Of a stretch of DNA of 64,000 nucleotides, positions 1 through 64,000 are shown in pieces. Numbering within the stretch: position 1 is the stretch's first letter; every line of letters starts with the position of its first letter. Position numbers and translations under genes: made by a program. The notes beneath the pieces were generated by a model. That model was not told the DNA's origin. It worked only from the letters and a program-made list of their open reading frames with translations, and did no database searches. The DNA lies in NCBI RefSeq assembly GCF_007995155.1, contig NZ_CP042593.1, forward strand, positions 4,134,001 through 4,198,000, given 5' to 3'. The stretch is from Cytobacillus dafuensis (GTDB lineage Bacteria; Bacillota; Bacilli; Bacillales; Cytobacillaceae).

Positions 1-991
1 CCGCAAGAAGCAGAGTAACTCCTGAAGCAATTGCCATCGCCGTACGCCCAATTTTATCAACCAGTATACCTGTAACTAGGGACGGAAAATACATTGCTGC
101 TACATGAATTCCTATTACCATTCCAACCTCATTTAAGCCATGTCCATGATGTCCCATATGTACGGGTGTCATCGTCATAATCGCGACCATAACAATTTGG
201 GAAACAATCATAACAGTCGCGCCTGCAACGATTCCTCGTTTATTAATGGAAAGGTCCTTTCGTTTCTTATCTGCAAAATTTGATTCATCCATTTTCTGCG
301 AGCTAGCAATTGCTTTTGCAACAACTAAAGGGTCTGGACGAAGAAAAATAAGAAAAACGAACCCAGCAAGAATATAAGCACAAGCAGCTAAAATGAATGG
401 ACCTGCTAGAGCAGGAACACCAATTGAGGCAGCAAAGCTCCCCATTACTTCAACCAAGTTAGGACCGGCAACTGCACCAAATGTGGTTGAAACCATCGCA
501 ATACTGACAGCTGTTGCTCGCTGAGTTGACTTGGCTAAGTCCGTGCCAGCATAGCGTGCTTGTAAGTTTGTTGCCGTTCCAGAACCATAAATGAGCAATG
601 AGGCAAACAGAAATAGAATATTATTCGTCACTGCTGCTAGGACTACCCCAATCGCACCAATACCACCAAGTAAAAAACCTAGTCCTAGTCCAAAGCGGCG
701 CCCGAAACGTTGGGACAAATTCCCGACAAGCAAAGCCGCTATGGCAGAACCTAATGTGAACAAGGCAGTAGGAAGACCAGCAAAGCTATCCGTTCCTAAC
801 ATTTCTTGTGCAAGAAGCGCACCGACCGTTATTCCTGCTGCAAGTCCTGCACCACCGAGAATTTGTGAAATAACAACAATAATCAATGTCCGTTTATATA
901 AACGTCGCTGCTTTTCCGGATCATCAATATAAATCTGCAACTCAGACGATTGACTTTCTATAGCACCTGAATCATCCAATTTAGGTAACAT
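1..991 (-). CDS. MFS transporter, 3' end cut by window
   Basis: This is an open frame of 330 codons from an ATG at 991, running off the left edge, so the C-terminus is missing. The N-terminal 35 residues are polar and cytoplasmic. After them come hydrophobic segments typical of a 12-helix major facilitator, with the loop-2/3 signature region GNLSQRFGRRFG around residue 90 and a central polar loop near residues 225-245. The family moves small solutes or drugs across the plasma membrane by proton antiport or symport. The substrate cannot be read from the sequence. A second MFS loop motif (VDKIGRTAMA) appears near the cut end, consistent with the start of the second six-helix half. It is probably monocistronic, because the next gene upstream ends at 1163 behind a terminator. 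Confidence 0.85.
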   Translation of the reverse strand, partial: MLPKLDDSGAIESQSSELQIYIDDPEKQRRLYKRTLIIVVISQILGGAGLAAGITVGALLAQEMLGTDSFAGLPTALFTLGSAIAALLVGNLSQRFGRRFGLGLGFLLGGIGAIGVVLAAVTNNILFLFASLLIYGSGTATNLQARYAGTDLAKSTQRATAVSIAMVSTTFGAVAGPNLVEVMGSFAASIGVPALAGPFILAACAYILAGFVFLIFLRPDPLVVAKAIASSQKMDESNFADKKRKDLSINKRGIVAGATVMIVSQIVMVAIMTMTPVHMGHHGHGLNEVGMVIGIHVAAMYFPSLVTGILVDKIGRTAMAIASGVTLLLA

Positions 992-1103
992 ACCTTCTAA
1001 CCACCTATTCCCCAAAAAATAATGAATGCCCATATTATACTTACTATTCAATTTGCAAATAAAATTTTCCTTCTTCAATAAATCTTTCACTTTAGTTTAG
1101 CAA

Positions 1104-1136
1104 AAAGAGCACTTTTTCTTGAAGAAATGTGCTCTC
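1104..1136 (-). terminator. Rho-independent terminator
   Basis: A hairpin with arms AGAGCAC and GTGCTCT is followed on the minus strand by a T run. It sits just downstream of the secreted-protein gene that ends at 1163. Confidence 0.6.
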
Positions 1137-1162
1137 TTGGACGGGTTAATAAAAAGATGAAA

Positions 1163-1732
1163 TTACTGCTTAATTATGTCAGGTCCCCATGGCGCAGGAC
1201 TTATAGTTGGATCATTTATATTTTGTCTCTGCAATCCTAATTTCCCAGCAAAATAATTAAGCATTTCAAAGACAGTAAAACGATGAAAACTGCCGTTAAG
1301 AAAATGCGGTTCATTTCGTCTGTTGGGATCTATCTTCTTTAGAGGAATAAAAACACTTGCAGTATGATCTTGAAATTCATTAACTGGAACACTAAAATTA
1401 ATAAGTTCGTTATAGCCATTTGCAAACGCGAGGACAGTAACTTCCCCCATATTCTTCATCGGAAATCTAGGGTCCTTAAGGACTGAAACAGGTATTTTTA
1501 CTTCGCCATTAGAATTTGTTAATGCTGTTCCAATAATCTCGCCTAAAGAATTGATTACAACTATTCGAGCATTACGAATGGGCCTATCACCATCATCAAA
1601 AGTACTTTTTGCTTTAGCAGTTAATAATGCTGATATGGTGTTATCATTTGTCTCTGCAAAAACTGTTATGGATGAAAAGAGAAAAGAAACAATGAAAAAT
1701 ATAAAAAGATTTTTTTGACCCAAGGCTTCCAC
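1163..1732 (-). CDS. Secreted protein, carboxypeptidase-regulatory-like fold
   Basis: 189 residues. Residues 8-26 form a hydrophobic signal peptide ending in VFA, a plausible signal peptidase I site, so the protein is probably exported. The mature part has an Ig-like or carboxypeptidase regulatory-domain pattern (RNARIVVINSLGEIIGTALTNSNGEVKIPV), the usual look of a small beta-sandwich that decorates surface proteins. No catalytic residues are visible and I cannot name a function. The annotated start is GTG with AAGG only two bases before it, so the start is uncertain; a TTG three codons later is an alternative. A repeat element (1919-2193) lies upstream, between this gene and the acetyltransferase. 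Confidence 0.6.
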   Translation of the reverse strand: MEALGQKNLFIFFIVSFLFSSITVFAETNDNTISALLTAKAKSTFDDGDRPIRNARIVVINSLGEIIGTALTNSNGEVKIPVSVLKDPRFPMKNMGEVTVLAFANGYNELINFSVPVNEFQDHTASVFIPLKKIDPNRRNEPHFLNGSFHRFTVFEMLNYFAGKLGLQRQNINDPTISPAPWGPDIIKQ

Positions 1733-1810
1733 AACCTTCTCTTTGTTTTTTCCTTGGTATTTTTTGAATTAAAGCTTTATATATACCCTTTTCCTTATAA
1801 CGATTAGAAA

Positions 1811-1829
1811 AACTTGGCGTTCGCCAAGT
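1811..1829 (+). terminator. Short hairpin with T run
   Basis: ACTTGGCG and CGCCAAGT form a perfect 8-bp stem with a TT loop, followed by CCTTTTT. It looks like a terminator on the plus strand, but no plus-strand gene lies upstream. It may be a remnant. Confidence 0.35.
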
Positions 1830-1918
1830 CCTTTTTGGCGAATGTCTTAGTTCTTCTTATGCGATCTTATTAGCAGGTATTTAATTAAAAACACACTTTA
1901 CTTTAGCACTTTAATAAA

Positions 1919-2193
1919 GTGAAACTTCAATCATTGGGGGTTTTTCGACGCACAGGACGTGCTAGTGCCGACGTTGCCACAGGACGTGGCGTTCTTAGTC
2001 GGCCTTCATCCCCCACTGATTGTTAGTTGCGGCCCACAGGAAGTGGGTCACGCAGACGTTGCCACACGATGTGGCGCTTTTAGTCTGTGATCATTTTATG
2101 GGCTTTTACGGGCTGTTGATCCCCCACTTAGAAATTTATTCTTAACTCAACTTCTTGAAGTGGGGGTCTTACAGCCCGTTAATCTGCGATAAA
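1919..2193 (-). mobile_element. Family A element 1 (PATE-like, long form)
   Basis: A 275-bp non-coding element oriented on the minus strand. It begins with TTTAT and ends with GTTTCAC followed by TTTATT. The left end folds by GGGCTGT pairing with ACAGCCC around a CCCCCACTT/AAGTGGGGG stem. The right end folds by CAGTGGGGG pairing with CCCCCAATG. Between them lie nested hairpins (CAGAC..GTCTG around GCCACA..TGTGGC; CCCAC..GTGGG) and a second, similar module (GCCGAC..GTCGGC around GCCAC..GTGGC; GCAC..GTGC). Palindromic ends plus a TTTAT boundary and no direct-repeat requirement fit a non-autonomous IS200/IS605-type element. No transposase or TnpB is encoded. Confidence 0.75.
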
Positions 2194-2216
2194 CCTAAAC
2201 TCTCCTATTAGCCAAA

Positions 2217-2242
2217 AAAATGAGCTGTAAGAACAGCCCATT
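2217..2242 (-). terminator. Rho-independent terminator of the acetyltransferase gene
   Basis: On the minus strand GGGCTGT and ACAGCTC form a hairpin followed by ATTTTTTT. It lies about 50 bases downstream of the stop at 2293. Confidence 0.65.
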
Positions 2243-2292
2243 GATTCAACAACCTTTTTCTCCAACTCTTGCTCCCAATAGTTGAAGAAAGT

Positions 2293-2820
2293 TTATTCTT
2301 TTAGTAGTGAGTAAACATTTGTATCATATGCTTTGCCATTTTGATACATATACTTCCTCAATACACCCTCTTTTTCAAAACCCATTTTTGTTAATAGATT
2401 ATTAGATGATTCATTTTCAATAAAGACAACAGCCCCTATACGAGTTAAATCCATAACCTCAAAGCCATATGTAAGGACTTTTGATAATGCTTCTGAAGTA
2501 TACCCTTTTCTCCAGTGCCCTGGATGGATTTCGTATCCTATTTCTGCTCGTTTATGTTTAGGCATCCAGGCATTAAAACCAATTGTTCCAATTATTCCTT
2601 TGAAACCTTTTCTTTCAATCCCCCACCGAATGCCCCTTTTTTCATTATAATTATTGGAAAAGAACTCAATAATTTTTTCTGCTTGTTCTATACTATCTAA
2701 TGTCTCTTGTCCATAATAGCGAGTTACATCATTGTTTGAAAAACAGGCAAAAATATCTTCAGCATCCTCTTTCGTTATTTCTCTCAATATAAGCCTTTCC
2801 GTCTCTAAAATTGGAAACAT
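2293..2820 (-). CDS. GNAT family N-acetyltransferase (RimJ/RimL-like)
   Basis: 175 residues, normal length for the Acetyltransf_3 group. It starts with the typical FPILETERLILREITKEDAEDIF. The acetyl-CoA-binding motif is seen at about residues 88-110 (GYEIHPGHWRKGYTSEAL), followed by the ESSNNLLTKMGF motif near residues 135-150. The family transfers acetyl from acetyl-CoA to amines, such as protein N-termini (including ribosomal proteins) or small molecules. The substrate is not predictable here. AAAGGGAG precedes the ATG with suitable spacing. It stands alone between a repeat element and the kinase operon. Confidence 0.85.
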   Translation of the reverse strand: MFPILETERLILREITKEDAEDIFACFSNNDVTRYYGQETLDSIEQAEKIIEFFSNNYNEKRGIRWGIERKGFKGIIGTIGFNAWMPKHKRAEIGYEIHPGHWRKGYTSEALSKVLTYGFEVMDLTRIGAVVFIENESSNNLLTKMGFEKEGVLRKYMYQNGKAYDTNVYSLLKE

Positions 2821-3075
2821 TTAATCTCTCCCTTTTTATTTATATTACAATTAAATATTCTTCATAAATGGTAGAAATCCCCCTTTTATTGTAACTCTTA
2901 AATTTCCAACCTCCTCACTTTTTAGACATATCAACAAGCTGATTTGGTTTTAAAAAAATATAAAACGGTCAAAAACAAAGAGTAGGCAGTTAAAATTTTT
3001 TGAATAATAGCGTCTCCTAGAATAGGATACTACTTTATCAATTCATACGGGTTAAGAACCTTTCCTATATCTCCC

Positions 3076-4350
3076 TCATCCTCCAATCGGAAATAAAAAT
3101 GAGAAAGTCGTTCCTTCACCCATACTGCTTTCCACTTGAATCATCCCATTATGCCCCTCAACGATGGCCTTACTTAATGAGAGACCAATACCAACAGAGC
3201 CTGACTTTTTGTTCTTCTTTCCTTTATAAAACCGTTTGAAGATATTGTGGATTTCATCTGCTTCGATTCCTTCCCCTTCATCACGAATTTGAATTCGATA
3301 TAAGGTTTCACTCTTCTCCAGCATGACCGAAACCATTCCACTAGAGGGCGTATGCTCAATCGCATTTTTGATTACATTAAGGAGTGCCTCAGTCAACCAG
3401 TCCGTGTCATGCTTCATAAAACACTCCTCATCCGTGGTTACCTTCACTTCTACACCTTTTTGTACGGCAAAGTCTTTTAATATTTCCACACTCCCTTGAA
3501 CAGTCCTTGAAAGTGAGGCATTCTTTTTCTGAAACTGAATAGCACCAACATCCAGCTTTGCCAGCTTTAATAGACTCTGAATCAGCCAGTTCATACGTTC
3601 TAGCTGTTGCCTGCCCTGATCTAAAAACATCAATTTCTGCTCTTTCGAAAGCTCCTTCTCTGTCAAAATATCGTTGTACATCGTTAATGCTGCTAAAGGT
3701 GTCTTCAATTGATGCGAAATATCAGACATTAAATCGGCAAGGAATTGTTTTTCCTTTTGCAATTCCTCAATATTTTTTTGGATCACAAAGCGCATTCGAT
3801 TAAAGCTATGTGTTAGTTTGGAAAAATCCCCTTCCCTCATTTCTTTTAAAGGGGAAATGGATCCACCCTCCAATATTTGATCGGCATAGCCTGTTAACTC
3901 ACGAATCCTTTTATATATCCTATTTATAAAAAAGAAATTCAAACTGAAGGAACTCATGAAAAATAGCAATAAGCTTCCTGTAGTTAGAACAAGAAGCGAA
4001 GAAAATAAATCTGATATTTCCGGAAAAAATTTCATAGACATAGTAGCGGATATTCCATACTCCGATAAAATAGCTATCCCCTGTTTCTTATCTTCATCAC
4101 TAATATCCTTTGAAAGCAGGACCGCCAAATCATCTTGAAGCTCTGGATGCTCTTTTACTAAAGCCCCCATCATTGCAGCATTTGATTCAACATATTCCTT
4201 CTTAAACTGCTCGCCAAAATAATGGATTCCAGTGCTAGTCATCATAAGGAATAGAAGGAATAACAGAATGATAAGCCTTCCCGTCATTTTCACCTCAGGG
4301 TTTTGCCATAAATCGAAGAAACCTATTCTCTTACTACTCGTTTGTTCCAT
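3076..4350 (-). CDS. Sensor histidine kinase of an ABC/two-component module
   Basis: 424 residues. Two membrane segments (about 26-45 and 115-142) flank an extracytoplasmic domain of roughly 70 residues. A HAMP-like linker follows, then the H-box SDISHQLKTP with H213, the N-box NVIKNAIEHT, and the G1 and G2 boxes DEGEGI and GIGLSLSKAI. The protein is therefore a complete autophosphorylating kinase at the membrane. Its start overlaps the end of the response regulator gene by 28 bases, which indicates translational coupling. Together with the permease and ATPase upstream it forms one minus-strand operon. By analogy with Bacillus peptide-antibiotic sensing modules the signal may be an antimicrobial peptide or cell-wall stress, but that is inference. 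Confidence 0.9.
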   Translation of the reverse strand: MEQTSSKRIGFFDLWQNPEVKMTGRLIILLFLLFLMMTSTGIHYFGEQFKKEYVESNAAMMGALVKEHPELQDDLAVLLSKDISDEDKKQGIAILSEYGISATMSMKFFPEISDLFSSLLVLTTGSLLLFFMSSFSLNFFFINRIYKRIRELTGYADQILEGGSISPLKEMREGDFSKLTHSFNRMRFVIQKNIEELQKEKQFLADLMSDISHQLKTPLAALTMYNDILTEKELSKEQKLMFLDQGRQQLERMNWLIQSLLKLAKLDVGAIQFQKKNASLSRTVQGSVEILKDFAVQKGVEVKVTTDEECFMKHDTDWLTEALLNVIKNAIEHTPSSGMVSVMLEKSETLYRIQIRDEGEGIEADEIHNIFKRFYKGKKNKKSGSVGIGLSLSKAIVEGHNGMIQVESSMGEGTTFSFLFPIGG

Positions 4351-5015
4351 TTATATCCCAACCCCCGATGTGTCAATATATATTCTGGGTCTGAAAAATC
4401 TGTTTCAATTTTTTCCCGTAATCGTTTTATATAAACGGATAAAGTATTATCCTCAAAAAATCCGCCGCCACCTTCTAAAAGCAAATCAAAGATTTCATCT
4501 CTACTTAAAATTTTTTCAGGATGATTCATAAAAATCAGCATTAGCTTATATTCTTGGGCAGAAAGAGGAATCTCTTCCCGATCCTTTTTTAACACAGCTC
4601 GATCGACATCAAGAATGATAGAACCACTCCTTAATAGATGGCCAGAATTCGCTTGCCCCTTTCTCCTTAAGACAGCCCGAATCCTGGAAAGCAGCTCGCG
4701 CACCCGAAATGGCTTCGTCATATAATCATCCGCTCCAATATCTAGGCCTAACACTACATTCACTTCATCGTCCATAGCCGTTAAGAAGATGATCGGAATA
4801 TCTGAGCTTTCTCGAATATATTTACACATGTCATAGCCATTTCCATCTGGAAGAGTTACATCTAAAAGAGCTAAATCAAATGATTCTTGATGAAAAGCTT
4901 CTTTACACTCTTCCACTAAGCTTACATGAGTGACATCATACCCTTCCTCTTTTAAGGAAAACTCAAGACCCAGCGCTAATGAAGCGTCATCTTCGAGTAA
5001 TAATATCCGTACCAT
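4323..5015 (-). CDS. OmpR/PhoB-type response regulator
   Basis: 230 residues. The receiver domain has the acidic pair at D9-D10, the phosphoacceptor D52 in ALLDVTLPDG and the conserved K in MTKPF near residue 101. A winged-helix Trans_reg_C domain occupies about residues 130-227 (SAQEYKLMLIFMNHPEKILSR and the recognition-helix region). It should be phosphorylated by the kinase whose gene overlaps its 3' end and should activate the adjacent ABC genes. It follows the permease gene with a 17-base gap. Confidence 0.92.
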   Translation of the reverse strand: MVRILLLEDDASLALGLEFSLKEEGYDVTHVSLVEECKEAFHQESFDLALLDVTLPDGNGYDMCKYIRESSDIPIIFLTAMDDEVNVVLGLDIGADDYMTKPFRVRELLSRIRAVLRRKGQANSGHLLRSGSIILDVDRAVLKKDREEIPLSAQEYKLMLIFMNHPEKILSRDEIFDLLLEGGGGFFEDNTLSVYIKRLREKIETDFSDPEYILTHRGLGYKWNKRVVRE

Positions 5016-5032
5016 CTTTAATCCTCCAATTT

Positions 5033-7021
5033 CTACTCATTTTTTAAAGCATCATTCCAATCACTATGTGTAAGCATCCGTGAAGAAACTCGTGCTGATA
5101 GATAGCAAATCATGACAAGTGATATAAAAGCAACGATATCTTGTACAAAGCTTCTATCCCAATTTGATATTCCGGAACTGAGATATAGTAAGAATTCAAT
5201 TGACACTGCTAACGATATTCCGATGAATCCACTAATAAATGCGTACAGCAAACCCTCTCTAATAATCATTTTTCGCAAGTTCTTTAAAGACATCCCGATG
5301 GCTTTAAGGGTTGCGTATTCCTTTTTACGCAGAATGACATTCATTGAGGATGTGTTAATAATATTTAAAACGCCAATAATACCAATCGCGATGGCAAAGC
5401 CATATAAGTAAATGAGAATTTGTACTTGCAAGGAAGATTGATCTTTCATATTCTCATGCACATTGACTACTTCCAAATTTGGATAGTGTGCGGTTATTTG
5501 ATCCAGCTTTTTTTGAACCTTGTCCACTTCATTTTCATCCTTTAAATAAATTGATATATTACTTATTGATGATTGTGATGGAGCTGATTCACCCGCATAA
5601 TGAATTTGCTTTTCTCTTATTTCGGGAATTTGGTTTAAATCCTTCCAGAATGTAGCCGGGATTTCCTCTGACTGATAAAAAATAATTCTAAAATCTCCAT
5701 TACTATTATCCATATCGGATTGAAATAGCATCAAAACGATATTAGAAAAAGCAGTGAATAGAAAAATGCTGATGGATAAGGAAAAAATAACAATAATAGA
5801 TTTCAGCTTATTCCTCCGTATATTTCGGAGTGCCATAATCGTTTCGATACTCAAAACTCTTTCTATGAAGCGAAAGAACCCTTTTACTTTAAAAACAGTA
5901 CGATTGCTTCTTCTAATAGAATCTAATGGTCCAATTCGATTAGCCATTTTCAGTGGAACCCATCCAGAAATAATAAGAGAAATGACACCAATTAACGAGC
6001 TTAGAAGCATAATAACCGGAGAAAAAATGATTGGGAAATAAAATAAAGAGAATTCTGTTTCCTCAAAAATTAATTGGTATAAGACTAAAACGATCCAATA
6101 GCCAAAAAAGCCTAGAAGCAAGCCGAGCGGTATACCAATACCTCCGAAAATCCACATTTCATACGCAATCATTTTTTTGATCTGATTTTTTGTTGCGCCG
6201 ACTGTTCTCAATAATGTAATATCTCGGATACGCTCAGCGATGCTTATTTGAAAGGTATTAAATATGAATGCAACAGTCGCCAGTACGACAATGAAAATGG
6301 GAAAAATGTAAATGATAGTGAATAAACTATTATTTATCGAATACTCCATCCCAACCAATGGGTGATTTATTTCGATATTTTCTTTGGGTATATAAGCCTG
6401 AATTTGGTCGTACACCACTTGGAAATTTGCTTCCTGAGCTAATTCAATATATAGATCAATATCCCTGTCCTTTTTAACTGCTTTTTGAACGAGGTATGCT
6501 TGTAATGTATACCCATCACGAAGGGCTTTGTTATTTTCTACAATTCTTTGCACATAAAAGGAGTGCTTCATTCCAGAGGCATCTTTGAGCTGAAGCGGTT
6601 GATTTATTTGATCTATTTTTTCAAGATCAGCCACCCATTTTTCTATTATGAGCCCCTGCTTCTTGCGATTGCTTAAAGGGTCAAAAGGCAGTAAGGAATA
6701 AGTGTTCTGATCGATAAAATGAATTTCGATCTGTCCTCCACTATCTATAAAGAATTTCTCTTTAGATAAAACACCTATCTTTTCAATTTGAGGATTTGCT
6801 TCCAGACGTTTTTTTGTTTGCGAATTCGTATTTTTTATTCTTAAATGATATGAGCCATACTCACTTTTTGTCTGTTCAGTTGTATGATCATTCAGGCTGA
6901 ATAAAAAGGTTCCGATTGAAGTTATGAGTGCAATAGACATCATGATACCTAATATTGTAAAGGTCGTTCTTTTTTTATTATGTAATAAATATTTTTTCGT
7001 CAATTTCCGATGAATTGACAT
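5033..7021 (-). CDS. FtsX-like ABC transporter permease
   Basis: 662 residues. An N-terminal membrane helix (about 20-44) is followed by an extracellular region of about 190 residues. Three membrane helices (about 235-365) carry the first FtsX core, with the motif ERIRDITLLRTVGATKNQI. A second half has its own leading helix near residue 410, a smaller extracellular domain, and a second FtsX core with RKKEYATLKAIGMSLKNLRKMI. This duplicated arrangement is used by exporters or sensors of lipoproteins and peptide antibiotics that pair with a separate ATPase. That ATPase is encoded upstream at 7251-7931. The ATG has AAAGGAG ten bases upstream, and this ribosome binding site lies at the very edge of the family A element inserted between the two genes. 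Confidence 0.9.
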   Translation of the reverse strand: MSIHRKLTKKYLLHNKKRTTFTILGIMMSIALITSIGTFLFSLNDHTTEQTKSEYGSYHLRIKNTNSQTKKRLEANPQIEKIGVLSKEKFFIDSGGQIEIHFIDQNTYSLLPFDPLSNRKKQGLIIEKWVADLEKIDQINQPLQLKDASGMKHSFYVQRIVENNKALRDGYTLQAYLVQKAVKKDRDIDLYIELAQEANFQVVYDQIQAYIPKENIEINHPLVGMEYSINNSLFTIIYIFPIFIVVLATVAFIFNTFQISIAERIRDITLLRTVGATKNQIKKMIAYEMWIFGGIGIPLGLLLGFFGYWIVLVLYQLIFEETEFSLFYFPIIFSPVIMLLSSLIGVISLIISGWVPLKMANRIGPLDSIRRSNRTVFKVKGFFRFIERVLSIETIMALRNIRRNKLKSIIVIFSLSISIFLFTAFSNIVLMLFQSDMDNSNGDFRIIFYQSEEIPATFWKDLNQIPEIREKQIHYAGESAPSQSSISNISIYLKDENEVDKVQKKLDQITAHYPNLEVVNVHENMKDQSSLQVQILIYLYGFAIAIGIIGVLNIINTSSMNVILRKKEYATLKAIGMSLKNLRKMIIREGLLYAFISGFIGISLAVSIEFLLYLSSGISNWDRSFVQDIVAFISLVMICYLSARVSSRMLTHSDWNDALKNE

Positions 7022-7035
7022 CCTGATCGTTCTCC

Positions 7036-7249
7036 TTTATCGCAGATTAACGGGCAGTAAGACCCCCAATACAAGGTTACGGGAGAATCAAAGAAACCTA
7101 TGTGGGGATCAACTGCCCGTAAAGGCCCATAAAATGAACACAGACTAAAAGCGCCACATCGTGTGGCAACGTCTGCGTGACCCACTTCCTGTGGGCCGCA
7201 ACTAACCATCAGCGGGGGATAAAAGCCCCCCCACTGATGGAAGTTTCAC
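7036..7249 (+). mobile_element. Family A element 2, inserted inside an ABC operon
   Basis: 214 bp, plus-strand orientation. The left boundary TTTAT is at 7036-7040 and the terminal GTTTCAC at 7243-7249, followed by TTTAATGG. The left-end stem (GGGCAGT with ACTGCCC), the central nested hairpin (CAGAC/GTCTG around GCCACA/TGTGGC), the CCCAC/GTGGG hairpin and the right-end stem (CCATCAG with CTGATGG) are all present. It lacks the extra module of elements 1 and 5. It separates the ATPase stop codon from the permease ribosome binding site. Transcription of the operon crosses it in antisense. Confidence 0.75.
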
Positions 7250-7250
7250 T

Positions 7251-7931
7251 TTAATGGTAGGCTACATCCTTTTGAATCGTACCATCCTCTATTTGAATAA
7301 CCCTGCCTGCTTTTTCAGCTATTTTCATATCATGAGTTATGATAATTAATGTTTGTTTATACCTTTTTGCGGTTAATTGTAAAAGATTTATCACGTCATT
7401 ACTCGTCTTGCTATCTAAATTACCTGTCGGCTCATCGGCTAATATATAGGAAGGCTTATGTATTAAAGCGCGAGCGATCGCAACCCTTTGCTGCTGTCCG
7501 CCCGATAATTCCGAGGGGATCGCATGAACTTTGTGTTTTATGCCAAGATATTCAATAATATCGTTGTAATAAGCTTCATCCACCTTTTGGTGATCAAGCA
7601 ATACAGGAAGCTGGATATTTTCTTCAACATTCAATATAGGAACAAGATTAAAGGATTGGAAGATAAATCCAATTTTTCTGCGCCGCAAAATCGATAAGGC
7701 TTCATCTGATAAAGAATAAATAGGCTCCCCCTCTACTTCAACCATTCCTTCTGTTGGAGAATCCAACCCTCCAATCGTATGGAGCAGTGTGCTTTTCCCA
7801 GAACCTGAAGGACCTACAATGGCAATAAACTCCTCTTCATGAATCGTCAAATTAATAGATCTCAAGGCGGGAACAGCTCTATCACCTTTCCCAAAAACCT
7901 TGCTGACATTTTCTAAGCGGATAACCTCCAA
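7251..7931 (-). CDS. ABC transporter ATP-binding protein (MacB/LolD type)
   Basis: 226 residues, the usual length of stand-alone ATPases in this group. Walker A GPSGSGKST is near residue 40, the Q-loop is in FQSFNLVPILNVEENI, the signature is LSGGQQQR, and Walker B with the D-loop is ILADEPTGNLDS. The switch histidine is in ITHD. It energises the FtsX-like permease encoded downstream on the same strand. It is the first gene of the ATPase-permease-regulator-kinase operon. Its stop codon lies in the TTTAA that borders the inserted family A element, so the last bases of the gene form the element's right flank. Confidence 0.93.
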   Translation of the reverse strand: MEVIRLENVSKVFGKGDRAVPALRSINLTIHEEEFIAIVGPSGSGKSTLLHTIGGLDSPTEGMVEVEGEPIYSLSDEALSILRRRKIGFIFQSFNLVPILNVEENIQLPVLLDHQKVDEAYYNDIIEYLGIKHKVHAIPSELSGGQQQRVAIARALIHKPSYILADEPTGNLDSKTSNDVINLLQLTAKRYKQTLIIITHDMKIAEKAGRVIQIEDGTIQKDVAYH

Positions 7932-8045
7932 TTTACTCCCTGCTTTCCTGTACTTTAACTAGCTTTAGTATACTATAACCCAACATCATTCTATCCTGAT
8001 TATATAGGAAAACAGGCCTGTCCATTTAGGCAGACCTTATTGGGT

Positions 8046-8642
8046 TTATTCTTTTATTTTTACAAGTTGATCTCTCTCAACATCGAAGGTTCCAATTTTT
8101 TTATCTGGATCTTTGTCGTACTTCATAATACCCATTGTTTTTTCTGTTCCCTCCATTACGGAAAAATCAGCATCATCTACAATTAAGAACATATCAACGT
8201 AAATTCTTCCGTCACCAATAATTTTATTCCCGCCATATGTTACTTCTACTTGCTGTCCATCAAGGCTGACTTTTTCTACTTGTTGTTTTGCAAACAGTAG
8301 ACCTTTTCCCTTTGTGACTTCTGGTAAAGATGTAATCGGTTCAGTATCATCCCCATTTTTCACTTCTTTTAACAGCTTTTTTTCTATAAGTGCATTTGCT
8401 GTTTTTTCATCTAATATCATGATTTTTTGATCATTATCTTCAGCTACTTTAATTGTATATTTATCTTTTTCTTTCAGTTCGTTTTCCTCTTTATTAAACG
8501 CATCATCTATCTTTTGCTCTTCGCCATATAAGATCAAACCATTCGCCTTTTCAAAGGCCTCCTTGAAAGCACTGCATCCCGTCATAATTGAACCAGCAAT
8601 CATAGCTGTTAAGCAAACACTTAGTAATTTTTTCATTTTCAA
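8046..8642 (-). CDS. Putative lipoprotein
   Basis: 198 residues. A type II signal peptide is present: KMKK, then a hydrophobic stretch, then the lipobox IMTGC with the lipidated cysteine at about residue 23. The mature protein is charged, lysine- and glutamate-rich, and should be anchored on the outer face of the membrane. I do not recognise the family. It lies downstream of the second ABC pair on the same strand but is separated by a family B repeat and a terminator, so it is probably transcribed on its own. Confidence 0.75.
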   Translation of the reverse strand: MKMKKLLSVCLTAMIAGSIMTGCSAFKEAFEKANGLILYGEEQKIDDAFNKEENELKEKDKYTIKVAEDNDQKIMILDEKTANALIEKKLLKEVKNGDDTEPITSLPEVTKGKGLLFAKQQVEKVSLDGQQVEVTYGGNKIIGDGRIYVDMFLIVDDADFSVMEGTEKTMGIMKYDKDPDKKIGTFDVERDQLVKIKE

Positions 8643-8763
8643 TTCCCTCCCTAAAAAATTATTACTAACCAGCTGCTGATATCATTATATGAGACATGAA
8701 ACTTTCTCCATATCTATCTAGGTGACACCTGCCTTACAATTTTGTAAGATAGATTTTCTGCAT

Positions 8764-8897
8764 ATAAAGAAAACTCGCCGATTGGCGAGCCTTGGAAAGG
8801 CGAAGACAGAGGTGTAGTTACACTTACACTTAATTCCTAAAATTGACAACTACGTCGGATCGTCTTCTGCGCGGACAATTTATACTATCTAAACGTG
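8764..8897 (-). repeat. Family B repeat, short copy
   Basis: About 134 bp matching the copy at 10669-10861. It shares the hairpin CTCGCC/GGCGAG, the CCTTGGAAAGG stem and the outer GTAGTT/AACTAC pairing. It lacks the roughly 60-bp inner block of the other copy. On the minus strand it ends with GAGTTTTC followed by TTTAT, which recalls the TTTAT-bounded family A. No protein is encoded. Confidence 0.55.
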
Positions 8898-8900
8898 GAA

Positions 8901-8923
8901 AAAAGCCCATGCTTGGGCTTTAA
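8901..8923 (-). terminator. Rho-independent terminator of the ABC operon
   Basis: AAAGCCCA and TGGGCTTT form a stem directly downstream of the permease stop at 8936. The minus-strand exit runs into a T-rich stretch. Confidence 0.7.
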
Positions 8924-8935
8924 TACGAATAATTA

Positions 8936-9631
8936 TTAATTCATCACATCTGTATTTTCGATATTTTTTATTGCGGAATAGGCGATGAAAACTCCAAGTA
9001 GAGAGAGAGAAATGGGTATAACAATAATAGAATTCAATGTAAATCCCCCAACATTTTGACAGACAATTAAAACAGTGATTATTGAAGCTACAATCGTTGT
9101 CGATCCCGAAAATTTCTTCATGCCAAAATAAAGAGGAATAAGGCTCATACAGCTTGCTGCTAGTGCGTTCATTGAGACAATCCTAAAATAACTCAAGACA
9201 TCTGCAAACGGTAATGAATCTGGAACGACATGTGCGAAACGATCGAACACGTAAAATGAGCTTCCCACTAGAAAGTAAGATAAAATAATACATATAAACG
9301 TAAAGGCTACAACAATCAATAATTTGGCTACAATTAGTTTCTTGCGGTTAATCGGATACATAAAGAGAACTGAGATCGATTTGTTTTTAAATTCACTAAT
9401 GACAATTCGTGATAAAAGAACCCCAGCAAATACGATAAACGTCGCCCTTATCATTGACTCAATAATTTGTAATGCCATATAACGGTCTTGAAAAACTTCT
9501 GCCCCTTCTATTTTTTCAATAAAACTGATGACGCATATTAAACCAAAAATGACGAAGTTTGCAATAAGTGCTTTCCAAACATATCCGCTTAATTTAAACT
9601 TTTCTAACTCTAATCTTATCAGCTTAAGCAC
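8936..9631 (-). CDS. ABC-2 type permease
   Basis: 231 residues with about six hydrophobic segments (near 20-38, 60-80, 100-130, 150-170, 175-195 and 205-222). The cytoplasmic motif NKSISVLFMYPINRKKL between helices two and three is typical of BcrB/ABC-2 permeases. With the ATPase encoded just upstream (overlap of 8 bases) it should make an exporter of the bacitracin or lantibiotic self-protection type. The substrate is an inference from family and from the adjacent two-component genes. Confidence 0.85.
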   Translation of the reverse strand: MLKLIRLELEKFKLSGYVWKALIANFVIFGLICVISFIEKIEGAEVFQDRYMALQIIESMIRATFIVFAGVLLSRIVISEFKNKSISVLFMYPINRKKLIVAKLLIVVAFTFICIILSYFLVGSSFYVFDRFAHVVPDSLPFADVLSYFRIVSMNALAASCMSLIPLYFGMKKFSGSTTIVASIITVLIVCQNVGGFTLNSIIVIPISLSLLGVFIAYSAIKNIENTDVMN

Positions 9632-10547
9632 TTATGCCACCTCTATTTAATAAAGATAAGAAATAATCTTCTAACGAACTTTCTTTCTTATGAATGGATT
9701 CAATGACAACATCATTCAAAATTAACATTTTTGATAGCTCACCCTGAGATATATTCGATTCATATACTCGAATAAAATAATTATCAATCACTCTAAAGTT
9801 TGAAATTTTTAATTGATGTTCTAATAGATATGCTGTTTTTTTATAATCATTTGTCGCTAATTCAATATAATCGGAATTCTTTTCACGAACATGTTCCATT
9901 GTCACTTCTTCAATTAGCTTTCCATTATTGATTACCGCAATTGTATCGGCAACTTTCTCAATTTCCCCTAAAATATGACTAGATACTAAAATCGTTATTC
10001 CATATTCCTTACTTAGCATTTTAAATAAGTCCCGAATCTCCTTAATTCCGACTGGATCTAGCCCATTAATCGGTTCATCCAAAATAAGAAACTCTGGTTT
10101 CGTTACAATTGCCCTTGCAATGCCAAGTCTCTGTTTCATACCAAGTGAAAAATCCTTCACTGCCTTTTCATCAATATTTTTCAAATGAACAAGCCCTAGC
10201 GCTTCATCAATCGCTTGCTTATTATGAAATCCCATATACTCACAGTGCAGCTCTAAATTTTTTCTTGCCGTAAGCTTGTCATAAAATATAGGATTTTCAA
10301 TAATTGAACCCATTCTGCTTAAGAGATGATAGGATTGGTTCATAAGTTTTTCACCGAATAATTCAATCTCGCCGCTAGTAGGTTTCACCAAGTTCGTTAT
10401 CATCTTCATAATCGTTGTTTTCCCTGCACCATTTGGTCCTAGAAAACCATAAATTTCACCTTTTTTAATCTTCATATTAACGTTCGAAACAACTTCATTC
10501 CCCATATACGATTTTGTTAATTGCGTTGTCCTTAAAATGTAGGTCAT
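9624..10547 (-). CDS. ABC transporter ATP-binding protein (BcrA-like)
   Basis: 307 residues from the preferred ATG at 10547, which has AGAGGAG at ideal spacing. An upstream in-frame ATG at 10568 has no such site. Walker A is GPNGAGKTT, the signature is FSLGMKQRLGIA, Walker B is FLILDEPINGLDP, and the switch region is VSSHI. A C-terminal extension of about 90 residues is normal for the bacitracin-exporter class. It overlaps the permease gene by 8 bases. The kinase/regulator pair upstream probably controls it. Confidence 0.92.
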   Translation of the reverse strand: MTYILRTTQLTKSYMGNEVVSNVNMKIKKGEIYGFLGPNGAGKTTIMKMITNLVKPTSGEIELFGEKLMNQSYHLLSRMGSIIENPIFYDKLTARKNLELHCEYMGFHNKQAIDEALGLVHLKNIDEKAVKDFSLGMKQRLGIARAIVTKPEFLILDEPINGLDPVGIKEIRDLFKMLSKEYGITILVSSHILGEIEKVADTIAVINNGKLIEEVTMEHVREKNSDYIELATNDYKKTAYLLEHQLKISNFRVIDNYFIRVYESNISQGELSKMLILNDVVIESIHKKESSLEDYFLSLLNRGGISA

Positions 10548-10668
10548 ATCAGCTTCTCCTCTCAACACTTCAATACGTCAAATTTTTCTATTTTCTATCC
10601 TAAGTTTATGGGGTAAAAATTGCTTTTTCCTTATACAATTCTTAAGAAATTCTTAAGTTAAGATAATC

Positions 10669-10861
10669 ATAAAGAAAACTCGCCGATTGGCGAGCCTTGG
10701 AAAGGCGATGACAGAGGCGTAGTTGCACTTATCGCGCTCATACATGCCACGTCCTGTGGCATTCGCCCGACTAGGACATCCTGTCCGTCGTACTTAATCC
10801 CTAAAATTGGAAACTACGTCGAATCATCTTCTGCGCTGACAATTTAGACTTTCTTAACGTG
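10669..10861 (-). repeat. Family B repeat, long copy
   Basis: About 193 bp. It has the same ends as the copy at 8764-8897 but carries an inner block with hairpins GCCAC/GTGGC and GGAC/GTCC whose loops (GTCCT, ATCCT) resemble those in family A. On the minus strand it is entered through TTTAT next to the palindrome TTAAC/GTTAA and leaves through GAGTTTTC followed by TTTAT. The two copies bracket the ABC pair. Confidence 0.55.
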
Positions 10862-10870
10862 TTAAATAAA

Positions 10871-10899
10871 GCCTATAAAGAAATATTTCCTTTATAAGC
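10871..10899 (-). terminator. Possible terminator of the kinase gene
   Basis: A stem of GC(C)TATAAAG with CTTTATAAGC lies immediately downstream of the kinase stop. It is AT-rich and only weakly terminator-like. Confidence 0.35.
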
Positions 10900-10903
10900 T
10901 CTG

Positions 10904-11842
10904 TCAATAATTAATTCTTTTTAATGTGAATGAAAACACTGTTTTCTCCCAAGGTTTACTAGAAAAAAGAAGAATAGTTCCTCCCATCTTCTCAACAAGC
11001 CGCTTCGTAATCGTTAGACCTAACCCGCTTCCTTGATACGATTTATTCCTTGAGTCTTCCAGTGTGTACAGTCTTTCAAACACTTGATTTTTGTGATGCT
11101 CCTTAATTCCCTTTCCTTTATCCCAAACGTCCACATGAACAAATTCATTATCATTTCTCAATGTTATGCCAATCATTTTCCCGTCTCCACCATATTGGAT
11201 GGCATTTGAAATAAGATTGTTTAATATTCGATCAAGCGCTTCTACATTGCCTAAAGCATGAATTGGACGATCAGGAATATCGATTTGAACAGAAAAGCCT
11301 TTCACGGTTAAAACATCGTAATATTCTAAGATATTCTTTCTGCAAATCTCATTCATATGTACACTCGTAATCGAAATATCATTATCTCCAGACTCCAATT
11401 TTGCTAAGTCAAAAAATTTATGGATAAGTTCCTTAACCTCCGTTGTTTTATTGTAAACTTTAGACTGAAAAACCGTTCGTTCCTCATGACTCATATTACT
11501 GTCAAGCTGGATCATTTCCATGTAACCTAATATTACGGTAAGCGGGGTTTTCAAATCATGCGAAATATTTGAGAGCATTCTTTTCATCGACGTTTCTGTA
11601 TTCATATATTGTGCTAATGCTTTTTGATGAACGTCTAACAAATGATTCACTTCAACTAAAATGGAAATCAAATCTTTATCATCTGTAAAAAGCAATAATT
11701 TCTCATTTGTCGGATTGGAAATGATTTCATTTAACCTTCTTTGGATATACTTTAAATTCTTACTTCTCGTTCTATTAAATTGATATTGAAAACAAATAAT
11801 CCCGATTAATAGCAAAATGATGATGCATAAAAAAGTGACCAT
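10904..11842 (-). CDS. Sensor histidine kinase, short N-terminal anchor
   Basis: 312 residues from the ATG at 11842, one base after the regulator's stop. An in-frame TTG at 11869 would overlap the regulator by 26 bases and is the alternative start. There is a single N-terminal membrane segment, little extracellular sequence, H95 in the H-box SNISHDLKTP, the N-box LISNAIQYG and the G-boxes DKGKGI and GSGLGLTI. Kinases with so little external sequence in Bacillus often sense through a partner ABC transporter. The BcrAB-like pair downstream is the natural candidate, although a family B repeat now lies between them. Confidence 0.88.
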   Translation of the reverse strand: MVTFLCIIILLLIGIICFQYQFNRTRSKNLKYIQRRLNEIISNPTNEKLLLFTDDKDLISILVEVNHLLDVHQKALAQYMNTETSMKRMLSNISHDLKTPLTVILGYMEMIQLDSNMSHEERTVFQSKVYNKTTEVKELIHKFFDLAKLESGDNDISITSVHMNEICRKNILEYYDVLTVKGFSVQIDIPDRPIHALGNVEALDRILNNLISNAIQYGGDGKMIGITLRNDNEFVHVDVWDKGKGIKEHHKNQVFERLYTLEDSRNKSYQGSGLGLTITKRLVEKMGGTILLFSSKPWEKTVFSFTLKRINY

Positions 11843-11843
11843 A

Positions 11844-12545
11844 TTAATGACCAACCCACTTATAGCCAATCCCCCATAAGGTCTTTATATATTTCGGATC
11901 GGACGGATCGTCTTCTATTTTTTCTCGTAATCTTCGAATATGGACGTTAATTACGTTTTCATCCCCAAAATAATCATCATTCCATACGAGATTGTAAAGC
12001 TGCTCTTTTGTAAACACACGGTTTTGATTTGTGATAAATAGTTTTAATAGCTCGAACTCTTTCGATGTAAGCTTCATCTCTTGATTTGCTTTGAAAACAG
12101 AGTAGCTATTTAAATCGATCTTCAATTGATCAAACGTAAGGACATTCTTTTGATCTGTTTGTTCATGGTGATCAGCATACTTCGTTGCACGTCGAATAGC
12201 CGCTTTTATTCTTGCCGAAAGCTCAAGCAGCGAAAATGGTTTCGCAATATAATCGTCAGCACCAAAGCCCAAACCTATCGCTTTATCAACATCACTATCT
12301 TTCGCAGACATAATTAAGATCGGAATCGAACTTTTTTCACGAATAATCTTGATTGCTTCTATCCCATCTAACTTCGGCATCATGATGTCAATTAAGATAA
12401 GATCAAATTCTTCCTTTAAAAACATAGATATCCCATCTTCTCCATTAAGCGCTACTAAAACAACAAAGCCTTCCTTCGTTAAATAGTTTTTAACCATTTC
12501 ACTAATCGAAGGATCATCATCAACAAGTAATAGCCGATGCTGCAT
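11844..12545 (-). CDS. OmpR/PhoB-type response regulator
   Basis: 233 residues. The receiver domain has D9-D11 and phosphoacceptor D53 in LILIDIMMPKLDG, and a K in AKPF near residue 103. The winged helix spans about residues 135-231, with VFTKEQLYNLVW and VINVHIRRLREKIE. It is encoded directly before its kinase. Its likely targets are its own operon and the ABC genes at 8936-10547, as in BcrR- or BceR-like systems; that is inference from position. Confidence 0.92.
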   Translation of the reverse strand: MQHRLLLVDDDPSISEMVKNYLTKEGFVVLVALNGEDGISMFLKEEFDLILIDIMMPKLDGIEAIKIIREKSSIPILIMSAKDSDVDKAIGLGFGADDYIAKPFSLLELSARIKAAIRRATKYADHHEQTDQKNVLTFDQLKIDLNSYSVFKANQEMKLTSKEFELLKLFITNQNRVFTKEQLYNLVWNDDYFGDENVINVHIRRLREKIEDDPSDPKYIKTLWGIGYKWVGH

Positions 12546-12839
12546 AACCTATTCTCCCTTTGTGCATTTAATTTTATCGATTCACTTTCTACTTCCTAAT
12601 TTCATCAATTATTCTTCTTAAAATACTTAAATACTCCTAATTTTCATATTACAGCTATTTAACCTATTTTTTCTAATTTTAGTTAATTTTTAATTTTGTG
12701 TAATTTATAGTTTGGTAAGATGACTATAATAATTTTTCAGTCCATTACTTTTTAATGGCTGAATAGAAAGGGAGTGAGTGAATATTTAACAGGGGGTAAG
12801 ATTGAGGATTCTAAACTAGAAGGAATCTTCACTTGGAAT
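12546..12839. other. AT-rich intergenic stretch
   Basis: This must hold the promoter of the regulator/kinase operon. I see AGGGAGTG and AGGGGG motifs on the plus strand, but no convincing open frame follows them. Confidence 0.3.
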
Positions 12840-12884
12840 GGCCATCCCATTTTCCAAACTTTCGTTTATTAATGGGATGGTCAT
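12840..12884 (-). terminator. Inverted repeat downstream of YeiH
   Basis: GCCATCCCATT and AATGGGATGG form a long stem just beyond the stop of the YeiH gene. There is no clear T run, so it may be a transcript-end hairpin rather than a classical terminator. Confidence 0.4.
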
Positions 12885-12903
12885 GGTTTATTGATAATAT
12901 CCT

Positions 12904-13950
12904 TTAAACGATAAAATAGGTTAAGACAGAAAGTACAACCGATGTAATTCCCATTGCGATTAACGGCTTCAATGCCTTCGTGCGCAAATCACGCAGACTG
13001 ACGTTTAATCCAAGTCCGACCATTGCAGCTGTTAAACACCAGGTTGTCACATTTGCTATCCCATTCATAAAGCCCTCTGAAACAGGAATGACAGGACCTA
13101 GTACATAGCTGCCAATCACACTCATGATAATAAACCCAATTAAGAACCATGGAAATTCAATTTTCGTTTTTTGATCATCAGTGCTTTTATTTTTCATCAA
13201 AAACATAAAAACAAAGCAGAGAGGAACAAGCAGGAATACTCGGCCTAATTTTGCTAATAAGCCAATAGCGAGAGCATCTTGGCCCCCAGGCTCAGCTGCC
13301 AAGGCTACATGGGCGATCTCATGTAAGCTAATTCCTGACCAAATGCCATACTCTATGTCTGTCATCGGTAAAATAGGGCGTAAAATGGTATAAACGATGG
13401 CAAATATTGTCCCAACAAGGGCAATGATCCCAACCCCAATGGCCGTATCCTCATCCTTCGATTTAATGATAGGGGCAATGGCCGCAATCGCTGCGGCACC
13501 GCATACACCAGTACCTACTCCAACAAGCAGGGAAATATTTTTATCTGCTTTTAGCAAACGGGCTAGCCAGACTGTCAGTAATATCGCAAAAACGATGACG
13601 CCAGCATCCCGAATCAGCAATCCAAGACCGTCGGTTAACACTGTTCCAATATTAAGCTTAATTCCATATAGAATAATGGCAAATCGTAAAAGCTTTTTCG
13701 AGGAAAATCCAATTCCTGCGCGCAGCAGTTCTGGATATCCTAAAATATTGCGGTACAAAACCGCAATCACAATGGCCGATGCTAGTTGCCCAACATGGTC
13801 AAAGCCAGGTGTTTTTGCTAATAAAAAGCCTAGAAAGGCAATGAAAAAGGTAAAAGCAATTCCACCAATCCATTTCCAAAATGAATCTGATTTTTTCTCA
13901 GGCTGAATGGGCTCTTTGCCTGAAGATTGTGCCTTTGCATGAGATGTCAT
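12904..13950 (-). CDS. YeiH family (UPF0324) putative exporter
   Basis: 348 residues with about ten hydrophobic helices after a polar N-terminus of 25 residues. Family landmarks include ILYGIKLNIGTVL, GVGTGVCGAAAIAAIAPIIKSKDEDTA, and GISLHEIAHVALAAEPGG. The family is annotated as putative sulfate or sulfonate-related exporter; the transported compound is not established. GGTGGTGATT precedes the ATG. It is divergent from a LysR-type regulator gene 168 bases away, the same pairing as yeiE-yeiH in enterobacteria, so the regulator probably controls it. Confidence 0.85.
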   Translation of the reverse strand: MTSHAKAQSSGKEPIQPEKKSDSFWKWIGGIAFTFFIAFLGFLLAKTPGFDHVGQLASAIVIAVLYRNILGYPELLRAGIGFSSKKLLRFAIILYGIKLNIGTVLTDGLGLLIRDAGVIVFAILLTVWLARLLKADKNISLLVGVGTGVCGAAAIAAIAPIIKSKDEDTAIGVGIIALVGTIFAIVYTILRPILPMTDIEYGIWSGISLHEIAHVALAAEPGGQDALAIGLLAKLGRVFLLVPLCFVFMFLMKNKSTDDQKTKIEFPWFLIGFIIMSVIGSYVLGPVIPVSEGFMNGIANVTTWCLTAAMVGLGLNVSLRDLRTKALKPLIAMGITSVVLSVLTYFIV

Positions 13951-14118
13951 TTAATCACCACCAATTATTATCAAAAGCTATGTTCATCATTATTGAACAA
14001 AGCTTTATCGTATATTCAGCATACTGCTTTTTATACGATAAGCAAAATAATAATTTTAAATAACTATTATAAGTAATTGGTTATAATAGAAATAAGAAGA
14101 AGGAAAGGTGGGATGAAA

Positions 14119-15000
14119 ATGGATCAGCAATTAGCTGTCTTTGTAAAAGTAGCTGAAAAACAAAATTTCTCTCGTGCTGCCGAGGAGCTGCATATGACTC
14201 AGCCAGCAGTCAGCCAATATATACAAGCATTAGAACGTACAATGGGAACGACTTTATTAGAACGAAGCAATAAATATGTGCGCTTAAATAAAGCAGGAGA
14301 AATCGTTTATCATCATGCAAAAGAAATTTTGGGACTTTATACGAGAATGAATGATTTAATTGATGATCTTACAAACAATGCAAGCGGTCCCCTTTCAATC
14401 GGAGCAAGCTATACCTTCGGGGAATATGTACTGCCTCATTTGATTGCAAAAATGCAAAAAAAATATCCTTTAGTTAGCCCCAAGATTACAATCGGGAACA
14501 CAAAGGAAATAGCAGAATTAATTCTAGCGAAACAATTAGATGTTGGAATTGTGGAAGGCCATTATGATAATAAAAGATTACTTATCGAGCCTTTTGCAAA
14601 CGATTCTATGTGTGTTGTTGCATCTCCTCAAAATAGATTAGCACAAACGGATGGTGTGGTGCCGATTGCAGAACTAGAAAAGGAAACATGGATTGTCCGT
14701 GAAAACGGTTCTGGAACGAGAGAAGCAGTTGATAAAATGTTTAAGCAATATCGTATAGCTCCTAAGAAATGCTTGGAATTTGGCAGTACGCAACTCATTA
14801 AGGAAGCAGTAGAGGCAGGTTTAGGGATAAGTTTACTATCCGATTGGGCCATTCATAAGGAATTGTCACTTGGAACACTACACATCATCAAAGCAAAAGA
14901 TCTAGTCATTAAACGCGAATTTTCAACCGTACTAAGCTCCCCATTTCAGACAAAAGCATTGAAGGTTTTCCTAGAGATCATTCGAGAAAACCAAAATTGA
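14119..15000 (+). CDS. LysR family transcriptional regulator
   Basis: About 293 residues from the ATG at 14119, which has AGGTGG at good spacing. ATGs at 14113 and 14077 are poorer. The N-terminal winged helix (about 1-60) contains NFSRAAEELHMTQPAVSQYIQALER. The effector-binding domain follows (PLSIGASYTFGEYVLP to the C-terminus). Length and layout fit the CysL/YeiE group. It diverges from the YeiH gene. Regulation of that neighbour is inferred from arrangement. Confidence 0.9.
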   Translation: MDQQLAVFVKVAEKQNFSRAAEELHMTQPAVSQYIQALERTMGTTLLERSNKYVRLNKAGEIVYHHAKEILGLYTRMNDLIDDLTNNASGPLSIGASYTFGEYVLPHLIAKMQKKYPLVSPKITIGNTKEIAELILAKQLDVGIVEGHYDNKRLLIEPFANDSMCVVASPQNRLAQTDGVVPIAELEKETWIVRENGSGTREAVDKMFKQYRIAPKKCLEFGSTQLIKEAVEAGLGISLLSDWAIHKELSLGTLHIIKAKDLVIKREFSTVLSSPFQTKALKVFLEIIRENQN

Positions 15001-15011
15001 TAAATGACACT

Positions 15012-15200
15012 TCATTTTTGTGGGGCATGCTTAAAAGGATCTAGAGCATGCTCCTGCTTATCTTTACTAAAAAAATCTCTTATTTCCGTTGGAGTTAACC
15101 CTAGTCTCTTTGCTGTTAAGATTAAAGCGAGCCATTCATTATCTAATTCACTGAATCTTTTATTTTTTTCCAAATACATCTGATCATCTCCCGCTTTCAT
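15012..15200 (-). CDS. SinI family anti-repressor
   Basis: 62 residues. The central part LDNEWLALILTAKRLGLTPTEIRDFF matches the SinI dimerisation helix-turn-helix pattern (LD-EW--L---A---G----EIR-F). SinI proteins bind SinR and release matrix and biofilm operons. No SinR-like gene is next to it. The ATG lies immediately after the TAA of the upstream TetR gene (TAAATG), with GAGGGAG as a shared site, so the two are likely translated together. An internal ATG seven codons later is also possible. Confidence 0.8.
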   Translation of the reverse strand: MKAGDDQMYLEKNKRFSELDNEWLALILTAKRLGLTPTEIRDFFSKDKQEHALDPFKHAPQK

Positions 15201-15803
15201 TTAACACTCCCTCGGCACATTCATTCCATATAGAAAAAGGAAAACAATTTCTCTAGCAAGTGCTTCAGGTTCCTTTTCTCCCTGAAATAATTTAGTTAAA
15301 GTTAATCTTTCAATTACACCGATCAATCCTTCTGAAACCATACTCATATCAATATTAGGATTAAAATAGCCTTTTTCTACTTCTGATAGAAGATTTTCTT
15401 CTATTTGTTTAGCCATTTGCTTCTTAATAACTTCTGATTGAGGAGAAATGAAAAAACCAATCCGTGTTAAGCTCTGATTCTCCATGAAAAAGGTTAAGAT
15501 ATTTGCTAGTCCGTGTTTGATTTGAATGGGCAAGGAATGGGAGTCGAGACCCTCTTCAAGACGACTTTTCTTCGTGAGGAAGGATAGTTTTTCATGGAAT
15601 AAATCTACTAATTCCTGATAGATAGCTTCCTTGCTTTCAAAATAAAGATAGAAGGTTGGTTGAGTCAATTGTGCTTTTTTAACAATGGAGCTGATCTTTG
15701 TACCATGAAAGCCATGATGAGCAAATTCATCTGCAGCTATTTTCAATAACAATGCTCGACTCTCTTGACCATTTGCCCCTTTCTTTCTTCCTCTCAGGTT
15801 CAT
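15201..15803 (-). CDS. TetR family transcriptional regulator
   Basis: 200 residues. The HTH occupies about residues 15-62 (LLLKIAADEFAHHGFHGTKISSIVKKAQLTQPTFYLYFESKEAIYQEL), followed by a helical ligand-binding domain. The most likely role is repression of its own operon in response to a small molecule. It is unusual that a SinI-like gene is coupled to its 3' end, which would place the anti-repressor under TetR control. Confidence 0.88.
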   Translation of the reverse strand: MNLRGRKKGANGQESRALLLKIAADEFAHHGFHGTKISSIVKKAQLTQPTFYLYFESKEAIYQELVDLFHEKLSFLTKKSRLEEGLDSHSLPIQIKHGLANILTFFMENQSLTRIGFFISPQSEVIKKQMAKQIEENLLSEVEKGYFNPNIDMSMVSEGLIGVIERLTLTKLFQGEKEPEALAREIVFLFLYGMNVPREC

Positions 15804-15981
15804 TCGAAAAACAACCCCACAATCAGTAGAATATATTACTCACGAGTATTATTATCGTATAATTCATATTATGCAGTCAATCATTTTTGGAATTTACTAA
15901 AAACTTAATCATTACAGTTAGTATTTTATAAGTATAATAGAAAAAAGCCGGTAAACAGTTGAAGTTGTTTACCCGCTTTAC

Positions 15982-16251
15982 TTATTGATACTCCATTCTA
16001 ACTTTGAAAATGATCTCCGAATTGCTATAACAAACGGCCGTTTGATAACAATTAAAAAGCTTAAACAATTTAAATTTCACATTAATATTTTCTGTTCCCT
16101 CTACAGCCATTACCTCTTTAAAGGAGTAATCTAAAGAAAAGGAAATATCTTTGGACTTTTAATACTTGTTAAGGATTTTACCGTTTCGTAAACTTTCTAT
16201 TTTGTTTAGGTTTAGACTATCAAAGAGATAAGCAGCTGTATTTTCAGCAAA
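15982..16251 (-). pseudogene. Possible decayed gene fragment
   Basis: Two adjacent minus-strand open stretches without starts, of about 30 and 58 codons, end at 16168 region and 15982. They read as protein-like sequence (for example AAYLFDSLNLNKIESLR and SFKEVMAVEGTENINVKFKL). I do not recognise them. They could be a gene broken by stops, or chance. The rest of 15804-16300 shows a GTAAAC/GTTTAC hairpin at about 15952-15973 and nothing else I can name. Confidence 0.25.
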
Positions 16252-16341
16252 TTATCGGCTTTTCTTTTTTTGTTCTGGTCCCTAATCACATGATAGAATA
16301 AAATGGTAATTAATACATCTGTATTAAAAAGAGGTGCGAAA

Positions 16342-16893
16342 ATGAACTTTCTTGCTTGGATGATCGTCGCTAGTGAAATTGGCTTTTGGGTAGTTATTGC
16401 ATTAGGCTTAGTCACACGTTATGTGTTTAAACGAAACAAGCTTGGATTATTTTTCTTAGCTTTAACCCCAGTCATAGACTTAATATTATTAATCACAACT
16501 AGCATTGATTTATACAATGGATCAAAGGCAACCACTATACACGGGATTGCTGCTATCTATATTGGTGTATCGATTGCATTTGGTAAAAGTATGATCCAAT
16601 GGGCAGACGAACGGTTTCAATACTACGTGACGAAACAAGGACCAAAACCAGAAAAAAGATTTGGGTTGGCTTACGCAAAGCATTATTTAAAGGGATGGGG
16701 AAGACATGTCCTTGCTTATCTCATTGGAGCAGGTCTACTAGCTGGAATGATTTATATCATAAATGATTCATCACGAACAGAAGCTTTGAGTGGCATATTA
16801 AAAATTTGGACACTAGTATTAGGAATTGATTTGGTCATTGCCATTTCAAATTTCATTTGGCCAACGAAAGAAAAATCGAAATATATAGCTTAA
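16342..16893 (+). CDS. Conserved membrane protein, YmcC-like
   Basis: 183 residues from the ATG at 16342, which has AGAGGTG upstream; the longer frame from 16303 has no site. Five hydrophobic helices are seen at about 3-25, 33-55, 63-83, 123-143 and 155-172, separated by a basic loop with DERFQYY and KRFGLAYAKHYLKGWGRH. The layout resembles Bacillus YmcC, an integral membrane protein of unknown role. It is followed by a strong terminator and then the tandem hairpin array. Confidence 0.7.
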   Translation: MNFLAWMIVASEIGFWVVIALGLVTRYVFKRNKLGLFFLALTPVIDLILLITTSIDLYNGSKATTIHGIAAIYIGVSIAFGKSMIQWADERFQYYVTKQGPKPEKRFGLAYAKHYLKGWGRHVLAYLIGAGLLAGMIYIINDSSRTEALSGILKIWTLVLGIDLVIAISNFIWPTKEKSKYIA

Positions 16894-16906
16894 TAGATGT
16901 GAAGTG

Positions 16907-16936
16907 GTCTCAATTGTTGATTTGAGACCATTTTAT
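16907..16936 (+). terminator. Rho-independent terminator
   Basis: TGGTCTCAA and TTGAGACCA form a stem followed by TTTTATTT, right after the YmcC-like gene. Confidence 0.75.
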
Positions 16937-16977
16937 TTGGAAATATAACTTGTGCTGGCCTTATAAACTTCTTTCGT

Positions 16978-17501
16978 GACCACTACACTACTAAAAAACA
17001 ACTGTGTATGGTCTTATTCACCGCTTTTCTGACCACTACTCTTCTAAAAAACGACTGAGGGTGGTCTTATTCTCTGCTTTTCTGACCACTACTCTACTAA
17101 AAAACAACTGAGGGTGGTCTTATTCACCGCTTTTCTGACCACTACTCTTCTAAAAAACGACTGAGGGTGGTCTTATTCACCGCTTTTCTGACCACTACTA
17201 TACTAAAAAACGACTGAGGGTGGTCTTATTCACCGCTTTTCTGACCACTACACTACTAAAAAACAACTGAGGGTGGTCCTATTCACTGCTTTTCTGACCA
17301 CTACTCTACTAAAAAACGACTGAGGGTGGTCTTATTCTCTGCTTTTCTGACCAATACTCTACTAAAAAACAACTGAGGGTGGTCCTATTCACTGCTTTTC
17401 TGACCACTACTCTACTAAAAAACGACTGAGGGTGGTCTTATTCTCTGCTTTTCTGACCAATACTCTACTAAAAAACAACTGAGTGTGGTCTTATTCACTT
17501 C
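16978..17501. repeat. Ten-copy 53-bp tandem hairpin array
   Basis: Ten head-to-tail copies at an exact 53-bp period, each starting GACCAC (16978, 17031, 17084 and so on to 17455), the last shortened to about 47 bp. Each unit contains GACCAC, 24 bases, then GTGGTC (except variants with GACCAA or TATGGTC), so each can form a stem. A 17-base linker of the type TTATTCACCGCTTTTCT follows. The period is not a multiple of three, so it does not encode a repeated peptide. Stem bases are mostly conserved, while the loop and linker vary at a few fixed positions. No spacer diversity is present, so it is not CRISPR. Confidence 0.9.
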
Positions 17502-17597
17502 ATATTGCATCTTCTTTTTCAACAAAAATAGAGTGTTATAGTCTCAAAAAAATTTAATTCATTTCATATAATAATCTACGAAAGATTTTTCAAATAA

Positions 17598-18158
17598 CTA
17601 TGTTCCCCGACCAATAGGTCTTGTGATCAAAGAAGTGACTAACCCAATAACAGCAATGGTTAAACAAGAAAAAAGGAAGACTTGGACGCCCAATATCCCA
17701 TATGCTGCGGCAGTAATTATTCCGTCAATCATTAAAATGATTACTCCAATATTGATGGAAAATGCCTTGGAAATAAACTGCGCCAACAAGTCTGTTCCTC
17801 CAGTGCTTGTCTGATATCGAAGCATTATCCCAATACCTACCCCAATGAGAGTCCCTCCTAATAAGACACTAGGAAGAATAGGGAGTATGAATTGTGTTCT
17901 AATCGGAGCTAACCAATCAATAAATGCAGCCGCCACAATTAAACCAATAATGCTATTATAAAAGTAATCTCGCTCCCGATACCATGCATAAAAGCTAAGA
18001 GGAAGACTTATTAAGAACATACAAAGACCTGTCGGAAAGTCTAAATAATAATGAATAATCAGGGCAATCCCTGTAATCCCCCCATCCAATAATCGATGAG
18101 GAACTAAAAATCCATTTATTCCAATCCCCAATAACAAACTCCCTATAAAAATTACCAT
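17598..18158 (-). CDS. YitT family membrane protein, short form
   Basis: 186 residues with five hydrophobic helices. Family marks are the N-terminal NGFLVPHRLLDGGITGIALIIHY and the repeated GTLIGVGIGIMLRYQTSTGGTDLLAQF. Typical YitT/YvjA proteins are about 280 residues with a C-terminal DUF2179 domain; this one ends after the membrane part. The function of the family is unknown. AAGGTGATC lies 17 bases before the ATG. An ATT codon five codons upstream is better placed, so the true start is uncertain. Confidence 0.75.
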   Translation of the reverse strand: MVIFIGSLLLGIGINGFLVPHRLLDGGITGIALIIHYYLDFPTGLCMFLISLPLSFYAWYRERDYFYNSIIGLIVAAAFIDWLAPIRTQFILPILPSVLLGGTLIGVGIGIMLRYQTSTGGTDLLAQFISKAFSINIGVIILMIDGIITAAAYGILGVQVFLFSCLTIAVIGLVTSLITRPIGRGT

Positions 18159-18367
18159 TAGTTTCTGAAGAATATAGGATCACCTTTTTATAATGAATTT
18201 ACATTCTAATATATGTCCAAGCTCCATTTTTAGAATTATTAATCCTCTCCTAGTGCTAGCTTTAGTTAAAATGCGGAATTTTTGAAAGGACAAAATCGAA
18301 TATCCAGGCCATTCTTATAATACATCAGGTCCGAGGAATATTTGAGGAAGGATGAGGAGGCAATCAT

Positions 18368-18550
18368 ATGTATTATTATCAACCGGCTTACACAATGGTT
18401 GAATCATGGAAAGTCAACGAACAACTTAATCAAACACGAATAGCCCTACAAAATAGATTTGAAGAGATCACTATCGTTCATTTTGAACCATTTTCATATA
18501 AAAGCTCAAAAGGGTTTCGGAATAAAAACATTCCGAAACCCTTTTGTTGA
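18368..18550 (+). CDS. Small protein of 60 residues, ends inside a terminator
   Basis: A GAGGAGG site lies seven bases before the ATG, one of the strongest in the window. The peptide starts MYYYQPAYTMVESW and is rich in Tyr, Gln and Phe. I do not recognise a family. The last 15 codons are encoded by the two arms of a perfect hairpin that looks like a terminator, and the stop TGA lies in its T-rich tail. Either the protein truly ends there, or the original stop was lost and the frame now runs into the terminator. Confidence 0.55.
   Translation: MYYYQPAYTMVESWKVNEQLNQTRIALQNRFEEITIVHFEPFSYKSSKGFRNKNIPKPFC
18506..18549. terminator. Bidirectional terminator
   Basis: AAAGGGTTTCGGAAT and ATTCCGAAACCCTTT form a 15-bp stem with a six-base loop. 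It has T-rich exits on both strands and can serve both the small plus-strand gene and the amidase gene ending at 18587. Confidence 0.8.
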
Positions 18551-18586
18551 CAAAATGAATCTCTTTTTTGAGATGCACTAATTGCT

Positions 18587-19276
18587 TTATTTTACTCGAA
18601 GTTTTTGACCGATATAAATGGTGTAATTCGCATCAAGTCCATTCCAATCCTTAATCTGTTGAATGGTGCTGCCATATTTTTGGCTTAAAGAATAGACGGT
18701 ATCGCCCTGTACAACAATATGATAGACAGCGGTTGCTTTCTTTGGCAGATTAAAGCTTTTCACGATGCCATTCACATGACCACGAGCAATACTTTCGATA
18801 AATGAGCTTGTTTTTAATTTAGTTGCATCATTTGCATTATCGATAAATCCATTTTCCGTTAACAATGCTGGCATATTTGATTCACGAAGCATATGGAAAT
18901 TGGCAGTCTTTTTACCTCGATCAGAAAAATTAACAAGATTCATAACTTCGGAGTGAATATTATTCTGATAGGTCGTGGTCGGTGTTCCTACACCCGGATA
19001 AATATAGTCTTCATAGCCTGTCCCCCCGCCAGAATTAATATGAACTGACAATAAAAAATCAGCTCCCCAAGCATTCGCAGCATTCGTTCGCTCAGTTAAA
19101 GAAACGGTTAGATCACTTGTACGACTCATTTGAATTGATACATTGTCATATTCATTTAAAAGAATGTCTCTAATTCTTGTAGAAATTTGTAACGTAATAT
19201 TTTTTTCCTGAATGCCATTTCCAACTGCACCCGAATCTGTTCCCCCATGACCTGGATCGATAAATACTTTTACCAT
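18587..19276 (-). CDS. N-acetylmuramoyl-L-alanine amidase with LysM (prophage endolysin)
   Basis: 229 residues. The Amidase_3 domain spans about residues 2-175, with zinc ligands in FIDPGHGGTDSGA and LLSVHINSGGG, and the catalytic Glu in LLTENGFIDN. A LysM cell-wall-binding motif follows (YHIVVQGDTVYSLSQKYGSTIQQIKDWNGL, about 183-226). It cleaves the bond between N-acetylmuramic acid and L-alanine in peptidoglycan. It has no signal peptide, as expected for a phage endolysin released through a holin, and the holin is encoded next to it. Confidence 0.92.
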   Translation of the reverse strand: MVKVFIDPGHGGTDSGAVGNGIQEKNITLQISTRIRDILLNEYDNVSIQMSRTSDLTVSLTERTNAANAWGADFLLSVHINSGGGTGYEDYIYPGVGTPTTTYQNNIHSEVMNLVNFSDRGKKTANFHMLRESNMPALLTENGFIDNANDATKLKTSSFIESIARGHVNGIVKSFNLPKKATAVYHIVVQGDTVYSLSQKYGSTIQQIKDWNGLDANYTIYIGQKLRVK

Positions 19277-19370
19277 TATAAATCACCTCTTATATTATTT
19301 TTATAACTAAAGTTTTGTACAAATAAACCACTAACAAACAAATTGCATCGTTATCACGAAATAAGGATGT

Positions 19371-19610
19371 TTATTTAAGATTGTTCCGCTCAAGAAATTC
19401 TTTCTGAAGCTTTGCTTTCTTCGTCAATACATACGTATTTTTATAAACAGCATATAGATTGATGCCCAAAGCAATAGCCGCTGAAATCAATACGACAAAT
19501 GCATTGATACTGTCTTGCGTAAACCATTCAAACGAAACACCGATCGTTCCGAAAAATAATAAAAGGGCTGTTAGAAAGCCCCCGATTAGTGTAGCCATAT
19601 CCTTAATCAT
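19371..19610 (-). CDS. Holin, SPP1/XhlB type
   Basis: 79 residues. Two hydrophobic segments (about 7-27 and 37-58) are joined by a short loop, and the C-terminal tail is basic (YVLTKKAKLQKEFLERN), much like XhlB of PBSX. It should form membrane lesions that let the amidase reach the wall. It sits between the xhlA-like gene and the amidase, the standard order. Confidence 0.85.
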   Translation of the reverse strand: MIKDMATLIGGFLTALLLFFGTIGVSFEWFTQDSINAFVVLISAAIALGINLYAVYKNTYVLTKKAKLQKEFLERNNLK

Positions 19611-19624
19611 AATAATCTCGCCTC

Positions 19625-19879
19625 TTACTGATTAAAATTTATTGCCGCATAAAAAATAGCTACAGCGCCAACGATTAACGCCGCAATAAATGCATTCGTT
19701 ATCGCCCTCCGTAGCCATTTCGTATCCTCTTTTATTTCCTTTAAATCCGACTTAATTTCACGAATCTCCCGATCATGAATCAGTGTCTTATCCTGAAGCT
19801 TGCGAATATCCTGCTTCATGTCTTCGACTGATGTTTTAATTGACACTACATTATTCTTCACAAAGTTTATCTCATCCAT
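19625..19879 (-). CDS. XhlA family lysis protein
   Basis: 84 residues. A long coiled-coil region (about 5-55, KTSVEDMKQDIRKLQDK and REIKSDLKEIKED) is followed by KWLRRAITNAFIAALIVGAV and one C-terminal membrane helix. This is the hemolysin XhlA layout. In PBSX it acts with XhlB in lysis. It is the first gene of the lysis cassette. Confidence 0.85.
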   Translation of the reverse strand: MDEINFVKNNVVSIKTSVEDMKQDIRKLQDKTLIHDREIREIKSDLKEIKEDTKWLRRAITNAFIAALIVGAVAIFYAAINFNQ

Positions 19880-19947
19880 CCTGTACCACCTTTCACAATA
19901 TTTAATTTAGCGATGCAAAGGGTATGTCTCAGAGTAAACATCCATCA

Positions 19948-19976
19948 ACTCAAATATATGAGTTGATTTTTTCAGG
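19948..19976 (-). other. Hairpin before the lysis cassette
   Basis: ATCAACTC and GAGTTGAT form a stem. On the minus strand a GGGAGGTG site and ATG precede it and would give only an 11-codon peptide whose stop lies inside the stem. It could be a leader or a remnant. Confidence 0.3.
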
Positions 19977-20008
19977 TTTTTTCATTATTTCACCTCCCTC
20001 AAGTTTAT

Positions 20009-20060
20009 TTATTCACCCTGGTCACAGCCAGTGATGTCTTGTTCTTTAACGCCGACAATA
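20009..20060 (-). pseudogene. Possible XkdX-type fragment
   Basis: The minus-strand frame ending in TAA at 20009 reads GIVGVKEQDITGCDQGE, which resembles the C-terminus of XkdX-like phage proteins (pattern V-----IT-EQY--ITG). No start or upstream part remains, and a terminator-like hairpin (20076-20116) lies where the gene should begin. XkdX genes normally sit just upstream of xhlA. Confidence 0.3.
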
Positions 20061-20204
20061 CCAAAACGGCAAATAAAAAAGCACCTACTTTTTTATATAA
20101 GTAAGTGCTCTTTACATTCAGTTAGTATTTTTTCTTCTCTTAGATAGTTTATTCTTAGTTGTCTAGTACTAAGGGATAATTTACTGCATCGCCTTGACCT
20201 CATT

Positions 20205-20663
20205 TTACACTGCTGATTTATCTAGTTTCAACTCATGCAAAAAATGGCAATTTTGGCAGATATGGTCGATCATTTCGTTTTTTATAATACGTACCTTTTC
20301 TCTTGAAATGCCTAAATGAGCGGCAATTGCTCGATAACTCATTCCCTCCATCATGCAATCTATTAAAGTAAGCTCTTGATCGTCTACTAAATAAAGCTCT
20401 GTAATCTTTTCAATTGCAAACACTTTTACTCTATACAAATTTAATCGCTTATATAATCGCTTCTCTCTTAAATCTAATGCTTCTAATTCAGCTGCACTCT
20501 TCATCGGACTTCCTTTTGGCAATGTTGCTTCTATTCCATATTGTGCAGCTCCTAAACTTTTTATAGGGACAGAGAATCCAAAAATAATTTTTTCTAACCG
20601 ATTCACCTCTTTCCGCAACCAATGATAATCATAAATTAGTTTTTCGATTTCATCATGACTCAT
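20205..20663 (-). CDS. ArpU-like phage transcriptional regulator
   Basis: 152 residues from the ATG at 20663, seven bases after AGGAGG. The N-terminal half is helical (residues 1-90). The C-terminal half contains a sigma-70 region-4-like helix-turn-helix: LIDCMMEGMSYRAIAAHLGISREKVRIIKNEMI. Proteins of this type control late genes of Gram-positive prophages. It lies between the repressor and the lysis genes and probably drove the lost late operon. AT-rich palindromes just upstream may be operators. Confidence 0.7.
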   Translation of the reverse strand: MSHDEIEKLIYDYHWLRKEVNRLEKIIFGFSVPIKSLGAAQYGIEATLPKGSPMKSAAELEALDLREKRLYKRLNLYRVKVFAIEKITELYLVDDQELTLIDCMMEGMSYRAIAAHLGISREKVRIIKNEMIDHICQNCHFLHELKLDKSAV

Positions 20664-20679
20664 CAATAGACCTCCTTTT

Positions 20680-20694
20680 GATAATTTATTTATC
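20680..20694. promoter_or_regulatory. Candidate repressor operator 1
   Basis: GATAA, five bases, TTATC. It overlaps the region just upstream of the ArpU-like gene's ribosome binding site and matches the two other palindromes in this divergent region. Confidence 0.5.
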
Positions 20695-20762
20695 CAAAAA
20701 GGTAAAAAAAAATTACCTTTTACGTTGACTAGATAATTTATTATTCCTATAATTAATTATTG

Positions 20763-20777
20763 GATAATAAAATTATC
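20763..20777. promoter_or_regulatory. Candidate repressor operator 2
   Basis: A perfect palindrome, GATAAT, three bases, ATTATC. It lies between the ArpU-like gene and the inserted family C repeat. Confidence 0.55.
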
Positions 20778-20790
20778 TTTTTTTAGACTT

Positions 20791-21026
20791 GTTAAATTTT
20801 TCTGTTGATTTCCGCTGCAGGCACTTAGCGATCGCGGGCGGTCAGGAAGCCTCCTCGTCGAAGAGCGCTCCTGCGGGGTCTCCCTTTGACTCGCTTTTCC
20901 CGCAGGACGTTGAATAATCTTCCACGAATAAACACCGCACGAAGGAAATGCGAATGCATTTTCGAGGATCTCGCGCCTTCCGCTCCAATCAACAACAAAA
21001 TAGCATTATCAACACCGAGCTTTAAC
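20791..21026. repeat. Family C GC-rich repeat, copy 1
   Basis: About 236 bp, bounded by GTTAAA and TTTAAC. It shares with the copy at 29271-29442 the blocks GATTTCCGCTGCAGGCACT, GCGGGCGGTC, AAGCCTCCTCGTCG, GCTCCTGCGGGGTCTCCC, TTCCCGCAGGA and CGCGCCTTCCGCT. It is much more GC-rich than its surroundings. It sits between the repressor gene and the ArpU-like gene and has pushed their operators apart. Confidence 0.75.
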
Positions 21027-21108
21027 ATAATCTTTTATTAAAAAAAGAGAAAAGCAGTTGCTTTTTTTCCATATATTGAGTTTTCCTATTAAGTAATATG
21101 ATTATATT

Positions 21109-21125
21109 GGATAATTATATTATCC
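21109..21125. promoter_or_regulatory. Candidate repressor operator 3
   Basis: A 17-bp palindrome with arms GGATAAT and ATTATCC and a three-base centre. It lies 45 bases before the repressor start, a position suited to autoregulation. Confidence 0.65.
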
Positions 21126-21169
21126 GTCAATCCTAAGTGGATAAAATATTTTTCATTCGAGGTGGGACA

Positions 21170-21613
21170 ATGATGACTCTTGGACAAAGTCTAAAAAGTC
21201 TTCGCAATAAAAAAGGGTTGAGTCAATATGAGGTTGCTGACAAATTGGGTATAAAAAGAGGGCGCTATAACTCTTGGGAGAATGATATAGCGAAGCCACG
21301 TTTTGATATGCTAGATAAAATTTGTGATTTTTTCAATATTCCAATGAGTGAACTGATCGGTCAATCTGAAGATAAAATGTTTGTTTCTCCTAATGCCTCT
21401 CCACTTTCTGAAAAGGACGAGAAAGACATTGCTAAACGAATGGAAAAAATAAAAAATGACTTAACAAATGAAGACGGCCTAAGTTTCAATGGAGAGCCTA
21501 TGAGCCCAGAGGCCATTGAATCACTTTTAGAGGCAATGGAATATGCTGTTCGCCAAACACAAAGGATTAACAAGAAATACGATCCTCATAAAAACAAAAA
21601 AGAGAATAAGTAG
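21170..21613 (+). CDS. Phage-type XRE family repressor
   Basis: 147 residues from the ATG at 21170, which has GAGGTGG at good spacing; the frame is open further upstream without a site. The helix-turn-helix lies at about residues 5-60 (LGQSLKSLRNKKGLSQYEVADKLGIKRGRYNSWEND). The C-terminal part is helical and charged, without a LexA-like protease domain. It resembles immunity repressors that are inactivated by a partner ImmA-type protease, and such a gene follows 18 bases downstream. The three GATAAT/ATTATC palindromes are its likely binding sites. Confidence 0.88.
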   Translation: MMTLGQSLKSLRNKKGLSQYEVADKLGIKRGRYNSWENDIAKPRFDMLDKICDFFNIPMSELIGQSEDKMFVSPNASPLSEKDEKDIAKRMEKIKNDLTNEDGLSFNGEPMSPEAIESLLEAMEYAVRQTQRINKKYDPHKNKKENK

Positions 21614-21631
21614 GGATGCGAGGCGATATCA

Positions 21632-22066
21632 TTGGGATGGATCAAAAAAGCAGTGAATGAAATAAAGAAAAAGTATAAAACTTCTGACCCATTCGAAATT
21701 GCATCTTTAAAGAATATACATATTATTCCTTGGAACTTACATGAAGAAATTTTGGGCTTTTATAAATATGATAAAAGAAACAAGTATATTTTCATTAATA
21801 ACAATCTAGACAATGAAATGAAGAAATATATATGTGCCCATGAATTAGGACACGCGATCCTGCATCCAAGAGTGAATACACCTTTCTTAAGAAAAAATAC
21901 TCTTTTCTCATTAGATAAGATCGAAGTTGAGGCAGATATCTTTGCCGTTGAAATATTAATCCCTGACGAACTTTTATATGAAAATATAAGCAATACCACT
22001 ACCATTTACGATGCTTCCGCTGCCTACGGTGTGCCATCAGAGCTCATTCATTTGAAAAAGTATTAA
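21632..22066 (+). CDS. ImmA/IrrE-type metallopeptidase
   Basis: 144 residues. The zinc motif HELGH is near residue 70 (YICAHELGHAILHPR). A downstream glutamate region, IEVEADIFAVEILIP, supplies the third ligand as in ImmA/IrrE proteins. The start is TTG preceded by GAGGCGAT. In ICEBs1 and related phages ImmA cleaves the partner repressor ImmR after DNA damage or quorum signals. The gene order here (repressor, then ImmA) is the same. Confidence 0.88.
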   Translation: MGWIKKAVNEIKKKYKTSDPFEIASLKNIHIIPWNLHEEILGFYKYDKRNKYIFINNNLDNEMKKYICAHELGHAILHPRVNTPFLRKNTLFSLDKIEVEADIFAVEILIPDELLYENISNTTTIYDASAAYGVPSELIHLKKY

Positions 22067-22128
22067 ATATATCAATGGAACAACTTTTTACGTTAATCAA
22101 ATTTGCTAAAAAAAAGAGTACTAGCAAT

Positions 22129-22167
22129 AAAGAAATACCGTACGACTTTTTCGTACGGTATTTCTTT
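22129..22167. terminator. Bidirectional terminator
   Basis: AAAGAAATACCGTACGA and TCGTACGGTATTTCTTT form a long perfect stem between two convergent genes (ImmA-type and radical SAM). Confidence 0.8.
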
Positions 22168-22182
22168 ATAATGGCATAATGT

Positions 22183-23313
22183 TTAAATTGATGTCTGTTC
22201 CTTTTTATTCCTTAATGCTTCAGGAATATAGACACAGAACGGTTCACTTTCTAAATAATCACCAGTTACTGCATAAGATCTTGAACGAGAACCACCACAG
22301 ACAAAGCGATACTCACAAACTCCGCACTTACCTTTATAGTTATCCGGATCACGTAATTCTTTGAAAATCTTAGACTCTCGGTAAATTTCTTTTAATGGTG
22401 TTTCTTTAATATTTCCGGCTTTAATTGGAAGGAGCCCACTTGGGTACACATCACCTGTATGTGAAACGAAAGCAAAGCCATTTCCATCATTTACACCTCG
22501 AGGAGCACGTTTTAAGCCATCCACCATAAATGCCATGTCTTTTGTAATCGTATCCTCGTAGCGAATATTTTCTTTGCTTAAAGCCTTTTCACGTACCTTT
22601 TCTTGCAGAACTACTCGACGATAATGCTGAGAAGCAGTTGTTTTAATATCATAAGGAGATGTTTTGCTTAATTGATACAACCAGCGGAAAACTTTTTCAT
22701 GCTCAGCAGGTGTAATACAATCCTTCATTTGTCCTCTTCCAGTCGGAACTAGAGTGAAAACATACCACACAACTGCCTTTAGTTCCTTCACCAACTCAGC
22801 CATTTCTTCAAGATGATCATAATTGTAACGATTAATGACTGTATTGATTTGATGAGACATATTCAGCTCGTTTAAATACTTTATCTTTTCAACTGTCAAA
22901 TCAAATGAACCTGGAGTTCCGCGAAAGAAATCATGAATTTCAGGTGTTGGACCATCTAGGCTAAATCCCCATCTTGATAATCCTACTTCTTTAGCCATGA
23001 TCATTTTTTCCTTAGTTACATTAGGAGTAGCACTTGGAGTCATCGAAACTCGCATCCCTTTTTTCACAGCATAGTCTGCAAGCTTATAAAGATCCTCCCT
23101 CATCATACAATCCCCGCCTGTAAACACTAGCATTGGATTATTCATTTCGTAGATTTGATCAATTAGCTTAATTCCCTCTTCATGTGATAATTCATCTGGA
23201 TGTGGTGTTGTTTGCGCCTCAGCTCTACAGTGTACGCACTTTAGCTGACACGCTCTCGTCGTTTCCCAAATAACGATAAATGGATTTTCATTATAGTCAA
23301 TAATTGGATGCAT
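22183..23313 (-). CDS. Radical SAM/SPASM domain protein
   Basis: 376 residues from the ATG at 23313, which has GGTGAT upstream; an ATG four codons earlier has none. The N-terminal radical SAM cluster motif CxxxCxxC is seen in TTRACQLKCVHC, followed by FTGGDCMM for SAM binding. The C-terminal SPASM domain has CGVCEYRFVCGG and a final cysteine in ESEPFC for auxiliary Fe-S clusters. The layout recalls NirJ/AhbD-type heme-modifying enzymes, and peptide-modifying enzymes are an alternative. No precursor peptide or heme gene is adjacent, so the substrate is unknown. Confidence 0.85.
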   Translation of the reverse strand: MHPIIDYNENPFIVIWETTRACQLKCVHCRAEAQTTPHPDELSHEEGIKLIDQIYEMNNPMLVFTGGDCMMREDLYKLADYAVKKGMRVSMTPSATPNVTKEKMIMAKEVGLSRWGFSLDGPTPEIHDFFRGTPGSFDLTVEKIKYLNELNMSHQINTVINRYNYDHLEEMAELVKELKAVVWYVFTLVPTGRGQMKDCITPAEHEKVFRWLYQLSKTSPYDIKTTASQHYRRVVLQEKVREKALSKENIRYEDTITKDMAFMVDGLKRAPRGVNDGNGFAFVSHTGDVYPSGLLPIKAGNIKETPLKEIYRESKIFKELRDPDNYKGKCGVCEYRFVCGGSRSRSYAVTGDYLESEPFCVYIPEALRNKKEQTSI

Positions 23314-23790
23314 TTTTATCACCATACTTTATTTAATAATATTTATTAAATACTTATACAAGTAATATAATGCATCTTAATTGGACTTTTAATAGAGTTC
23401 ACAAATTCTACTTACATGCCTTTGTACAGTGAAAATATTACAAATCTGAAATTACGGCTTGTAGTGCTGAAATTATGCTTTATGCTTCTTTCACATTTTG
23501 TAAAGAATGCGGCTACAAAGAGAACGTGAAAAGTGTCATTTTACGGAGTGTGGATGAATTCCGCCTTCTATTTCCAAAGAAGAATATTACTACTAATGCT
23601 ATCCATGACTGGTGTATAGTGATTAAAGCTAAAAAAGTAATTTGGCGGATTCTTACGAACAATTTTAAAGTGATTGGGCAGTCACGATCTACCTATTTTG
23701 TTGATTTATAGGGAGATGTAGTTTAGGGAGAGAGAATTACCCCGGGTTACGGGAGGGGGGGTGGATGGAAATGGAAAATAATCTTTGATA

Positions 23791-24050
23791 GTTTCCAAAT
23801 TTAAAGATATTCGCAGTAAAAATGGAAACAAGAGCGGCTTAGTTTCCCATTTTTTAAAAAAATCGTGGAAAAGTGGAAACAAAGCTTGGTTAGTTTCCAC
23901 ATTTAAAGATATCCGCGGAAAAAATGGAAACAAGAGCGGCTTAGTTTCCACTTTTTTAAAAAAATCGTGGAAAGCGGAAACAAAGCTTCGTTAGATTCCA
24001 AATTTAAAGATATTCGCGAAAAAGGTGGAAACAAAAGTCACTTAGATTCC
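23791..24050. repeat. 51-bp tandem hairpin array (about 5 copies)
   Basis: Copies start at about 23791, 23842, 23893, 23944 and 23994. Each has GTTTCC (or GATTCC), about 27 bases, then GGAAAC, followed by a 12-base linker such as AAGAGCGGCTTA or AAAGCTTGGTTA. Odd and even copies have different loop sequences, so the higher-order period is about 102 bp. The final copy is truncated. The unit design (hexamer, loop, complementary hexamer, linker) is the same as in the 53-bp array at 16978, with unrelated sequence. Confidence 0.85.
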
Positions 24051-24087
24051 CATTATATGTCAAATAAACATTTTGCACAGCTTATTT

Positions 24088-24696
24088 TTAAATCCATCCT
24101 TTATTTCTCGCCTTCTCAATTGCTTGCTGTCTCGTCGTAACCTCTAGCTTTTGGATGGCAGAAGACAAATAGTTTCTTACAGTACCATCTGTTAGAAACA
24201 ACGCTTTAACAATTTCTCTCGTCGTCATCCCTTCCTTTGCAAGACGGAGTACTTCCATTTCCCGCTCTGTTAATGGATTTTCTTCTTTTAAGAATAGAGC
24301 TGCCGCTAAATCCGTACTTAGTACACGTTCACCCTTTGTTACTTTTCGAATAGCCTCAATTAAAAAATCAATCGGCTCATCTTTTAATAAATAGCCATCT
24401 ACTTTCGCGTCAATTGCTTTTTGCAAATACCCTGGGCGAGCAAATGTCGTAACAATGATTACCTTTGTCGTCGAATTCTTAACTTGTTTAAGCTTCTCTG
24501 CTATTTCAAGTCCTGACATAAAAGGAATTTCAATATCTAATAGACACACATCTGGCTGATACTTCTCTATGGCTTCCCATGCTGCTTGACCGTCTACTGC
24601 TTCCGCAACGACTTCAATATCGTCTTCCAACTTTAATAATGAAGTCAGTGCCCCACGAAGCATTTTCTGATCTTCAGCAATCATAACTCTAATCAC
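24088..24696 (-). CDS. NarL/DesR family response regulator
   Basis: 202 residues. The receiver has D8-E8 type acidic residues (AEDQ) and phosphoacceptor D54 (CLLDIEIPFMSG). The LuxR-type HTH at about 137-195 reads PLTEREMEVLRLAKEGMTTREIVKALFLTDGTVRNYLSSAIQKL. It is paired with the kinase encoded upstream with an 8-base overlap. The pair resembles DesKR/YvfTU in size and sequence. No fatty-acid desaturase gene lies beside it. Confidence 0.92.
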   Translation of the reverse strand: MIRVMIAEDQKMLRGALTSLLKLEDDIEVVAEAVDGQAAWEAIEKYQPDVCLLDIEIPFMSGLEIAEKLKQVKNSTTKVIIVTTFARPGYLQKAIDAKVDGYLLKDEPIDFLIEAIRKVTKGERVLSTDLAAALFLKEENPLTEREMEVLRLAKEGMTTREIVKALFLTDGTVRNYLSSAIQKLEVTTRQQAIEKARNKGWI

Positions 24697-25804
24697 TTAG
24701 CTTTCTCCTCCCATTTAAATGAATTGGAGCCCTTAACGTGATCGTACTGCCACTTTGAGGATTTCCATTAACTTCAGCCTCCCCTTGAAGCATTTCCATC
24801 CGCTCCTTCATGGATTGTATCCCATTTCCATGTCCTTCCCTTACTTGCCCATTTCCGTCATCCGTAACTTGAATATAGTAGAGGCCGTTTTCATCAAATT
24901 GTGTAAGGGTACAACACTTGGCATTACTATGCTTAACAATATTCGTTATGGCCTCACGAACAGAGAGTGCCAGCATTGTTTCAGATACATTCGATAATAA
25001 CGGCATCTGCTCCTGCTTCTTATGAATCATCACAATCCCAGCTGTTTGTAAAATTTTTTGTGATTGTTCGATTTCTTCTTCAAGTGAGACAAATTTCATA
25101 TCTGATACGAGCTCCCGTACTTGTTTTAACGCAAAGCGTGAAGTATTTAATATATCATCTAACTCCTGCATTGCCTTGTTTGCATCTTTTTCAATTAACC
25201 TCTTCGTTAACTCGCTTTTCAGTTTTATCATGGTTAATGTTTGCCCGAGTGTATCATGTAAATCCCTGGCAATACGCTGTCTCTCCTTCTCTAAAATGAG
25301 CTGACCGTTTGCCATATCAAGTTCTTCTTGAAGAACATTTGCCTTTTCTTTTATAAAAATAACGATTGGCACTAACATTTGTACAATCATAAAAGGAAAA
25401 TGAAGCGTTTTAGCGAACGAGAACGGACTCCCTTCCGTTATCAAGCTGACTAAAACATGCATTGCTGCAATTCCTATTATCCCAAACGCGATATATACCT
25501 TCCGCCTTGCTCTTCCCAGTAAATCAGCGAAAATAAAGCCGTATAGTATAATCCATTTATCTACATAAACAGCTAATAGCACGAGAACTATACAGCCAAC
25601 GAAACTGGCAGCCGGAAGCCGCCAATCCCTATGCCATAAGCAGACGTAGAAACAAAGTAAATACAAAACAACTAATAGAAGCAGCCATGGAAGCTCGATC
25701 ACTCCGTCTGTAATGCTAACTTTATAAATTAAGAAAACAACAGCAATCACATCGATCAGCAAATATTTTTGAATCTGATCAGTTGGATAAAGCTTTTTTA
25801 GCAT
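24689..25804 (-). CDS. DesK/YvfT-like sensor histidine kinase
   Basis: 371 residues from the ATG at 25804, which has AAGGGG upstream; the longer frame begins with TTG at 25840. Four or five membrane helices fill the first 150 residues. A coiled coil then leads to the HisKA_3 box ERQRIARDLHDTLGQTLTMIKL, with the phospho-His in DLHDT. The HATPase part includes REAITNIVKHSNAK and GNGIQSMKERM. DesK-like kinases sense membrane state or small ligands through the helices. The upstream neighbour is a DUF418 membrane protein in the same direction. Confidence 0.88.
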   Translation of the reverse strand: MLKKLYPTDQIQKYLLIDVIAVVFLIYKVSITDGVIELPWLLLLVVLYLLCFYVCLWHRDWRLPAASFVGCIVLVLLAVYVDKWIILYGFIFADLLGRARRKVYIAFGIIGIAAMHVLVSLITEGSPFSFAKTLHFPFMIVQMLVPIVIFIKEKANVLQEELDMANGQLILEKERQRIARDLHDTLGQTLTMIKLKSELTKRLIEKDANKAMQELDDILNTSRFALKQVRELVSDMKFVSLEEEIEQSQKILQTAGIVMIHKKQEQMPLLSNVSETMLALSVREAITNIVKHSNAKCCTLTQFDENGLYYIQVTDDGNGQVREGHGNGIQSMKERMEMLQGEAEVNGNPQSGSTITLRAPIHLNGRRKLSD

Positions 25805-25871
25805 CACGATGAACCCCTTTTTCAAAAGAAAGTATTCCAAAAGCTCTTGCGCTTTTCTTACTTCCAGATCA

Positions 25872-27020
25872 TTATTTATTCCCTACTAATCTCGAAGTAT
25901 ATCTCCTTGCTGTTTCCATTGGACCGAACTGATAATGCTTCAGCCAAAAATTCGCAAAAACGATCTGGAATGCACTAATGGATAACCAAATAAGAACAAT
26001 CATCACAGAATCTACTTTGCCGCCAAGTCCGAAACCCCAGCCATAAAAAATGATGGTTGAGATAAAATTTTGAAACACATAACAGCTGAGTGACATCTTT
26101 CCAACATTCTCAAGCTTGCTCCAAAGCCAAAACTTTTGAGTTCTCTCTACTATTTTAGCAATAAATGCTAAATAACCTAAAGATAATATTGGTGCAAATA
26201 GGTAGCGGACAGGAAAATCAAAAATGCCCCCTGGCACAAAAATTAGCAAGTTTAATGGAATACCTACAAATAAACCTAATTTAAACAATTTTTCCCGCTG
26301 TTTCTTACCGTTTTCATCTGGAGAAAAAACTCCCGATCTCATGAGTCGAACACCAAGCAAAAAGAGAAATATATTCATAGGGATTACAAAAATGACTTCT
26401 GTCCGCAATAGTACAAAATTGAATAAACGATATTGTACCTGCTCAATCCAGCTTCCATTTTGATAAAGTAATGCAACATCTTTCATATCGCCTAATGATA
26501 GATTCGCACCTGAGAAGCCAAGAACAATTCCTAGCACTAAAAGCAAGAGCATAAATCCGCCGTGAAGTCCGCCAATAATCTTCATCGCTCTTGCAATAAC
26601 GCGATCTCCGCCTTTTACAATAAAGGAAACAATGATCGCCGTTACCCCGTAGCTCATTAATATATCGTATTCCATGACTAGGGTGAAATGAATAAAGCCT
26701 TCCATCATTAAGATAAAGGAAGTCCATAAATAAACCCCTGGCCAAGCATTCCCTTTTCTTAGAGCCTGCTGATATTTTAATTCGAGCCCCACTCCAAACA
26801 TGATTGTTAATAAACCAAGCAGCTTTCCATTCACTAAGAATAATACAAAAATCCTGACGAAATCTTGAAACGACTCCCACCACGCATAATGATCATAAGT
26901 GAAGATATATGACAGATCTCCTAAGTGAGCAAATATCCAAATATTTGTACCAAGTGTCCCTAAGACGGCAAATCCTCTTAAAATATCAAGCAAGCGAATT
27001 CGATCGTTGTTTCCTTTCAT
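25872..27020 (-). CDS. DUF418 family membrane protein
   Basis: 382 residues with about ten hydrophobic helices. The N-terminal RIRLLDILRGFAVLGTLGTNIWIF and the C-terminal GKMSLSCYVFQNFISTIIFYGWGFG with FGPMETARRYT are the hallmarks of DUF418 (YeiB-like) proteins, which belong to the acyltransferase-3-like superfamily. The function is unknown. It is 67 bases upstream of the DesK-like gene on the same strand, so it may be co-transcribed with the two-component genes. Confidence 0.85.
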   Translation of the reverse strand: MKGNNDRIRLLDILRGFAVLGTLGTNIWIFAHLGDLSYIFTYDHYAWWESFQDFVRIFVLFLVNGKLLGLLTIMFGVGLELKYQQALRKGNAWPGVYLWTSFILMMEGFIHFTLVMEYDILMSYGVTAIIVSFIVKGGDRVIARAMKIIGGLHGGFMLLLLVLGIVLGFSGANLSLGDMKDVALLYQNGSWIEQVQYRLFNFVLLRTEVIFVIPMNIFLFLLGVRLMRSGVFSPDENGKKQREKLFKLGLFVGIPLNLLIFVPGGIFDFPVRYLFAPILSLGYLAFIAKIVERTQKFWLWSKLENVGKMSLSCYVFQNFISTIIFYGWGFGLGGKVDSVMIVLIWLSISAFQIVFANFWLKHYQFGPMETARRYTSRLVGNK

Positions 27021-27238
27021 AGAATATCCATTCCCTTTCCATATGAGATACCTTTATTCTAGCGTTGGAAATAAACGACCGGAATTCACACTTATCAGCA
27101 GTTTTTTATGACAGGTGTCATATGATGAAATCCACTTTTTAGGCTCTCACTGTGACCGCTTTCCTTCTTTCTTCTCGTTTACGGTAACGATTATCGTTCA
27201 GCATAAATCAACAAGGTTTATTAACAAAGCCGAGTAAA

Positions 27239-27278
27239 AAACCGGACCTGCTCCTTATAAGTAAGTCCGGTTTAGGTA
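27239..27278 (-). terminator. Terminator of the ABC-F gene
   Basis: AACCGGAC and GTCCGGTT form a stem about 50 bases downstream of the ABC-F stop codon; the minus-strand exit is TTTTTTACTCGG. Confidence 0.65.
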
Positions 27279-27325
27279 ATGTTCCTTAGTTTCATCAGCA
27301 TTATCGTCGAAATAAGTGAATCCAC

Positions 27326-29212
27326 TTATTCAGTCAATACCTCTAGCTGGTGATAAAGCTCCTCACGCTCCGCTTCCAATTTTTCTTTTTCGTGGTATAG
27401 CTTCTGCAATTCTTGCAAATCTTGTTGCTCGTTAAGCCGATTCTCAATGGAGAATAAATTCGATTCAACCTCTGCTATCCTGGTTTCTAACTGTACCAAA
27501 TCAAGCTTTGGTCTATCTTTACCCTCTTTTATCAGGACTTTGGCCTTCACTTTTTCAACAGATTGTGGTGGTAATTTTCTCTGCTGAATCTGCTGCATCC
27601 TTCCTTTTGCCCAATCGTAATTTCCATCAAAGGAGTGAACTTGCTTCGAGTCAATCCAATAGATTTTTTCGAATAGTCGATTTAGGAAATAGCGATCATG
27701 GGAAACAGCAATAATGGTGCCATTATAATCCTCAAGTACTTCCTCCAGCACTTCCCTTGATTCAATATCCAAATGATTCGTTGGTTCATCTAAAATTAAT
27801 AGGTTCATATCCTGATGCATGAGCTGAGCCAGGCGAAGCCGCATTCGCTCTCCCCCGCTAAGCTGCGAAACCTTTCGGAAAACCATATAGCCGTAAAATA
27901 AAAACCTTGCCAAAATATGTCTAGCTTCTCCTTCCGTTACCTTCACTTCATTCCGAAAAGCTTCAATAACTGTTTCTTCTTTAGCATCTGAAAAAATATG
28001 CTGGGAAAGGTAGCCGATTTTCACATTGCTCCCTAGCCTTACTTCTCCCTCATTGGCTCTGATTTGCTGAAGAAGGATTTTTAACAGTGTCGACTTGCCT
28101 GAACCATTCTCCCCGACGATCGCAACACGCTGCTGATACGTAACATGCATGTTAACAGAATGGAATAAATGCTGATCACCAAAAGCCATAGAGACTCCCT
28201 TTAAGAGGGCAACATCCTTACCGCTGCGATCAGTTGATTCCATTTCTAGTCCCATTTTCTTGCGATTCAAATTGGGTCGGCTTAGTTCTTCCATTCTTTC
28301 CAACGCTCTTTCCATGTTCCGTGCTCGTTTGTGCAGTCCTTCATTCGGTGGATTTGCGCGATTCGCCCATTCTCTGAGGCGCTTGATCGCTTCTTTCATT
28401 TTTTTAATTTTCTTTTGCTGTTCTTCATAAGCCTGAAACTCACGAAGCAATCTTTCTTCTTTTTCCTTCACAAATCCTGTAAAGTTCGTTTGATAGCATT
28501 GAATTTCTCCGTCCTCTAAATCGTATATTTTATTAACGACCTCGTCTAAAAAGTAGCGATCATGAGAAACAACAACAACCGTACCATTATAATCTTTCAG
28601 AAATCCCCCAAGCCATTCAACGGCCATTAAATCCAAATGATTGGTCGGCTCGTCTAATAATAAAAAGTCAGGGTTCTTCAATAAAATAAGAGCTAAACCT
28701 ACCTTTGTCTTTTCTCCGCCGCTCAACTTGCCAAATGGCTTTTCAAGTAAATCACTAATTTGCAGCCCATTCACAATCCTTTCGATATTAGCCTCTATTT
28801 CATACCCACCTTTTATAGCAAATTGATCTTGAAAATCCCCATACTGTTCAATCAATATTTGAAGCTGATCGGAATCCTGCTCACTTCCCATTTCTTCTTC
28901 TAATTGCTTCATTTTTTTATCCATTTCTAAAAGGCTTGAGAACGCTGTTTGTAATACCAATTTTGTCGTGATTTCATTTGAATAGTTTGGAATTTGGGCA
29001 AGATACCCGATTTCCGTTCCCTTCTTCCAATGAACCTGCCCAGCGTCCGGCTCTTCAGCTCCCGCCAATAATCGAAACAAAGTCGTTTTCCCGCCGCCAT
29101 TTCGACCGACCAAACCAACACGATCCTTCTCATGAATTTCAAATGAGATATTTTCAAAAATTAAGTTTCCACCGTACATTTTTCCAATATGATTAACGCT
29201 GCATGCGATCAT
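27326..29212 (-). CDS. ABC-F family ATPase (YdiF-like)
   Basis: 628 residues from the ATG at 29212, which is preceded by AAGGAGG; the frame extends to 29239 without a site. Two ABC domains are present: Walker A GRNGGGKTT near residue 36 with LSGGEKTK, and Walker A GENGSGKST near residue 348 with LSGGERMR. They are joined by the charged linker typical of ABC-F proteins (about 235-310). A C-terminal coiled coil follows (about 545-628). There are no membrane helices. ABC-F proteins act on ribosomes as translation factors or antibiotic-protection factors. Housekeeping YdiF is the closest match I can justify. Confidence 0.9.
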   Translation of the reverse strand: MIACSVNHIGKMYGGNLIFENISFEIHEKDRVGLVGRNGGGKTTLFRLLAGAEEPDAGQVHWKKGTEIGYLAQIPNYSNEITTKLVLQTAFSSLLEMDKKMKQLEEEMGSEQDSDQLQILIEQYGDFQDQFAIKGGYEIEANIERIVNGLQISDLLEKPFGKLSGGEKTKVGLALILLKNPDFLLLDEPTNHLDLMAVEWLGGFLKDYNGTVVVVSHDRYFLDEVVNKIYDLEDGEIQCYQTNFTGFVKEKEERLLREFQAYEEQQKKIKKMKEAIKRLREWANRANPPNEGLHKRARNMERALERMEELSRPNLNRKKMGLEMESTDRSGKDVALLKGVSMAFGDQHLFHSVNMHVTYQQRVAIVGENGSGKSTLLKILLQQIRANEGEVRLGSNVKIGYLSQHIFSDAKEETVIEAFRNEVKVTEGEARHILARFLFYGYMVFRKVSQLSGGERMRLRLAQLMHQDMNLLILDEPTNHLDIESREVLEEVLEDYNGTIIAVSHDRYFLNRLFEKIYWIDSKQVHSFDGNYDWAKGRMQQIQQRKLPPQSVEKVKAKVLIKEGKDRPKLDLVQLETRIAEVESNLFSIENRLNEQQDLQELQKLYHEKEKLEAEREELYHQLEVLTE

Positions 29213-29270
29213 TATTTTTTCCTCCTTGTTTATCAACATGACTAATTCAATTTTTTTAAAATAGGGCTCT

Positions 29271-29442
29271 GTTAAACGTTGTTGTTGATTTCCGCTGCAG
29301 GCACTCGCTTTCCGCGGGCGGTCGGGGAAGCCTCCTCGTCGCTAACGCTCCTGCGGGGTCTCCCCTGGACACGCATTTCCCGCAGGAGTCTCGCGCCTTC
29401 CGCTACAATCAACAAGTGTAAATATCAACATTAAGCTTTAAC
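29271..29442. repeat. Family C GC-rich repeat, copy 2
   Basis: 172 bp, bounded by GTTAAAC and GCTTTAAC. It is the most regular copy: GATTTCCGCTGCAGGCACT, GCTTTCCGCGGGCGGTCGG, CTCCTGCGGGGTCTCCCC, TTCCCGCAGGAGTCTCGCG. Complementary blocks within it (CCTGCGGG and CCCGCAGG) can fold. It lies 59 bases upstream of the ABC-F start. Confidence 0.75.
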
Positions 29443-29451
29443 ACTGCCTAA

Positions 29452-29488
29452 ATTAAAAAAAGCCATAGGAAGACACTTCTTCCCATGG
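29452..29488. terminator. Hairpin terminator
   Basis: AGCCATAGGAAGA and CTTCCCATGGCT form a stem flanked by A and T runs. Confidence 0.5.
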
Positions 29489-29638
29489 CTTGCACGAATG
29501 AATAATTATGACGCAGATTTCAGCGGATTGGGTGTTTACTTCCACTGCAAATAGCAATCACATTATTGTCCAATAAAATAGGAGAGCATGAAAAGCCCTC
29601 CTAAATCCGTACATATAAAATGTGGGTTAGAGATGAGT

Positions 29639-29773
29639 TCACTGCTTGATTTTTGCTATGAAATTGCTAAAAAAGGGCATACTTATCCCGTTAACAGCGA
29701 ATCCAGCAAAAATCGCACGGTAAATGTAAATGAATTCCATCCAAAATCCGCGCATTAAAACAGCTTGACTCAT
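29639..29773 (-). CDS. Small hydrophobic protein, 44 residues
   Basis: GGAGGTGGGG precedes the ATG. The peptide MSQAVLMRGFWMEFIYIYRA continues into a glycine- and phenylalanine-rich hydrophobic stretch (residues 20-40) and a lysine-rich end, so it could be a single-pass membrane peptide. I do not recognise it. A GGAG/CTCC hairpin at about 29581-29601 lies downstream. It is just outside the Tn3-type transposon. Confidence 0.5.
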   Translation of the reverse strand: MSQAVLMRGFWMEFIYIYRAIFAGFAVNGISMPFFSNFIAKIKQ

Positions 29774-29866
29774 CACTTCCCCACCTCCATTTCCTAATAA
29801 TTATTAATATTTTAATATGTTCAAAATTAATTTTCAAGTAAAAATACACATTTGTATGTAATGACG

Positions 29867-29871
29867 AATAA
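29867..29871. other. Left copy of the 5-bp target duplication
   Basis: AATAA directly abuts the left inverted repeat and is repeated at 35866-35870 after the right one. Confidence 0.8.
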
Positions 29872-29909
29872 GGGGTAGCACCAACAAAACGCGAATTTCG
29901 TACGCTAAG
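29872..29909 (+). repeat. Tn3-type left inverted repeat
   Basis: 38 bp, identical in reverse complement to 35828-35865. Identity extends inward for about 29 more bases, to GCCGATTTC. Confidence 0.9.
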
Positions 29910-30006
29910 CAACATTTCATAAAGAAAAAGCCGATTTCTTGTTGTAGCTTTGGAATAAAGCTTAATCAAAAGTATTCCGCAAAAACTCATTCTGGGGCAA
30001 ATAAAA

Positions 30007-30049
30007 AGAATCCATTTTGAAAAGGTTTGATCAAAATGGATTCTTACCT
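30007..30049 (-). terminator. Hairpin terminator inside the transposon
   Basis: AAGAATCCATTTTGA and TCAAAATGGATTCTT form a long stem downstream of the monooxygenase-fold gene. Confidence 0.6.
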
Positions 30050-30185
30050 AGCAGATTTAAGTTTAGTTTTTATAAATAAGTTTAATTATTTTTCTATTCC
30101 ACTGTTTGTACAAATGTGCTGTTAGGGCAAAAAAGGTCGCTTAATTACAAGCTCCCTTAAACGCAAGTTACCTTTAGGTGAATTA

Positions 30186-30506
30186 CTAACTCAGGTCAAT
30201 TCCTTTAAAAGAATACTCTCTTACCACCTTACAAATCTGCATGTTATATTGGCTGTACCACATTTCTTTTCCTTTTTGTTGTGCTACTTGATGCGTCGTA
30301 TTAGCTTTCCATTTTTGAATTGCTTCTAAAGATTCCCAATAAGAAATTGTAACACCATAACCTTCGCTATTTCTTACGCTCTCAATCCTAATAAATCCAG
30401 GTTGTGTTTTTACTAGTTCTACCAAGTTGTCTGACATACTTTCATATCTTTCTGAATTGTGCTCTGTTCTTTGAGAAGTAAATATAGCTACATAATAGGT
30501 CTTCAT
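30186..30506 (-). CDS. Antibiotic biosynthesis monooxygenase-fold protein
   Basis: 106 residues from the ATG at 30506, preceded by AAGGAGGT; an ATG eight codons upstream lacks spacing. It shows the dimeric alpha/beta-barrel pattern of the ABM family: YVAIFTSQR, QPGFIRIESVRNSEGYGVTISYW, then SLEAIQKWKANTTHQVAQQ. Members include heme-degrading and quinol monooxygenases and many proteins of unknown role. It is divergent from the ArsR-type gene, with a shared regulatory region of about 90 bases. Confidence 0.8.
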   Translation of the reverse strand: MKTYYVAIFTSQRTEHNSERYESMSDNLVELVKTQPGFIRIESVRNSEGYGVTISYWESLEAIQKWKANTTHQVAQQKGKEMWYSQYNMQICKVVREYSFKGIDLS

Positions 30507-30555
30507 TGTGTTACCTCCTTGAGTTGTCATAAATCATTGTAAGCGACAAACACTT

Positions 30556-30579
30556 CAAATATAATCGAAATATGGAATG
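30556..30579. promoter_or_regulatory. Candidate operator shared with the EamA promoter
   Basis: This divergent promoter contains ATCGAAATATGGAATGCA, and the same 18 bases occur at about 35059-35076 before the EamA gene. In both places TTC, ten bases, GAA precedes or overlaps it. It is likely bound by the ArsR-type regulator encoded here. Confidence 0.5.
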
Positions 30580-30596
30580 CAGAAAGGTTGACGAAA

Positions 30597-31283
30597 ATGA
30601 GTATAAATCCACATGTGGCGGAAATCGCCTTTCTCCTTGGAGAAAAGTCACGGGCAACAATTCTAATAAGTTTAATGGATGGCCGGTTTCATACAGCCAG
30701 TGAATTAGCTTATATGGCTGCAATAACACCTCAAACAGCCAGTTTTCATCTTTCTAAATTAATAGAAGCTAGCCTTGTTAACGTTGATAAACAAGGACGC
30801 CATCGCTATTATCAGCTAGCTAATGAAGAAGTTGCACGCATTTTAGAATCTTTTCTTGCGATTTCTCCACCTCCTGAAGTGCGTTCGTTAAAACAATCTA
30901 GTCAAGTAAAATTGCTTCGAGAAGCTAGAACTTGCTATGACCACTTAGCAGGAAAATTAGGAGTCGGCTTAACCGAATCAATGTTGAATACTGGTTATTT
31001 GGAAAAAGAAGAAAGAAACTTTGTAGTAACACCTAAAGGAGAACAGTTCTTTACTGATTTCGGCATTGATTTAGATCAATTAAAAAGAAAGCGACGATCA
31101 TTTTCTCATGCATGTTTAGACTGGAGTGAGCGTCATCATCATCTTGCCGGTGCTTTAGGAAATGAGCTGATGAAACGCTTTTTTGATTTAAGTTGGATAG
31201 TTCAAGTTCCATCTATTCGAGCTGTAAAAGTCACAGATAAAGGAAAAGTAGGTTTTAAACAACATTTCAACATAAATATATAA
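30597..31283 (+). CDS. ArsR family transcriptional regulator (YdfF-like)
   Basis: 228 residues from the ATG at 30597, with AAAGG upstream. The winged helix at about 10-80 reads FLLGEKSRATILISLMDGRFHTASELAYMAAITPQTASFHLSKLIEASLV. The C-terminal region RRSFSHACLDWSERHHHLAGALGNELMKRFF is typical of the longer YdfF-type members and is Cys/His-rich, so it could bind a metal or ligand. A family A element abuts its stop codon. The TAA lies in the TTTAT-type border of that element. Confidence 0.85.
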   Translation: MSINPHVAEIAFLLGEKSRATILISLMDGRFHTASELAYMAAITPQTASFHLSKLIEASLVNVDKQGRHRYYQLANEEVARILESFLAISPPPEVRSLKQSSQVKLLREARTCYDHLAGKLGVGLTESMLNTGYLEKEERNFVVTPKGEQFFTDFGIDLDQLKRKRRSFSHACLDWSERHHHLAGALGNELMKRFFDLSWIVQVPSIRAVKVTDKGKVGFKQHFNINI

Positions 31284-31284
31284 A

Positions 31285-31498
31285 GTGAAACTTCCATCAG
31301 TGGGGGGTTTTTTCATCCCCCACTGATGGTTAGTTGCGGCCCACAGGAAGTGGGTCACGCAGACGTTGCCACACGATGTGGCGCTTTTAGTCTGTGTTCA
31401 TTTTATGGGCTTTTACGGGCAGTTGTCCCCCACCTATCTTCCTCGCTTCTCTCTCAATCTTGAAGTGGGGGTCTTACTGCCCGTTAATGCGGGATAAA
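31285..31498 (-). mobile_element. Family A element 3
   Basis: 214 bp, minus-strand orientation. TTTAT is at 31494-31498 and GTTTCAC at 31285-31291, followed by TTTATA that overlaps the ArsR gene's stop codon. The structure matches element 2, with a right-end stem CCATCAGTGGGGG/CCCCCACTGATGG that is complete and perfect. It is nested inside the Tn3-type transposon. Confidence 0.75.
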
Positions 31499-31603
31499 AT
31501 TTTAAATTCAAATAACACTTACATTTGAATAAGGGGCTATTTTTAATTCTTCGTAATCTAAAATAATCAAATTTTATTTAAAAGAAACAATAAAACGCCT
31601 TTA

Positions 31604-31633
31604 TTGACCAGTCGGTACAAAAGGTGTATTCTA
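31604..31633 (+). promoter_or_regulatory. Promoter and possible TetR operator
   Basis: TTGACC and TATTCT are spaced like -35 and -10 boxes before the TetR gene. Between them lies CCAGTCGGTAC, similar to the CxAGTCGGT half-sites of TetR efflux regulators, suggesting autorepression. Confidence 0.5.
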
Positions 31634-31666
31634 CTAATGTTATCTTAAAATGAGAGGAGAATAAGA

Positions 31667-32263
31667 TTGAATAATCGTGGCAGACCCAGAGAGTTTAATT
31701 ATTCCTCAATTGTAGATGTTGCAATGAAAACATTTTGGATAAGAGGATATGAGGGGTGTTCTACACAAAATTTATGCAGTGATACAGGACTTGGAAAAGG
31801 AAGTTTATACAATACTTTCGGTAGTAAACATGAACTGTATAAACAAGTATTAGAACGCTACCATGAAATTGGGATTAGGGAACAAAGGAAATTGTTAGAT
31901 ACTCCAATTCCAGTTAAAGAACGATTAAGTAATTTTTTTGAATGGGCATTGAAAGAAGACTTTGAGAATATTGATCAAAAAGGATGTTTATTGATTAATG
32001 CCAGTATAGAACGTGCTAAAAACGATTTAATGGTACAAGAAATTTTCACAAAACATGTTGAGCTTCTTAAACAAGCTATTGAAACTGTGATGGAGGAAGG
32101 ATTGCAAACAGGTGAAATTTCAAAGAATCAATCAGCTGAAGAATTAGCTAGTCTGTTTTTAAGCAGTTATTACGGATTCCGTGTTCTTAATGTATCGATG
32201 CAAAATCAGATGTTAGCTGAACAGGTTATCAAAGGAACAATGGAGTCCATTTTTGGCGCTTAG
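31667..32263 (+). CDS. TetR family regulator of the MFS exporter
   Basis: 198 residues with a TTG start after GAGAGGAG. The HTH at about 12-55 reads VAMKTFWIRGYEGCSTQNLCSDTGLGKGSLYNTFGSKHELYKQVL, followed by a TetR_C-like helical domain (about 80-190). It is directly followed by the MFS gene with 61 bases between, so it most likely represses that exporter. Both are cargo of the Tn3-type transposon. Confidence 0.88.
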   Translation: MNNRGRPREFNYSSIVDVAMKTFWIRGYEGCSTQNLCSDTGLGKGSLYNTFGSKHELYKQVLERYHEIGIREQRKLLDTPIPVKERLSNFFEWALKEDFENIDQKGCLLINASIERAKNDLMVQEIFTKHVELLKQAIETVMEEGLQTGEISKNQSAEELASLFLSSYYGFRVLNVSMQNQMLAEQVIKGTMESIFGA

Positions 32264-32324
32264 TGCGCTCTTTTTTCGCACTATTTTTGTACCAATCATT
32301 ACAATAATGATAAGGAGTGTTTTT

Positions 32325-33473
32325 ATGCCATCGATTATTTATTTATTAGCTTTAGCAATCTTTTGTATGACTACATCAGAATTTATGGTTGCAGGTATGA
32401 TGAACGAACTTGCTTTTGTATTTCAGGTTTCTATATCGTCTATTGGGTATTTAATTACAGCTTATGCAGGAGCAATGGTCATAGGAGGTCCCCTTGTGAC
32501 CGCAACTCTCACTCTCCTACGAGTGCGCAGTAAACAAGCATTATTGTTTTTAATGTTTATATTTTTAATTGGTCAATCACTCGGAGCTATTGCTTGGAAC
32601 TATGATATTATGATGATTTCACGTATTATAACTGGTATCGCTTCAGCTTCTGCTTTTGGAGTTGCGATTTCCTTTTCTGCAGCATTGGTTCACTCTGATT
32701 CAAGGGGAAAAGCTGCATCAATTGTACTTGCAGGTTTAATGATTGCAACTGTCTTAGGATTACCTATAACAACCTTTATTTCGCAATATTATGGCTGGCG
32801 TATTAGCTTTGGGGCTGTTTCTGTTCTTGTTCTAGTATCAGGAATAATGATCCAATGGTTGTTACCATCATCTTCAAATAAAGAGCAATTAAATTGGAAA
32901 GACGAACTTCAGCGATTTAAAAATTTTCATCTTTGGGCAGCGTACGTAACAAGTATGTTTATTATTGGAGGTACGTTTGCAGCATTTAGTTATTTCACTC
33001 CTATCTTTACAAACGTTACAGGCTTTTCAAGCGCAAGTATTCCATATTTACTTGCTCTCTATGGTAGTGCGACGGTAATTGGGAATATAATAATTGGCAA
33101 GTTCGCTGATAAATTTACAATGAAAATACTTATGGGTGGATTAATTATATTAATCGTAGCGTTGTCTTTATTTGCTTTAGGTGCAGAGAATAGATACATT
33201 GCGGTTATTTCTACGATTTTTATTGGTTTAACTGGTGTAGCATTGAATCCGGCTATGGTTGCGAGGGTAATGAAAACAGCTGGTAATGGAACAATGATAA
33301 ATACCGTTCATAGTTCTTTTATTACGCTGGGTATTGTTATTGGTTCGTCACTAGGTGGTCTTGGAATCAGTAAAGGATATGGTTTTGTATCTCCGCTGTG
33401 GATTGGATCTTGTTTAGCTATCCTTGGGGTAATTTCATTATTACCATATTTATATAAGAGAAAGACGGATTAA
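32325..33473 (+). CDS. MFS drug exporter (DHA1, AraJ/CmlA-like)
   Basis: 382 residues from the ATG at 32325, which has AAGGAG seven bases upstream. The frame is open to 32253, overlapping the TetR gene, without a site. Twelve hydrophobic helices are seen. The start LLALAIFCMTTSEFMVAGMMNELAF is the usual N-terminus of this group, and motif C appears in the fifth helix (LAGLMIATVLGLPITTF). It exports small hydrophobic compounds by proton antiport; the natural substrate is unknown. TetR control and transposon carriage suggest an inducible resistance function. Confidence 0.87.
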   Translation: MPSIIYLLALAIFCMTTSEFMVAGMMNELAFVFQVSISSIGYLITAYAGAMVIGGPLVTATLTLLRVRSKQALLFLMFIFLIGQSLGAIAWNYDIMMISRIITGIASASAFGVAISFSAALVHSDSRGKAASIVLAGLMIATVLGLPITTFISQYYGWRISFGAVSVLVLVSGIMIQWLLPSSSNKEQLNWKDELQRFKNFHLWAAYVTSMFIIGGTFAAFSYFTPIFTNVTGFSSASIPYLLALYGSATVIGNIIIGKFADKFTMKILMGGLIILIVALSLFALGAENRYIAVISTIFIGLTGVALNPAMVARVMKTAGNGTMINTVHSSFITLGIVIGSSLGGLGISKGYGFVSPLWIGSCLAILGVISLLPYLYKRKTD

Positions 33474-33480
33474 GTGGTTT

Positions 33481-33853
33481 AAAGTGTCTTTACATCTTTA
33501 TTCCCTTTTCGCTAAATTTACTTTTTGATTATGCGTTGATAATGATAGTTTTTTGCTAGGTATCTAGTCAACAATCCGGTAGCTATATTATTCTTATAAA
33601 GAAAGCATCTTTCTTGTTAGCTTAGATTACAATTGTAATCAAACTTTGTTGTTAAAATGAATTATATAGAAAAACGTAGCCTCTTATTTTGATTAATCTT
33701 TTTTCAAAATAAAAGGGCTTATTCTATTACAAAATCAACGTTCGTAACACTTTCCTAATCAAACTTTGTTTTAAACCAACACCTAACGTTGTTTTTTATA
33801 AAAATTCTAAAAAGAGATTTAAAAAGTTTCTTATAGGAAAATAAAGGGCGATT
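33481..33853. other. AT-rich stretch with one hairpin
   Basis: The only structure seen is a stem of CCTCTTATTTTGA with TCAAAATAAAAGG at about 33681-33714, which on the minus strand ends in a T run and may be the old terminator of the gene fragment at 33854-33956. Confidence 0.3.
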
Positions 33854-33956
33854 TTAATAAATTCCGTAATATTTCCAATTATCATAATTAAAAAATTTTA
33901 GATTCCCACCTGAATCCTTAGGATCAATTGGATTGTTGTTATATTTCCTATATAAA
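33854..33956 (-). pseudogene. C-terminal gene fragment cut by element 4
   Basis: 34 codons on the minus strand run from the element's right border to a TAA. They read RKYNNNPIDPKDSGGNLKFF and then NYDNWKYYGIY, clearly protein-like. No start or upstream part exists on the other side of the element. I do not recognise the family. Confidence 0.35.
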
Positions 33957-34061
33957 GTGAAACTTCCATCAGTGGGGGTTTTTTCATCCCCCACTTAGGT
34001 TTCTTTAATTCTCTCGCAACCTTGAAGTGGGGGGTCTTACTGCCCGTTAATCTGCGATAAA
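33957..34061 (-). mobile_element. Family A element 4 (minimal form)
   Basis: Only 105 bp, minus orientation. TTTAT is at 34057-34061 and GTTTCAC at 33957-33963. It keeps the left stem start and a right-end CCATCAGTGGGGG, but the whole central hairpin region is deleted, and CCCCCACTT of the left end is now joined to the right-end block. It shows the minimum retained by the family. It is nested in the transposon. Confidence 0.7.
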
Positions 34062-34089
34062 CCTCCTTCAGTCAATTTTTATTTCACGC

Positions 34090-34992
34090 TTAGACTGATT
34101 TATTTATATGTAAAGTATTTTTAACTAGATTATTTTTCTGTTGAAAATTTCTATTTACAAGATAGATACCACTAATAATAAACAAGCCACCAATTATAAT
34201 TGAAGGATATAACTTCTCCCCTAATAATAACCAACCAGATAATACACCGAAGAAAGGTGCCAAAAACAGAAAAGCACTTGTTTTTCCTGGATCCCCCTTT
34301 TGTAGAAGGTAATACCAGACAGCAAATTGAACAATAGAAGACATAATACTTAACCATAATAAAATGAACAATGAATTAACATTCAAAATGAAGTACGGCT
34401 TTTCAAGAATAAAGCTAGCAAGTAAAAGTAGTAATCCACCAAAAAACATCTGATAAGCGGATAGAACCCAAGTATCGAAAGACGTTCCCCATTTTTTAAC
34501 TAATAATGTTGAAATTGCCCAAAAAACAGCTGAAAGAATTCCAAAAAGAATGCCAATATTAAATTCAATTTGTGCTCCCATTGTAATAACTACCCCTACT
34601 AACCCTAAAAGAACACCAATCCATTGATAAAGTTTATAGCGTGCTTGTAAAAAGATGGTGCTGAATACAACAACAAGTAAAGGATTAGAAAATGTAAGAA
34701 TTGAGGATTCACTAGCTGTAATGGTTCGTAAACTCAAGAAAATCCCCCCCATAACACCAGCTGTTTGGAAAGTACCAATAATAAACATCTTTATCCACTG
34801 TCCTTTAGATGTTGGGTGAGGTCTTTTTAACATGATAACGATTGCTGCCATTATGAATCCGGCAAGTATGAAACGCAATGCTGCTAATAACAACGGGGAT
34901 GAATAAGACAAACCTATTTTACCTACAGCAAAAGAAGAGCCCATTAAAAATGTTGTTAAGAGTATTAATATTATAAATTTGAAATTATTCAT
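34090..34992 (-). CDS. EamA family (DMT) transporter
   Basis: 300 residues with ten hydrophobic helices in two EamA repeats (about 8-140 and 150-285). Family marks are GSSFAVGKIGLSYSSPLLLAALRFILAG and SILTFSNPLLVVVFSTIFL in the first repeat and SAFLFLAPFFGVLSGWLLLGEKL in the second. Family members export metabolites, amino acids or drugs. It is transposon cargo and has a promoter region sharing an 18-bp motif with the ArsR-type gene region. Confidence 0.87.
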   Translation of the reverse strand: MNNFKFIILILLTTFLMGSSFAVGKIGLSYSSPLLLAALRFILAGFIMAAIVIMLKRPHPTSKGQWIKMFIIGTFQTAGVMGGIFLSLRTITASESSILTFSNPLLVVVFSTIFLQARYKLYQWIGVLLGLVGVVITMGAQIEFNIGILFGILSAVFWAISTLLVKKWGTSFDTWVLSAYQMFFGGLLLLLASFILEKPYFILNVNSLFILLWLSIMSSIVQFAVWYYLLQKGDPGKTSAFLFLAPFFGVLSGWLLLGEKLYPSIIIGGLFIISGIYLVNRNFQQKNNLVKNTLHINKSV

Positions 34993-35044
34993 TTTTTACC
35001 TCCTCACATTTCGTAGTGACTAATATGTAAATATTATAAATTCT

Positions 35045-35076
35045 GAATGTTTCAGCCGTTATCGAAATATGGAATG
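35045..35076. promoter_or_regulatory. Candidate operator before the EamA gene
   Basis: TTTC, ten bases, GAAA followed by TATGGAATGCA. The block ATCGAAATATGGAATGCA is identical to one at about 30563-30580. Confidence 0.5.
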
Positions 35077-35149
35077 CAAATGTAGATAAATTAAATATGT
35101 GAAGATTTAATTTGCAATAGTTGTGAACGTGAATATCATCGCTCTTAAC

Positions 35150-35251
35150 ATGCATAGATTGATTACGGAAAAATGGGAAAAAGAACAAATCAATAGAGAA
35201 ATACACATTAAAGAATGTAAATTAGAAGTGTTGAAAGAGCTATTGAAATGA
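35150..35251 (+). CDS. Possible small ORF, 33 residues
   Basis: A charged peptide starting MHRLITEKWEKEQINREIHI. There is no clear ribosome binding site. It ends where homology to the Tn3 transposase begins, so it may be the C-terminal tail of a gene fused or deleted against the transposase remnant. Low support. Confidence 0.2.
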   Translation: MHRLITEKWEKEQINREIHIKECKLEVLKELLK

Positions 35252-35765
35252 TGATGTTTTACGGCTAGCTCATTCTATTCGAGAAGGTAAAGTATTGAGT
35301 GCATTGATTATGGAGAATTTAGGGTCTTATACCCATCAAAATAAAGTAGCCAAGGCACTAAGAGAAATAGGAAGAATTGAGAAAACAATTTTCATTTTAG
35401 ATTATCTTTCAGATAAAACAATGCGTAGACGTATTCAACGAGGATTGAATAAAGGAGAAGCCATGAATGCACTTGCTCGAGCTATTTTCTTTGGGAAACA
35501 TGGTGAATTCCGAGAAAGAGCGCTACAAGATCAACTTCAAAGAAGTAGTGCAGTAAACCTCTTAATTAATACAATTAGTGTGTGGAATACTGTTTATTTA
35601 AGTGAAGCAATAAACGTTTTGAAGAAAAAAGAACAATTTGATGAAGAATTATTAAGACATATTTCTCCATTAGGATGGGAACACATTAACTTTCTAGGAG
35701 AATACCGATTTAATAAAAAAGAAATTGCACCATTAGACTCTCTACGACCACTACAGATGACTTAA
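35250..35765 (+). pseudogene. Tn3-family transposase, C-terminal remnant
   Basis: About 172 codons, starting DDVLRLAHSIREGKV and continuing ALREIGRIEKTIFILDYLSD, RRRIQRGLNKGEAMNALARA, FFGKHGEFRERALQ and SPLGWEHINFLGEYRF. This is the last sixth of a protein that is normally about 1,000 residues long. The final catalytic Glu of the DDE set is probably kept (GEAMN region), but both Asp residues are gone. There is no start codon at its left edge and a stop in frame at 35244, so it is inactive. It ends about 60 bases from the right inverted repeat, as in intact Tn3 elements. Confidence 0.88.
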
Positions 35766-35767
35766 CA

Positions 35768-35815
35768 ATAAGAAGCCGATTACTCCCTTAGCGTACAGGA
35801 AATCGGCTTTTTCTT
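35768..35815 (+). terminator. Hairpin after the transposase remnant
   Basis: AAGCCGATT and AATCGGCTT form a stem, followed by TTTTCTTT, between the remnant and the right inverted repeat. Confidence 0.6.
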
Positions 35816-35827
35816 TATGAAATGTTG

Positions 35828-35865
35828 CTTAGCGTACGAAATTCGCGTTTTGTTGGTGCTACCCC
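35828..35865 (-). repeat. Tn3-type right inverted repeat
   Basis: 38 bp ending GTGCTACCCC, a perfect reverse complement of 29872-29909. AATAA follows at 35866-35870. Confidence 0.9.
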
Positions 35866-35939
35866 AATAAATAAAAAATAAAAAACCCTCCCTCTTCAAA
35901 TCTCTCAAAATAAGGGAGGATATTTTTATTATTGAATAT

Positions 35940-36026
35940 GTTAAACTTCCTGGTTAATTTCCGCTGCAGGCACTTGCTTTCCGATCCGATCACAACAAAT
36001 TTGCATTATCAACACTGAGCTTTAAC
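35940..36026. repeat. Family C repeat, copy 3, deleted form
   Basis: 87 bp with the outer blocks GTTAAAC, ATTTCCGCTGCAGGCACTT and GAGCTTTAAC, but with the GC-rich centre missing. Confidence 0.65.
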
Positions 36027-36038
36027 ACAACCTTATTA

Positions 36039-37445
36039 TTAAATAAGACTTACAATCCGCTTCTTCTTCCATGACCATCGATAATACGAGTATTGTAAAG
36101 CTAGGGTCACGATAAAGGCAGCAGGGTAGCCGATCCATATCCCTTTTATTCCAAGAGTTGTGTAGGTTGAAAGCAAGTATGCCACTGGTACTTCAACAAG
36201 CCAGATGGGTATAATGCTTAAAATAGTTGGCCATAAGACCGTTCCGCTTGCACGCATAGTAGATGTTAGGATATACGAATGCCCAATAATTAAGTAGCTC
36301 CAAAGCGTAATCATTAATAAGCTTTGGGCAATATTAATCGTATCCTTACTTGTAATAAACAAGCCTAATATATTTTTCGAAAAGATATAGATGACAATAA
36401 TTAAGATTCCACTAATAACATAGTTAAGAAAAACACCTGTCTTTATTACTTGCTTTAACCGATCAAGCTGATTGGCACCAATAGATTGTGCAGCAAAGAC
36501 AGAGACAGCAATACTTAGACTAATTGCTGGCATTTGCACATAGCTTGCTACTTGATTAACGACCCCATATGCTGCCGTCGCATCAGAACCATACCGATTT
36601 ACAAATGAAATAACCGCAATTTCTGATAGCGAAAGAAGAATCATGCTAATACTCGCTGGAATCCCAAGACGGAGCAGCAATTTTAGCAACCCTCTATCCA
36701 TCCGAAGGTACTGACGAATCGACGCATCCAACTGAAGCGGATGCTTTACTTTATGCAAGTAAACTATCATGATAATAAATGTTAAGAATGTCGAGAGTAT
36801 GGATGCATATGCAGCACCATAGACACCGAGTTTTGGCAATCCTATCCATCCAAAGACTAATGGAGGTAAAAAAGCTAAGTTGAGCACAGTACTGACAATA
36901 AGAAAATAAAAAGGTGTTTTTGAATCACCTGTCCCACGCATAAAAGTCGTGTATACAGAGTACAAAAACAAAACTGGCAAGGACCAGAACAAAATTCTAG
37001 CGTAGTGAGCACTTACTTCAATAATGTTATCAGGTGTCCCAATTAAGCGAAGGATATCCATCGTGAAAATTCCACCAATCACTGCCAATAAAATACCCAG
37101 TAAAAAAGTGAATGTCAGTGTTGTCCCCACAACTGCCTTTAACCGCTCTTCATTTCTTGCCCCGAATGCTTGACCTATTAATATTGAACTTCCAGATCCA
37201 ATTCCGATTGCAAAAGAGATTAGTAGAAAAAATAAAGGGAAAAATGCCGAAATAGCAGCTAGTTCATTTACACCAAGCCATCGTCCAACAATGACCATTC
37301 CAAAAAGCTGACCAATTGATTGCAGAATATTACTGAGGAGCAGAGGAATTAAAAATAGAAGCATCGGTCGTAATACATGCGATTGACTTCCTCCCTTCCC
37401 CAGTGAACTCGTAAATTCATTCGCTTTATTTTGTGTAGATTCCAA
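36039..37445 (-). CDS. MATE family efflux transporter
   Basis: 468 residues with twelve hydrophobic helices in two MatE repeats (about 30-190 and 255-415). Marks include GQLFGMVIVGRWLGVNELAAISAFFPLFFLL and GIPASISMILLSLSEIAVISFVN. The polar N-terminus of about 25 residues is cytoplasmic. The family exports drugs or metabolites using Na+ or H+ gradients. It is preceded on the same strand by a GIY-YIG gene 30 bases upstream and may be co-transcribed with it. Confidence 0.9.
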   Translation of the reverse strand: MESTQNKANEFTSSLGKGGSQSHVLRPMLLFLIPLLLSNILQSIGQLFGMVIVGRWLGVNELAAISAFFPLFFLLISFAIGIGSGSSILIGQAFGARNEERLKAVVGTTLTFTFLLGILLAVIGGIFTMDILRLIGTPDNIIEVSAHYARILFWSLPVLFLYSVYTTFMRGTGDSKTPFYFLIVSTVLNLAFLPPLVFGWIGLPKLGVYGAAYASILSTFLTFIIMIVYLHKVKHPLQLDASIRQYLRMDRGLLKLLLRLGIPASISMILLSLSEIAVISFVNRYGSDATAAYGVVNQVASYVQMPAISLSIAVSVFAAQSIGANQLDRLKQVIKTGVFLNYVISGILIIVIYIFSKNILGLFITSKDTINIAQSLLMITLWSYLIIGHSYILTSTMRASGTVLWPTILSIIPIWLVEVPVAYLLSTYTTLGIKGIWIGYPAAFIVTLALQYSYYRWSWKKKRIVSLI

Positions 37446-37475
37446 GTTTTATCTCTCCTTTTAGCGGGACTTTTC

Positions 37476-37817
37476 CTAATTATATCCGCGCTCTCCATAA
37501 GGCTGCAGCTGATTCAACCACTTCTCTTCCAGCTTCTTCAGCTCACGTTTCTCATCAAAAAAGCCTTCTTTTTTCTTTTTCAGCACTTCTAGAATCTCAA
37601 AGACAAAGGCATCCTTTCCAAATTGGTTCCATTCCTCCTGAAGCCTTTTATTTGTATCTGTACCCATCTCTAAGCTAAATTTTTTTCCTTTTAATGTCCT
37701 TGTATTTCTCGTACTTCCAACAAATAATTTTCCATTTTGTGTGTTTTTTATCTGATAGACGCCAGCTTCCACTTCCGTTTCTTTATAAAGCTGCTTTAGT
37801 TCTTTTTTTCTATCCAT
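37476..37817 (-). CDS. GIY-YIG domain nuclease-like protein
   Basis: 113 residues. The motif appears as GVYQIKNTQNGKLFVGSTRN near residue 17, so the second motif residues are FVG rather than YIG. A conserved Glu/Asn region follows near residues 60-100 (EEWNQFGKDAFVFEILE and EKWLNQLQPYG). Small GIY-YIG proteins of this kind are common in Bacillus with unknown DNA-related roles. It lies 21 bases after the DUF2087 gene, probably in one operon. Confidence 0.75.
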   Translation of the reverse strand: MDRKKELKQLYKETEVEAGVYQIKNTQNGKLFVGSTRNTRTLKGKKFSLEMGTDTNKRLQEEWNQFGKDAFVFEILEVLKKKKEGFFDEKRELKKLEEKWLNQLQPYGERGYN

Positions 37818-37838
37818 GATTCTACCTGCTTTCTTTTA

Positions 37839-38594
37839 TTATTTTTTCAGCCAATATTGACTCCCGTCAGGCTTTCGATCTAAAAATCCATATTCAATCA
37901 AATATCGTCTCAGCAATACATAGTCATGATACGATTCTTTTAAAATCTGATTCATTTCCTTTTCGGTGTAGATTCTGCCATCTTCAAAATGATCAGCAAT
38001 GGCTCGAAGGACAATCAGCTTATGCTTTTGCTTTAGAGGAAAAGTGTTCAATTGCCCATTCGTCCCATCAGGAAAATACTTTAACAATAATTCCTCGTTT
38101 TCTTCCTCTGTCACATTGTAGCGGTCATCGACCATCCTTGCTGTTTTATGAATATCAATAAAGGTGGGAGCATGCTGATCCTTCTCCTTCAAAAGCTCCA
38201 TCATTGTCAAAAACAACTTAGCTTGGCGCTCTTTTTCTTTTAGAACAAAGCGATGATTTCGAATCGTGGAAGCACTCCCGATTCCCATTTCCTCTTGAAT
38301 ATCTACATCACTTTTCCCTTCGTAAAAAAGGCGGAGAAGACGATTCTGATGATCCGTAAGGCCTGTAAGCTTTTTATCAAGATCAATTAAGTAAGAAAAA
38401 ACAGATTGATGGGTAATTTCAATATGAAGTCGCATATACTTTTCTGACTCATAAAAAACACCTTCTTCTTGATAGACAATCCCTTTTTCTATTTGCTTTC
38501 CGCATAGCAGGCACATATGAGAATTCTCATCTTGAATATACCCGCGTTTCAGCTCCTCTAAGGAAGCACTCCAAAAAAGCTCTGACAGCTTCAT
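37839..38594 (-). CDS. DUF2087 domain protein with HTH
   Basis: 251 residues from the ATG at 38594, which has GGAGTG upstream; the frame runs on to 38663 without a site. A Cys/His-rich segment (CLLCGKQIEKGI and later HIEITHQ) at about 27-65 could bind zinc. A LuxR-like helix-turn-helix follows (LTDHQNRLLRLFYEGKSDVDIQEEMGIGSASTIRNHRF, about 75-115). The C-terminal 70 residues are DUF2087 (LNTFPLKQKHKLIVLRAIADHFEDGRIYTEKEMNQIL). It is likely a DNA-binding regulator. Confidence 0.78.
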   Translation of the reverse strand: MKLSELFWSASLEELKRGYIQDENSHMCLLCGKQIEKGIVYQEEGVFYESEKYMRLHIEITHQSVFSYLIDLDKKLTGLTDHQNRLLRLFYEGKSDVDIQEEMGIGSASTIRNHRFVLKEKERQAKLFLTMMELLKEKDQHAPTFIDIHKTARMVDDRYNVTEEENEELLLKYFPDGTNGQLNTFPLKQKHKLIVLRAIADHFEDGRIYTEKEMNQILKESYHDYVLLRRYLIEYGFLDRKPDGSQYWLKK

Positions 38595-38822
38595 TATATA
38601 GTCACTCCATTTGTTTGTTTGGATTATTACAAACATATTATATTTTTGTTTATTAATTGTCAAACATAATTATATTACATCTAGGAAATTACTAATCTAA
38701 ATCTACAAAATAATAACTCTCTAATACTTTTTTAAAGAGTCCGCTCGAGGAGGGTCTCCCCAAAAAGATACAAATTAAAGGGAAAATGTATACGCTGTTA
38801 TAGCATCCCTTGTAGGTAGACA

Positions 38823-39025
38823 TTTATCCCGCATTAACGGGCAGTAAAATGAACACAGACTAAAAGCGCCACATCGTGTGGCAACGTCTGCGTGACCCAC
38901 TTCCTGTGGGCCGCCAACTAACCATCAGTGGGGGATGAAAGCCGACTAAGAACGCCACGTCCTGTGGCAACGTCGGCACTAGCACGTCCTGTGCGTCGAA
39001 AAACCCCCACTGATGGAAGTTTCAC
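38823..39025 (+). mobile_element. Family A element 5 (two-module form)
   Basis: 203 bp, plus orientation. TTTAT is at 38823-38827 and GTTTCAC at 39019-39025, followed by TTTATC. The left-end hairpin has been deleted between two TAA repeats. Both inner modules are intact: CAGAC/GTCTG with CCCAC/GTGGG, then GCCGAC/GTCGGC with GCAC/GTGC. The right-end stem surrounds the second module. The right border lies 20 bases from the stop of the DUF421 gene. Confidence 0.75.
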
Positions 39026-39045
39026 TTTATCTAGCTCAGAGACGC

Positions 39046-39750
39046 CTATTTGTATAAAAAAAGATTTAATTGATTGTTACTATCCACAGTTGCCAATATA
39101 ACATTACTTATTTCAGCATTATGGTTTGTTTTTAATGTGGACAAAAGCCAATTCTCCTCCTTGCCTATTTGCTTCAATACATTTTGATCAACTCTTCCTT
39201 CTCTAACAACCGTTTTTGGGAAATCAAATGGTTCAGAGATGATATTCAAATCACTTCGAGTTATAGTTTGAAAGGCAGGACTCATGAAAAACGATATGGT
39301 TCCATCAGGTTCCCATAGCGCTAGTGAAATTTTTTTGATATCATCTATTTTTTCTTTTCTTGCAGCTGATAATAAATCGTCAACTGAGATTCTGGCTTTG
39401 GTCAAACTTCTAGACATGATTTGCCCATTTCGAATTAATGGGAAAGGCTCAGGAAGAACAATTCTTCTTAATTTTATTGACTTTAATGTGATAAAAACAC
39501 TTGAAGCATATAAAATAACAAGCACGCTCATTGTAATCATAGACCCTTTAAGACCTAATTGTTCATCTGATAAAGGGTGGGCAATTAGGTTCCCAATGAC
39601 TAAAGCGATGGCAAAATCAAGTAAACTTAATTGGGAAATGGATCGTTGTCCCATAACTTTTACAACGATAATCAAGAAGAAGTAAGCAACTAAGGCTCTT
39701 AAGATCCATTGCATGGCTGTAAGCGATTCCTGACTGTGAAAAAAATCCAT
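39046..39750 (-). CDS. DUF421 (YetF/YrbG-like) membrane protein
   Basis: 234 residues. Three membrane helices (about 13-33, 41-58, 66-86) are followed by the DUF421 cytoplasmic domain with PFPLIRNGQIMSRSLTKARISVDDLLSAARKEKIDD. The motif RSISQLSLLDFAIALVIGNLIAHPL between helices is typical. The function is unknown; several members are sporulation-expressed. Confidence 0.85.
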   Translation of the reverse strand: MDFFHSQESLTAMQWILRALVAYFFLIIVVKVMGQRSISQLSLLDFAIALVIGNLIAHPLSDEQLGLKGSMITMSVLVILYASSVFITLKSIKLRRIVLPEPFPLIRNGQIMSRSLTKARISVDDLLSAARKEKIDDIKKISLALWEPDGTISFFMSPAFQTITRSDLNIISEPFDFPKTVVREGRVDQNVLKQIGKEENWLLSTLKTNHNAEISNVILATVDSNNQLNLFLYK

Positions 39751-39822
39751 TTACTCCTTCCCCCCGGTCATTTTAAATAAAGCAGCTATTGATAATATGT
39801 CCGGTAGAGCAGATTTCTAAAA

Positions 39823-39857
39823 AAAATCCGAGTCATCAATAAAGTGACTCGGATTTT
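39823..39857 (-). terminator. Terminator of the PadR operon
   Basis: AAATCCGAGTCA and TGACTCGGATTT form a stem with a T run on the minus strand, just after the DUF4097 gene. Confidence 0.75.
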
Positions 39858-39864
39858 GAACTAT

Positions 39865-40827
39865 TTAAAAGGTAACGTCAACATCGCCATCATTCGAAGT
39901 GATGTCTAGCTTATTCTGAGAATTTGTCGTATTCGTAGCTTTTGTTTCAAATTGGTTATCATTTACTGTAATATCACCAAACTTATTTCGAATATTGTAG
40001 CTTAGATCGGACTTCTTATTTAATAGCTTAAGATTAACATCGCCAAAGCTTGAATGAATCGTGGAATTTCCTAAAAGCATACCTTGTATTTCGATATCCC
40101 CATCATTGCTTTTCATTGTGAGTCCCTCGCTAGTGAAATTTCGGAAGGTTATATCGCCAAACTTATTATTTAAGACGGTTGAAGCTGCGTTTATCGTATC
40201 AAATATCGCATCGCCATCGTTCATATCAATGTTTAAAACCTTAGTTGTCACTTTGCTGCTTGTAATATCGCCAAATCCATTTTCGATATTTAGTTCATTG
40301 GCTTGAACATCATTGAGGACAATATCTCCATCGTTCGAGTCGATTTTCAATTTATCCGTTATCACTCCATCTAATCGAGTATCACCAAATTTGTTTACTA
40401 AAGAGACATCTGAGAATTTAGTCTCTTTTGGAACATAAATCTTGATAACTGTTTCCGGGATGGATGAAAAGGTTAAATTCAAAAATAGTTTCGGACTGGA
40501 CTTTGAATCATTATCTTCGAGCACAAGCGTGTCATTTTCTACTTCGTGTGTAATCTTCGTACTCTTCTGTCTTTCAATTTTTAATTTGTATTCATTAGAG
40601 GGAATGATTTCGATATCTGCATCTGTGAGATCACCCTTAATATTTGTAAATGCAGATAAAGGAAATTCCTCTATTTTTCTATCTTCAGGCCCTAAGACCT
40701 TAAAACCATCCAGCGTATTCGTAATGGAAAACCTAGCCCCTGCTGATAAGCCGATCACCGCAAGAAGGATACCTATCACAATCATGCAGCTGGCAATAAT
40801 TGTGATTATTTTTCTAGATGATTTCAT
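39865..40827 (-). CDS. DUF4097 beta-strand repeat protein
   Basis: 320 residues. One membrane anchor lies at about 7-30. The rest is a right-handed beta-solenoid of repeating NKFGDIT and SNDGDI units spaced about 20 residues apart (for example KFGDTRLDGV, SNDGDIVLNDV, GFGDITSSKV). This fold faces outside the membrane, probably as a binding scaffold for envelope-stress control. It is the last gene of the PadR-DUF1700-DUF4097 operon, and its start directly abuts the DUF1700 stop. Confidence 0.85.
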   Translation of the reverse strand: MKSSRKIITIIASCMIVIGILLAVIGLSAGARFSITNTLDGFKVLGPEDRKIEEFPLSAFTNIKGDLTDADIEIIPSNEYKLKIERQKSTKITHEVENDTLVLEDNDSKSSPKLFLNLTFSSIPETVIKIYVPKETKFSDVSLVNKFGDTRLDGVITDKLKIDSNDGDIVLNDVQANELNIENGFGDITSSKVTTKVLNIDMNDGDAIFDTINAASTVLNNKFGDITFRNFTSEGLTMKSNDGDIEIQGMLLGNSTIHSSFGDVNLKLLNKKSDLSYNIRNKFGDITVNDNQFETKATNTTNSQNKLDITSNDGDVDVTF

Positions 40828-41427
40828 TTATTTCTCCTCCTTACGTCCGCGCGTTATTTTGTCAAAAAGCCTTTTCAGCCATTTAGCTAAGCTTAAGCTT
40901 GCACTCTTTGTGACAAGTACAAGCGGAGAGAATAGGAGAATCCCTATTCCAGAAGCGGTTAGTCCAATTCCTATGAAGAAAAGGGAAGTTTGCCAATGCT
41001 GTGTGATAACAGCGAACCCAGCTATTGCACTGATAATGCCTGAAAAGACTAAGGCAAAAATGACTGTAAAGAAAGTAAAAATAAATGCTCCAAACATGAG
41101 AACTAAAGCAAATACTAGGCTGATAATAAGAATAAGCAATGGCAGGGCAATAGGTGAAGCTAATATGGCAAGTATGATAAACCAAATAGCCGAAAAGCCT
41201 TTTTTCGTTGTACTTGCTTCGTTGTCCAATCCTTTTACAGCATATTCGGCTAAAATTTGTGATGCAACAAGAGAGGGAGAACCTAATTTTTTTATTATCT
41301 GTTCTGTATTTTCTTCTCCCGCTTCATCGAAGTATTCACCGTAAAAATCTAAGGCTGCGTCTACTTCATCATTCGGCAATTTTTTAAGTTTTTGCCGAAG
41401 CTCCTTTAAATACTCTTCTTTACTCAC
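40828..41427 (-). CDS. DUF1700 (HAAS-type) membrane protein
   Basis: 199 residues. The N-terminal soluble part MSKEEYLKELRQKLKKLPNDEVDAALDFYGEYFDEAGEE is the typical HAAS helical domain. Four or five membrane helices follow (about 80-180). It overlaps the PadR gene by 8 bases. HAAS proteins are thought to be partners of PadR regulators in envelope-stress signalling. Confidence 0.85.
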   Translation of the reverse strand: MSKEEYLKELRQKLKKLPNDEVDAALDFYGEYFDEAGEENTEQIIKKLGSPSLVASQILAEYAVKGLDNEASTTKKGFSAIWFIILAILASPIALPLLILIISLVFALVLMFGAFIFTFFTVIFALVFSGIISAIAGFAVITQHWQTSLFFIGIGLTASGIGILLFSPLVLVTKSASLSLAKWLKRLFDKITRGRKEEK

Positions 41428-41740
41428 GATTTATTCCCCCTAATAGGACTGAATCAATTTTTTGTTTATACTCCAACCATTCTTCAAGCAGTTCTTCATA
41501 CTTGGCACGACCGCTTTCGGTAATTCGATAATATCTCCGGTTTCTTCCTTGAAAGGGCTGATCATAGGTTGTTAAGTACTCTCCCTTTTGCAATCTGCGC
41601 AGGACAGGGTAAAGTGTCGATTCTGAAATATCCATAACCTCGCGTACTTGCTGAGTAAGGGAATATCCGTAAGCATCCTCCTTCGCTAATATAGCAAGAA
41701 CACATGCATCAAGTAGAGCGGCTCCAAGCTGAAATGACAT
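41420..41740 (-). CDS. PadR family transcriptional regulator
   Basis: 106 residues. The winged helix is seen in LDACVLAILAKEDAYGYSLTQQVREVMDISESTLYPVLRRLQKGEYLTTY, followed by the dimerisation helix at about 80-100. It heads a three-gene operon. Long AT-rich palindromes lie just upstream. Confidence 0.9.
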   Translation of the reverse strand: MSFQLGAALLDACVLAILAKEDAYGYSLTQQVREVMDISESTLYPVLRRLQKGEYLTTYDQPFQGRNRRYYRITESGRAKYEELLEEWLEYKQKIDSVLLGGINRE

Positions 41741-41808
41741 AGCTACACCTCCTAATATACGTATTATACTTCCACCTATATTATATAGCGTATAGTATTG
41801 GTTTTGAT

Positions 41809-41831
41809 CATATTATATGTCGTATAATATG
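41809..41831. promoter_or_regulatory. Candidate PadR operator
   Basis: CATATTATA, five bases, TATAATATG: a palindrome with 9-bp arms. A weaker related sequence containing TATAGCGTATAG lies at about 41783-41796, nearer the gene. Confidence 0.55.
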
Positions 41832-41906
41832 ATGTGTCAACATGTATTAAGTAGGCGGTATGATTATTTTGAGAGGGTTGTGTTGAAGGAAGAACATTTC
41901 ATACAA

Positions 41907-41957
41907 AAAAAATCGGGCTAATCCTTCTTCCTATTAGAAGGATTAGCCCGATTTTTT
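41907..41957 (-). terminator. Strong terminator of the redoxin gene
   Basis: AAATCGGGCTAATCCTTCT and its complement form a stem of about 19 bp with T runs on both sides, right after the stop at 41959. Confidence 0.85.
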
Positions 41958-41958
41958 A

Positions 41959-42471
41959 TTACTTCTGAATTTCTTCATATGCTTTTTTTATGTCTTCTAC
42001 CGTTTTATCTAGTTCTACTCCCCAATTATCATTAACCTTCTTTAAAACAACTTGGCCATTTGAATCAAGAATGGCATAGCCTCTATAGGCGACATCGCCA
42101 TTTTTCATTCCTATTTGATCAATTAATTCTAGTTCCGGATCAGAGACAAATGGAAGACTCTTTCCGAAAAAATCCTCAAGTTCTTTGTATAATTGTTTCT
42201 GTTCTTCCGGTTGATCACCGCTAATCACATACATTTCCATATCCAGGCCATCTAACTTTTGAAGCTTGCTATGCAACTCAACTAGTTGCTGGTGGCAGGT
42301 GCCTCAGGTGTATGTTGTAATAAAAAAGAATAATACAGGCTTATCTTGTGGGAATGTTACTTCATTGTTATTATGGTCCAACAATGTAATGGATTCATCG
42401 ATTTTTTTTGGTCCGCATGCTGATAACATAAGCATGACGACAGCTAAAATGATTAAGGTTTTTATTTTCAT
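41959..42471 (-). CDS. Redoxin lipoprotein with in-frame TGA at the catalytic Cys
   Basis: The full frame from the ATG at 42471 is 170 codons and is interrupted only by a TGA at codon 56 (42304-42306). It begins with a lipoprotein signal (lipobox LSAC, Cys19) and then reads LLDHNNNEVTFPQDKPVLFF and FITTYT, TGA, GTCHQQL. The TGA falls exactly on the first Cys of a thioredoxin-like CxxC, giving UGTC if read as selenocysteine. Everything after it is intact to the normal end. GAGGGCGAT precedes the ATG, and the ywnB-like gene is 21 bases upstream. Either it is a selenoprotein or a point-mutated pseudogene. A shorter product could start at the ATG at 42276. Confidence 0.7.
42273..42289 (-). promoter_or_regulatory. 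Weak candidate SECIS hairpin
   Basis: Starting 15 bases after the TGA, GCAAC and GTTGC flank a seven-base loop UAGUUGA. Position and loop size suit a bacterial SECIS, but a 5-bp stem is weak support. Confidence 0.3.
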
Positions 42472-42492
42472 AATCGCCCTCACTATTTTGTA

Positions 42493-43134
42493 TTACTCTG
42501 CCTCAGATACGACTGTAAAGCGCTCGTTAATGTGCTTCGAATTTTCAATTTCGTCAACTACAGCAATAGCATAATCCGCATAGCTAACATAGCTATTACC
42601 CTTAGCATTTACAATGAGGTTGTTTTTTCCTTTTTGATACGCCCCCGTTCTTTTTCCTTCTGGGTTAAAGAAGGCCGCTGGGCTAAGGAAGGTCCACTTA
42701 ATTTCAGTCGTTTTTTGAAGGTCCTGCAGGTTTTTACCTTGATTAAATGCTGTTGCAAAATACTCTTTAGGGAATTCTGGCGTATCTATTAAACGAGTTG
42801 TTTTGCCTTCATCAACAAATAGGCTTCCCGCTCCTCCGACGACGAATAATCTTGTTTCAGGAGCACCCTTTAGAGCTTCAATTAAAGTTCTTCCAACTTC
42901 CACATGAAGATCCTCTTTTCCCGGAGCTGCACCAAAAGCATTGACTACTGTATCAAATTGTTTTAAATCTTCTGCCTTTAATTCTAACACATCTTTTTCA
43001 AGAACAGATACAGTTGTATCCGTTACTTTTGAAGCATTTCTCACAATACCTGTAACTTCATGACCTCTATCCAAAGCTTCTTTTAAAATAAAGCTACCTG
43101 CTTTTCCTGTTGCTCCGATTACTCCTATTTTCAT
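42493..43134 (-). CDS. NAD(P)-binding oxidoreductase, YwnB-like
   Basis: 213 residues. An atypical SDR Rossmann fold is seen: GATGKAGSFI near residue 7, VNAFGAAPGKED in the middle, and FLSPAAFFNPEGKRTGAY later, as in YwnB/NmrA-like reductases. It probably binds NAD(P)H in the cytoplasm; the substrate is unknown. It is divergent in function but close to the Rrf2 regulator gene upstream (125 bases between coding ends), the same neighbours as ywnA-ywnB in B. subtilis. Confidence 0.82.
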   Translation of the reverse strand: MKIGVIGATGKAGSFILKEALDRGHEVTGIVRNASKVTDTTVSVLEKDVLELKAEDLKQFDTVVNAFGAAPGKEDLHVEVGRTLIEALKGAPETRLFVVGGAGSLFVDEGKTTRLIDTPEFPKEYFATAFNQGKNLQDLQKTTEIKWTFLSPAAFFNPEGKRTGAYQKGKNNLIVNAKGNSYVSYADYAIAVVDEIENSKHINERFTVVSEAE

Positions 43135-43210
43135 TTAAAAAACCTCCTAGTTTTTATTTTCACGGCATGATGAGATGACATACATTTTTACTTCCTTATT
43201 TTCACCCATT

Positions 43211-43233
43211 GTAATTGTAACAGTTACAATTAC
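43211..43233. promoter_or_regulatory. Perfect 23-bp palindrome, candidate Rrf2 operator
   Basis: GTAATTGTAAC, one central base, GTTACAATTAC. It lies upstream of the ywnB-like gene. Half-site GTAAC/GTTAC is echoed by the inverted repeat upstream of the Rrf2 gene. Confidence 0.7.
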
Positions 43234-43259
43234 AACAAAAATAAAAAAAATTAGATGCT

Positions 43260-43688
43260 TTATCCAATTTTTTTATTTAAAAACGTGACGATGTCCTCCA
43301 TCGTTACTTCTTTAAGTACTAATTCCATAGCCTCTTGAGCTTTCATTAAAATCAATTCTAGCACGGATTGAATGTTAGCTCCGACAGGACAGCTAGGATT
43401 TGGGTGGTCATGGAATTGGAATAACTCGCCTTCTTCAACAACCTCGACTGCATGATATACATCAAGAAGGGTAATTTCATTTAAAGGTTTTTGAATCTCA
43501 GCTCCGCCTGTTCCTCTGCGAACTTGAATTAATCCTGCTTTTTTAAGCATACCCATCACTCGCCGAATAACGACCGGATTTGTATTCACGCTCCCCGCAA
43601 TCCATTCAGACGTACAAAGTGTACTCTTTTCAAAGTTTACGAGAGATAAAATATGGACAGCTACAGTAAACCGGCTGCTGATTTTCAT
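43260..43688 (-). CDS. Rrf2 family regulator, YwnA-like
   Basis: 142 residues from the ATG at 43688; the frame continues upstream but the family begins at MKISSRFTVAVHILSL. The winged helix spans about residues 5-65 (TSEWIAGSVNTNPVVIRRVMGMLKKAGLIQVRRGTGG). Only one Cys, in NPSCPVG, lies in the region where Fe-S Rrf2 proteins carry three, so it is probably not an Fe-S sensor. It likely represses itself and the ywnB-like gene through the GTAA-type palindromes. Confidence 0.85.
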   Translation of the reverse strand: MKISSRFTVAVHILSLVNFEKSTLCTSEWIAGSVNTNPVVIRRVMGMLKKAGLIQVRRGTGGAEIQKPLNEITLLDVYHAVEVVEEGELFQFHDHPNPSCPVGANIQSVLELILMKAQEAMELVLKEVTMEDIVTFLNKKIG

Positions 43689-43703
43689 ATGCCTTCGCCT
43701 CCT

Positions 43704-43726
43704 GATGTAATCATTATAGTTACATC
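43704..43726. promoter_or_regulatory. Second candidate Rrf2 operator
   Basis: GATGTAA, nine bases, TTACATC. It sits directly upstream of the Rrf2 gene's ribosome binding site. Confidence 0.5.
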
Positions 43727-43765
43727 GTACACTAAGTGTCAAGATAAAAACCCAATAAAACTTAA

Positions 43766-43806
43766 AACACCAAAACGACTAGTTTATTATGTCGTTTTGG
43801 TGTTTC
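43766..43806. terminator. Terminator of the VOC gene
   Basis: AACACCAAAACGAC and GTCGTTTTGGTGTT form a long stem next to the VOC gene stop at 43816. Confidence 0.75.
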
Positions 43807-43815
43807 ATTTTTAGA

Positions 43816-44196
43816 TCATTTTTTTTCCATAACGGCAAAGTAATTTTCCTCATTATCAGCAAAGTTAAATACTCTGCCAGAAGGCATATTGACAATTTCC
43901 CCGACTTTAATATTTTTATCTGTGAAATCTTTATATAATTCATCGAGGTTTTCTGAGTAAAACATTAACGACGGTGTACCAAGATTTAATTCAGGAGACA
44001 TCTTAGCAATTAATTCCTTATTGTGGAGAACAATACTTGTTTCTGCATCCTTTGTTGGAGCAATTTCAATCCATCTCATTCCTTGGCCAGTATCTACTTC
44101 AGAAACTACAATAAAACCAAACTTTTCTGTCCAAAACTTCACTGTCTCATCTTGGTTATTTACATAGAGCATAATTTGACCAACTTTATTAATCAT
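43816..44196 (-). CDS. VOC (glyoxalase/bleomycin resistance) family protein
   Basis: 126 residues from the ATG at 44196, preceded by GGGAGATG; upstream codons lack a site. It shows the two beta-alpha-beta-beta-beta halves of the VOC fold (VGQIMLYVNNQDETVKFWTEKFGF and PSLMFYSENLDELYKDFTDKNIKVG, ending with NFADNEENYFAVME). Family members are metal-dependent lyases, dioxygenases or antibiotic-binding proteins. The specific role is unknown. Confidence 0.82.
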   Translation of the reverse strand: MINKVGQIMLYVNNQDETVKFWTEKFGFIVVSEVDTGQGMRWIEIAPTKDAETSIVLHNKELIAKMSPELNLGTPSLMFYSENLDELYKDFTDKNIKVGEIVNMPSGRVFNFADNEENYFAVMEKK

Positions 44197-44350
44197 TTTC
44201 TCATCTCCCTTTCTGCTAAGACAGGCAATATTAATATTTTGTTCCTTTGTAAATTTCATTATACTTTGATAGATTTTATTATCATACTATTAGTTCTCGA
44301 CAAAAATAATAAAACAATTAATATCGATTTCATCTTCCTTTTTTTGAATC

Positions 44351-44776
44351 TTAATCACCAAATGCAAAAATTAGTTCTGTCTCACAAACTAATTCTCCAT
44401 CAACAGTAGCAATACCTTTCCCTTTCCCAACAGGTCCTTTTAAACGAGTGATTTCTACCGCGAGACGGAGTTGGTCTCCAGGTTTTACTTGACGTTTAAA
44501 ACGACATTTATCAATGCCTGCTAAAAGCCCTAGTCTCCCTTGATTTCCTTCTTTTGTTAACATCACCACTGCACTTACTTGAGCTAATGCCTCTACAATT
44601 AGTACTCCTGGCATAACTGGGTAATCGGGGAAGTGCCCATTAAAAAAACCTTCATTTGCTGTCACATTTTTTATACCAACTGCACTTTTCCCCTCTTCTA
44701 ATTCCAGAATCCTATCTACTAAAAGAAAAGGGTAGCGATGTCTTATAATTTCTTTTATTTTTTGAGTATCGAACAA
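44351..44776 (-). CDS. fabZ: 3-hydroxyacyl-ACP dehydratase FabZ
   Basis: 141 residues, full length for FabZ. The catalytic motif is in [24 protein letters not shown], with the His and the Glu. The N-terminal [27 protein letters not shown] and the [14 protein letters not shown] region are typical. It dehydrates 3-hydroxyacyl-ACP in fatty acid elongation in the cytoplasm. It stands apart from other fatty-acid genes here, as fabZ often does in Bacillus. Confidence 0.93.
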
Positions 44777-44925
44777 ATTGAAGCCTCCATTTCAAATATC
44801 TGTATAGTCGCTTTAGATTTCTTCTTGCTTTCCATTATATCAATTGGTGTTAGTACCTGATAATAAAAACTTAGTGGATTTTGTAAAGTGGCAAAAATAA
44901 GGACTTTTAGTAATATACATACACT

Positions 44926-46041
44926 TTATGTACTTAACAGATTCGCTATTATTTCAGATGGTTCTTTCGATTGAATTTTAGAGTGAAAGCTCTCTACTTT
45001 CATTTGATATTGTTTCATTTCATTTTGATCTTGGAGAATGGCTAGTACTTGCCTCTGAACTTCCTGCTTATTTAGGTGATAAACCAAACCCATTTCTGTT
45101 AGCTGCTGAAGGTTAATTTCTTCTTGACCAGGCAAAGCGTTAAAGATAAAAATCGGCTTTCGTTTAAAAAGGCTTTCGCTTATTGTCACTCCACCTGGCT
45201 TCGTTATAATGCCATCGATTTGATCATATAGTTCATTCATTTTCTCCCTGCAATCTATATACGAAAACGGAATAAGAAAGCTTTTTTGCAGGCCATTAAT
45301 CTTTTCAAATAATTTCTTATTTTTCCCGCATAGTATATAAAACTGAATTTGTTTACAAGGTTCTGCCCCATTGATTTGTTGAACTAATTCCTCGATTGCA
45401 CCAACCCCTAGATTTCCTCCAGAAATTAAAACAGAAAGTTTGGACTGTATTGAAGCTCCTTTTGTATATTTCTCCTTTTTAATTTTCGGATGTATCGGGA
45501 TTCCTGTCATAAATATCTGATCGTCACTTACTCCCTTTTTATTCAAAAACTCTTTCATAGGCTGTGATGATACAAAATGAAAGTCAATATGCTCCACTCC
45601 CCAAAAACGATGGATAAAATAATCTGTGTACACATTCATGACCGGAACTCTTAGTTCTTTTTTCGCTTTCAAGTAATTTAACATATAAGCTGGTAAAGCA
45701 TGAGTGCATACAATTAGATCCGGCTGTTTTTCCTTAATTAGCTTTTTCATAAAAGAAAGAAATAATAATTCATACGTCCAATACCGCTTATTTTTTTCTC
45801 TATTTCTGTAGACTGAGTTTCGGTAGATAAAATTATATAAACTGGGGTATGAATGGATCCAATTCAAATAAATCTTCGAAACGATTGACTCCATTTTCCC
45901 ATAACTATATGCAAGAATATCGACCGTATCACATTTTATATTTGGGTTAATTTGTAGAATTCCTTCCAGTAATGCATTTGCAGCCTGATGATGGCCAGAT
46001 GGAATTTGTAAAAAAGGTAAAAACAGGACTTTCTTTTTCAT
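44926..46041 (-). CDS. MGDG synthase-like glycosyltransferase (UgtP/YkoN type)
   Basis: 371 residues. The N-terminal MGDG_synth domain has SGHHQAANALLEGILQINP near residue 15 and the catalytic-region pattern THALPAYMLNYLKAKK. The C-terminal GT-B donor-binding part includes ISGGNLGVGAIEELVQQ and TKPGGVTISESLFKRKP. Enzymes of this family transfer sugar from UDP-glucose or UDP-galactose to diacylglycerol, or are uncharacterised paralogues such as YkoN. It is divergent from a phosphoesterase gene, the neighbourhood seen for ykoN/ykoQ. Confidence 0.83.
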   Translation of the reverse strand: MKKKVLFLPFLQIPSGHHQAANALLEGILQINPNIKCDTVDILAYSYGKMESIVSKIYLNWIHSYPSLYNFIYRNSVYRNREKNKRYWTYELLFLSFMKKLIKEKQPDLIVCTHALPAYMLNYLKAKKELRVPVMNVYTDYFIHRFWGVEHIDFHFVSSQPMKEFLNKKGVSDDQIFMTGIPIHPKIKKEKYTKGASIQSKLSVLISGGNLGVGAIEELVQQINGAEPCKQIQFYILCGKNKKLFEKINGLQKSFLIPFSYIDCREKMNELYDQIDGIITKPGGVTISESLFKRKPIFIFNALPGQEEINLQQLTEMGLVYHLNKQEVQRQVLAILQDQNEMKQYQMKVESFHSKIQSKEPSEIIANLLST

Positions 46042-46182
46042 ATGGCATCTCTCCCAAAACCCTTGATTTGTTTTTAGACCTGACTCTTAGGAATATTCAC
46101 CCATGGGACTCATACCATCTATTACTTGTAAAAAAGGAAAAGTAATTCATGTATAATTTTTAATATGAAAGGAGTGATAACT

Positions 46183-47016
46183 TTGAAAATATTCTTATTT
46201 ACAGCGTTAATCATACTTTTGTATTTTTTAATAAAAAAAGCCTTCACAAACACGAAGGATATCGTCATAAATAAAATTAAAATTAACGGACATGGTCCGA
46301 AATTAAATATTCTGCAACTTTCAGATTTGCATCTTGAACATATATCTATCTCCCCTAATGAGCTTTATGAAAAGCTGAAAGAAGAAGCTATCGATTTAAT
46401 TGCGATTACGGGAGATTTTCTTGACCGTAAACGTACGATTCCAAAGCTCGTTCCATATTTAAAGGTACTGAATCAATTAAATTCAAAATATGGAATGTAT
46501 GCCGTTCTTGGCAATCATGACTATGTTCTACGTGATCAAAACTTAAAATGTTTAACAGATACAATTGAACGATATAACTGCAAGGTTCTACAAAATAAAA
46601 ATGAAGTGATCCATGTTAATGGAAATCCCGTTAATATTATCGGTATCGATGACTTTAGCACAAATCGAAGCAATCTTGAGACTTCTTACGATGGAATTAA
46701 ACCGGGAACAAACCTAGTATTAACCCATGACCCTAATATTGTTCTGCATATGAAAAAGTATCATTTTGATTATTTGCTTGCTGGCCATTTCCATGGTGGA
46801 CAAATCTGTTATCCAAAAGCGTATCACCTTGCAAAAATGGGAAAGCTTGCAAGAATGAATATTATTAAAGGATTCCATATGCAGGATGGAAAACCTTTCT
46901 ATATTAATGAGGGCCTTGGCCAAACGGGTATTAATATCCGTGTTGGGAGCAGGCCTGAAATTACTTTACACGAGCTTTCATTGGCAGTTGCCCATAATAA
47001 AGCATCAATAATTTAA
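46183..47016 (+). CDS. Membrane-anchored metallophosphoesterase (YkoQ-like)
   Basis: 277 residues from TTG at 46183, which has AAAGGAG at ideal spacing; an ATG at 46165 lacks a site. One N-terminal helix anchors it. The calcineurin-like metal motifs are LSDLHLE, ITGDFLDR, GNHDY, and HFHGGQ. Relatives such as YkoQ and LpxH-like enzymes hydrolyse phosphodiester or lipid pyrophosphate substrates; the substrate here is unknown. Confidence 0.85.
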   Translation: MKIFLFTALIILLYFLIKKAFTNTKDIVINKIKINGHGPKLNILQLSDLHLEHISISPNELYEKLKEEAIDLIAITGDFLDRKRTIPKLVPYLKVLNQLNSKYGMYAVLGNHDYVLRDQNLKCLTDTIERYNCKVLQNKNEVIHVNGNPVNIIGIDDFSTNRSNLETSYDGIKPGTNLVLTHDPNIVLHMKKYHFDYLLAGHFHGGQICYPKAYHLAKMGKLARMNIIKGFHMQDGKPFYINEGLGQTGINIRVGSRPEITLHELSLAVAHNKASII

Positions 47017-47308
47017 GAAAAGCTGATCATTTCTTGACAGCTTTTTTTTGATTCTGTTAAAAGTTTTTTGTCGAAATTGCCTATAGGATTATTTTTATCG
47101 GAGTGTGAAAAATTATTTGTGGAAAAATTACACTGAATATAGAAGGCTGGAAAATGAACAACCAGATTGTCATTTGGTATATTAACTAGCATTTAAGAAC
47201 AGATTGGAAACAATAATACTTTTTCTATAACAAAAATTGGTTGCATGTTTCTATTCACTTTTCAACATCCTATATCTTGTTAAGCCAATTAATGAGGAGG
47301 AGTCTTAA

Positions 47309-47512
47309 ATGACAGTCATTACAAACTTAAAACAAACGATTTCAGGGTTAAAAAGTGCACAAGCAAGCTTGGAGGGTTTTGCGCTTGACACTGACAATCA
47401 ACAGGCAAAGCAACTATATCAAAGTACATCTCAACAAACTCAACTTATTGTTGACCAACTAAATACACGACTTCAGGAAGTTGAACAAGAAGAACCACAA
47501 TACAAGCAATAA
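47309..47512 (+). CDS. DUF1657 family small protein
   Basis: 67 residues, cytoplasmic, helical and rich in Gln. It starts MTVITNLKQTISGLKSAQAS, the usual DUF1657 N-terminus. GAGGAGGAG lies upstream. Members often accompany spoVA-type sporulation genes, but none is adjacent here. Confidence 0.82.
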   Translation: MTVITNLKQTISGLKSAQASLEGFALDTDNQQAKQLYQSTSQQTQLIVDQLNTRLQEVEQEEPQYKQ

Positions 47513-47559
47513 TTTCAAGTAAGTTAAAAAGAATTATTTTGTAATTAGAATTTAATTCA

Positions 47560-47601
47560 AAAAAAGTAGGCGTTACCTTTTGAAGGAACGCCTACTTTAA
47601 T
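47560..47601. terminator. Bidirectional terminator
   Basis: AAAGTAGGCGTTACCTT and its near complement AAGGAACGCCTACTTT form a stem between two convergent genes. Confidence 0.8.
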
Positions 47602-47643
47602 GATTATTCTACAAAGATGTGATTGGTGTTTCTGTAATAAGTC

Positions 47644-48240
47644 TTATTTTGCAAATCTATGATTACCAATAGTTATGGTCGTTTGTGTTGAAAAAATCCA
47701 ATCACTTGTTGACGTCTTAGGATTATAAAAATATAAGGAGCCTTTTCCTTGCCCTCTAAACGCTAGTGCTTCTACTACAGCTTTTTTTGAAGCATTGTCC
47801 GCAGGTTGATTGATCGTTCCATTTTGAACTGGTTCAAATGCGTAATGACCGCTAACTTTTTCATAAATAACGTCTTTCACTGTATTTGGAAAGTCTGCAC
47901 TGTCAACTCTATTTAAAATTACTGTTGCGACAGCCACTTTTCCTGCGTAAGGCTCTCCCTTCGCTTCAGCATGTACAAGACGAGCCATTAAATCTTTATC
48001 CGCTTCTGATATTTTCGTAGTTGGGATAAGGAGCTTTTCCCCAGGATATAGCATTTCACTAGACCTATTATTTTCTTTCATTAACTCTAGGACTGAAACC
48101 CCGTATTTTTTACCAATATTCCAGTAGGTTTCCCCATTATGTACAAAATGAGTGTTCGCTGCTGCTTCAGATCGAGAAGTAAATCCAAAAATTGAAAATG
48201 ATAGAGTAGACACAATTAATAGTTTCTTCCATTTTTTCAT
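47644..48240 (-). CDS. SleB/CwlJ-type cell wall hydrolase with LysM
   Basis: 198 residues. A signal peptide (about 1-27, ending SEAAA) is followed by one LysM motif (THFVHNGETYWNIGKKYGVSVLELMKENN, 30-72). The Hydrolase_2 domain follows (LMARLVHAEAKGEPYAGKVAVATVILNRV to the C-terminus) with the catalytic Glu in HAEAKGE. Such proteins cut spore cortex or vegetative peptidoglycan outside the membrane. Size and layout fit YkvT-like proteins rather than SleB itself. Confidence 0.87.
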   Translation of the reverse strand: MKKWKKLLIVSTLSFSIFGFTSRSEAAANTHFVHNGETYWNIGKKYGVSVLELMKENNRSSEMLYPGEKLLIPTTKISEADKDLMARLVHAEAKGEPYAGKVAVATVILNRVDSADFPNTVKDVIYEKVSGHYAFEPVQNGTINQPADNASKKAVVEALAFRGQGKGSLYFYNPKTSTSDWIFSTQTTITIGNHRFAK

Positions 48241-48476
48241 GGTTGTTAGCCTCCTATTGCCTCAGATAATGATTTATTAGTAGGTTAACAGATGTAATAT
48301 TGTGAAACATGATCCAAAATATGGAATCTAAATAAAGGATAGACATATGCTCATCACTACTACCACGAGCATTACCGTAGCAAAATATGGATACATTTTA
48401 TTTTATACAGCATTTAACTATCACTGCATAATTTGGATCATTTATGACATACATTTCGTGTTTGTAACAGTGTTTT

Positions 48477-49013
48477 TTATCTTTTCCCATTGATTTGATT
48501 CTTTGAAAAACCAGTTATATAGAAACACGCTGACATGGCAATAAAGGAAATAAACGAAGCAAAAATTAAACCAATGAATGCCATAAATGTATCATGCTCA
48601 GGTGTACTAGGCTCAAGAGTCATAATCAAATAAATGCACACAAGCAGAAGAAGTAAATAAAAACTGCTGCCGATTGAACCCATGATCAATTGCTCCTTTT
48701 TGCCCTTAGATCCTGAATTATGAATAACAATCCACAAATAGATGCTTAATAATGCTGCCAAAAGCATGATAAATATATGTAGATACGGAATATTTAGTAA
48801 GCCTAAAACATAAATGGCTCCAATAGCGAGAGCAAATAATAAAGCATTTAGGAAAAATAAAAAGATGCCGCTACTCCATTCATTTTGAAACCATTTTAAG
48901 TTTGATAACCTCTGCACCAATCTATTATTTGTTCCAACCAAACGGACAAGCCGTTGTTTATTTAGCAAGAGAAAAATCACAAAAAGAAATCCAAATAGCA
49001 TTAAAAAGGTCAT
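48477..49013 (-). CDS. Hypothetical membrane protein
   Basis: 178 residues with five hydrophobic helices (about 2-17, 50-72, 77-97, 112-132 and 143-167). AAGGAG precedes the ATG. I do not recognise a family. It follows the HAAS/PadR pair on the same strand with a 75-base gap and may belong to their operon. Confidence 0.7.
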   Translation of the reverse strand: MTFLMLFGFLFVIFLLLNKQRLVRLVGTNNRLVQRLSNLKWFQNEWSSGIFLFFLNALLFALAIGAIYVLGLLNIPYLHIFIMLLAALLSIYLWIVIHNSGSKGKKEQLIMGSIGSSFYLLLLLVCIYLIMTLEPSTPEHDTFMAFIGLIFASFISFIAMSACFYITGFSKNQINGKR

Positions 49014-49088
49014 TCATTATTCTCCTTTATCTAATATAATTAATAATACATAGTAATTCTATGTATATATTTAAAAAAGACAGCCTTA

Positions 49089-49730
49089 CTAGAAGGCTTT
49101 GTGTTTTCCAATATAGTACCCCATTTTACTAATTGGAAAGAAAAGCGCGGTCGCTAGAAGACAACCTAATATAAAGGAAGAGCTTAAGATTGAATGAAAC
49201 CATTCTGATGGAAGAGTCCCAAAAAGGGTAAATATCATCAATAACAAATTAGGTATAATGGCAATCTTGATTGTTCCAGCTAAAAATACCTTGCCGCGAA
49301 CTCCAAATTCTTTCCCATATTCATAGCCCATCCAAGCCCAAAAGCCAGTATAGCATCCTAAAATTAGCCAGTTAAGCTGTGATAATACCTGCCAAATGGT
49401 TTGTAAAAATGCAATATTCCATACTTGAGATCCTAAAACAAGGAATAATCCTGCGAAGAAAAATAAGGAGTTTATTAGAATAAAGGCATTTTGAACAATT
49501 CCAGGCGTTCTAGTTGAGACACCCTTAAATTCCTTTGCTATTTGACGAGGAGTACCTAGTTGGCTCATGATTATTGGGATAGCTTCAAATTCAGATACTT
49601 CTTTTTCTTCAAGATCAGCCATCATCTCATCAATATGCATGGACAGTTCAGCTATAATATTTTCATGATCTGGGTGATTTCTAAGCAATCGGGTAATTTC
49701 ATCTAAATATTGTTTTTTCGCTTTAATCAT
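49089..49730 (-). CDS. HAAS-type membrane protein paired with PadR
   Basis: 213 residues. The N-terminal 60 residues are a HAAS-like helical domain ([46 protein letters not shown]). The next part, [14 protein letters not shown], leads to four or five membrane helices (about 85-205). It overlaps the PadR gene by four bases. This is a second PadR module of the same design as 39865-41740. Confidence 0.8.
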
Positions 49731-50056
49731 GATTGTTTACCCAACATTTGATCCATCATTTTTACAAATAGATTCCATTCTTTTGTTTTATGCTGCAACA
49801 TTTTTACGCCTTCTGAAGTAATTTTATAATACTTGCGATCTGGACCTTTTTCTTGCGGTTTCCAGTATGCTTCAATATATCCTTGCTGTTCGAGTTTATG
49901 AAGTGCTGGATATAATGTACCTTCTTTAACTTGTAACGTTTTATCGCTTCTTTCTTCCATTACTTTTACAAGCTCATAACCATACATCGGACGCTCTTCC
50001 AAAAGTTGAAGCAGCAGCAAAGACGTGCTTCCTTTCAATAGCTCTCGATTAAACAT
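49727..50056 (-). CDS. PadR family transcriptional regulator
   Basis: 109 residues. The winged helix reads [53 protein letters not shown] and is followed by the dimerisation helix. It likely autoregulates the operon with the HAAS-type gene. Confidence 0.9.
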
Positions 50057-50744
50057 GCATACACCTACCTAGTAAACCTATGTAAACAATTTTAGTATGC
50101 TATTTTTTTACAATCATGTCAATAATCATTAGGACTCCAATCGTTTAAATTCTTTATTATTAAAAGTTTGTTGAGATATGCTGACAATATTATAATCCGT
50201 TTTTTGTCCCAATACTCACATAATCTATTTTGAGACCATTTTTTTGAAAGTACAAAGTTGATATTAATCGCTAAAAAACGATTGGAAACACTAAAAGAGA
50301 TGCTTCTAAATTGAATGATCAAATATTTCATTAAAATGCTGTAAATAGCTTTTCATACAATGAAAAGTCACCTGATGTTACAATTGAGCGAAGTGATAAA
50401 TAATTCTATATCATTGGACTTTAATAAGGAAGTTATCTCCAAATTGTTCAAAACCTTATTAATTAATTTTTCACTTAAGACTCCTTATAGACTACTATAT
50501 CCACTCCCTTTTAAACCACTAAATTCTTTTAAAGAGTCATTTTTTATTACCAGATTCAACTTCTTCTTTTTCCCTATATATATTTCATGAAGCAGACAAA
50601 TTTGAACACGACCATCGACTAATGTACTTTTTGGTGCACCTACAAAAACGATCCCTCTAGATTATTATTTTTTTTTGCAAAAAAAGAAACATTCGTTCTT
50701 TTTTATCGTATATAAAGTTATTAAATGAAAGGAGAATATAAAAA
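50057..50744. other. AT-rich intergenic region
   Basis: The first part must hold the PadR promoter. No coding region with a ribosome binding site is convincing on either strand, and no stable hairpin beyond AT-rich stems is seen. Confidence 0.3.
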
Positions 50745-51443
50745 ATGAACACAGTTACCAAAATATTAAAGTGCCATGCAGAAGTGTACGATCCACATAA
50801 ACAAATTATGGAGTCTCTTAGAATTAATAAAAAATTATATGGAATATTAATTCTCATTTTACTTGAAGCCCTTTTGGGTTGGTATTTTATGCATGCGCAA
50901 AAAGATGGATATGCTTTATTAACGCTTTGTTTGTTTATAGTAACGGTAGGAATTAGTTCTTTATTTCATTTCAAGCTTGTCGAAAATTTATATGGAAGTG
51001 TCGAAAATTTAGATAATGAAAGAATGCAACGTTTTTGTCAATCGGTTTTACATAAATCGAATATTAATCTTCTTATAGAAAATGAAAATACTTTAGTAGA
51101 AAGTCTAATTAAAGAAAAGTTAGAAAAAATTCAAAGGCTAGAACAAGCTAAGAAAAATATTTATCTAGGATTGATTACAGTAGTATTGCCTTTATTCATT
51201 ACATTTCTTATAAAAAATCTAGATAACATTGAATTTCTTACCTTAACTATTATGACAATTGGGCTTATCATACTGCTATTTGCGTTTAAAAGTTCATTTA
51301 AAGAGTATACTACTATTTCGAAACTTGAGCATATTAATGAACTTCTTAAAGAGCTTAGATTATCACAAATAGTCGAAAGTCGGATTATACTTACTCAGGC
51401 GAATGAACAAAATGAAAATGAAGAGTTAGATAATAATATTTAA
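50745..51443 (+). CDS. Hypothetical membrane protein with coiled coil
   Basis: 232 residues. AAAGGAG precedes the ATG. Two helices (about 31-50 and 56-76) are followed by a charged helical stretch with coiled-coil character (about 85-140), then two more helices (about 143-160 and 167-185) and a charged tail. The hairpin-coil-hairpin topology is unusual. I do not recognise it. It is AT-rich, like the two genes that follow. Confidence 0.7.
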   Translation: MNTVTKILKCHAEVYDPHKQIMESLRINKKLYGILILILLEALLGWYFMHAQKDGYALLTLCLFIVTVGISSLFHFKLVENLYGSVENLDNERMQRFCQSVLHKSNINLLIENENTLVESLIKEKLEKIQRLEQAKKNIYLGLITVVLPLFITFLIKNLDNIEFLTLTIMTIGLIILLFAFKSSFKEYTTISKLEHINELLKELRLSQIVESRIILTQANEQNENEELDNNI

Positions 51444-51710
51444 TACTATAATGGTCCTTACCTAATTGGAGTAATTTCAGAAGCCTTACAATATAATAAT
51501 ACCTGATATACGGCTGTAAAGTGATTAAGAAAATATTAATATATCAGCTATAGAGTATAAATAGAGTTACGTCAGCTATAGAGAGAAGCGACGTTTGGTT
51601 AAAGTTTAACTGTATATAAAAAAAGCTCAGGCAATTGTAGTGGAGAATTTCACCCAATTAAAAAATGGAATTTCATATAGATTAAAAGATAAAAGAGAAA
51701 GATTTATAAA

Positions 51711-51757
51711 AAAGATACAGACTTTAAAATTATATTTAAATTCTGTATCTTTTTACT
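51711..51757 (+). terminator. Hairpin terminator
   Basis: AAAAGATACAG and CTGTATCTTTT form a stem downstream of the membrane protein gene and about 60 bases before the next gene. Confidence 0.65.
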
Positions 51758-51817
51758 ATTTTAGTTGACTTTTTTAAAAATAAATCTAAAATAATATTTA
51801 AGAATAGGAGGTTTAGT

Positions 51818-52531
51818 ATGATAAGTTTAAATGATTCAATTCTTGGCGAAGTTGTTAATGCGTTAGTTTTAAATGATCCAGAATCACGTGAGCAGTATTT
51901 AATTGCGATTAATAATGAATCTGGAAATGGAGTAGAGAATAGTCGTCACACATATCAATGGGATTATCGTTATAATACAATCGTAAAAATTGCTATGAAA
52001 TATAATTTAGGCTATTCAAAATTAGAACGTGGAAACCTTTGGCAAGCAGTATATTTAATTGGGCCTAATAATGAAATCTATGTATTCTTTAGTTCTAAAA
52101 ACTTACGTTCAATCATTCGTAATGGGAAAGATAATCATTACTTAAATCTACTGAACCTCTTTAATGAAAATCTTGATGATTTAGTACCTGTGGAAGGGCA
52201 AATTTCATTAAATTTAGGAGATAATTGTTCTAATAAATGTAAAGATATTGAGACTTTACAGATGCATGCAAGAGAAGTAGTGAAAATGATGGAAAATCCA
52301 CCTAGTAAGGTAATAGTCATTGCATTTAATAAAACAATTACGAGCACTGCAGAGGCCTTAGTATTTAACACCAAAAATGAAATTGTTTGGACTAAAGATT
52401 TAACATCACTAATTAAAAATGATTATAGATTTGTTCTTAATTCAGATGATGTTGTGGCAGATCAAGAAGAAAGTCGCACAGAAAGAGAATCAAAAAAGAA
52501 ACAAATTGTGCGCTTGAAAAATAATAGATAG
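51818..52531 (+). CDS. Uncharacterised protein upstream of HTH-ImmA
   Basis: 237 residues, soluble, acidic in the middle and very basic at the end (TERESKKKQIVRLKNNR). AGGAGG precedes the ATG. Motifs such as GNLWQAVYLIGPNNEIYVFFSSKNLRSIIRNGKDNHYL suggest a compact alpha/beta domain. The Cys pair in GDNCSNKCKD could bind metal. It may belong to an uncharacterised family found beside ImmA/IrrE genes, but I am not certain. The HTH-ImmA gene follows after 15 bases, so they form an operon. Confidence 0.75.
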   Translation: MISLNDSILGEVVNALVLNDPESREQYLIAINNESGNGVENSRHTYQWDYRYNTIVKIAMKYNLGYSKLERGNLWQAVYLIGPNNEIYVFFSSKNLRSIIRNGKDNHYLNLLNLFNENLDDLVPVEGQISLNLGDNCSNKCKDIETLQMHAREVVKMMENPPSKVIVIAFNKTITSTAEALVFNTKNEIVWTKDLTSLIKNDYRFVLNSDDVVADQEESRTERESKKKQIVRLKNNR

Positions 52532-52546
52532 TTTGGAGATAGTAGT

Positions 52547-53731
52547 ATGAATAAGATATTTAATGGACAACGACTAAAGGAAGCGAGACTTTATAATAAG
52601 TTAACGATTACCGAGTTAGCCGAGAAGTTAAATGTCTCTAAACAAATGATTTCAAAATATGAAAATGGAAATGGTGAACCAAGTTTTGAAAAATCATTGC
52701 AGTTACCGAATATTTTAGGATATCCTCGAGAGTTTTTTTATACAAAAGATATTTTCAAATTAAAAAGTGAGGGAACTTTTTTTCGTTCGAGATTAACAGC
52801 TACCCAAAAGTCAAAAGATCCTGCATCTATAGCATTGAAATATTCTGTTATTGTTCGGGATTTTCTAGAACAATATATTGAGTTTCCAATACTAGAGGAT
52901 AGAGCAAATTATGAAAACTATGAAGAATATGATTTGATTGCTAAAAAAATGAGAGAATATGTAGGTTTAAATGATGGGCCAATTCATGATATTGTTGAAG
53001 TAGTTGAATTAATGGGATTTACTGTTATTTCAATGGATTATTCTGAAAGCAAGGTCGATGCTTTTAGTAGTATGAATAGGATTGAAAAAAATAATGGTGA
53101 ACATAATGATTATTTTGTAATTGTAACTGGAACTGGTGAAAGAAGTTCTTTTTACCGACAACAATTCAGTATCGCACATGAAATGGCTCATTGGGTACTA
53201 CATCAAAATATTAATCCACAAGAGCTAGATAAAGATGAATATAAGATGATGGAAGATGAGGCGAATAAATTAGCATCTATTTTCTTAATGCCTAAAGAAT
53301 CTTTTGGTGCAGAGCTATCAAGCAAAATTGTAGATGAAATCGACACTTACTATAATTTGAAAAGAAAATGGAATGTTTCAATGGCTGCCATGATTAAACG
53401 AGCTAGGGATTTAAAAATTATCAATGCAGATCAAGAAGTTAAACTATATAAGCAAATGCATTATCGTAAGTGGAAAAATCCAGAACCATTTGATTTTGAG
53501 ACAAAGGTAACTGTTCCAATAGCTTTTAAACAATCTTTAGAATTACTAATAGATGAAGGTATATTAAAAGGACATGAAATTCCTTTTAATATTGCTGAGC
53601 AATATAACTTATATTTAACACCAAAAATGTTGGCTATGATTTGTGGTGTAGAACCAGCAATGTTCATTGATAATAGTCAGTCTAGGGTTGTTTTGAAAAT
53701 AAAGGATTATAAAAATCATAAAAGTTCATAA
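52547..53731 (+). CDS. XRE-family HTH and ImmA/IrrE peptidase fusion
   Basis: 394 residues. The HTH at about 6-60 reads LKEARLYNKLTITELAEKLNVSKQMISKYENGNGEPS. The ImmA/IrrE domain at about 160-300 carries H211-E212-M-A-H215 (IAHEMAHWVLH) and the third-ligand region DEANKLASIFLMP. Proteins of this fusion class are found as antitoxin-like regulators, in stress responses and in phage-defence islands; they can cleave partner regulators. Here its partner is likely the 237-residue protein encoded just upstream. Confidence 0.88.
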   Translation: MNKIFNGQRLKEARLYNKLTITELAEKLNVSKQMISKYENGNGEPSFEKSLQLPNILGYPREFFYTKDIFKLKSEGTFFRSRLTATQKSKDPASIALKYSVIVRDFLEQYIEFPILEDRANYENYEEYDLIAKKMREYVGLNDGPIHDIVEVVELMGFTVISMDYSESKVDAFSSMNRIEKNNGEHNDYFVIVTGTGERSSFYRQQFSIAHEMAHWVLHQNINPQELDKDEYKMMEDEANKLASIFLMPKESFGAELSSKIVDEIDTYYNLKRKWNVSMAAMIKRARDLKIINADQEVKLYKQMHYRKWKNPEPFDFETKVTVPIAFKQSLELLIDEGILKGHEIPFNIAEQYNLYLTPKMLAMICGVEPAMFIDNSQSRVVLKIKDYKNHKSS

Positions 53732-53788
53732 AATAGAAATTAAACTTCATGATACAACATAGTAATTTTTTCCAAAAAGGAAATGAGT

Positions 53789-53944
53789 ATGAAATATTTA
53801 TTTAATAGTAGTGGCCATTATTCAGCTAATCTTGTAATGATTGAAGTTGAAAATATAGTTGATATTGTTCTTATTGGAATTAAATTATTATTAGGTGGAT
53901 TACTTAAATCTTGTGATCTGAATGTAAAATTAGATAGCCTATAA
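53789..53944 (+). CDS. Possible small membrane peptide, 51 residues
   Basis: AAAAAGGAAATG precedes the ATG. The peptide begins MKYLFNSSGHYSANLVMIEV and has a hydrophobic stretch IVDIVLIGIKLLLGGLL at about 24-40. It lies 57 bases after the HTH-ImmA gene. I do not recognise it. No database check is possible here. Confidence 0.4.
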   Translation: MKYLFNSSGHYSANLVMIEVENIVDIVLIGIKLLLGGLLKSCDLNVKLDSL

Positions 53945-54225
53945 CGTCCTGTAACACCGTATTAAAGAGATTACTATGAGATGGATATATCCAAGAGCCA
54001 TACCTTAGAAGCGTAGAAATATTAATTTTAATGAACAGATAATCATAAACCATTTTCACGACAACTCAATTTAAAAAAAGCAGCTATGATTGGTCTCATG
54101 TCTGCTTTCAATATATATTTTCATATATTATTAATGCATTCTACATATCAATTATAGATATGTAGAATGCAAGTAAAAAGCACATAAATCAATGTATCTT
54201 TAAAATGTTTATTTGTTTAAAACCT

Positions 54226-54297
54226 TTACATAACCACATAGTATATTCCCACTACAACAACCAAATAAACAGCAGCTGAAAGCGCCCATTTTTTCAT
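54226..54297 (-). CDS. Very small membrane peptide downstream of copA
   Basis: 23 codons starting MKKWALSAAVYLVVVVGIYY, a single membrane helix with a basic N-terminus. GGAGG lies 11 bases upstream, and an in-frame ATG three codons earlier is too close to it. The frame starts 15 bases after the copA stop, so it is likely co-translated in the copper operon. Confidence 0.5.
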   Translation of the reverse strand: MKKWALSAAVYLVVVVGIYYVVM

Positions 54298-54312
54298 ATC
54301 CAGCATCTCCTC

Positions 54313-56736
54313 CTATAATTTTACACGCTGAAGTCGAAGCGCATTAAGAACAACTGACACCGAACTGAACGCCATTGCCGCACCAGCAAGCCAAGGAGCA
54401 AGAAAACCAAATGCAGCGATTGGAATTCCTAGCGCATTATAAGCTAATGCCCAGAAAAGGTTTTGTCTTATATTTCGAATCGTTTTTTTACTCATAAAAA
54501 TGGCATCAGCAATGCTGTTTAAATCTCCACGGATTAACGTAATGTCTGCTGCTTCCATTGCGACATCGGTTCCTGTGCCAATGGCCATCCCGATATCTGC
54601 AATCGCTAATGCTGGAGCATCATTAATACCATCACCGACCATTGCTACTTTCTTGCCTTGTTGCTGCAGCTTCTTCACTTCCTCTGCTTTCCCCTCAGGC
54701 AGCACTTCTGCAATGACATGGTCAATTCCAGCTTGGGAAGCAATTGCTTTTGCTGTTTGTTCATTATCACCAGTTATCATAATGACATCAAGGCCCATAT
54801 CTTTTAAACGGCTAATGGCTGTAGCAGATGTTTCCTTTATGGTATCGGCAACCGCTACGATCCCTGCATATTCACCATTTATGGCTGTTAACATGGCTGT
54901 CTTTCCTTGCTTCTCAAGAGCAATCATCTTTTCTAAAGCATGATCAATTTCTATGCTGAATTTTTTCAACAAACGGCGAGTACCAATCAGAATTTCCGTA
55001 TCATCGACGATTGCTTTAATGCCATAGCCAGGGATGGCCTCAAAGTCTTTAACTTCCTTTAGATCAATCTGCTTTTCTTTAATCCCATTCACAATTGCTT
55101 GGGCAAGTGGATGTTCAGACTGCTTCTCAGCTGAACCAACGAATGTAAGAAATTCTGTTTCACCCATTTCTGTGATGACATCGGTCAATACAGGATCTCC
55201 GTTTGTAATCGTTCCTGTTTTATCTAGAATGACTGTTTTAATTCGGTGAGTCATTTCCAGATGCTCTCCACCTTTAAAAAGAATCCCATATTCAGCGGCA
55301 CGGCCTGAACCTGCCATGATGGAAGTGGGAGTTGCTAGCCCAAGAGCACATGGACATGCGATAACAAGAACAGCAATTAATTTTTCAAGTGCCTCAGCAA
55401 AATCCCCAGGGGCAACAACAAAGTACCAAATCAAAAATGTAATGACTGCAATTCCAACAACGATCGGAACAAAAACACCTGAAATTGTATCAGCCAAACG
55501 TTGAATTGGGGCTTTTGAGCCTTGAGCATCTTCAACCACTTTAATAATTTGGGCAAGAGCCGTATCTTTTCCTACTTTTGTGGCTTTCATTTTTATAAAA
55601 CCATTTTTATTAATCGTGGCACCAATAACTGCATCGCCAACCGTCTTATCAATCGGAACACTTTCTCCTGTGATCATCGATTCATCGAGTGCTGACTGCC
55701 CCTCTAAAATCTCACCGTCGACCGGAATTTTTTCACCCGGTTTTACTAAAATAACATCCCCTGCCACAACTTCTTCTAAAAGAATTTCTAATTCTTGATC
55801 TTCTCGAATAACGAGGGCTGTCTTCGCTTGTAAACCCATCAATTTCTTGATTGCTTCAGAAGAACGCCCTTTTGCTTTAGCTTCAAACAATTTCCCTAAA
55901 ATAATTAATGTGATAAGGACCGCACTTGTTTCGAAGTATAGGCCCACTGGGTGACCATGATTTCCTATTGTTCCAATAGCTAAATAGACACTGTAAAAAT
56001 AAGCGGCAGAGGTTCCTAATGCAACGAGAACATCCATATTTGCACTTTTATTTCTTAGCGCTTTATAAGCCCCTACATAAAACTGTTTCCCTATATAAAA
56101 TTGTACGGGTGTTGCCAGAGCCATTTGTACCCATGGGTTCATAAACGCATCAGGCACGTATAAAAAAGAAGTGAAGCTGAAATGACCTGCCATTGCCCAA
56201 AGCAGCGGGATGGAAAGAATCGCTGAAAAGATAAACTTTCCCTGCTGGGTTTCGATTTCCTTCATCCGTTGGTCAACCGTTTCTTTTTCATTGTCTTCCG
56301 TTTTGACAGTTGCTCCATAGCCTAATTTTTCAATCTTTTGTATCATATCCTTTGTTGAAACAACCGCTGGATTGTACTCGATTGATGCTTTTTCAAGGGC
56401 AAGGTTGACTGTTGCCTGTAGAACCCCATCCATTTTATTAAGCCCTTTTTCGATTCTAGTCGCACATGCGGCACATGTCATGCCAGTGAGAGCTAATTCT
56501 GTTTTTTCTGTTATGACATCATAGCCAAGCGCTTTAATTTTATTCTGGATATCGGCTGGACCCATTGTTGCTCCATCAAACTTTACAGTTGCTTTTTCTA
56601 GAGCCAAATTGACGTTTGCTTCAAGAACGCCATCCATTTTATTTAGACCTTTTTCAATACGTGTGGCACATGCGGCACATGTCATCCCAGTAACTTGAAA
56701 CTGGCTTTCATGCATTTCTTGCATTTTCCCACTCAT
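54313..56736 (-). CDS. copA: Copper-exporting P-type ATPase CopA
   Basis: 807 residues. Two N-terminal heavy-metal-binding domains each have GMTCAAC (near residues 17 and 85). Eight membrane helices follow, with the ion motif [10 protein letters not shown], the actuator motif TGES, the phosphorylation motif DKTGT, the [10 protein letters not shown] motif and the hinge [10 protein letters not shown]. It pumps Cu(I) out of the cytoplasm, receiving it from CopZ. It is preceded by a copZ gene and a second CsoR-like operator. Confidence 0.95.
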
Positions 56737-56747
56737 TCCCTCATCCC

Positions 56748-56772
56748 CCTATACCTATGGTGGGTATATTTT
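56748..56772. promoter_or_regulatory. CsoR-type operator between copZ and copA
   Basis: On the minus strand TATACCCACCATAGG runs into TATAGGGGG, the ATACC(C)...GGGGG pattern of CsoR sites. It suggests independent copper control of copA. Confidence 0.55.
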
Positions 56773-56821
56773 TTTTAAAAATAGAACGTGCTATTGCTAG
56801 CACGTATTTTTTTCCAAATTA

Positions 56822-57028
56822 CTATTTTACATCATAGCCTTGATCATCAATTGTTTCCTTAATTTTGTCTAAAGACACTTCGTTTGAAATATATTCAACA
56901 TCAACAGTTCCGCTGTCTAAATGAACTTTAACACTTTCAATTCCAGCTAATTCTCCAACACTGTCTTCAACCGCTTTCACACAATGTCCGCAAGACATTC
57001 CAGCTACATGTAATGTTACTTTTTCCAT
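56822..57028 (-). CDS. copZ: Copper chaperone CopZ
   Basis: 68 residues, one HMA domain with the Cu(I) site MSCGHC near residue 10 and the ferredoxin-like fold pattern (VTLHVAGM to IDDQGYDVK). It carries Cu(I) in the cytoplasm to CopA. It lies between csoR and copA on the same strand. Confidence 0.93.
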   Translation of the reverse strand: MEKVTLHVAGMSCGHCVKAVEDSVGELAGIESVKVHLDSGTVDVEYISNEVSLDKIKETIDDQGYDVK

Positions 57029-57043
57029 TATTGAACAACTCCC

Positions 57044-57391
57044 TTATTTTTTCATCAATTTTTGTATAGTAATTAATACTTCATCTAAAACTTCCATATC
57101 CCCTTCTTGAAGACGATCAACAACACAACCCTTTAAATGTCCTTCTAACAATATCTTTGCTACACTGTTCAAGGCGGATTGAGTAGCCGAAATTTGTGTA
57201 ATGACATCATCACAATAAGTGTCTCTTTCAATTAAACCTTTAATCCCGCGAATTTGGCCTTCAATTCGGTTTAATCTTGTCACAAGATTTTTCTTTACCT
57301 TATCAGAATGATGAGCTTTTCTCTCACTTAGAGTTGAGCAGCAGCTTTCTTCTTCGAATTCTAGAGAATCATTATTCAGTTCGGATACCAT
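57044..57391 (-). CDS. csoR: Copper-sensing repressor CsoR
   Basis: 115 residues. The DUF156 core VTRLNRIEGQIRGIKGLIERDTYCDDVITQ contains the first Cys, and GHLKGCV holds the His and second Cys of the C-H-C copper site. An N-terminal extension of about 30 residues with a Cys pair (EESCCST) and an HH motif is slightly longer than usual. It binds operator DNA as a tetramer and is released by Cu(I). It heads the csoR-copZ-copA operon. Confidence 0.93.
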   Translation of the reverse strand: MVSELNNDSLEFEEESCCSTLSERKAHHSDKVKKNLVTRLNRIEGQIRGIKGLIERDTYCDDVITQISATQSALNSVAKILLEGHLKGCVVDRLQEGDMEVLDEVLITIQKLMKK

Positions 57392-57421
57392 TTGGCTTCC
57401 CCCTTTAATTAATTTATATCA

Positions 57422-57451
57422 TACCCCCGTACAGTATGTAAAGGGGTTTTT
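57422..57451. promoter_or_regulatory. CsoR operator before csoR
   Basis: On the minus strand AACCCC, then a spacer with TACTGTA, then CGGGGGTAT: the GC-box palindrome known for CsoR promoters. Confidence 0.65.
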
Positions 57452-57582
57452 TAATCAATGTTTTAAGACAATATCCTTATAAGCACTATTATAGGTGTTA
57501 TCAATATAACTGAAAATATTTAATGACATGGCTATTTATGTAATTGCAAATTTATGTTTTGGAATCACCTTAAGTGTATCTT

Positions 57583-58611
57583 CTATGTGAAATATTCTAA
57601 TTTAGCGCTTGGAAAGAATTTTTCCATATAGGTAAATAAATGCTTTTTCAAATCCTCCTCTTCCTCTTTTTGGTAGATGTATTTCCCAATTCCATACTTT
57701 CCCCATTTATACCTTCTTTTTTGTTCATCTAATTCTAGTTTCGTCATAGGGTAGTTTTTTTCAATCACTTTCTTAGCAGGCTTTGTAAAACGATGTTGGA
57801 TAAATTCAAAGGTTAAATCCTTTTTAGCTTCTGGCGGCAATTCCGCATCTAAACGTTCAAACATTTGATAATATCCATCCTCCCACCCTTCGTGAAGATA
57901 GATCGGGGCTACAATAAAACCAAGTGGATAACCCGCTCTCGCCACTTTACCTGCTGCCTCAATTCTCTTCTCCAAAGGGGAAGTCCCTGGCTCAAAGTTC
58001 TTAATGACATAATCAGCGTTTACACTAAATCGAAATCTTGTTTTCCCATTATGTTTCGCATCAAGTAAGTGATCAACATGATGAAATTTAGTGACAAACC
58101 TTAACTTTCCATACTTTGACTCTCCAAAATGTTCAATAGCTCTTTTTAATGAATGGGTTATGTGATCAATTCCAACAATATCTGATGTACAAGATGCTTC
58201 AAACCTTGTCAGTTCAGGAGCACGTTCCTCCATGTATCTGTCAGCTGCATCTAGTATTTCATCCACATTTACATATGTTCGAATATACGGTTTACTTCCC
58301 ATCGTTGTTTGTAAATAACAATAATGACAATGACCCATACACCCCGTTGCAAACGGAATAGCATACTCTGCTGAGGGCTTTGAGGTATCAAATTTTAACG
58401 TCTTTCTAACTCCAACTACTAAAGTAGACTTGGCAACTCTATACCTTTGAAAATCATTTTCTCCTGGAAGATTTCTTACTTGATTATGGGAAGTGGTATA
58501 GTGAATTTCAACATCCATCTTTTCAAATTTCTCTTTAAGCTCTCTTCCTAATGGATAATCCAATGCTTTTGGTTCAAAATAAACGAGCTTTGGCATAAAT
58601 GGATGATTCAT
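57583..58611 (-). CDS. splB: Spore photoproduct lyase SplB
   Basis: 342 residues, full length. The radical SAM cluster motif is GCMGHCHYCYLQT (CxxxCxxC) near residue 92. Downstream are SCTSDIVGIDHITHSLKRAI and RFSVNADYVIKNFEPGTS; the conserved catalytic Cys region is near residues 140-145 (EASCTSD). It reverses 5-thyminyl-5,6-dihydrothymine in germinating spores using SAM. Its start overlaps the splA gene by four bases. Confidence 0.95.
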   Translation of the reverse strand: MNHPFMPKLVYFEPKALDYPLGRELKEKFEKMDVEIHYTTSHNQVRNLPGENDFQRYRVAKSTLVVGVRKTLKFDTSKPSAEYAIPFATGCMGHCHYCYLQTTMGSKPYIRTYVNVDEILDAADRYMEERAPELTRFEASCTSDIVGIDHITHSLKRAIEHFGESKYGKLRFVTKFHHVDHLLDAKHNGKTRFRFSVNADYVIKNFEPGTSPLEKRIEAAGKVARAGYPLGFIVAPIYLHEGWEDGYYQMFERLDAELPPEAKKDLTFEFIQHRFTKPAKKVIEKNYPMTKLELDEQKRRYKWGKYGIGKYIYQKEEEEDLKKHLFTYMEKFFPSAKLEYFT

Positions 58612-58871
58612 TCTAACAGCCCCTCTGAAGTATTCCCAAAATAATAATGATAAGCTTCTTCCGCCTCTTCTTCTGTAGAATAAACAGCCATTTCATTTGA
58701 AAGCGGATAATAAGTTTCATATAGAAACACTGCTAACTGATCTCTATTCTCAGGATCATTTACAATTGCTGCTTCCTGTATATTGGCTACATTTTGCGTG
58801 TGCGGGTTTCGGTAAAAAACATATACAATATCTCCAGCTTTATAAGTTCCGCTTTCGTTATTTAGCTCCAT
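58608..58871 (-). CDS. splA: Transcriptional regulator SplA
   Basis: 87 residues. The sequence AGDIVYVFYRNPHTQNVANIQEAAIVND and FLYETYYPLSNEMAVY is typical of SplA, which has a TRAP-like fold and represses the splAB operon. It is the first gene of the operon with a four-base overlap to splB. Sporulation (forespore) expression is known for the family; I do not see a clear sigma-G box. Confidence 0.9.
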   Translation of the reverse strand: MELNNESGTYKAGDIVYVFYRNPHTQNVANIQEAAIVNDPENRDQLAVFLYETYYPLSNEMAVYSTEEEAEEAYHYYFGNTSEGLLE

Positions 58872-59085
58872 TCCATCACCTTTTCTTACATAAAGTAGAC
58901 TAGAGTAAACAAACTCCTTTTTAAATTTTTCCTTCCATTCCTTAAAATATGTTTACTTGTTTATGGTAAAAGCTTAAACGAAATTATTAAATCCAGATAT
59001 AAAAATAATTCGTTTAAGTTGTTGAATTTTACTCATAATAATCTTTGATGTGCTTAACAAATTGAAAAGAGGAGTTGAACGACAC

Positions 59086-59451
59086 ATGCAATTTGATTCA
59101 AGAAACACTACCGAAACGGCAATATTAAGGTATAAAGAAGGACTTGGAATGTTCGCTGAAAAAATGCCGGAATTAGTAGATAGGTATCATTCTTTTACTG
59201 AGGAATGCTTTAAAGATGGGGCCTTAACCCAAAAGGAAAAACAACTTATTGCTCTTGGCATTAGTCTTCATGCTCAAGATGAATATTGCATCATGTATCA
59301 TATTAAGGGATGTCTTGATCAAGGATGCAGTGAGCAAGAAATACTAGAAGCTGTTGGGGTGACTTCAGCTTTTGGCGGTGGGGCTGCTATGAGCCAAGCA
59401 GTTACACTTGTTCAAGATTGCATTCAGGAATTAAATCAATTAAAGCAGTAA
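59086..59451 (+). CDS. Carboxymuconolactone decarboxylase family protein
   Basis: 121 residues from the ATG at 59086, with AGAGGAG upstream; a GTG at 59050 would add 12 codons. The AhpD-like motif [25 protein letters not shown] contains a C-x7-C rather than the classical CxxC, and the helix [15 protein letters not shown] follows. The family covers decarboxylases and alkylhydroperoxidase-like thiol proteins; the activity here is unclear. Confidence 0.8.
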
Positions 59452-59578
59452 GAATTTGATTCTTTTATATATAACTTTCTGGACGAAATCTTAAAGATTT
59501 TCGTCCGTTTTGCTTAGGACTGTTTAATTACAAAAACAAATGGAAAAGAACGATAAATTATTTAAAAAGGAGCAAGCC

Positions 59579-60058
59579 ATGAGTAATCAAAATTTAAAAT
59601 CTGAAGCGATTAAGATTATTTCTAATCATAGAACAGGCGTCCTTTCAACGGTTGAAAATAATAAACCTCACTCACGATATATGACGTTTTATAATAATGA
59701 TTTAATCTTGTATTCGCCAACGAAAATGGATACTGAGAAAATTGATGATATAGAGAAAAATCCATTTGTTTCAGTCCTTTTAGGCTATGAAGGACAAGGA
59801 AAGTCCGATTCCTATGTTGAAATTGCTGGAACCTGCCAAATGAATACTTCTCAGGAATTGAAAAAACAACTTTGGGATGAATCCTTTAATAGCTGGTTCG
59901 TCGGTCCTGAAGACCCCAACTATATATTTCTAGAAATACATCCAGAAATAATCCGTATCCTAAATAAACACGGAGAATCTCAAGAGCTTACTTTAAAATC
60001 AGTAAAGCAGACACTTTTTAACCAGCAAAAAGGCTTTCCTTTCATTTACTTCAAATGA
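59579..60058 (+). CDS. Pyridoxamine 5'-phosphate oxidase-fold protein (general stress protein 26-like)
   Basis: 159 residues from the ATG at 59579, with AAGGAG six bases upstream. The split-barrel fold begins with IISNHRTGVLSTVENNKPHSRYMTFYNNDLILYSPTKMDTEKIDDIEKNPFVSVLLGY, the flavin-binding pattern. Its 3' end overlaps the end of the convergent UV endonuclease gene by 13 bases. Function as a flavin- or F420-dependent oxidase or general stress protein is inferred. Confidence 0.83.
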   Translation: MSNQNLKSEAIKIISNHRTGVLSTVENNKPHSRYMTFYNNDLILYSPTKMDTEKIDDIEKNPFVSVLLGYEGQGKSDSYVEIAGTCQMNTSQELKKQLWDESFNSWFVGPEDPNYIFLEIHPEIIRILNKHGESQELTLKSVKQTLFNQQKGFPFIYFK

Positions 60059-61011
60059 AAGGAAGAGCCATCAATGATTTCAACATCCGTTCTTGTCTTG
60101 ATTTCATCCATTAATTTGAACAGTGCTTCATCCTTTCTTTTGGCCTCAATCATACAGTCAATTTGCGTAACACTGCCCTTAATTTCTTTTAGGAACTTAA
60201 AAAACATTCCAGAGTCAATAAAATCTGAATGGTAACGAAACGAAGTCTCGCTTTTTGGACTAGATATGTGCATTTTTATAGGAAGTGGAGAATCCCTCCA
60301 TGTGTGCACAACCCGATCCCAGTTTGTTTCCCAATTTATATTTTGATGATGGGCAAGGTGATGGTGATAGTCAAAAACAAGCGGTATCCCCAGTTTTTCG
60401 CATAAAAATAACGTATTTTCAAGTGTAAAAGAAGTATCGTCGTTTTCAAGCATAATCATTTTTTGAATAGATTTTGGGACCTCCATCCAATTATCAATAA
60501 AACGTTCAAGTGATTTTTCAGTCTCCTTATAATTGCCGCCCACATGCATAACACAACGATGAGTTGAGTCAATCCCCATTCCCTTTAGTAATAAATAATG
60601 CAGCTTTAACGTATTTAAAGAATTTATTAAGATATGTTTTTCCTTTGAGTTAATCAGAACAAAGTGATCTGGATGAAAATCAATTCTCATCTTGTATCTC
60701 TTTGCAAAATCCCCAATTGTTCGGAGCGATCCTTGCAGCGGCGATAAATAGTCCCAATCTTTAAGTACCTCATGGGTTGCTAAAGGAATAAGACGCGAGG
60801 TTAAACGATAAAAATGAATTTCTGAAGCAGCATTATGCTTTAGATGCCTGAGAGTATTTTGTAAATTTATTAGCGTAATACTTTCCAGTTTTTGAATAGC
60901 AGCTTCACGATTCCCTATTTTCTGAAACTGGGCAAATGTCATTGTTTTAGATGGGGATGCACTTTTTAGTCCCATGCTCATAGCAACATACCCAAGACGT
61001 ATAATTGTCAT
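60046..61011 (-). CDS. uvsE: UV damage endonuclease UvsE
   Basis: 321 residues from the ATG at 61011, preceded by GAGGTGG; an ATG far upstream lacks a site. It starts with RLGYVAMSMGLKSASPSKTMTFAQF, the usual UVDE N-terminus. The TIM-barrel metal ligands are in FHPDHFVLIN, MHVGG, MLENDD, LVFDYHHHLAH and IDCMIEAKRKDEAL. It nicks DNA 5' of UV photoproducts. Together with splAB 1.4 kb away it forms a UV-repair neighbourhood. Confidence 0.92.
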   Translation of the reverse strand: MTIIRLGYVAMSMGLKSASPSKTMTFAQFQKIGNREAAIQKLESITLINLQNTLRHLKHNAASEIHFYRLTSRLIPLATHEVLKDWDYLSPLQGSLRTIGDFAKRYKMRIDFHPDHFVLINSKEKHILINSLNTLKLHYLLLKGMGIDSTHRCVMHVGGNYKETEKSLERFIDNWMEVPKSIQKMIMLENDDTSFTLENTLFLCEKLGIPLVFDYHHHLAHHQNINWETNWDRVVHTWRDSPLPIKMHISSPKSETSFRYHSDFIDSGMFFKFLKEIKGSVTQIDCMIEAKRKDEALFKLMDEIKTRTDVEIIDGSSFHLK

Positions 61012-61257
61012 TAATTCCACCTCATCTACAGTATGGATATAATGGTGAAAAAGTAGACAATTTAACACTTTTATACATTTCTTTTTAGAGCATAAACTCG
61101 ATCTCACAATCTCAAGAAATTAATTCTTAGGAAACTACAATCTATACATTAAATTAAAAGTGGAATTTGATATTAAATGATGGCTGACAACTTTGAAATG
61201 TGGGTATAAAGGAGATAGAATAAGCGAAATAAAATCCTTCCTTGCTTATCCTATCTT

Positions 61258-61411
61258 TTTATCGCAGATTAACGGGCAGTAAGTCCCCCACTTCAATGAT
61301 TCGAGTAAAACAAAGAAGAGTAAGTGGGGGATCAACTGCCCGTAAAGGCCCGATAAGTTCAACTAACAATCAGTGGGGGATGAGGAAAGCCCCCACTGAT
61401 TGAAGTTTCAC
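61258..61411 (+). mobile_element. Family A element 6 (end-hairpin form)
   Basis: 154 bp, plus orientation. TTTAT is at 61258-61262 and GTTTCAC at 61405-61411, followed by TTTATC. The left stem GGGCAGT/ACTGCCC and its CCCCCACTT/AAGTGGGGG extension, and the right stem CAATCAGTGGGGG/CCCCCACTGATTG, are present. The central hairpin modules are deleted. The right end supplies the stop codon of the pxpC-like gene. Confidence 0.73.
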
Positions 61412-62382
61412 TTTATCAAATGAACCAATGCATCCAGCTTTTTTGTTCTTTCAGCTCGAGCTTGCATGGCTTGATCAATGGTTACTGCGATGAAACGGCA
61501 TTTCGATAATGGTCTTGATTGGGCGATTAGATCTAAATCCTGGCTAATGACGGTACCAATCGTAATAAACCCCCCGCCCGTTGTTGCATCATTTTGCAGC
61601 ACAATGAGTTCTTCTTCGTTTGTAAACAAAACAGAGCCAATGGGATAAGCAATATCAACAACATTGGAAAAACTATTTCCTGCACCGAATGGTGGATGCT
61701 GCTCCGTAAAGGACACCTTTGGACCCTTATAACGATAAGCAACTCGATTGGATTCATGCGATACCGACCATTCTGAATTGAGGAAGGTTTTTAGAGCATG
61801 ATCATTCATTAAATAACCTGTCATCCCCATCATGACACGTAACTCTTGAAAATGATGAAAGGATGGGACAAATTCCAATGGGGTGAATTTACCAATCTGC
61901 TTTGAAGCGCCTGGTAATGGTTCGTTAATTGGTATCCTGTCTCCTGCAATTAATTTTCTGCCGCAAAAGCCTCCAATTTGACTTAATTCATAGGTCGATT
62001 TACTGCCTAATACATCCGGGACATTTACTCCTCCAGAAATACATAGATAGCTTTTCACCCCTATTGGACAAGCTTTTATTGTTAATATATCTCCTTCTTT
62101 CACATAATGTGTTTCCCATAAGGATAAAGGTTGATGATTTAAGTAAGCCTCCATTGGTGCACCTGTTAAAGCGATGATTAAGTTTTTATGAAACTCAAAC
62201 TCTCCGCCTATTAACGTCATTTCAAGTGCTGCAAATTCTACTGGGTTTCCGACAAGAAGGTTTCCGATTAAAAAGGAGTATTTATCAGCTGCTCCCGATG
62301 GAGGAATGCCCAGATGATACTTTCCCACTCGTCCCATATCTTGAACTGTTGTCCATAACCCCGGATCCTTCACTTCGATCAT
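61408..62382 (-). CDS. 5-oxoprolinase subunit PxpC-like (KipA family)
   Basis: 324 residues. It starts with MIEVKDPGLWTTVQDMGRVGKYHLGIPPSGAADKYSF, the hallmark of the biotin-dependent carboxyltransferase/KipA family. Later marks are FCGRKLIAGDRI, VMMGMTGYL, SNRVAYRYKGP and LQNDATTGGGFITIGTVISQDLDLIAQ. With PxpB and PxpA such subunits convert 5-oxoproline to glutamate. The TGA stop lies in the GTGAAAC of the adjacent family A element, so the C-terminal end has been changed by the insertion. PxpB-like and this gene overlap by one base. Confidence 0.87.
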   Translation of the reverse strand: MIEVKDPGLWTTVQDMGRVGKYHLGIPPSGAADKYSFLIGNLLVGNPVEFAALEMTLIGGEFEFHKNLIIALTGAPMEAYLNHQPLSLWETHYVKEGDILTIKACPIGVKSYLCISGGVNVPDVLGSKSTYELSQIGGFCGRKLIAGDRIPINEPLPGASKQIGKFTPLEFVPSFHHFQELRVMMGMTGYLMNDHALKTFLNSEWSVSHESNRVAYRYKGPKVSFTEQHPPFGAGNSFSNVVDIAYPIGSVLFTNEEELIVLQNDATTGGGFITIGTVISQDLDLIAQSRPLSKCRFIAVTIDQAMQARAERTKKLDALVHLIK

Positions 62383-63266
62383 TAAAAATCCCCCATTAAC
62401 TCTCGGACATATTGTTTGCCTTTTTCGGCATATTCAAGTGGTGATAGATCAATTTCTTTCATTTTATATCGATACTTTCCGGTTTTTACTTCACTTGAAA
62501 TCTTATTATATTGGGATTCATTTATAGGGCGATATTTCCAAATATCTCCCGGTCTAGCTAAAAAAGAAGTCTCTTTTAAGGCCTCTAATTGGTTGTTTTG
62601 ATCGACAACAGGAATAGCAGACCGGCCTATAAGCTGATAGCTTCCTGGCCCATTTACTGGGTAAATGACATTGAATGCCCCACCTAAGCCAATCCCTCTT
62701 TCCGGTGTTTCCGTTCGAGGACTATTATATTTTGGGGCTTGGATGATTTCGTTTGGCTGTAATCCGAGTGGAAAATGCCAAGCCGTTCCCGGCAAAAAAC
62801 CAACCATCGTAATTAAATAAGGAGTCTCTGAATGACATTTAATAAATGCTTCCTTGTCTGTAAATCCATTTACCTTCATGACAAACTCAAAGTCCGATAA
62901 GTCTGGTGAGGGGTGTCTATTCTTGAAGCGGTAGGAAAATTCTTTCGATACCGGATCATCGTACCATGCTGGAATCTCTACTATTCGAACAGAAAAATGT
63001 AACTTTGTTGGATCGCTTTTGGTTAAATCTATTTCTTTTAAATAGTCTAGTAGATCTCTTGCTGAGATGATGTCCGGATTATAGCGAACTAAATAGGATG
63101 AATTGGATGAAACAATATCAATAATTCCGGGTATTTCCCTTTTTCTCAGCTCATCCGTAACAGCCAGTGCTTTAAAATTACTTTCAATTCTCATATCACG
63201 GGATATTTCAGCATAAATATATTCATCTCCGCCGAAATTAAAGTGAGTTTCAGGCAAATTAAACAT
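62382..63266 (-). CDS. PxpB/KipI family carboxyltransferase subunit
   Basis: 294 residues, longer than the usual 240. The core carboxyltransferase subunit 1 marks are SETPYLITMVGFLPGTAWHFPLGLQPNEIIQAPKYNSPRTETPERGIGLGGAFNVIYPVNGPGSYQLIGRS. The usual PGF-YL-G pattern is represented by TMVGFLPGTAW. It pairs with the KipA-like subunit encoded downstream with a one-base overlap. It may be a 5-oxoprolinase or a related amidase-type carboxyltransferase. No pxpA gene is in the window. Confidence 0.82.
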   Translation of the reverse strand: MFNLPETHFNFGGDEYIYAEISRDMRIESNFKALAVTDELRKREIPGIIDIVSSNSSYLVRYNPDIISARDLLDYLKEIDLTKSDPTKLHFSVRIVEIPAWYDDPVSKEFSYRFKNRHPSPDLSDFEFVMKVNGFTDKEAFIKCHSETPYLITMVGFLPGTAWHFPLGLQPNEIIQAPKYNSPRTETPERGIGLGGAFNVIYPVNGPGSYQLIGRSAIPVVDQNNQLEALKETSFLARPGDIWKYRPINESQYNKISSEVKTGKYRYKMKEIDLSPLEYAEKGKQYVRELMGDF

Positions 63267-63281
63267 TAAGTGCCCCCCTTA

Positions 63282-64000
63282 TTATTTCAGCTTTTTTATC
63301 CGTCTGCTGATCGTAGCAGGACTAACTCCTAATACTTTTGATAATTTATCGGCCGTTCGATATTTTTGCATTCCTCGTTCTATTAGCTGAGTTTCTAATT
63401 CTTCTACAGCTTCTTTCAGCGGCATCAGTTCTAAAACAAATAGTTGTTTTTTCTTTTTTTGCACTTCACCGTATAGATATTTCAATGCATGCTCCCGCTG
63501 AATCCATTCTCCCTCGGTCAGCAGAATCAATCGCTCTACTATATTTTGGAGTTCCCTTACATTTCCCGGCCACGCATATGTTTCTAATACTTCAATGGCT
63601 TCTGGGGTAAAACTTTTTTTGATATCATACATTTGATTGAATTGCTCCAAAAAATAAATGGATAAAGGCAGGATGTCTTCTTTCCGTTCCCGTAAGGAAG
63701 GAATACGAAATGGAATGACGTATAATCGATAGTATAAATCCTCCCTAAACTCCCCTTGATTGACCATTTCTTGTAAATCTTTGTTCGTTGCCGTAATAAT
63801 CCGGACATTGATCGATATTGGTCGTATCCCACCTATCCGCGTCACTTCTCTCTCCTGCAGCACGCGTAATAGCTTTACTTGCATATTTAAAGGCAGCTCG
63901 CCAATTTCATCAAGAAATAGCGTACCGTTATTAGCAATCTCGAATAAACCCGCTTTCCCATTTTTGTCTGCTCCCGTAAAAGAACCTTTCTCATATCCGA
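63282..64000 (-). CDS. Sigma-54-dependent activator, 5' end beyond window
   Basis: The visible 239 codons include the sigma-54 interaction loop GSFTGA (the first residue of GAFTGA kept), the Walker [10 protein letters not shown], and the arginine-finger region [22 protein letters not shown]. The C-terminus has a Fis-type HTH ([23 protein letters not shown], last 25 residues). The sensor domain and Walker A lie to the right of 64000. It likely activates the PxpB/PxpC-like operon that follows on the same strand from a -12/-24 promoter; I could not locate that promoter with certainty. Confidence 0.88.

Follow-up and report, generated by a model that had tools for sequence, protein, structure and literature searches.

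In sections of three reports, a TTTAT motif is tied to the mobility of the bcr1 (group A) repeats of the Bacillus cereus group (PMC6542083, PMC3446304, PMC2267715). IS200/IS605 elements in their textbook form are described, in portions of two papers, as leaving no target duplication (PMC7290912, PMC8612924), and the second describes an reRNA that extends over the tnpB 3′ end and the right end of the element. RAYT proteins act on REP hairpins, according to an excerpt of PMC6006769. For the Bacillaceae-1 RNA family (RF01690), part of a further report proposed in 2014 that its reverse complement carries a CsrA-binding motif (PMC4333381).

The window studied here, a stretch of 64,000 nucleotides from Cytobacillus dafuensis, a close relative of Cytobacillus citreus, contains six protein-free copies of a TTTAT-associated repeat. 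We consider these copies to be non-autonomous, single-strand-type transposable elements of a bcr1-like MITE family, a likeness drawn from published descriptions, with a probability of about 0.7.

Copies, ends and target sites

All six copies lie exactly where the initial annotation had placed them (Table 1), and the termini that it had described, TTTAT at the left and GTTTCAC followed by TTTA(T/A) at the right, are present in each. The left ends read TTTATC(G/C)C..ATTAACGGGC and the right ends GAAGTTTCAC, followed by TTTAT or, in copy 2, by TTTAA. The window contains the 10-mer ATTAACGGGC 6 times, and none of 20 dinucleotide shuffles contains it. Of the palindromic features also claimed, the subterminal hairpins were recovered, but the left and right ends do not form an inverted-repeat pair. 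In copies 4 and 5 the left hairpin lacks its 3′ arm; judging from their sequences, both appear to have arisen by internal deletion between short direct repeats. Copy 2 is flanked by an FtsX-permease gene and an ABC-ATPase gene and gave one partial plasmid match. No phage match was found for copy 6, and left ends were seen in 7 viral contigs. The Rfam matches of copy 6 at E up to 1 (best E 0.0003) were to eukaryotic microRNA models and one snoRNA, far below their cut-offs, and were taken as chance hairpin matches.

Table 1. Positions of the six elements and of their parts in the window.
Feature	Position	Strand	Remarks
Copy 1, two RF01690 modules	1919..2193	-	275 bp; TTTAT also at 1914-1918
RF01690 (Bacillaceae-1) module, right-hairpin loop of copy 1	1949..2014	-	64.7 bits (gathering 35)
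RF01690 module of copy 1, between both hairpins	2033..2099	-	75.2 bits
Copy 2, one module	7036..7249	+	214 bp; TTTAA at 7250-7254
RF01690 module of copy 2	7129..7195	+	75.9 bits
Copy 3, one module	31285..31498	-	214 bp; TTTAT at 31280-31284
RF01690 module of copy 3	31340..31406	-	75.9 bits
Copy 4, no module, left-hairpin 3′ arm missing	33957..34061	-	105 bp; TTTAT at 33952-33956
Copy 5, two modules, left-hairpin 3′ arm missing	38823..39025	+	203 bp; TTTAT at 39026-39030
RF01690 module of copy 5	38844..38910	+	74.5 bits
Second RF01690 module of copy 5, right-hairpin loop	38930..38995	+	63.7 bits
Copy 6, basic form without module	61258..61411	+	154 bp
Left end of copy 6, TTTATCGCAGATTAACGGGC	61258..61277	+	TTTAT target word and conserved end
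Left hairpin of copy 6	61273..61342	+	outer arms 61273-61280 and 61335-61342
Right hairpin of copy 6	61361..61407	+	arms 61361-61379 and 61390-61407
Right end of copy 6	61405..61416	+	GTTTCAC then TTTAT

The window holds 6 of the 214 left ends of the genome, which are divided evenly between the strands (107 each, allowing up to 2 mismatches; the reversed pattern, used as a control, gave 0). Among the first 77 left ends listed, 63 could be paired with a right end (without mismatch, among those listed up to 3.78 Mb), all at a length of 49-276 bp, and 14 were unpaired. TTTA directly follows 78 of 79 paired right ends and TTTAT 75 of them; the single right end without TTTA looks like a false one. 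Besides the TTTAA of copy 2, a right-hand TTTAA or TTTAC is seen in L014 and L042. None of 79 elements lies within a long ORF.

The elements occur in many Bacillales. Left ends were found in 147 of 193 genomes of the bacterial family, a count that includes chance matches; since the reversed control matched up to 5 times per genome, we relied on the 34 genomes in which left ends number 20 or more. C. citreus carries 171. Two further genomes have 139 and 159, and their congeners 0 to 3 each.

When the flanks of 30 elements were joined and used as queries against C. citreus, 16 aligned across the junction and 9 identified a clean empty site with a single intact TTTAT, including that of copy 6. 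The site of copy 4 is also empty there, with a small indel and an altered TTTAT. The repeats are therefore mobile and insert at a fixed short word, as initially proposed, and share with the bcr1 group a TTTAT motif coupled to mobility. The TTTAT found on both flanks of the element is either a duplication or the right cut site; we favor the latter, in which case the right-hand TTTAT would be part of the element.

Search for a mobilizing enzyme

The mobilizing enzyme might be the genome's single Y1/RAYT protein, acting in trans as in REPIN systems. Such a role, which we regard as unlikely, would agree with the reported action of RAYTs on REP hairpins (PMC6006769, as excerpted), and the one Y1_Tnp detected in this genome, an ORF of 189 aa that matches Pfam Y1_Tnp and has an HFH motif (by eye), is indeed RAYT-like. 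However, this RAYT gene is not flanked by the repeat, no element ends being found within about 1.3 kb on each side. Of the 34 element-rich genomes, 15 have no RAYT relative, compared to 32 of the 159 element-poor ones, and the best of 3 RAYT matches in C. citreus has two stops despite the abundance of left ends there. Among 30 RAYT loci examined, a single left-end match was obtained, with 3 mismatches and no right end.

Other enzyme loci gave a similar picture. Both element ends were found at 0 of 90 loci (30 TnpB, the 30 best Y1 and 30 RAYT loci), so that no TnpA with these ends was seen in the 30 best Y1 loci; one of the latter contains two RF01690 cores that are part of another repeat. Y1 is absent from 10 of the 34 element-rich genomes compared to 18 of the 159 others, and six element-rich genomes have no Y1, RAYT or TnpB. 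Left-end copy number is thus not positively associated with the presence of any of the three (genome list and gene status tallied by hand, Fisher tests alone computed).

An autonomous partner was likewise not found among long elements. No left-right pair exceeded 400 bp among the 63 paired ends mentioned above. In 120 named loci with 125 left ends, the next right end was more than 400 bp away in one case, and for 44 left ends none was in reach; the long pair of locus L161 (1335 bp) was rejected since it spans a spore-germination gene (GerAC). When the ORFs at the center of the 90 enzyme loci, some of them evidently not the transposase, were compared with element-bearing loci, 11 matches were obtained. 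A single questionable query of 407 aa accounted for those in L168, L200 and L217, and the genome's own RAYT was recovered again. As candidate partners, the TnpA of L181 adjoins an element but lies outside it, the TnpB of L229 lies about 6 kb from a left end, and the match in L368 is a DinB-family gene.

Replication orientation and hairpin covariation

Of the 214 left ends, 100 were listed with their orientation, and 79 of these run along replication, the split being 48/10 before mid-chromosome and 11/31 after it (P = 4e-9). The replication frame was set by dnaA, the first gene on the contig, and by the GC skew, which switches sign near the middle (59 sampled stretches). The window copies alone split 3/3. 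Across 464 kb taken without selection, 22 of 29 elements are co-oriented with replication compared to 360 of 807 intergenic TTTAT words. A logistic fit of 98 of 104 elements with gene direction included gave a replication coefficient of 1.53 (bootstrap 0.96-2.60). Between convergent or divergent genes, 25 elements are co-oriented and 6 anti-oriented; between tandem genes, no bias is seen for elements that run against the genes (13 co, 17 anti). The elements therefore have the lagging-strand-template orientation of IS200/IS605 elements and PATEs, independently of gene direction, a signature of single-strand insertion that bears out their initial assignment to the IS200/IS605 type.

This bias also bears on whether the repeats are ordinary DDE-type MITEs that duplicate a 5-bp TTTAT target on insertion. 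Such elements would be flanked by TTTAT on either side and show one TTTAT where the site is empty, as observed, but the lack of terminal inverted repeats and a strong replication-strand bias that is not expected of double-strand insertion make this quite unlikely. In the single-strand model that we prefer, an enzyme supplied in trans would recognize the subterminal hairpins where the lagging-strand template is exposed as single-stranded DNA. It would cut at the left-hand TTTAT and, at the right, at the TTTAT that follows GTTTCAC, and the excised strand would be joined into a new TTTAT.

The compensatory changes reported initially, GGGCTGT/ACAGCCC in copy 1 and CAATCAG/CTGATTG in copies 1 and 6, are present and extend beyond the window. 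In 30 elements (copy 6 and 29 from other genomes) fitted to a structure of 25 pairs written by hand, 97.3% of cells pair and 9 of the 25 pairs show two-sided changes; shuffling gave a mean of 2.0 and never reached 9 (0 of 500), and sliding the partners gave at most 5. Within the right hairpin (copy 6 frame), 8 of 17 pairs changed on both sides across genomes. An asymmetry among wobble pairs, which might have pointed to selection on the RNA, was considered and rejected: the backbone shows none (GT 11, AC 9 in 54 elements), and the excess in the RF01690 module (GT 47, AC 4) falls mostly at one loop-closing position (40 of the 47 GT). Real as it is, the backbone covariation thus requires nothing more than DNA hairpins.

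The RF01690 module and comparison with known systems

The six covariance-model matches to RF01690 in the window (63.7-75.9 bits) all exceed the gathering cut-off of 35, and the genome holds at least 150 matches (top 78.9 bits). In the unselected 464 kb, 23 of 25 matches lie between both element ends; this sample replaced an earlier check (57 of 57) that was biased, its loci having been picked by left ends. The module occurs in either of two slots, the right-hairpin loop or between the hairpins, and is missing from 31 of 78 elements of the genome as well as from copies 4 and 6. Forms of 46-49 bp entirely without interior make up 9 of 80 paired elements. The interior is optional, exchangeable cargo, either RF01690 or another hairpin module, and not a TnpB guide RNA.

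Alternatively, the unit could in essence be a working Bacillaceae-1 sRNA gene that is copied for the sake of its RNA. The strength and number of the RF01690 matches and their conserved loops speak for this. Against it, the module is optional and found in either slot, 9 of 10 loci read by eye in other genomes have it in a different repeat backbone, and both neighbors would read the elements about equally often in sense and antisense (23 and 25); we judge this reading very improbable. The weakest proposal, that of the initial annotation, was a PATE-like IS605 remnant keeping an omega-RNA (reRNA) scaffold for a TnpB, and although the TTTAT target, hairpins, absence of terminal inverted repeats, covariation, replication bias and frequency of TnpB in the family (102 of 193 genomes) would suit it, it is hardly tenable: no TnpB (PF07282) was found in the source genome or in C. 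citreus, TnpB occurs in 15 of 34 element-rich genomes compared to 87 of 159 others, 0 of 30 TnpB loci have these ends, and no tnpB 3′ end was seen that would form an RNA with the right end as described in part of PMC8612924, the interior being RF01690, another module or, in the shortest forms, nothing. Of the two outcomes that the annotation had named as counting against it, a lack of partners with matching ends held in the sample examined, and a lack of covariation did not.

Read on the complementary strand, the module presents CAGGA(C/U/A)G, a CsrA-binding motif, in its hairpin loops. Among 91 distinct modules, 117 loops are NTCCT (first base G 76, A 21, T 20, C 0) and 22 further loops are ATCGT, without GGA. 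Several GGA-loop hairpins, as in CsrA sponges, are thus available, and the genome has a csrA gene. It is conceivable, if a long shot, that a Bacillales-wide single-strand transposon, with an enzyme neither Y1/RAYT nor TnpB-linked, picked up a CsrA-binding module and sowed it over many genomes, its scattered copies titrating CsrA where the complementary strand is read, and so became a mobile, distributed counterpart of CsrB.

These results join two loose ends, the Bacillaceae-1 "sRNA" family of unknown function and the TTTAT-flanked hairpin repeats of Bacillales. As nearly all RF01690 matches in the 464 kb tested are cargo of mobile elements, it is misleading, at least there, to annotate RF01690 as an independent sRNA gene. 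Two questions become directly testable, namely the identity of the enzyme that mobilizes bcr1-like repeats and the possible spread of CsrA-binding sites by a transposable element. Strand bias offers an inexpensive genomic test of whether orphan repeats transpose as single strands.

Compared to CsrB/RsmZ-type sRNAs, with which they share the complementary-strand loops, the modules have two hairpins each, are scattered in mobile elements and bind CsrA only putatively, with a pentaloop instead of the six-nucleotide loop given as preferred in part of PMC7652899. The internal module belongs to RF01690, which Rfam types as an sRNA gene and which here is cargo. High-copy hairpin repeats and one Y1 protein in the source genome recall REPIN/RAYT systems, but RAYT and element show neither linkage nor positive association. 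A short fixed AT-rich target word, subterminal hairpins, absence of terminal inverted repeats and lagging-strand orientation are shared with IS200/IS605 elements and PATEs; unlike these, no TnpA or TnpB with these ends was found in the loci examined, and TTTAT stands on both sides, which departs from the textbook form (PMC7290912, PMC8612924, in the portions cited) unless the element is cut at TTTAT on the right as well. The elements also resemble the bcr1 (group A) repeats, which sections of their descriptions present as protein-free, intergenic, about 150 bp long, high-copy and hairpin-forming (PMC6542083, PMC3446304, PMC2267715); by that description, the present elements differ in occurring in Cytobacillus and other Bacillales genera and in carrying RF01690.

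Copies, ends and empty sites

The six window copies were confirmed with the coordinates, ends and compensatory base changes that the initial annotation had assigned to them. Across the 4.92-Mb genome of C. dafuensis, the left end TTTATCNCNNATTAACGGGC has 107 matches per strand (at most 2 mismatches; 0 for the reversed pattern) and the right end GAAGTTTCACTTTA has 103 per strand (at most 1 mismatch; 5 and 3 for the control). Element lengths are modular, at approximately 49, 105, 154, 212 and 275 bp. Matches listed in other taxa included Lysinibacillus, Psychrobacillus, Sporosarcina, Domibacillus, Niallia, Peribacillus and Neobacillus, as well as one strain labelled Paenibacillus. The left end was also seen on seven viral contigs (L270-L276), and a 4.6-kb contig bearing the label Modestobacter (L180) gave one match, probably contamination.

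For mobility, we fused the flanks of 30 elements, from 60 usable, at a single TTTAT and aligned them with the close relative C. citreus (G029). Sixteen of the 30 joined-flank queries aligned across the junction, while 14 had no spanning match. Nine sites were cleanly empty with TTTAT intact (L019, L021, L029, L035, L045, L057, L059, L061 and that of window copy 6) and four were empty with TTTAT altered (L005, L010, L039 and L041); the L003 site is occupied by a short element, and the L015 and L051 junctions both lie within another repeat. Copy 4 is likewise missing from C. citreus. C. citreus has over 20 copies of another short repeat of ~86 bp that includes TTTAAGTTTAT, and elements were found inserted into the TTTAT of this repeat. 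A TetR and MFS gene pair adjoins copy 3; this stretch shares 94% identity with a different place in C. citreus and with a stretch of genome G036, probably Sporosarcina globispora DSM 4.

Coordinates of the elements and neighbouring features
Feature	Sequence	Position
Copy 1	window	1919-2193
Copy 2	window	7036-7249
Copy 3	window	31285-31498
TetR and MFS gene pair	window	31493-33495
Copy 4	window	33957-34061
Copy 5	window	38823-39025
Copy 6	window	61258-61411
RAYT-like gene	L001	1336-1905
AGAAAAGCGG...GGAGCTAGACAG repeats (L136)	G038:C4	355500-362500

Hairpins and the RF01690 interior

The 154-bp form consists of two hairpins. Among 30 module-less elements (copy 6 and 29 others of 142-158 bp from named loci), 9 of 25 pairs had changed on both sides, and the right hairpin contains 8 of these; shuffling gave a mean of 2.0 and never reached 9 in 500 runs. 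Longer forms carry a module in one or both of two places, the stretch separating the hairpins and the loop of the right hairpin. This module is Rfam RF01690 (Bacillaceae-1 RNA), with six matches within the window and no fewer than 150 genome-wide. An unselected 464 kb, comprising the window and the next 400 kb, contained 25 RF01690 matches, of which 23 were flanked by left and right element ends, some mismatches being allowed in the end motifs. An omega-RNA-like scaffold, as had been proposed for the interior, is not supported: the interior is RF01690 instead, and a search for TnpB in the C. dafuensis genome found none. By string match, 16 of 78 elements carry a different module (B), which by eye looks like an inverted variant.

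RF01690 is present in 85 of 193 genomes of the host family. In 9 of the 10 top-scoring loci inspected by eye it lies inside a different repeat, AGAAAAGCGG...GGAGCTAGACAG, the exception being L063, where it lies in the TTTAT backbone. This second palindromic family (L136; L064-L070) forms a tandem array of at least 14 units with a 312-bp period in a congener (G038), and two modules of its type adjoin a Y1 gene at L094.

Replication strand and candidate partner enzymes

The contig begins with dnaA, and GC skew flips sign near its middle (59 sampled stretches). Of 100 listed left ends, 79 are co-oriented with replication (P = 4×10−9). The effect persists with gene direction, taken from a simple ORF caller, in the model (coefficient 1.53, bootstrap 0.96-2.60; 98 of 104 elements). 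Convergent and divergent gene contexts hold 25 elements with and 6 against replication; in tandem contexts the counts are 13 and 17 for antiparallel elements, and 36 and 1 for parallel ones. Intergenic TTTAT words do not explain the bias, as 360 of 807 are co-oriented. Since IS200/IS605 elements are reported to insert into the lagging-strand template (PMC6006769, PMC8612924), the strand bias makes an IS200/IS605-type mechanism the best reading, lending new support to the initial assignment.

Protein searches, a loose first look, found one Y1_Tnp in C. dafuensis, a RAYT-like ORF; its neighbours resemble surface-protein genes by eye, and two stops interrupt its top-ranking relative in C. citreus. 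Across the 193 genomes, Y1 occurs in 165, RAYT relatives in 146 and TnpB in 102. By hand tally, 34 genomes have 20 or more left ends; of these, Y1 is absent from 10, RAYT from 15, TnpB from 19 and all three from six (G041, G045, G046, G052, G061 and G062; 22-56 left ends). Copy number was tested against presence (Y1, P = 0.013; RAYT, P = 0.007; TnpB, P = 0.34), and the Y1 and RAYT associations run opposite to a positive link. None of 90 inspected loci (30 per protein) carried both element ends. A mobilising enzyme could have disappeared following a burst.

CsrA motif in the modules

Among 91 distinct modules, collected with a profile built on the window's six and hence biased towards these, the sequence NTCCT occurs in 117 hairpin loops, where N is G in 76, A in 21, T in 20 and C in none; the complementary strand presents it as CAGGA(C/U/A)G. 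The genome encodes CsrA (PF02599, 93 bits; 58% identity with B. subtilis CsrA, 74 residues), and from their sequence the module copies could act on that strand as a putative CsrA sponge. However, GGA is disrupted in 22 loops with the sequence ATCGT, module-bearing elements (A, AC and C types) show no transcribed-strand preference (10 sense, 10 antisense in tandem contexts), and B. subtilis CsrA is reported to be controlled by FliW (PMC7652899). No link between RF01690 and a mobile repeat is named in the titles and abstract openings surveyed, in which subscription journals are mostly uncovered, nor in the portions covered of PMC2864571 and PMC4333381. The motif itself corresponds to the repeat described for CsrB in PMC7652899, and a CsrA motif in the reverse complement of Bacillaceae-1 was proposed before this analysis (PMC4333381). 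What is added here to this known motif is its mobile setting.
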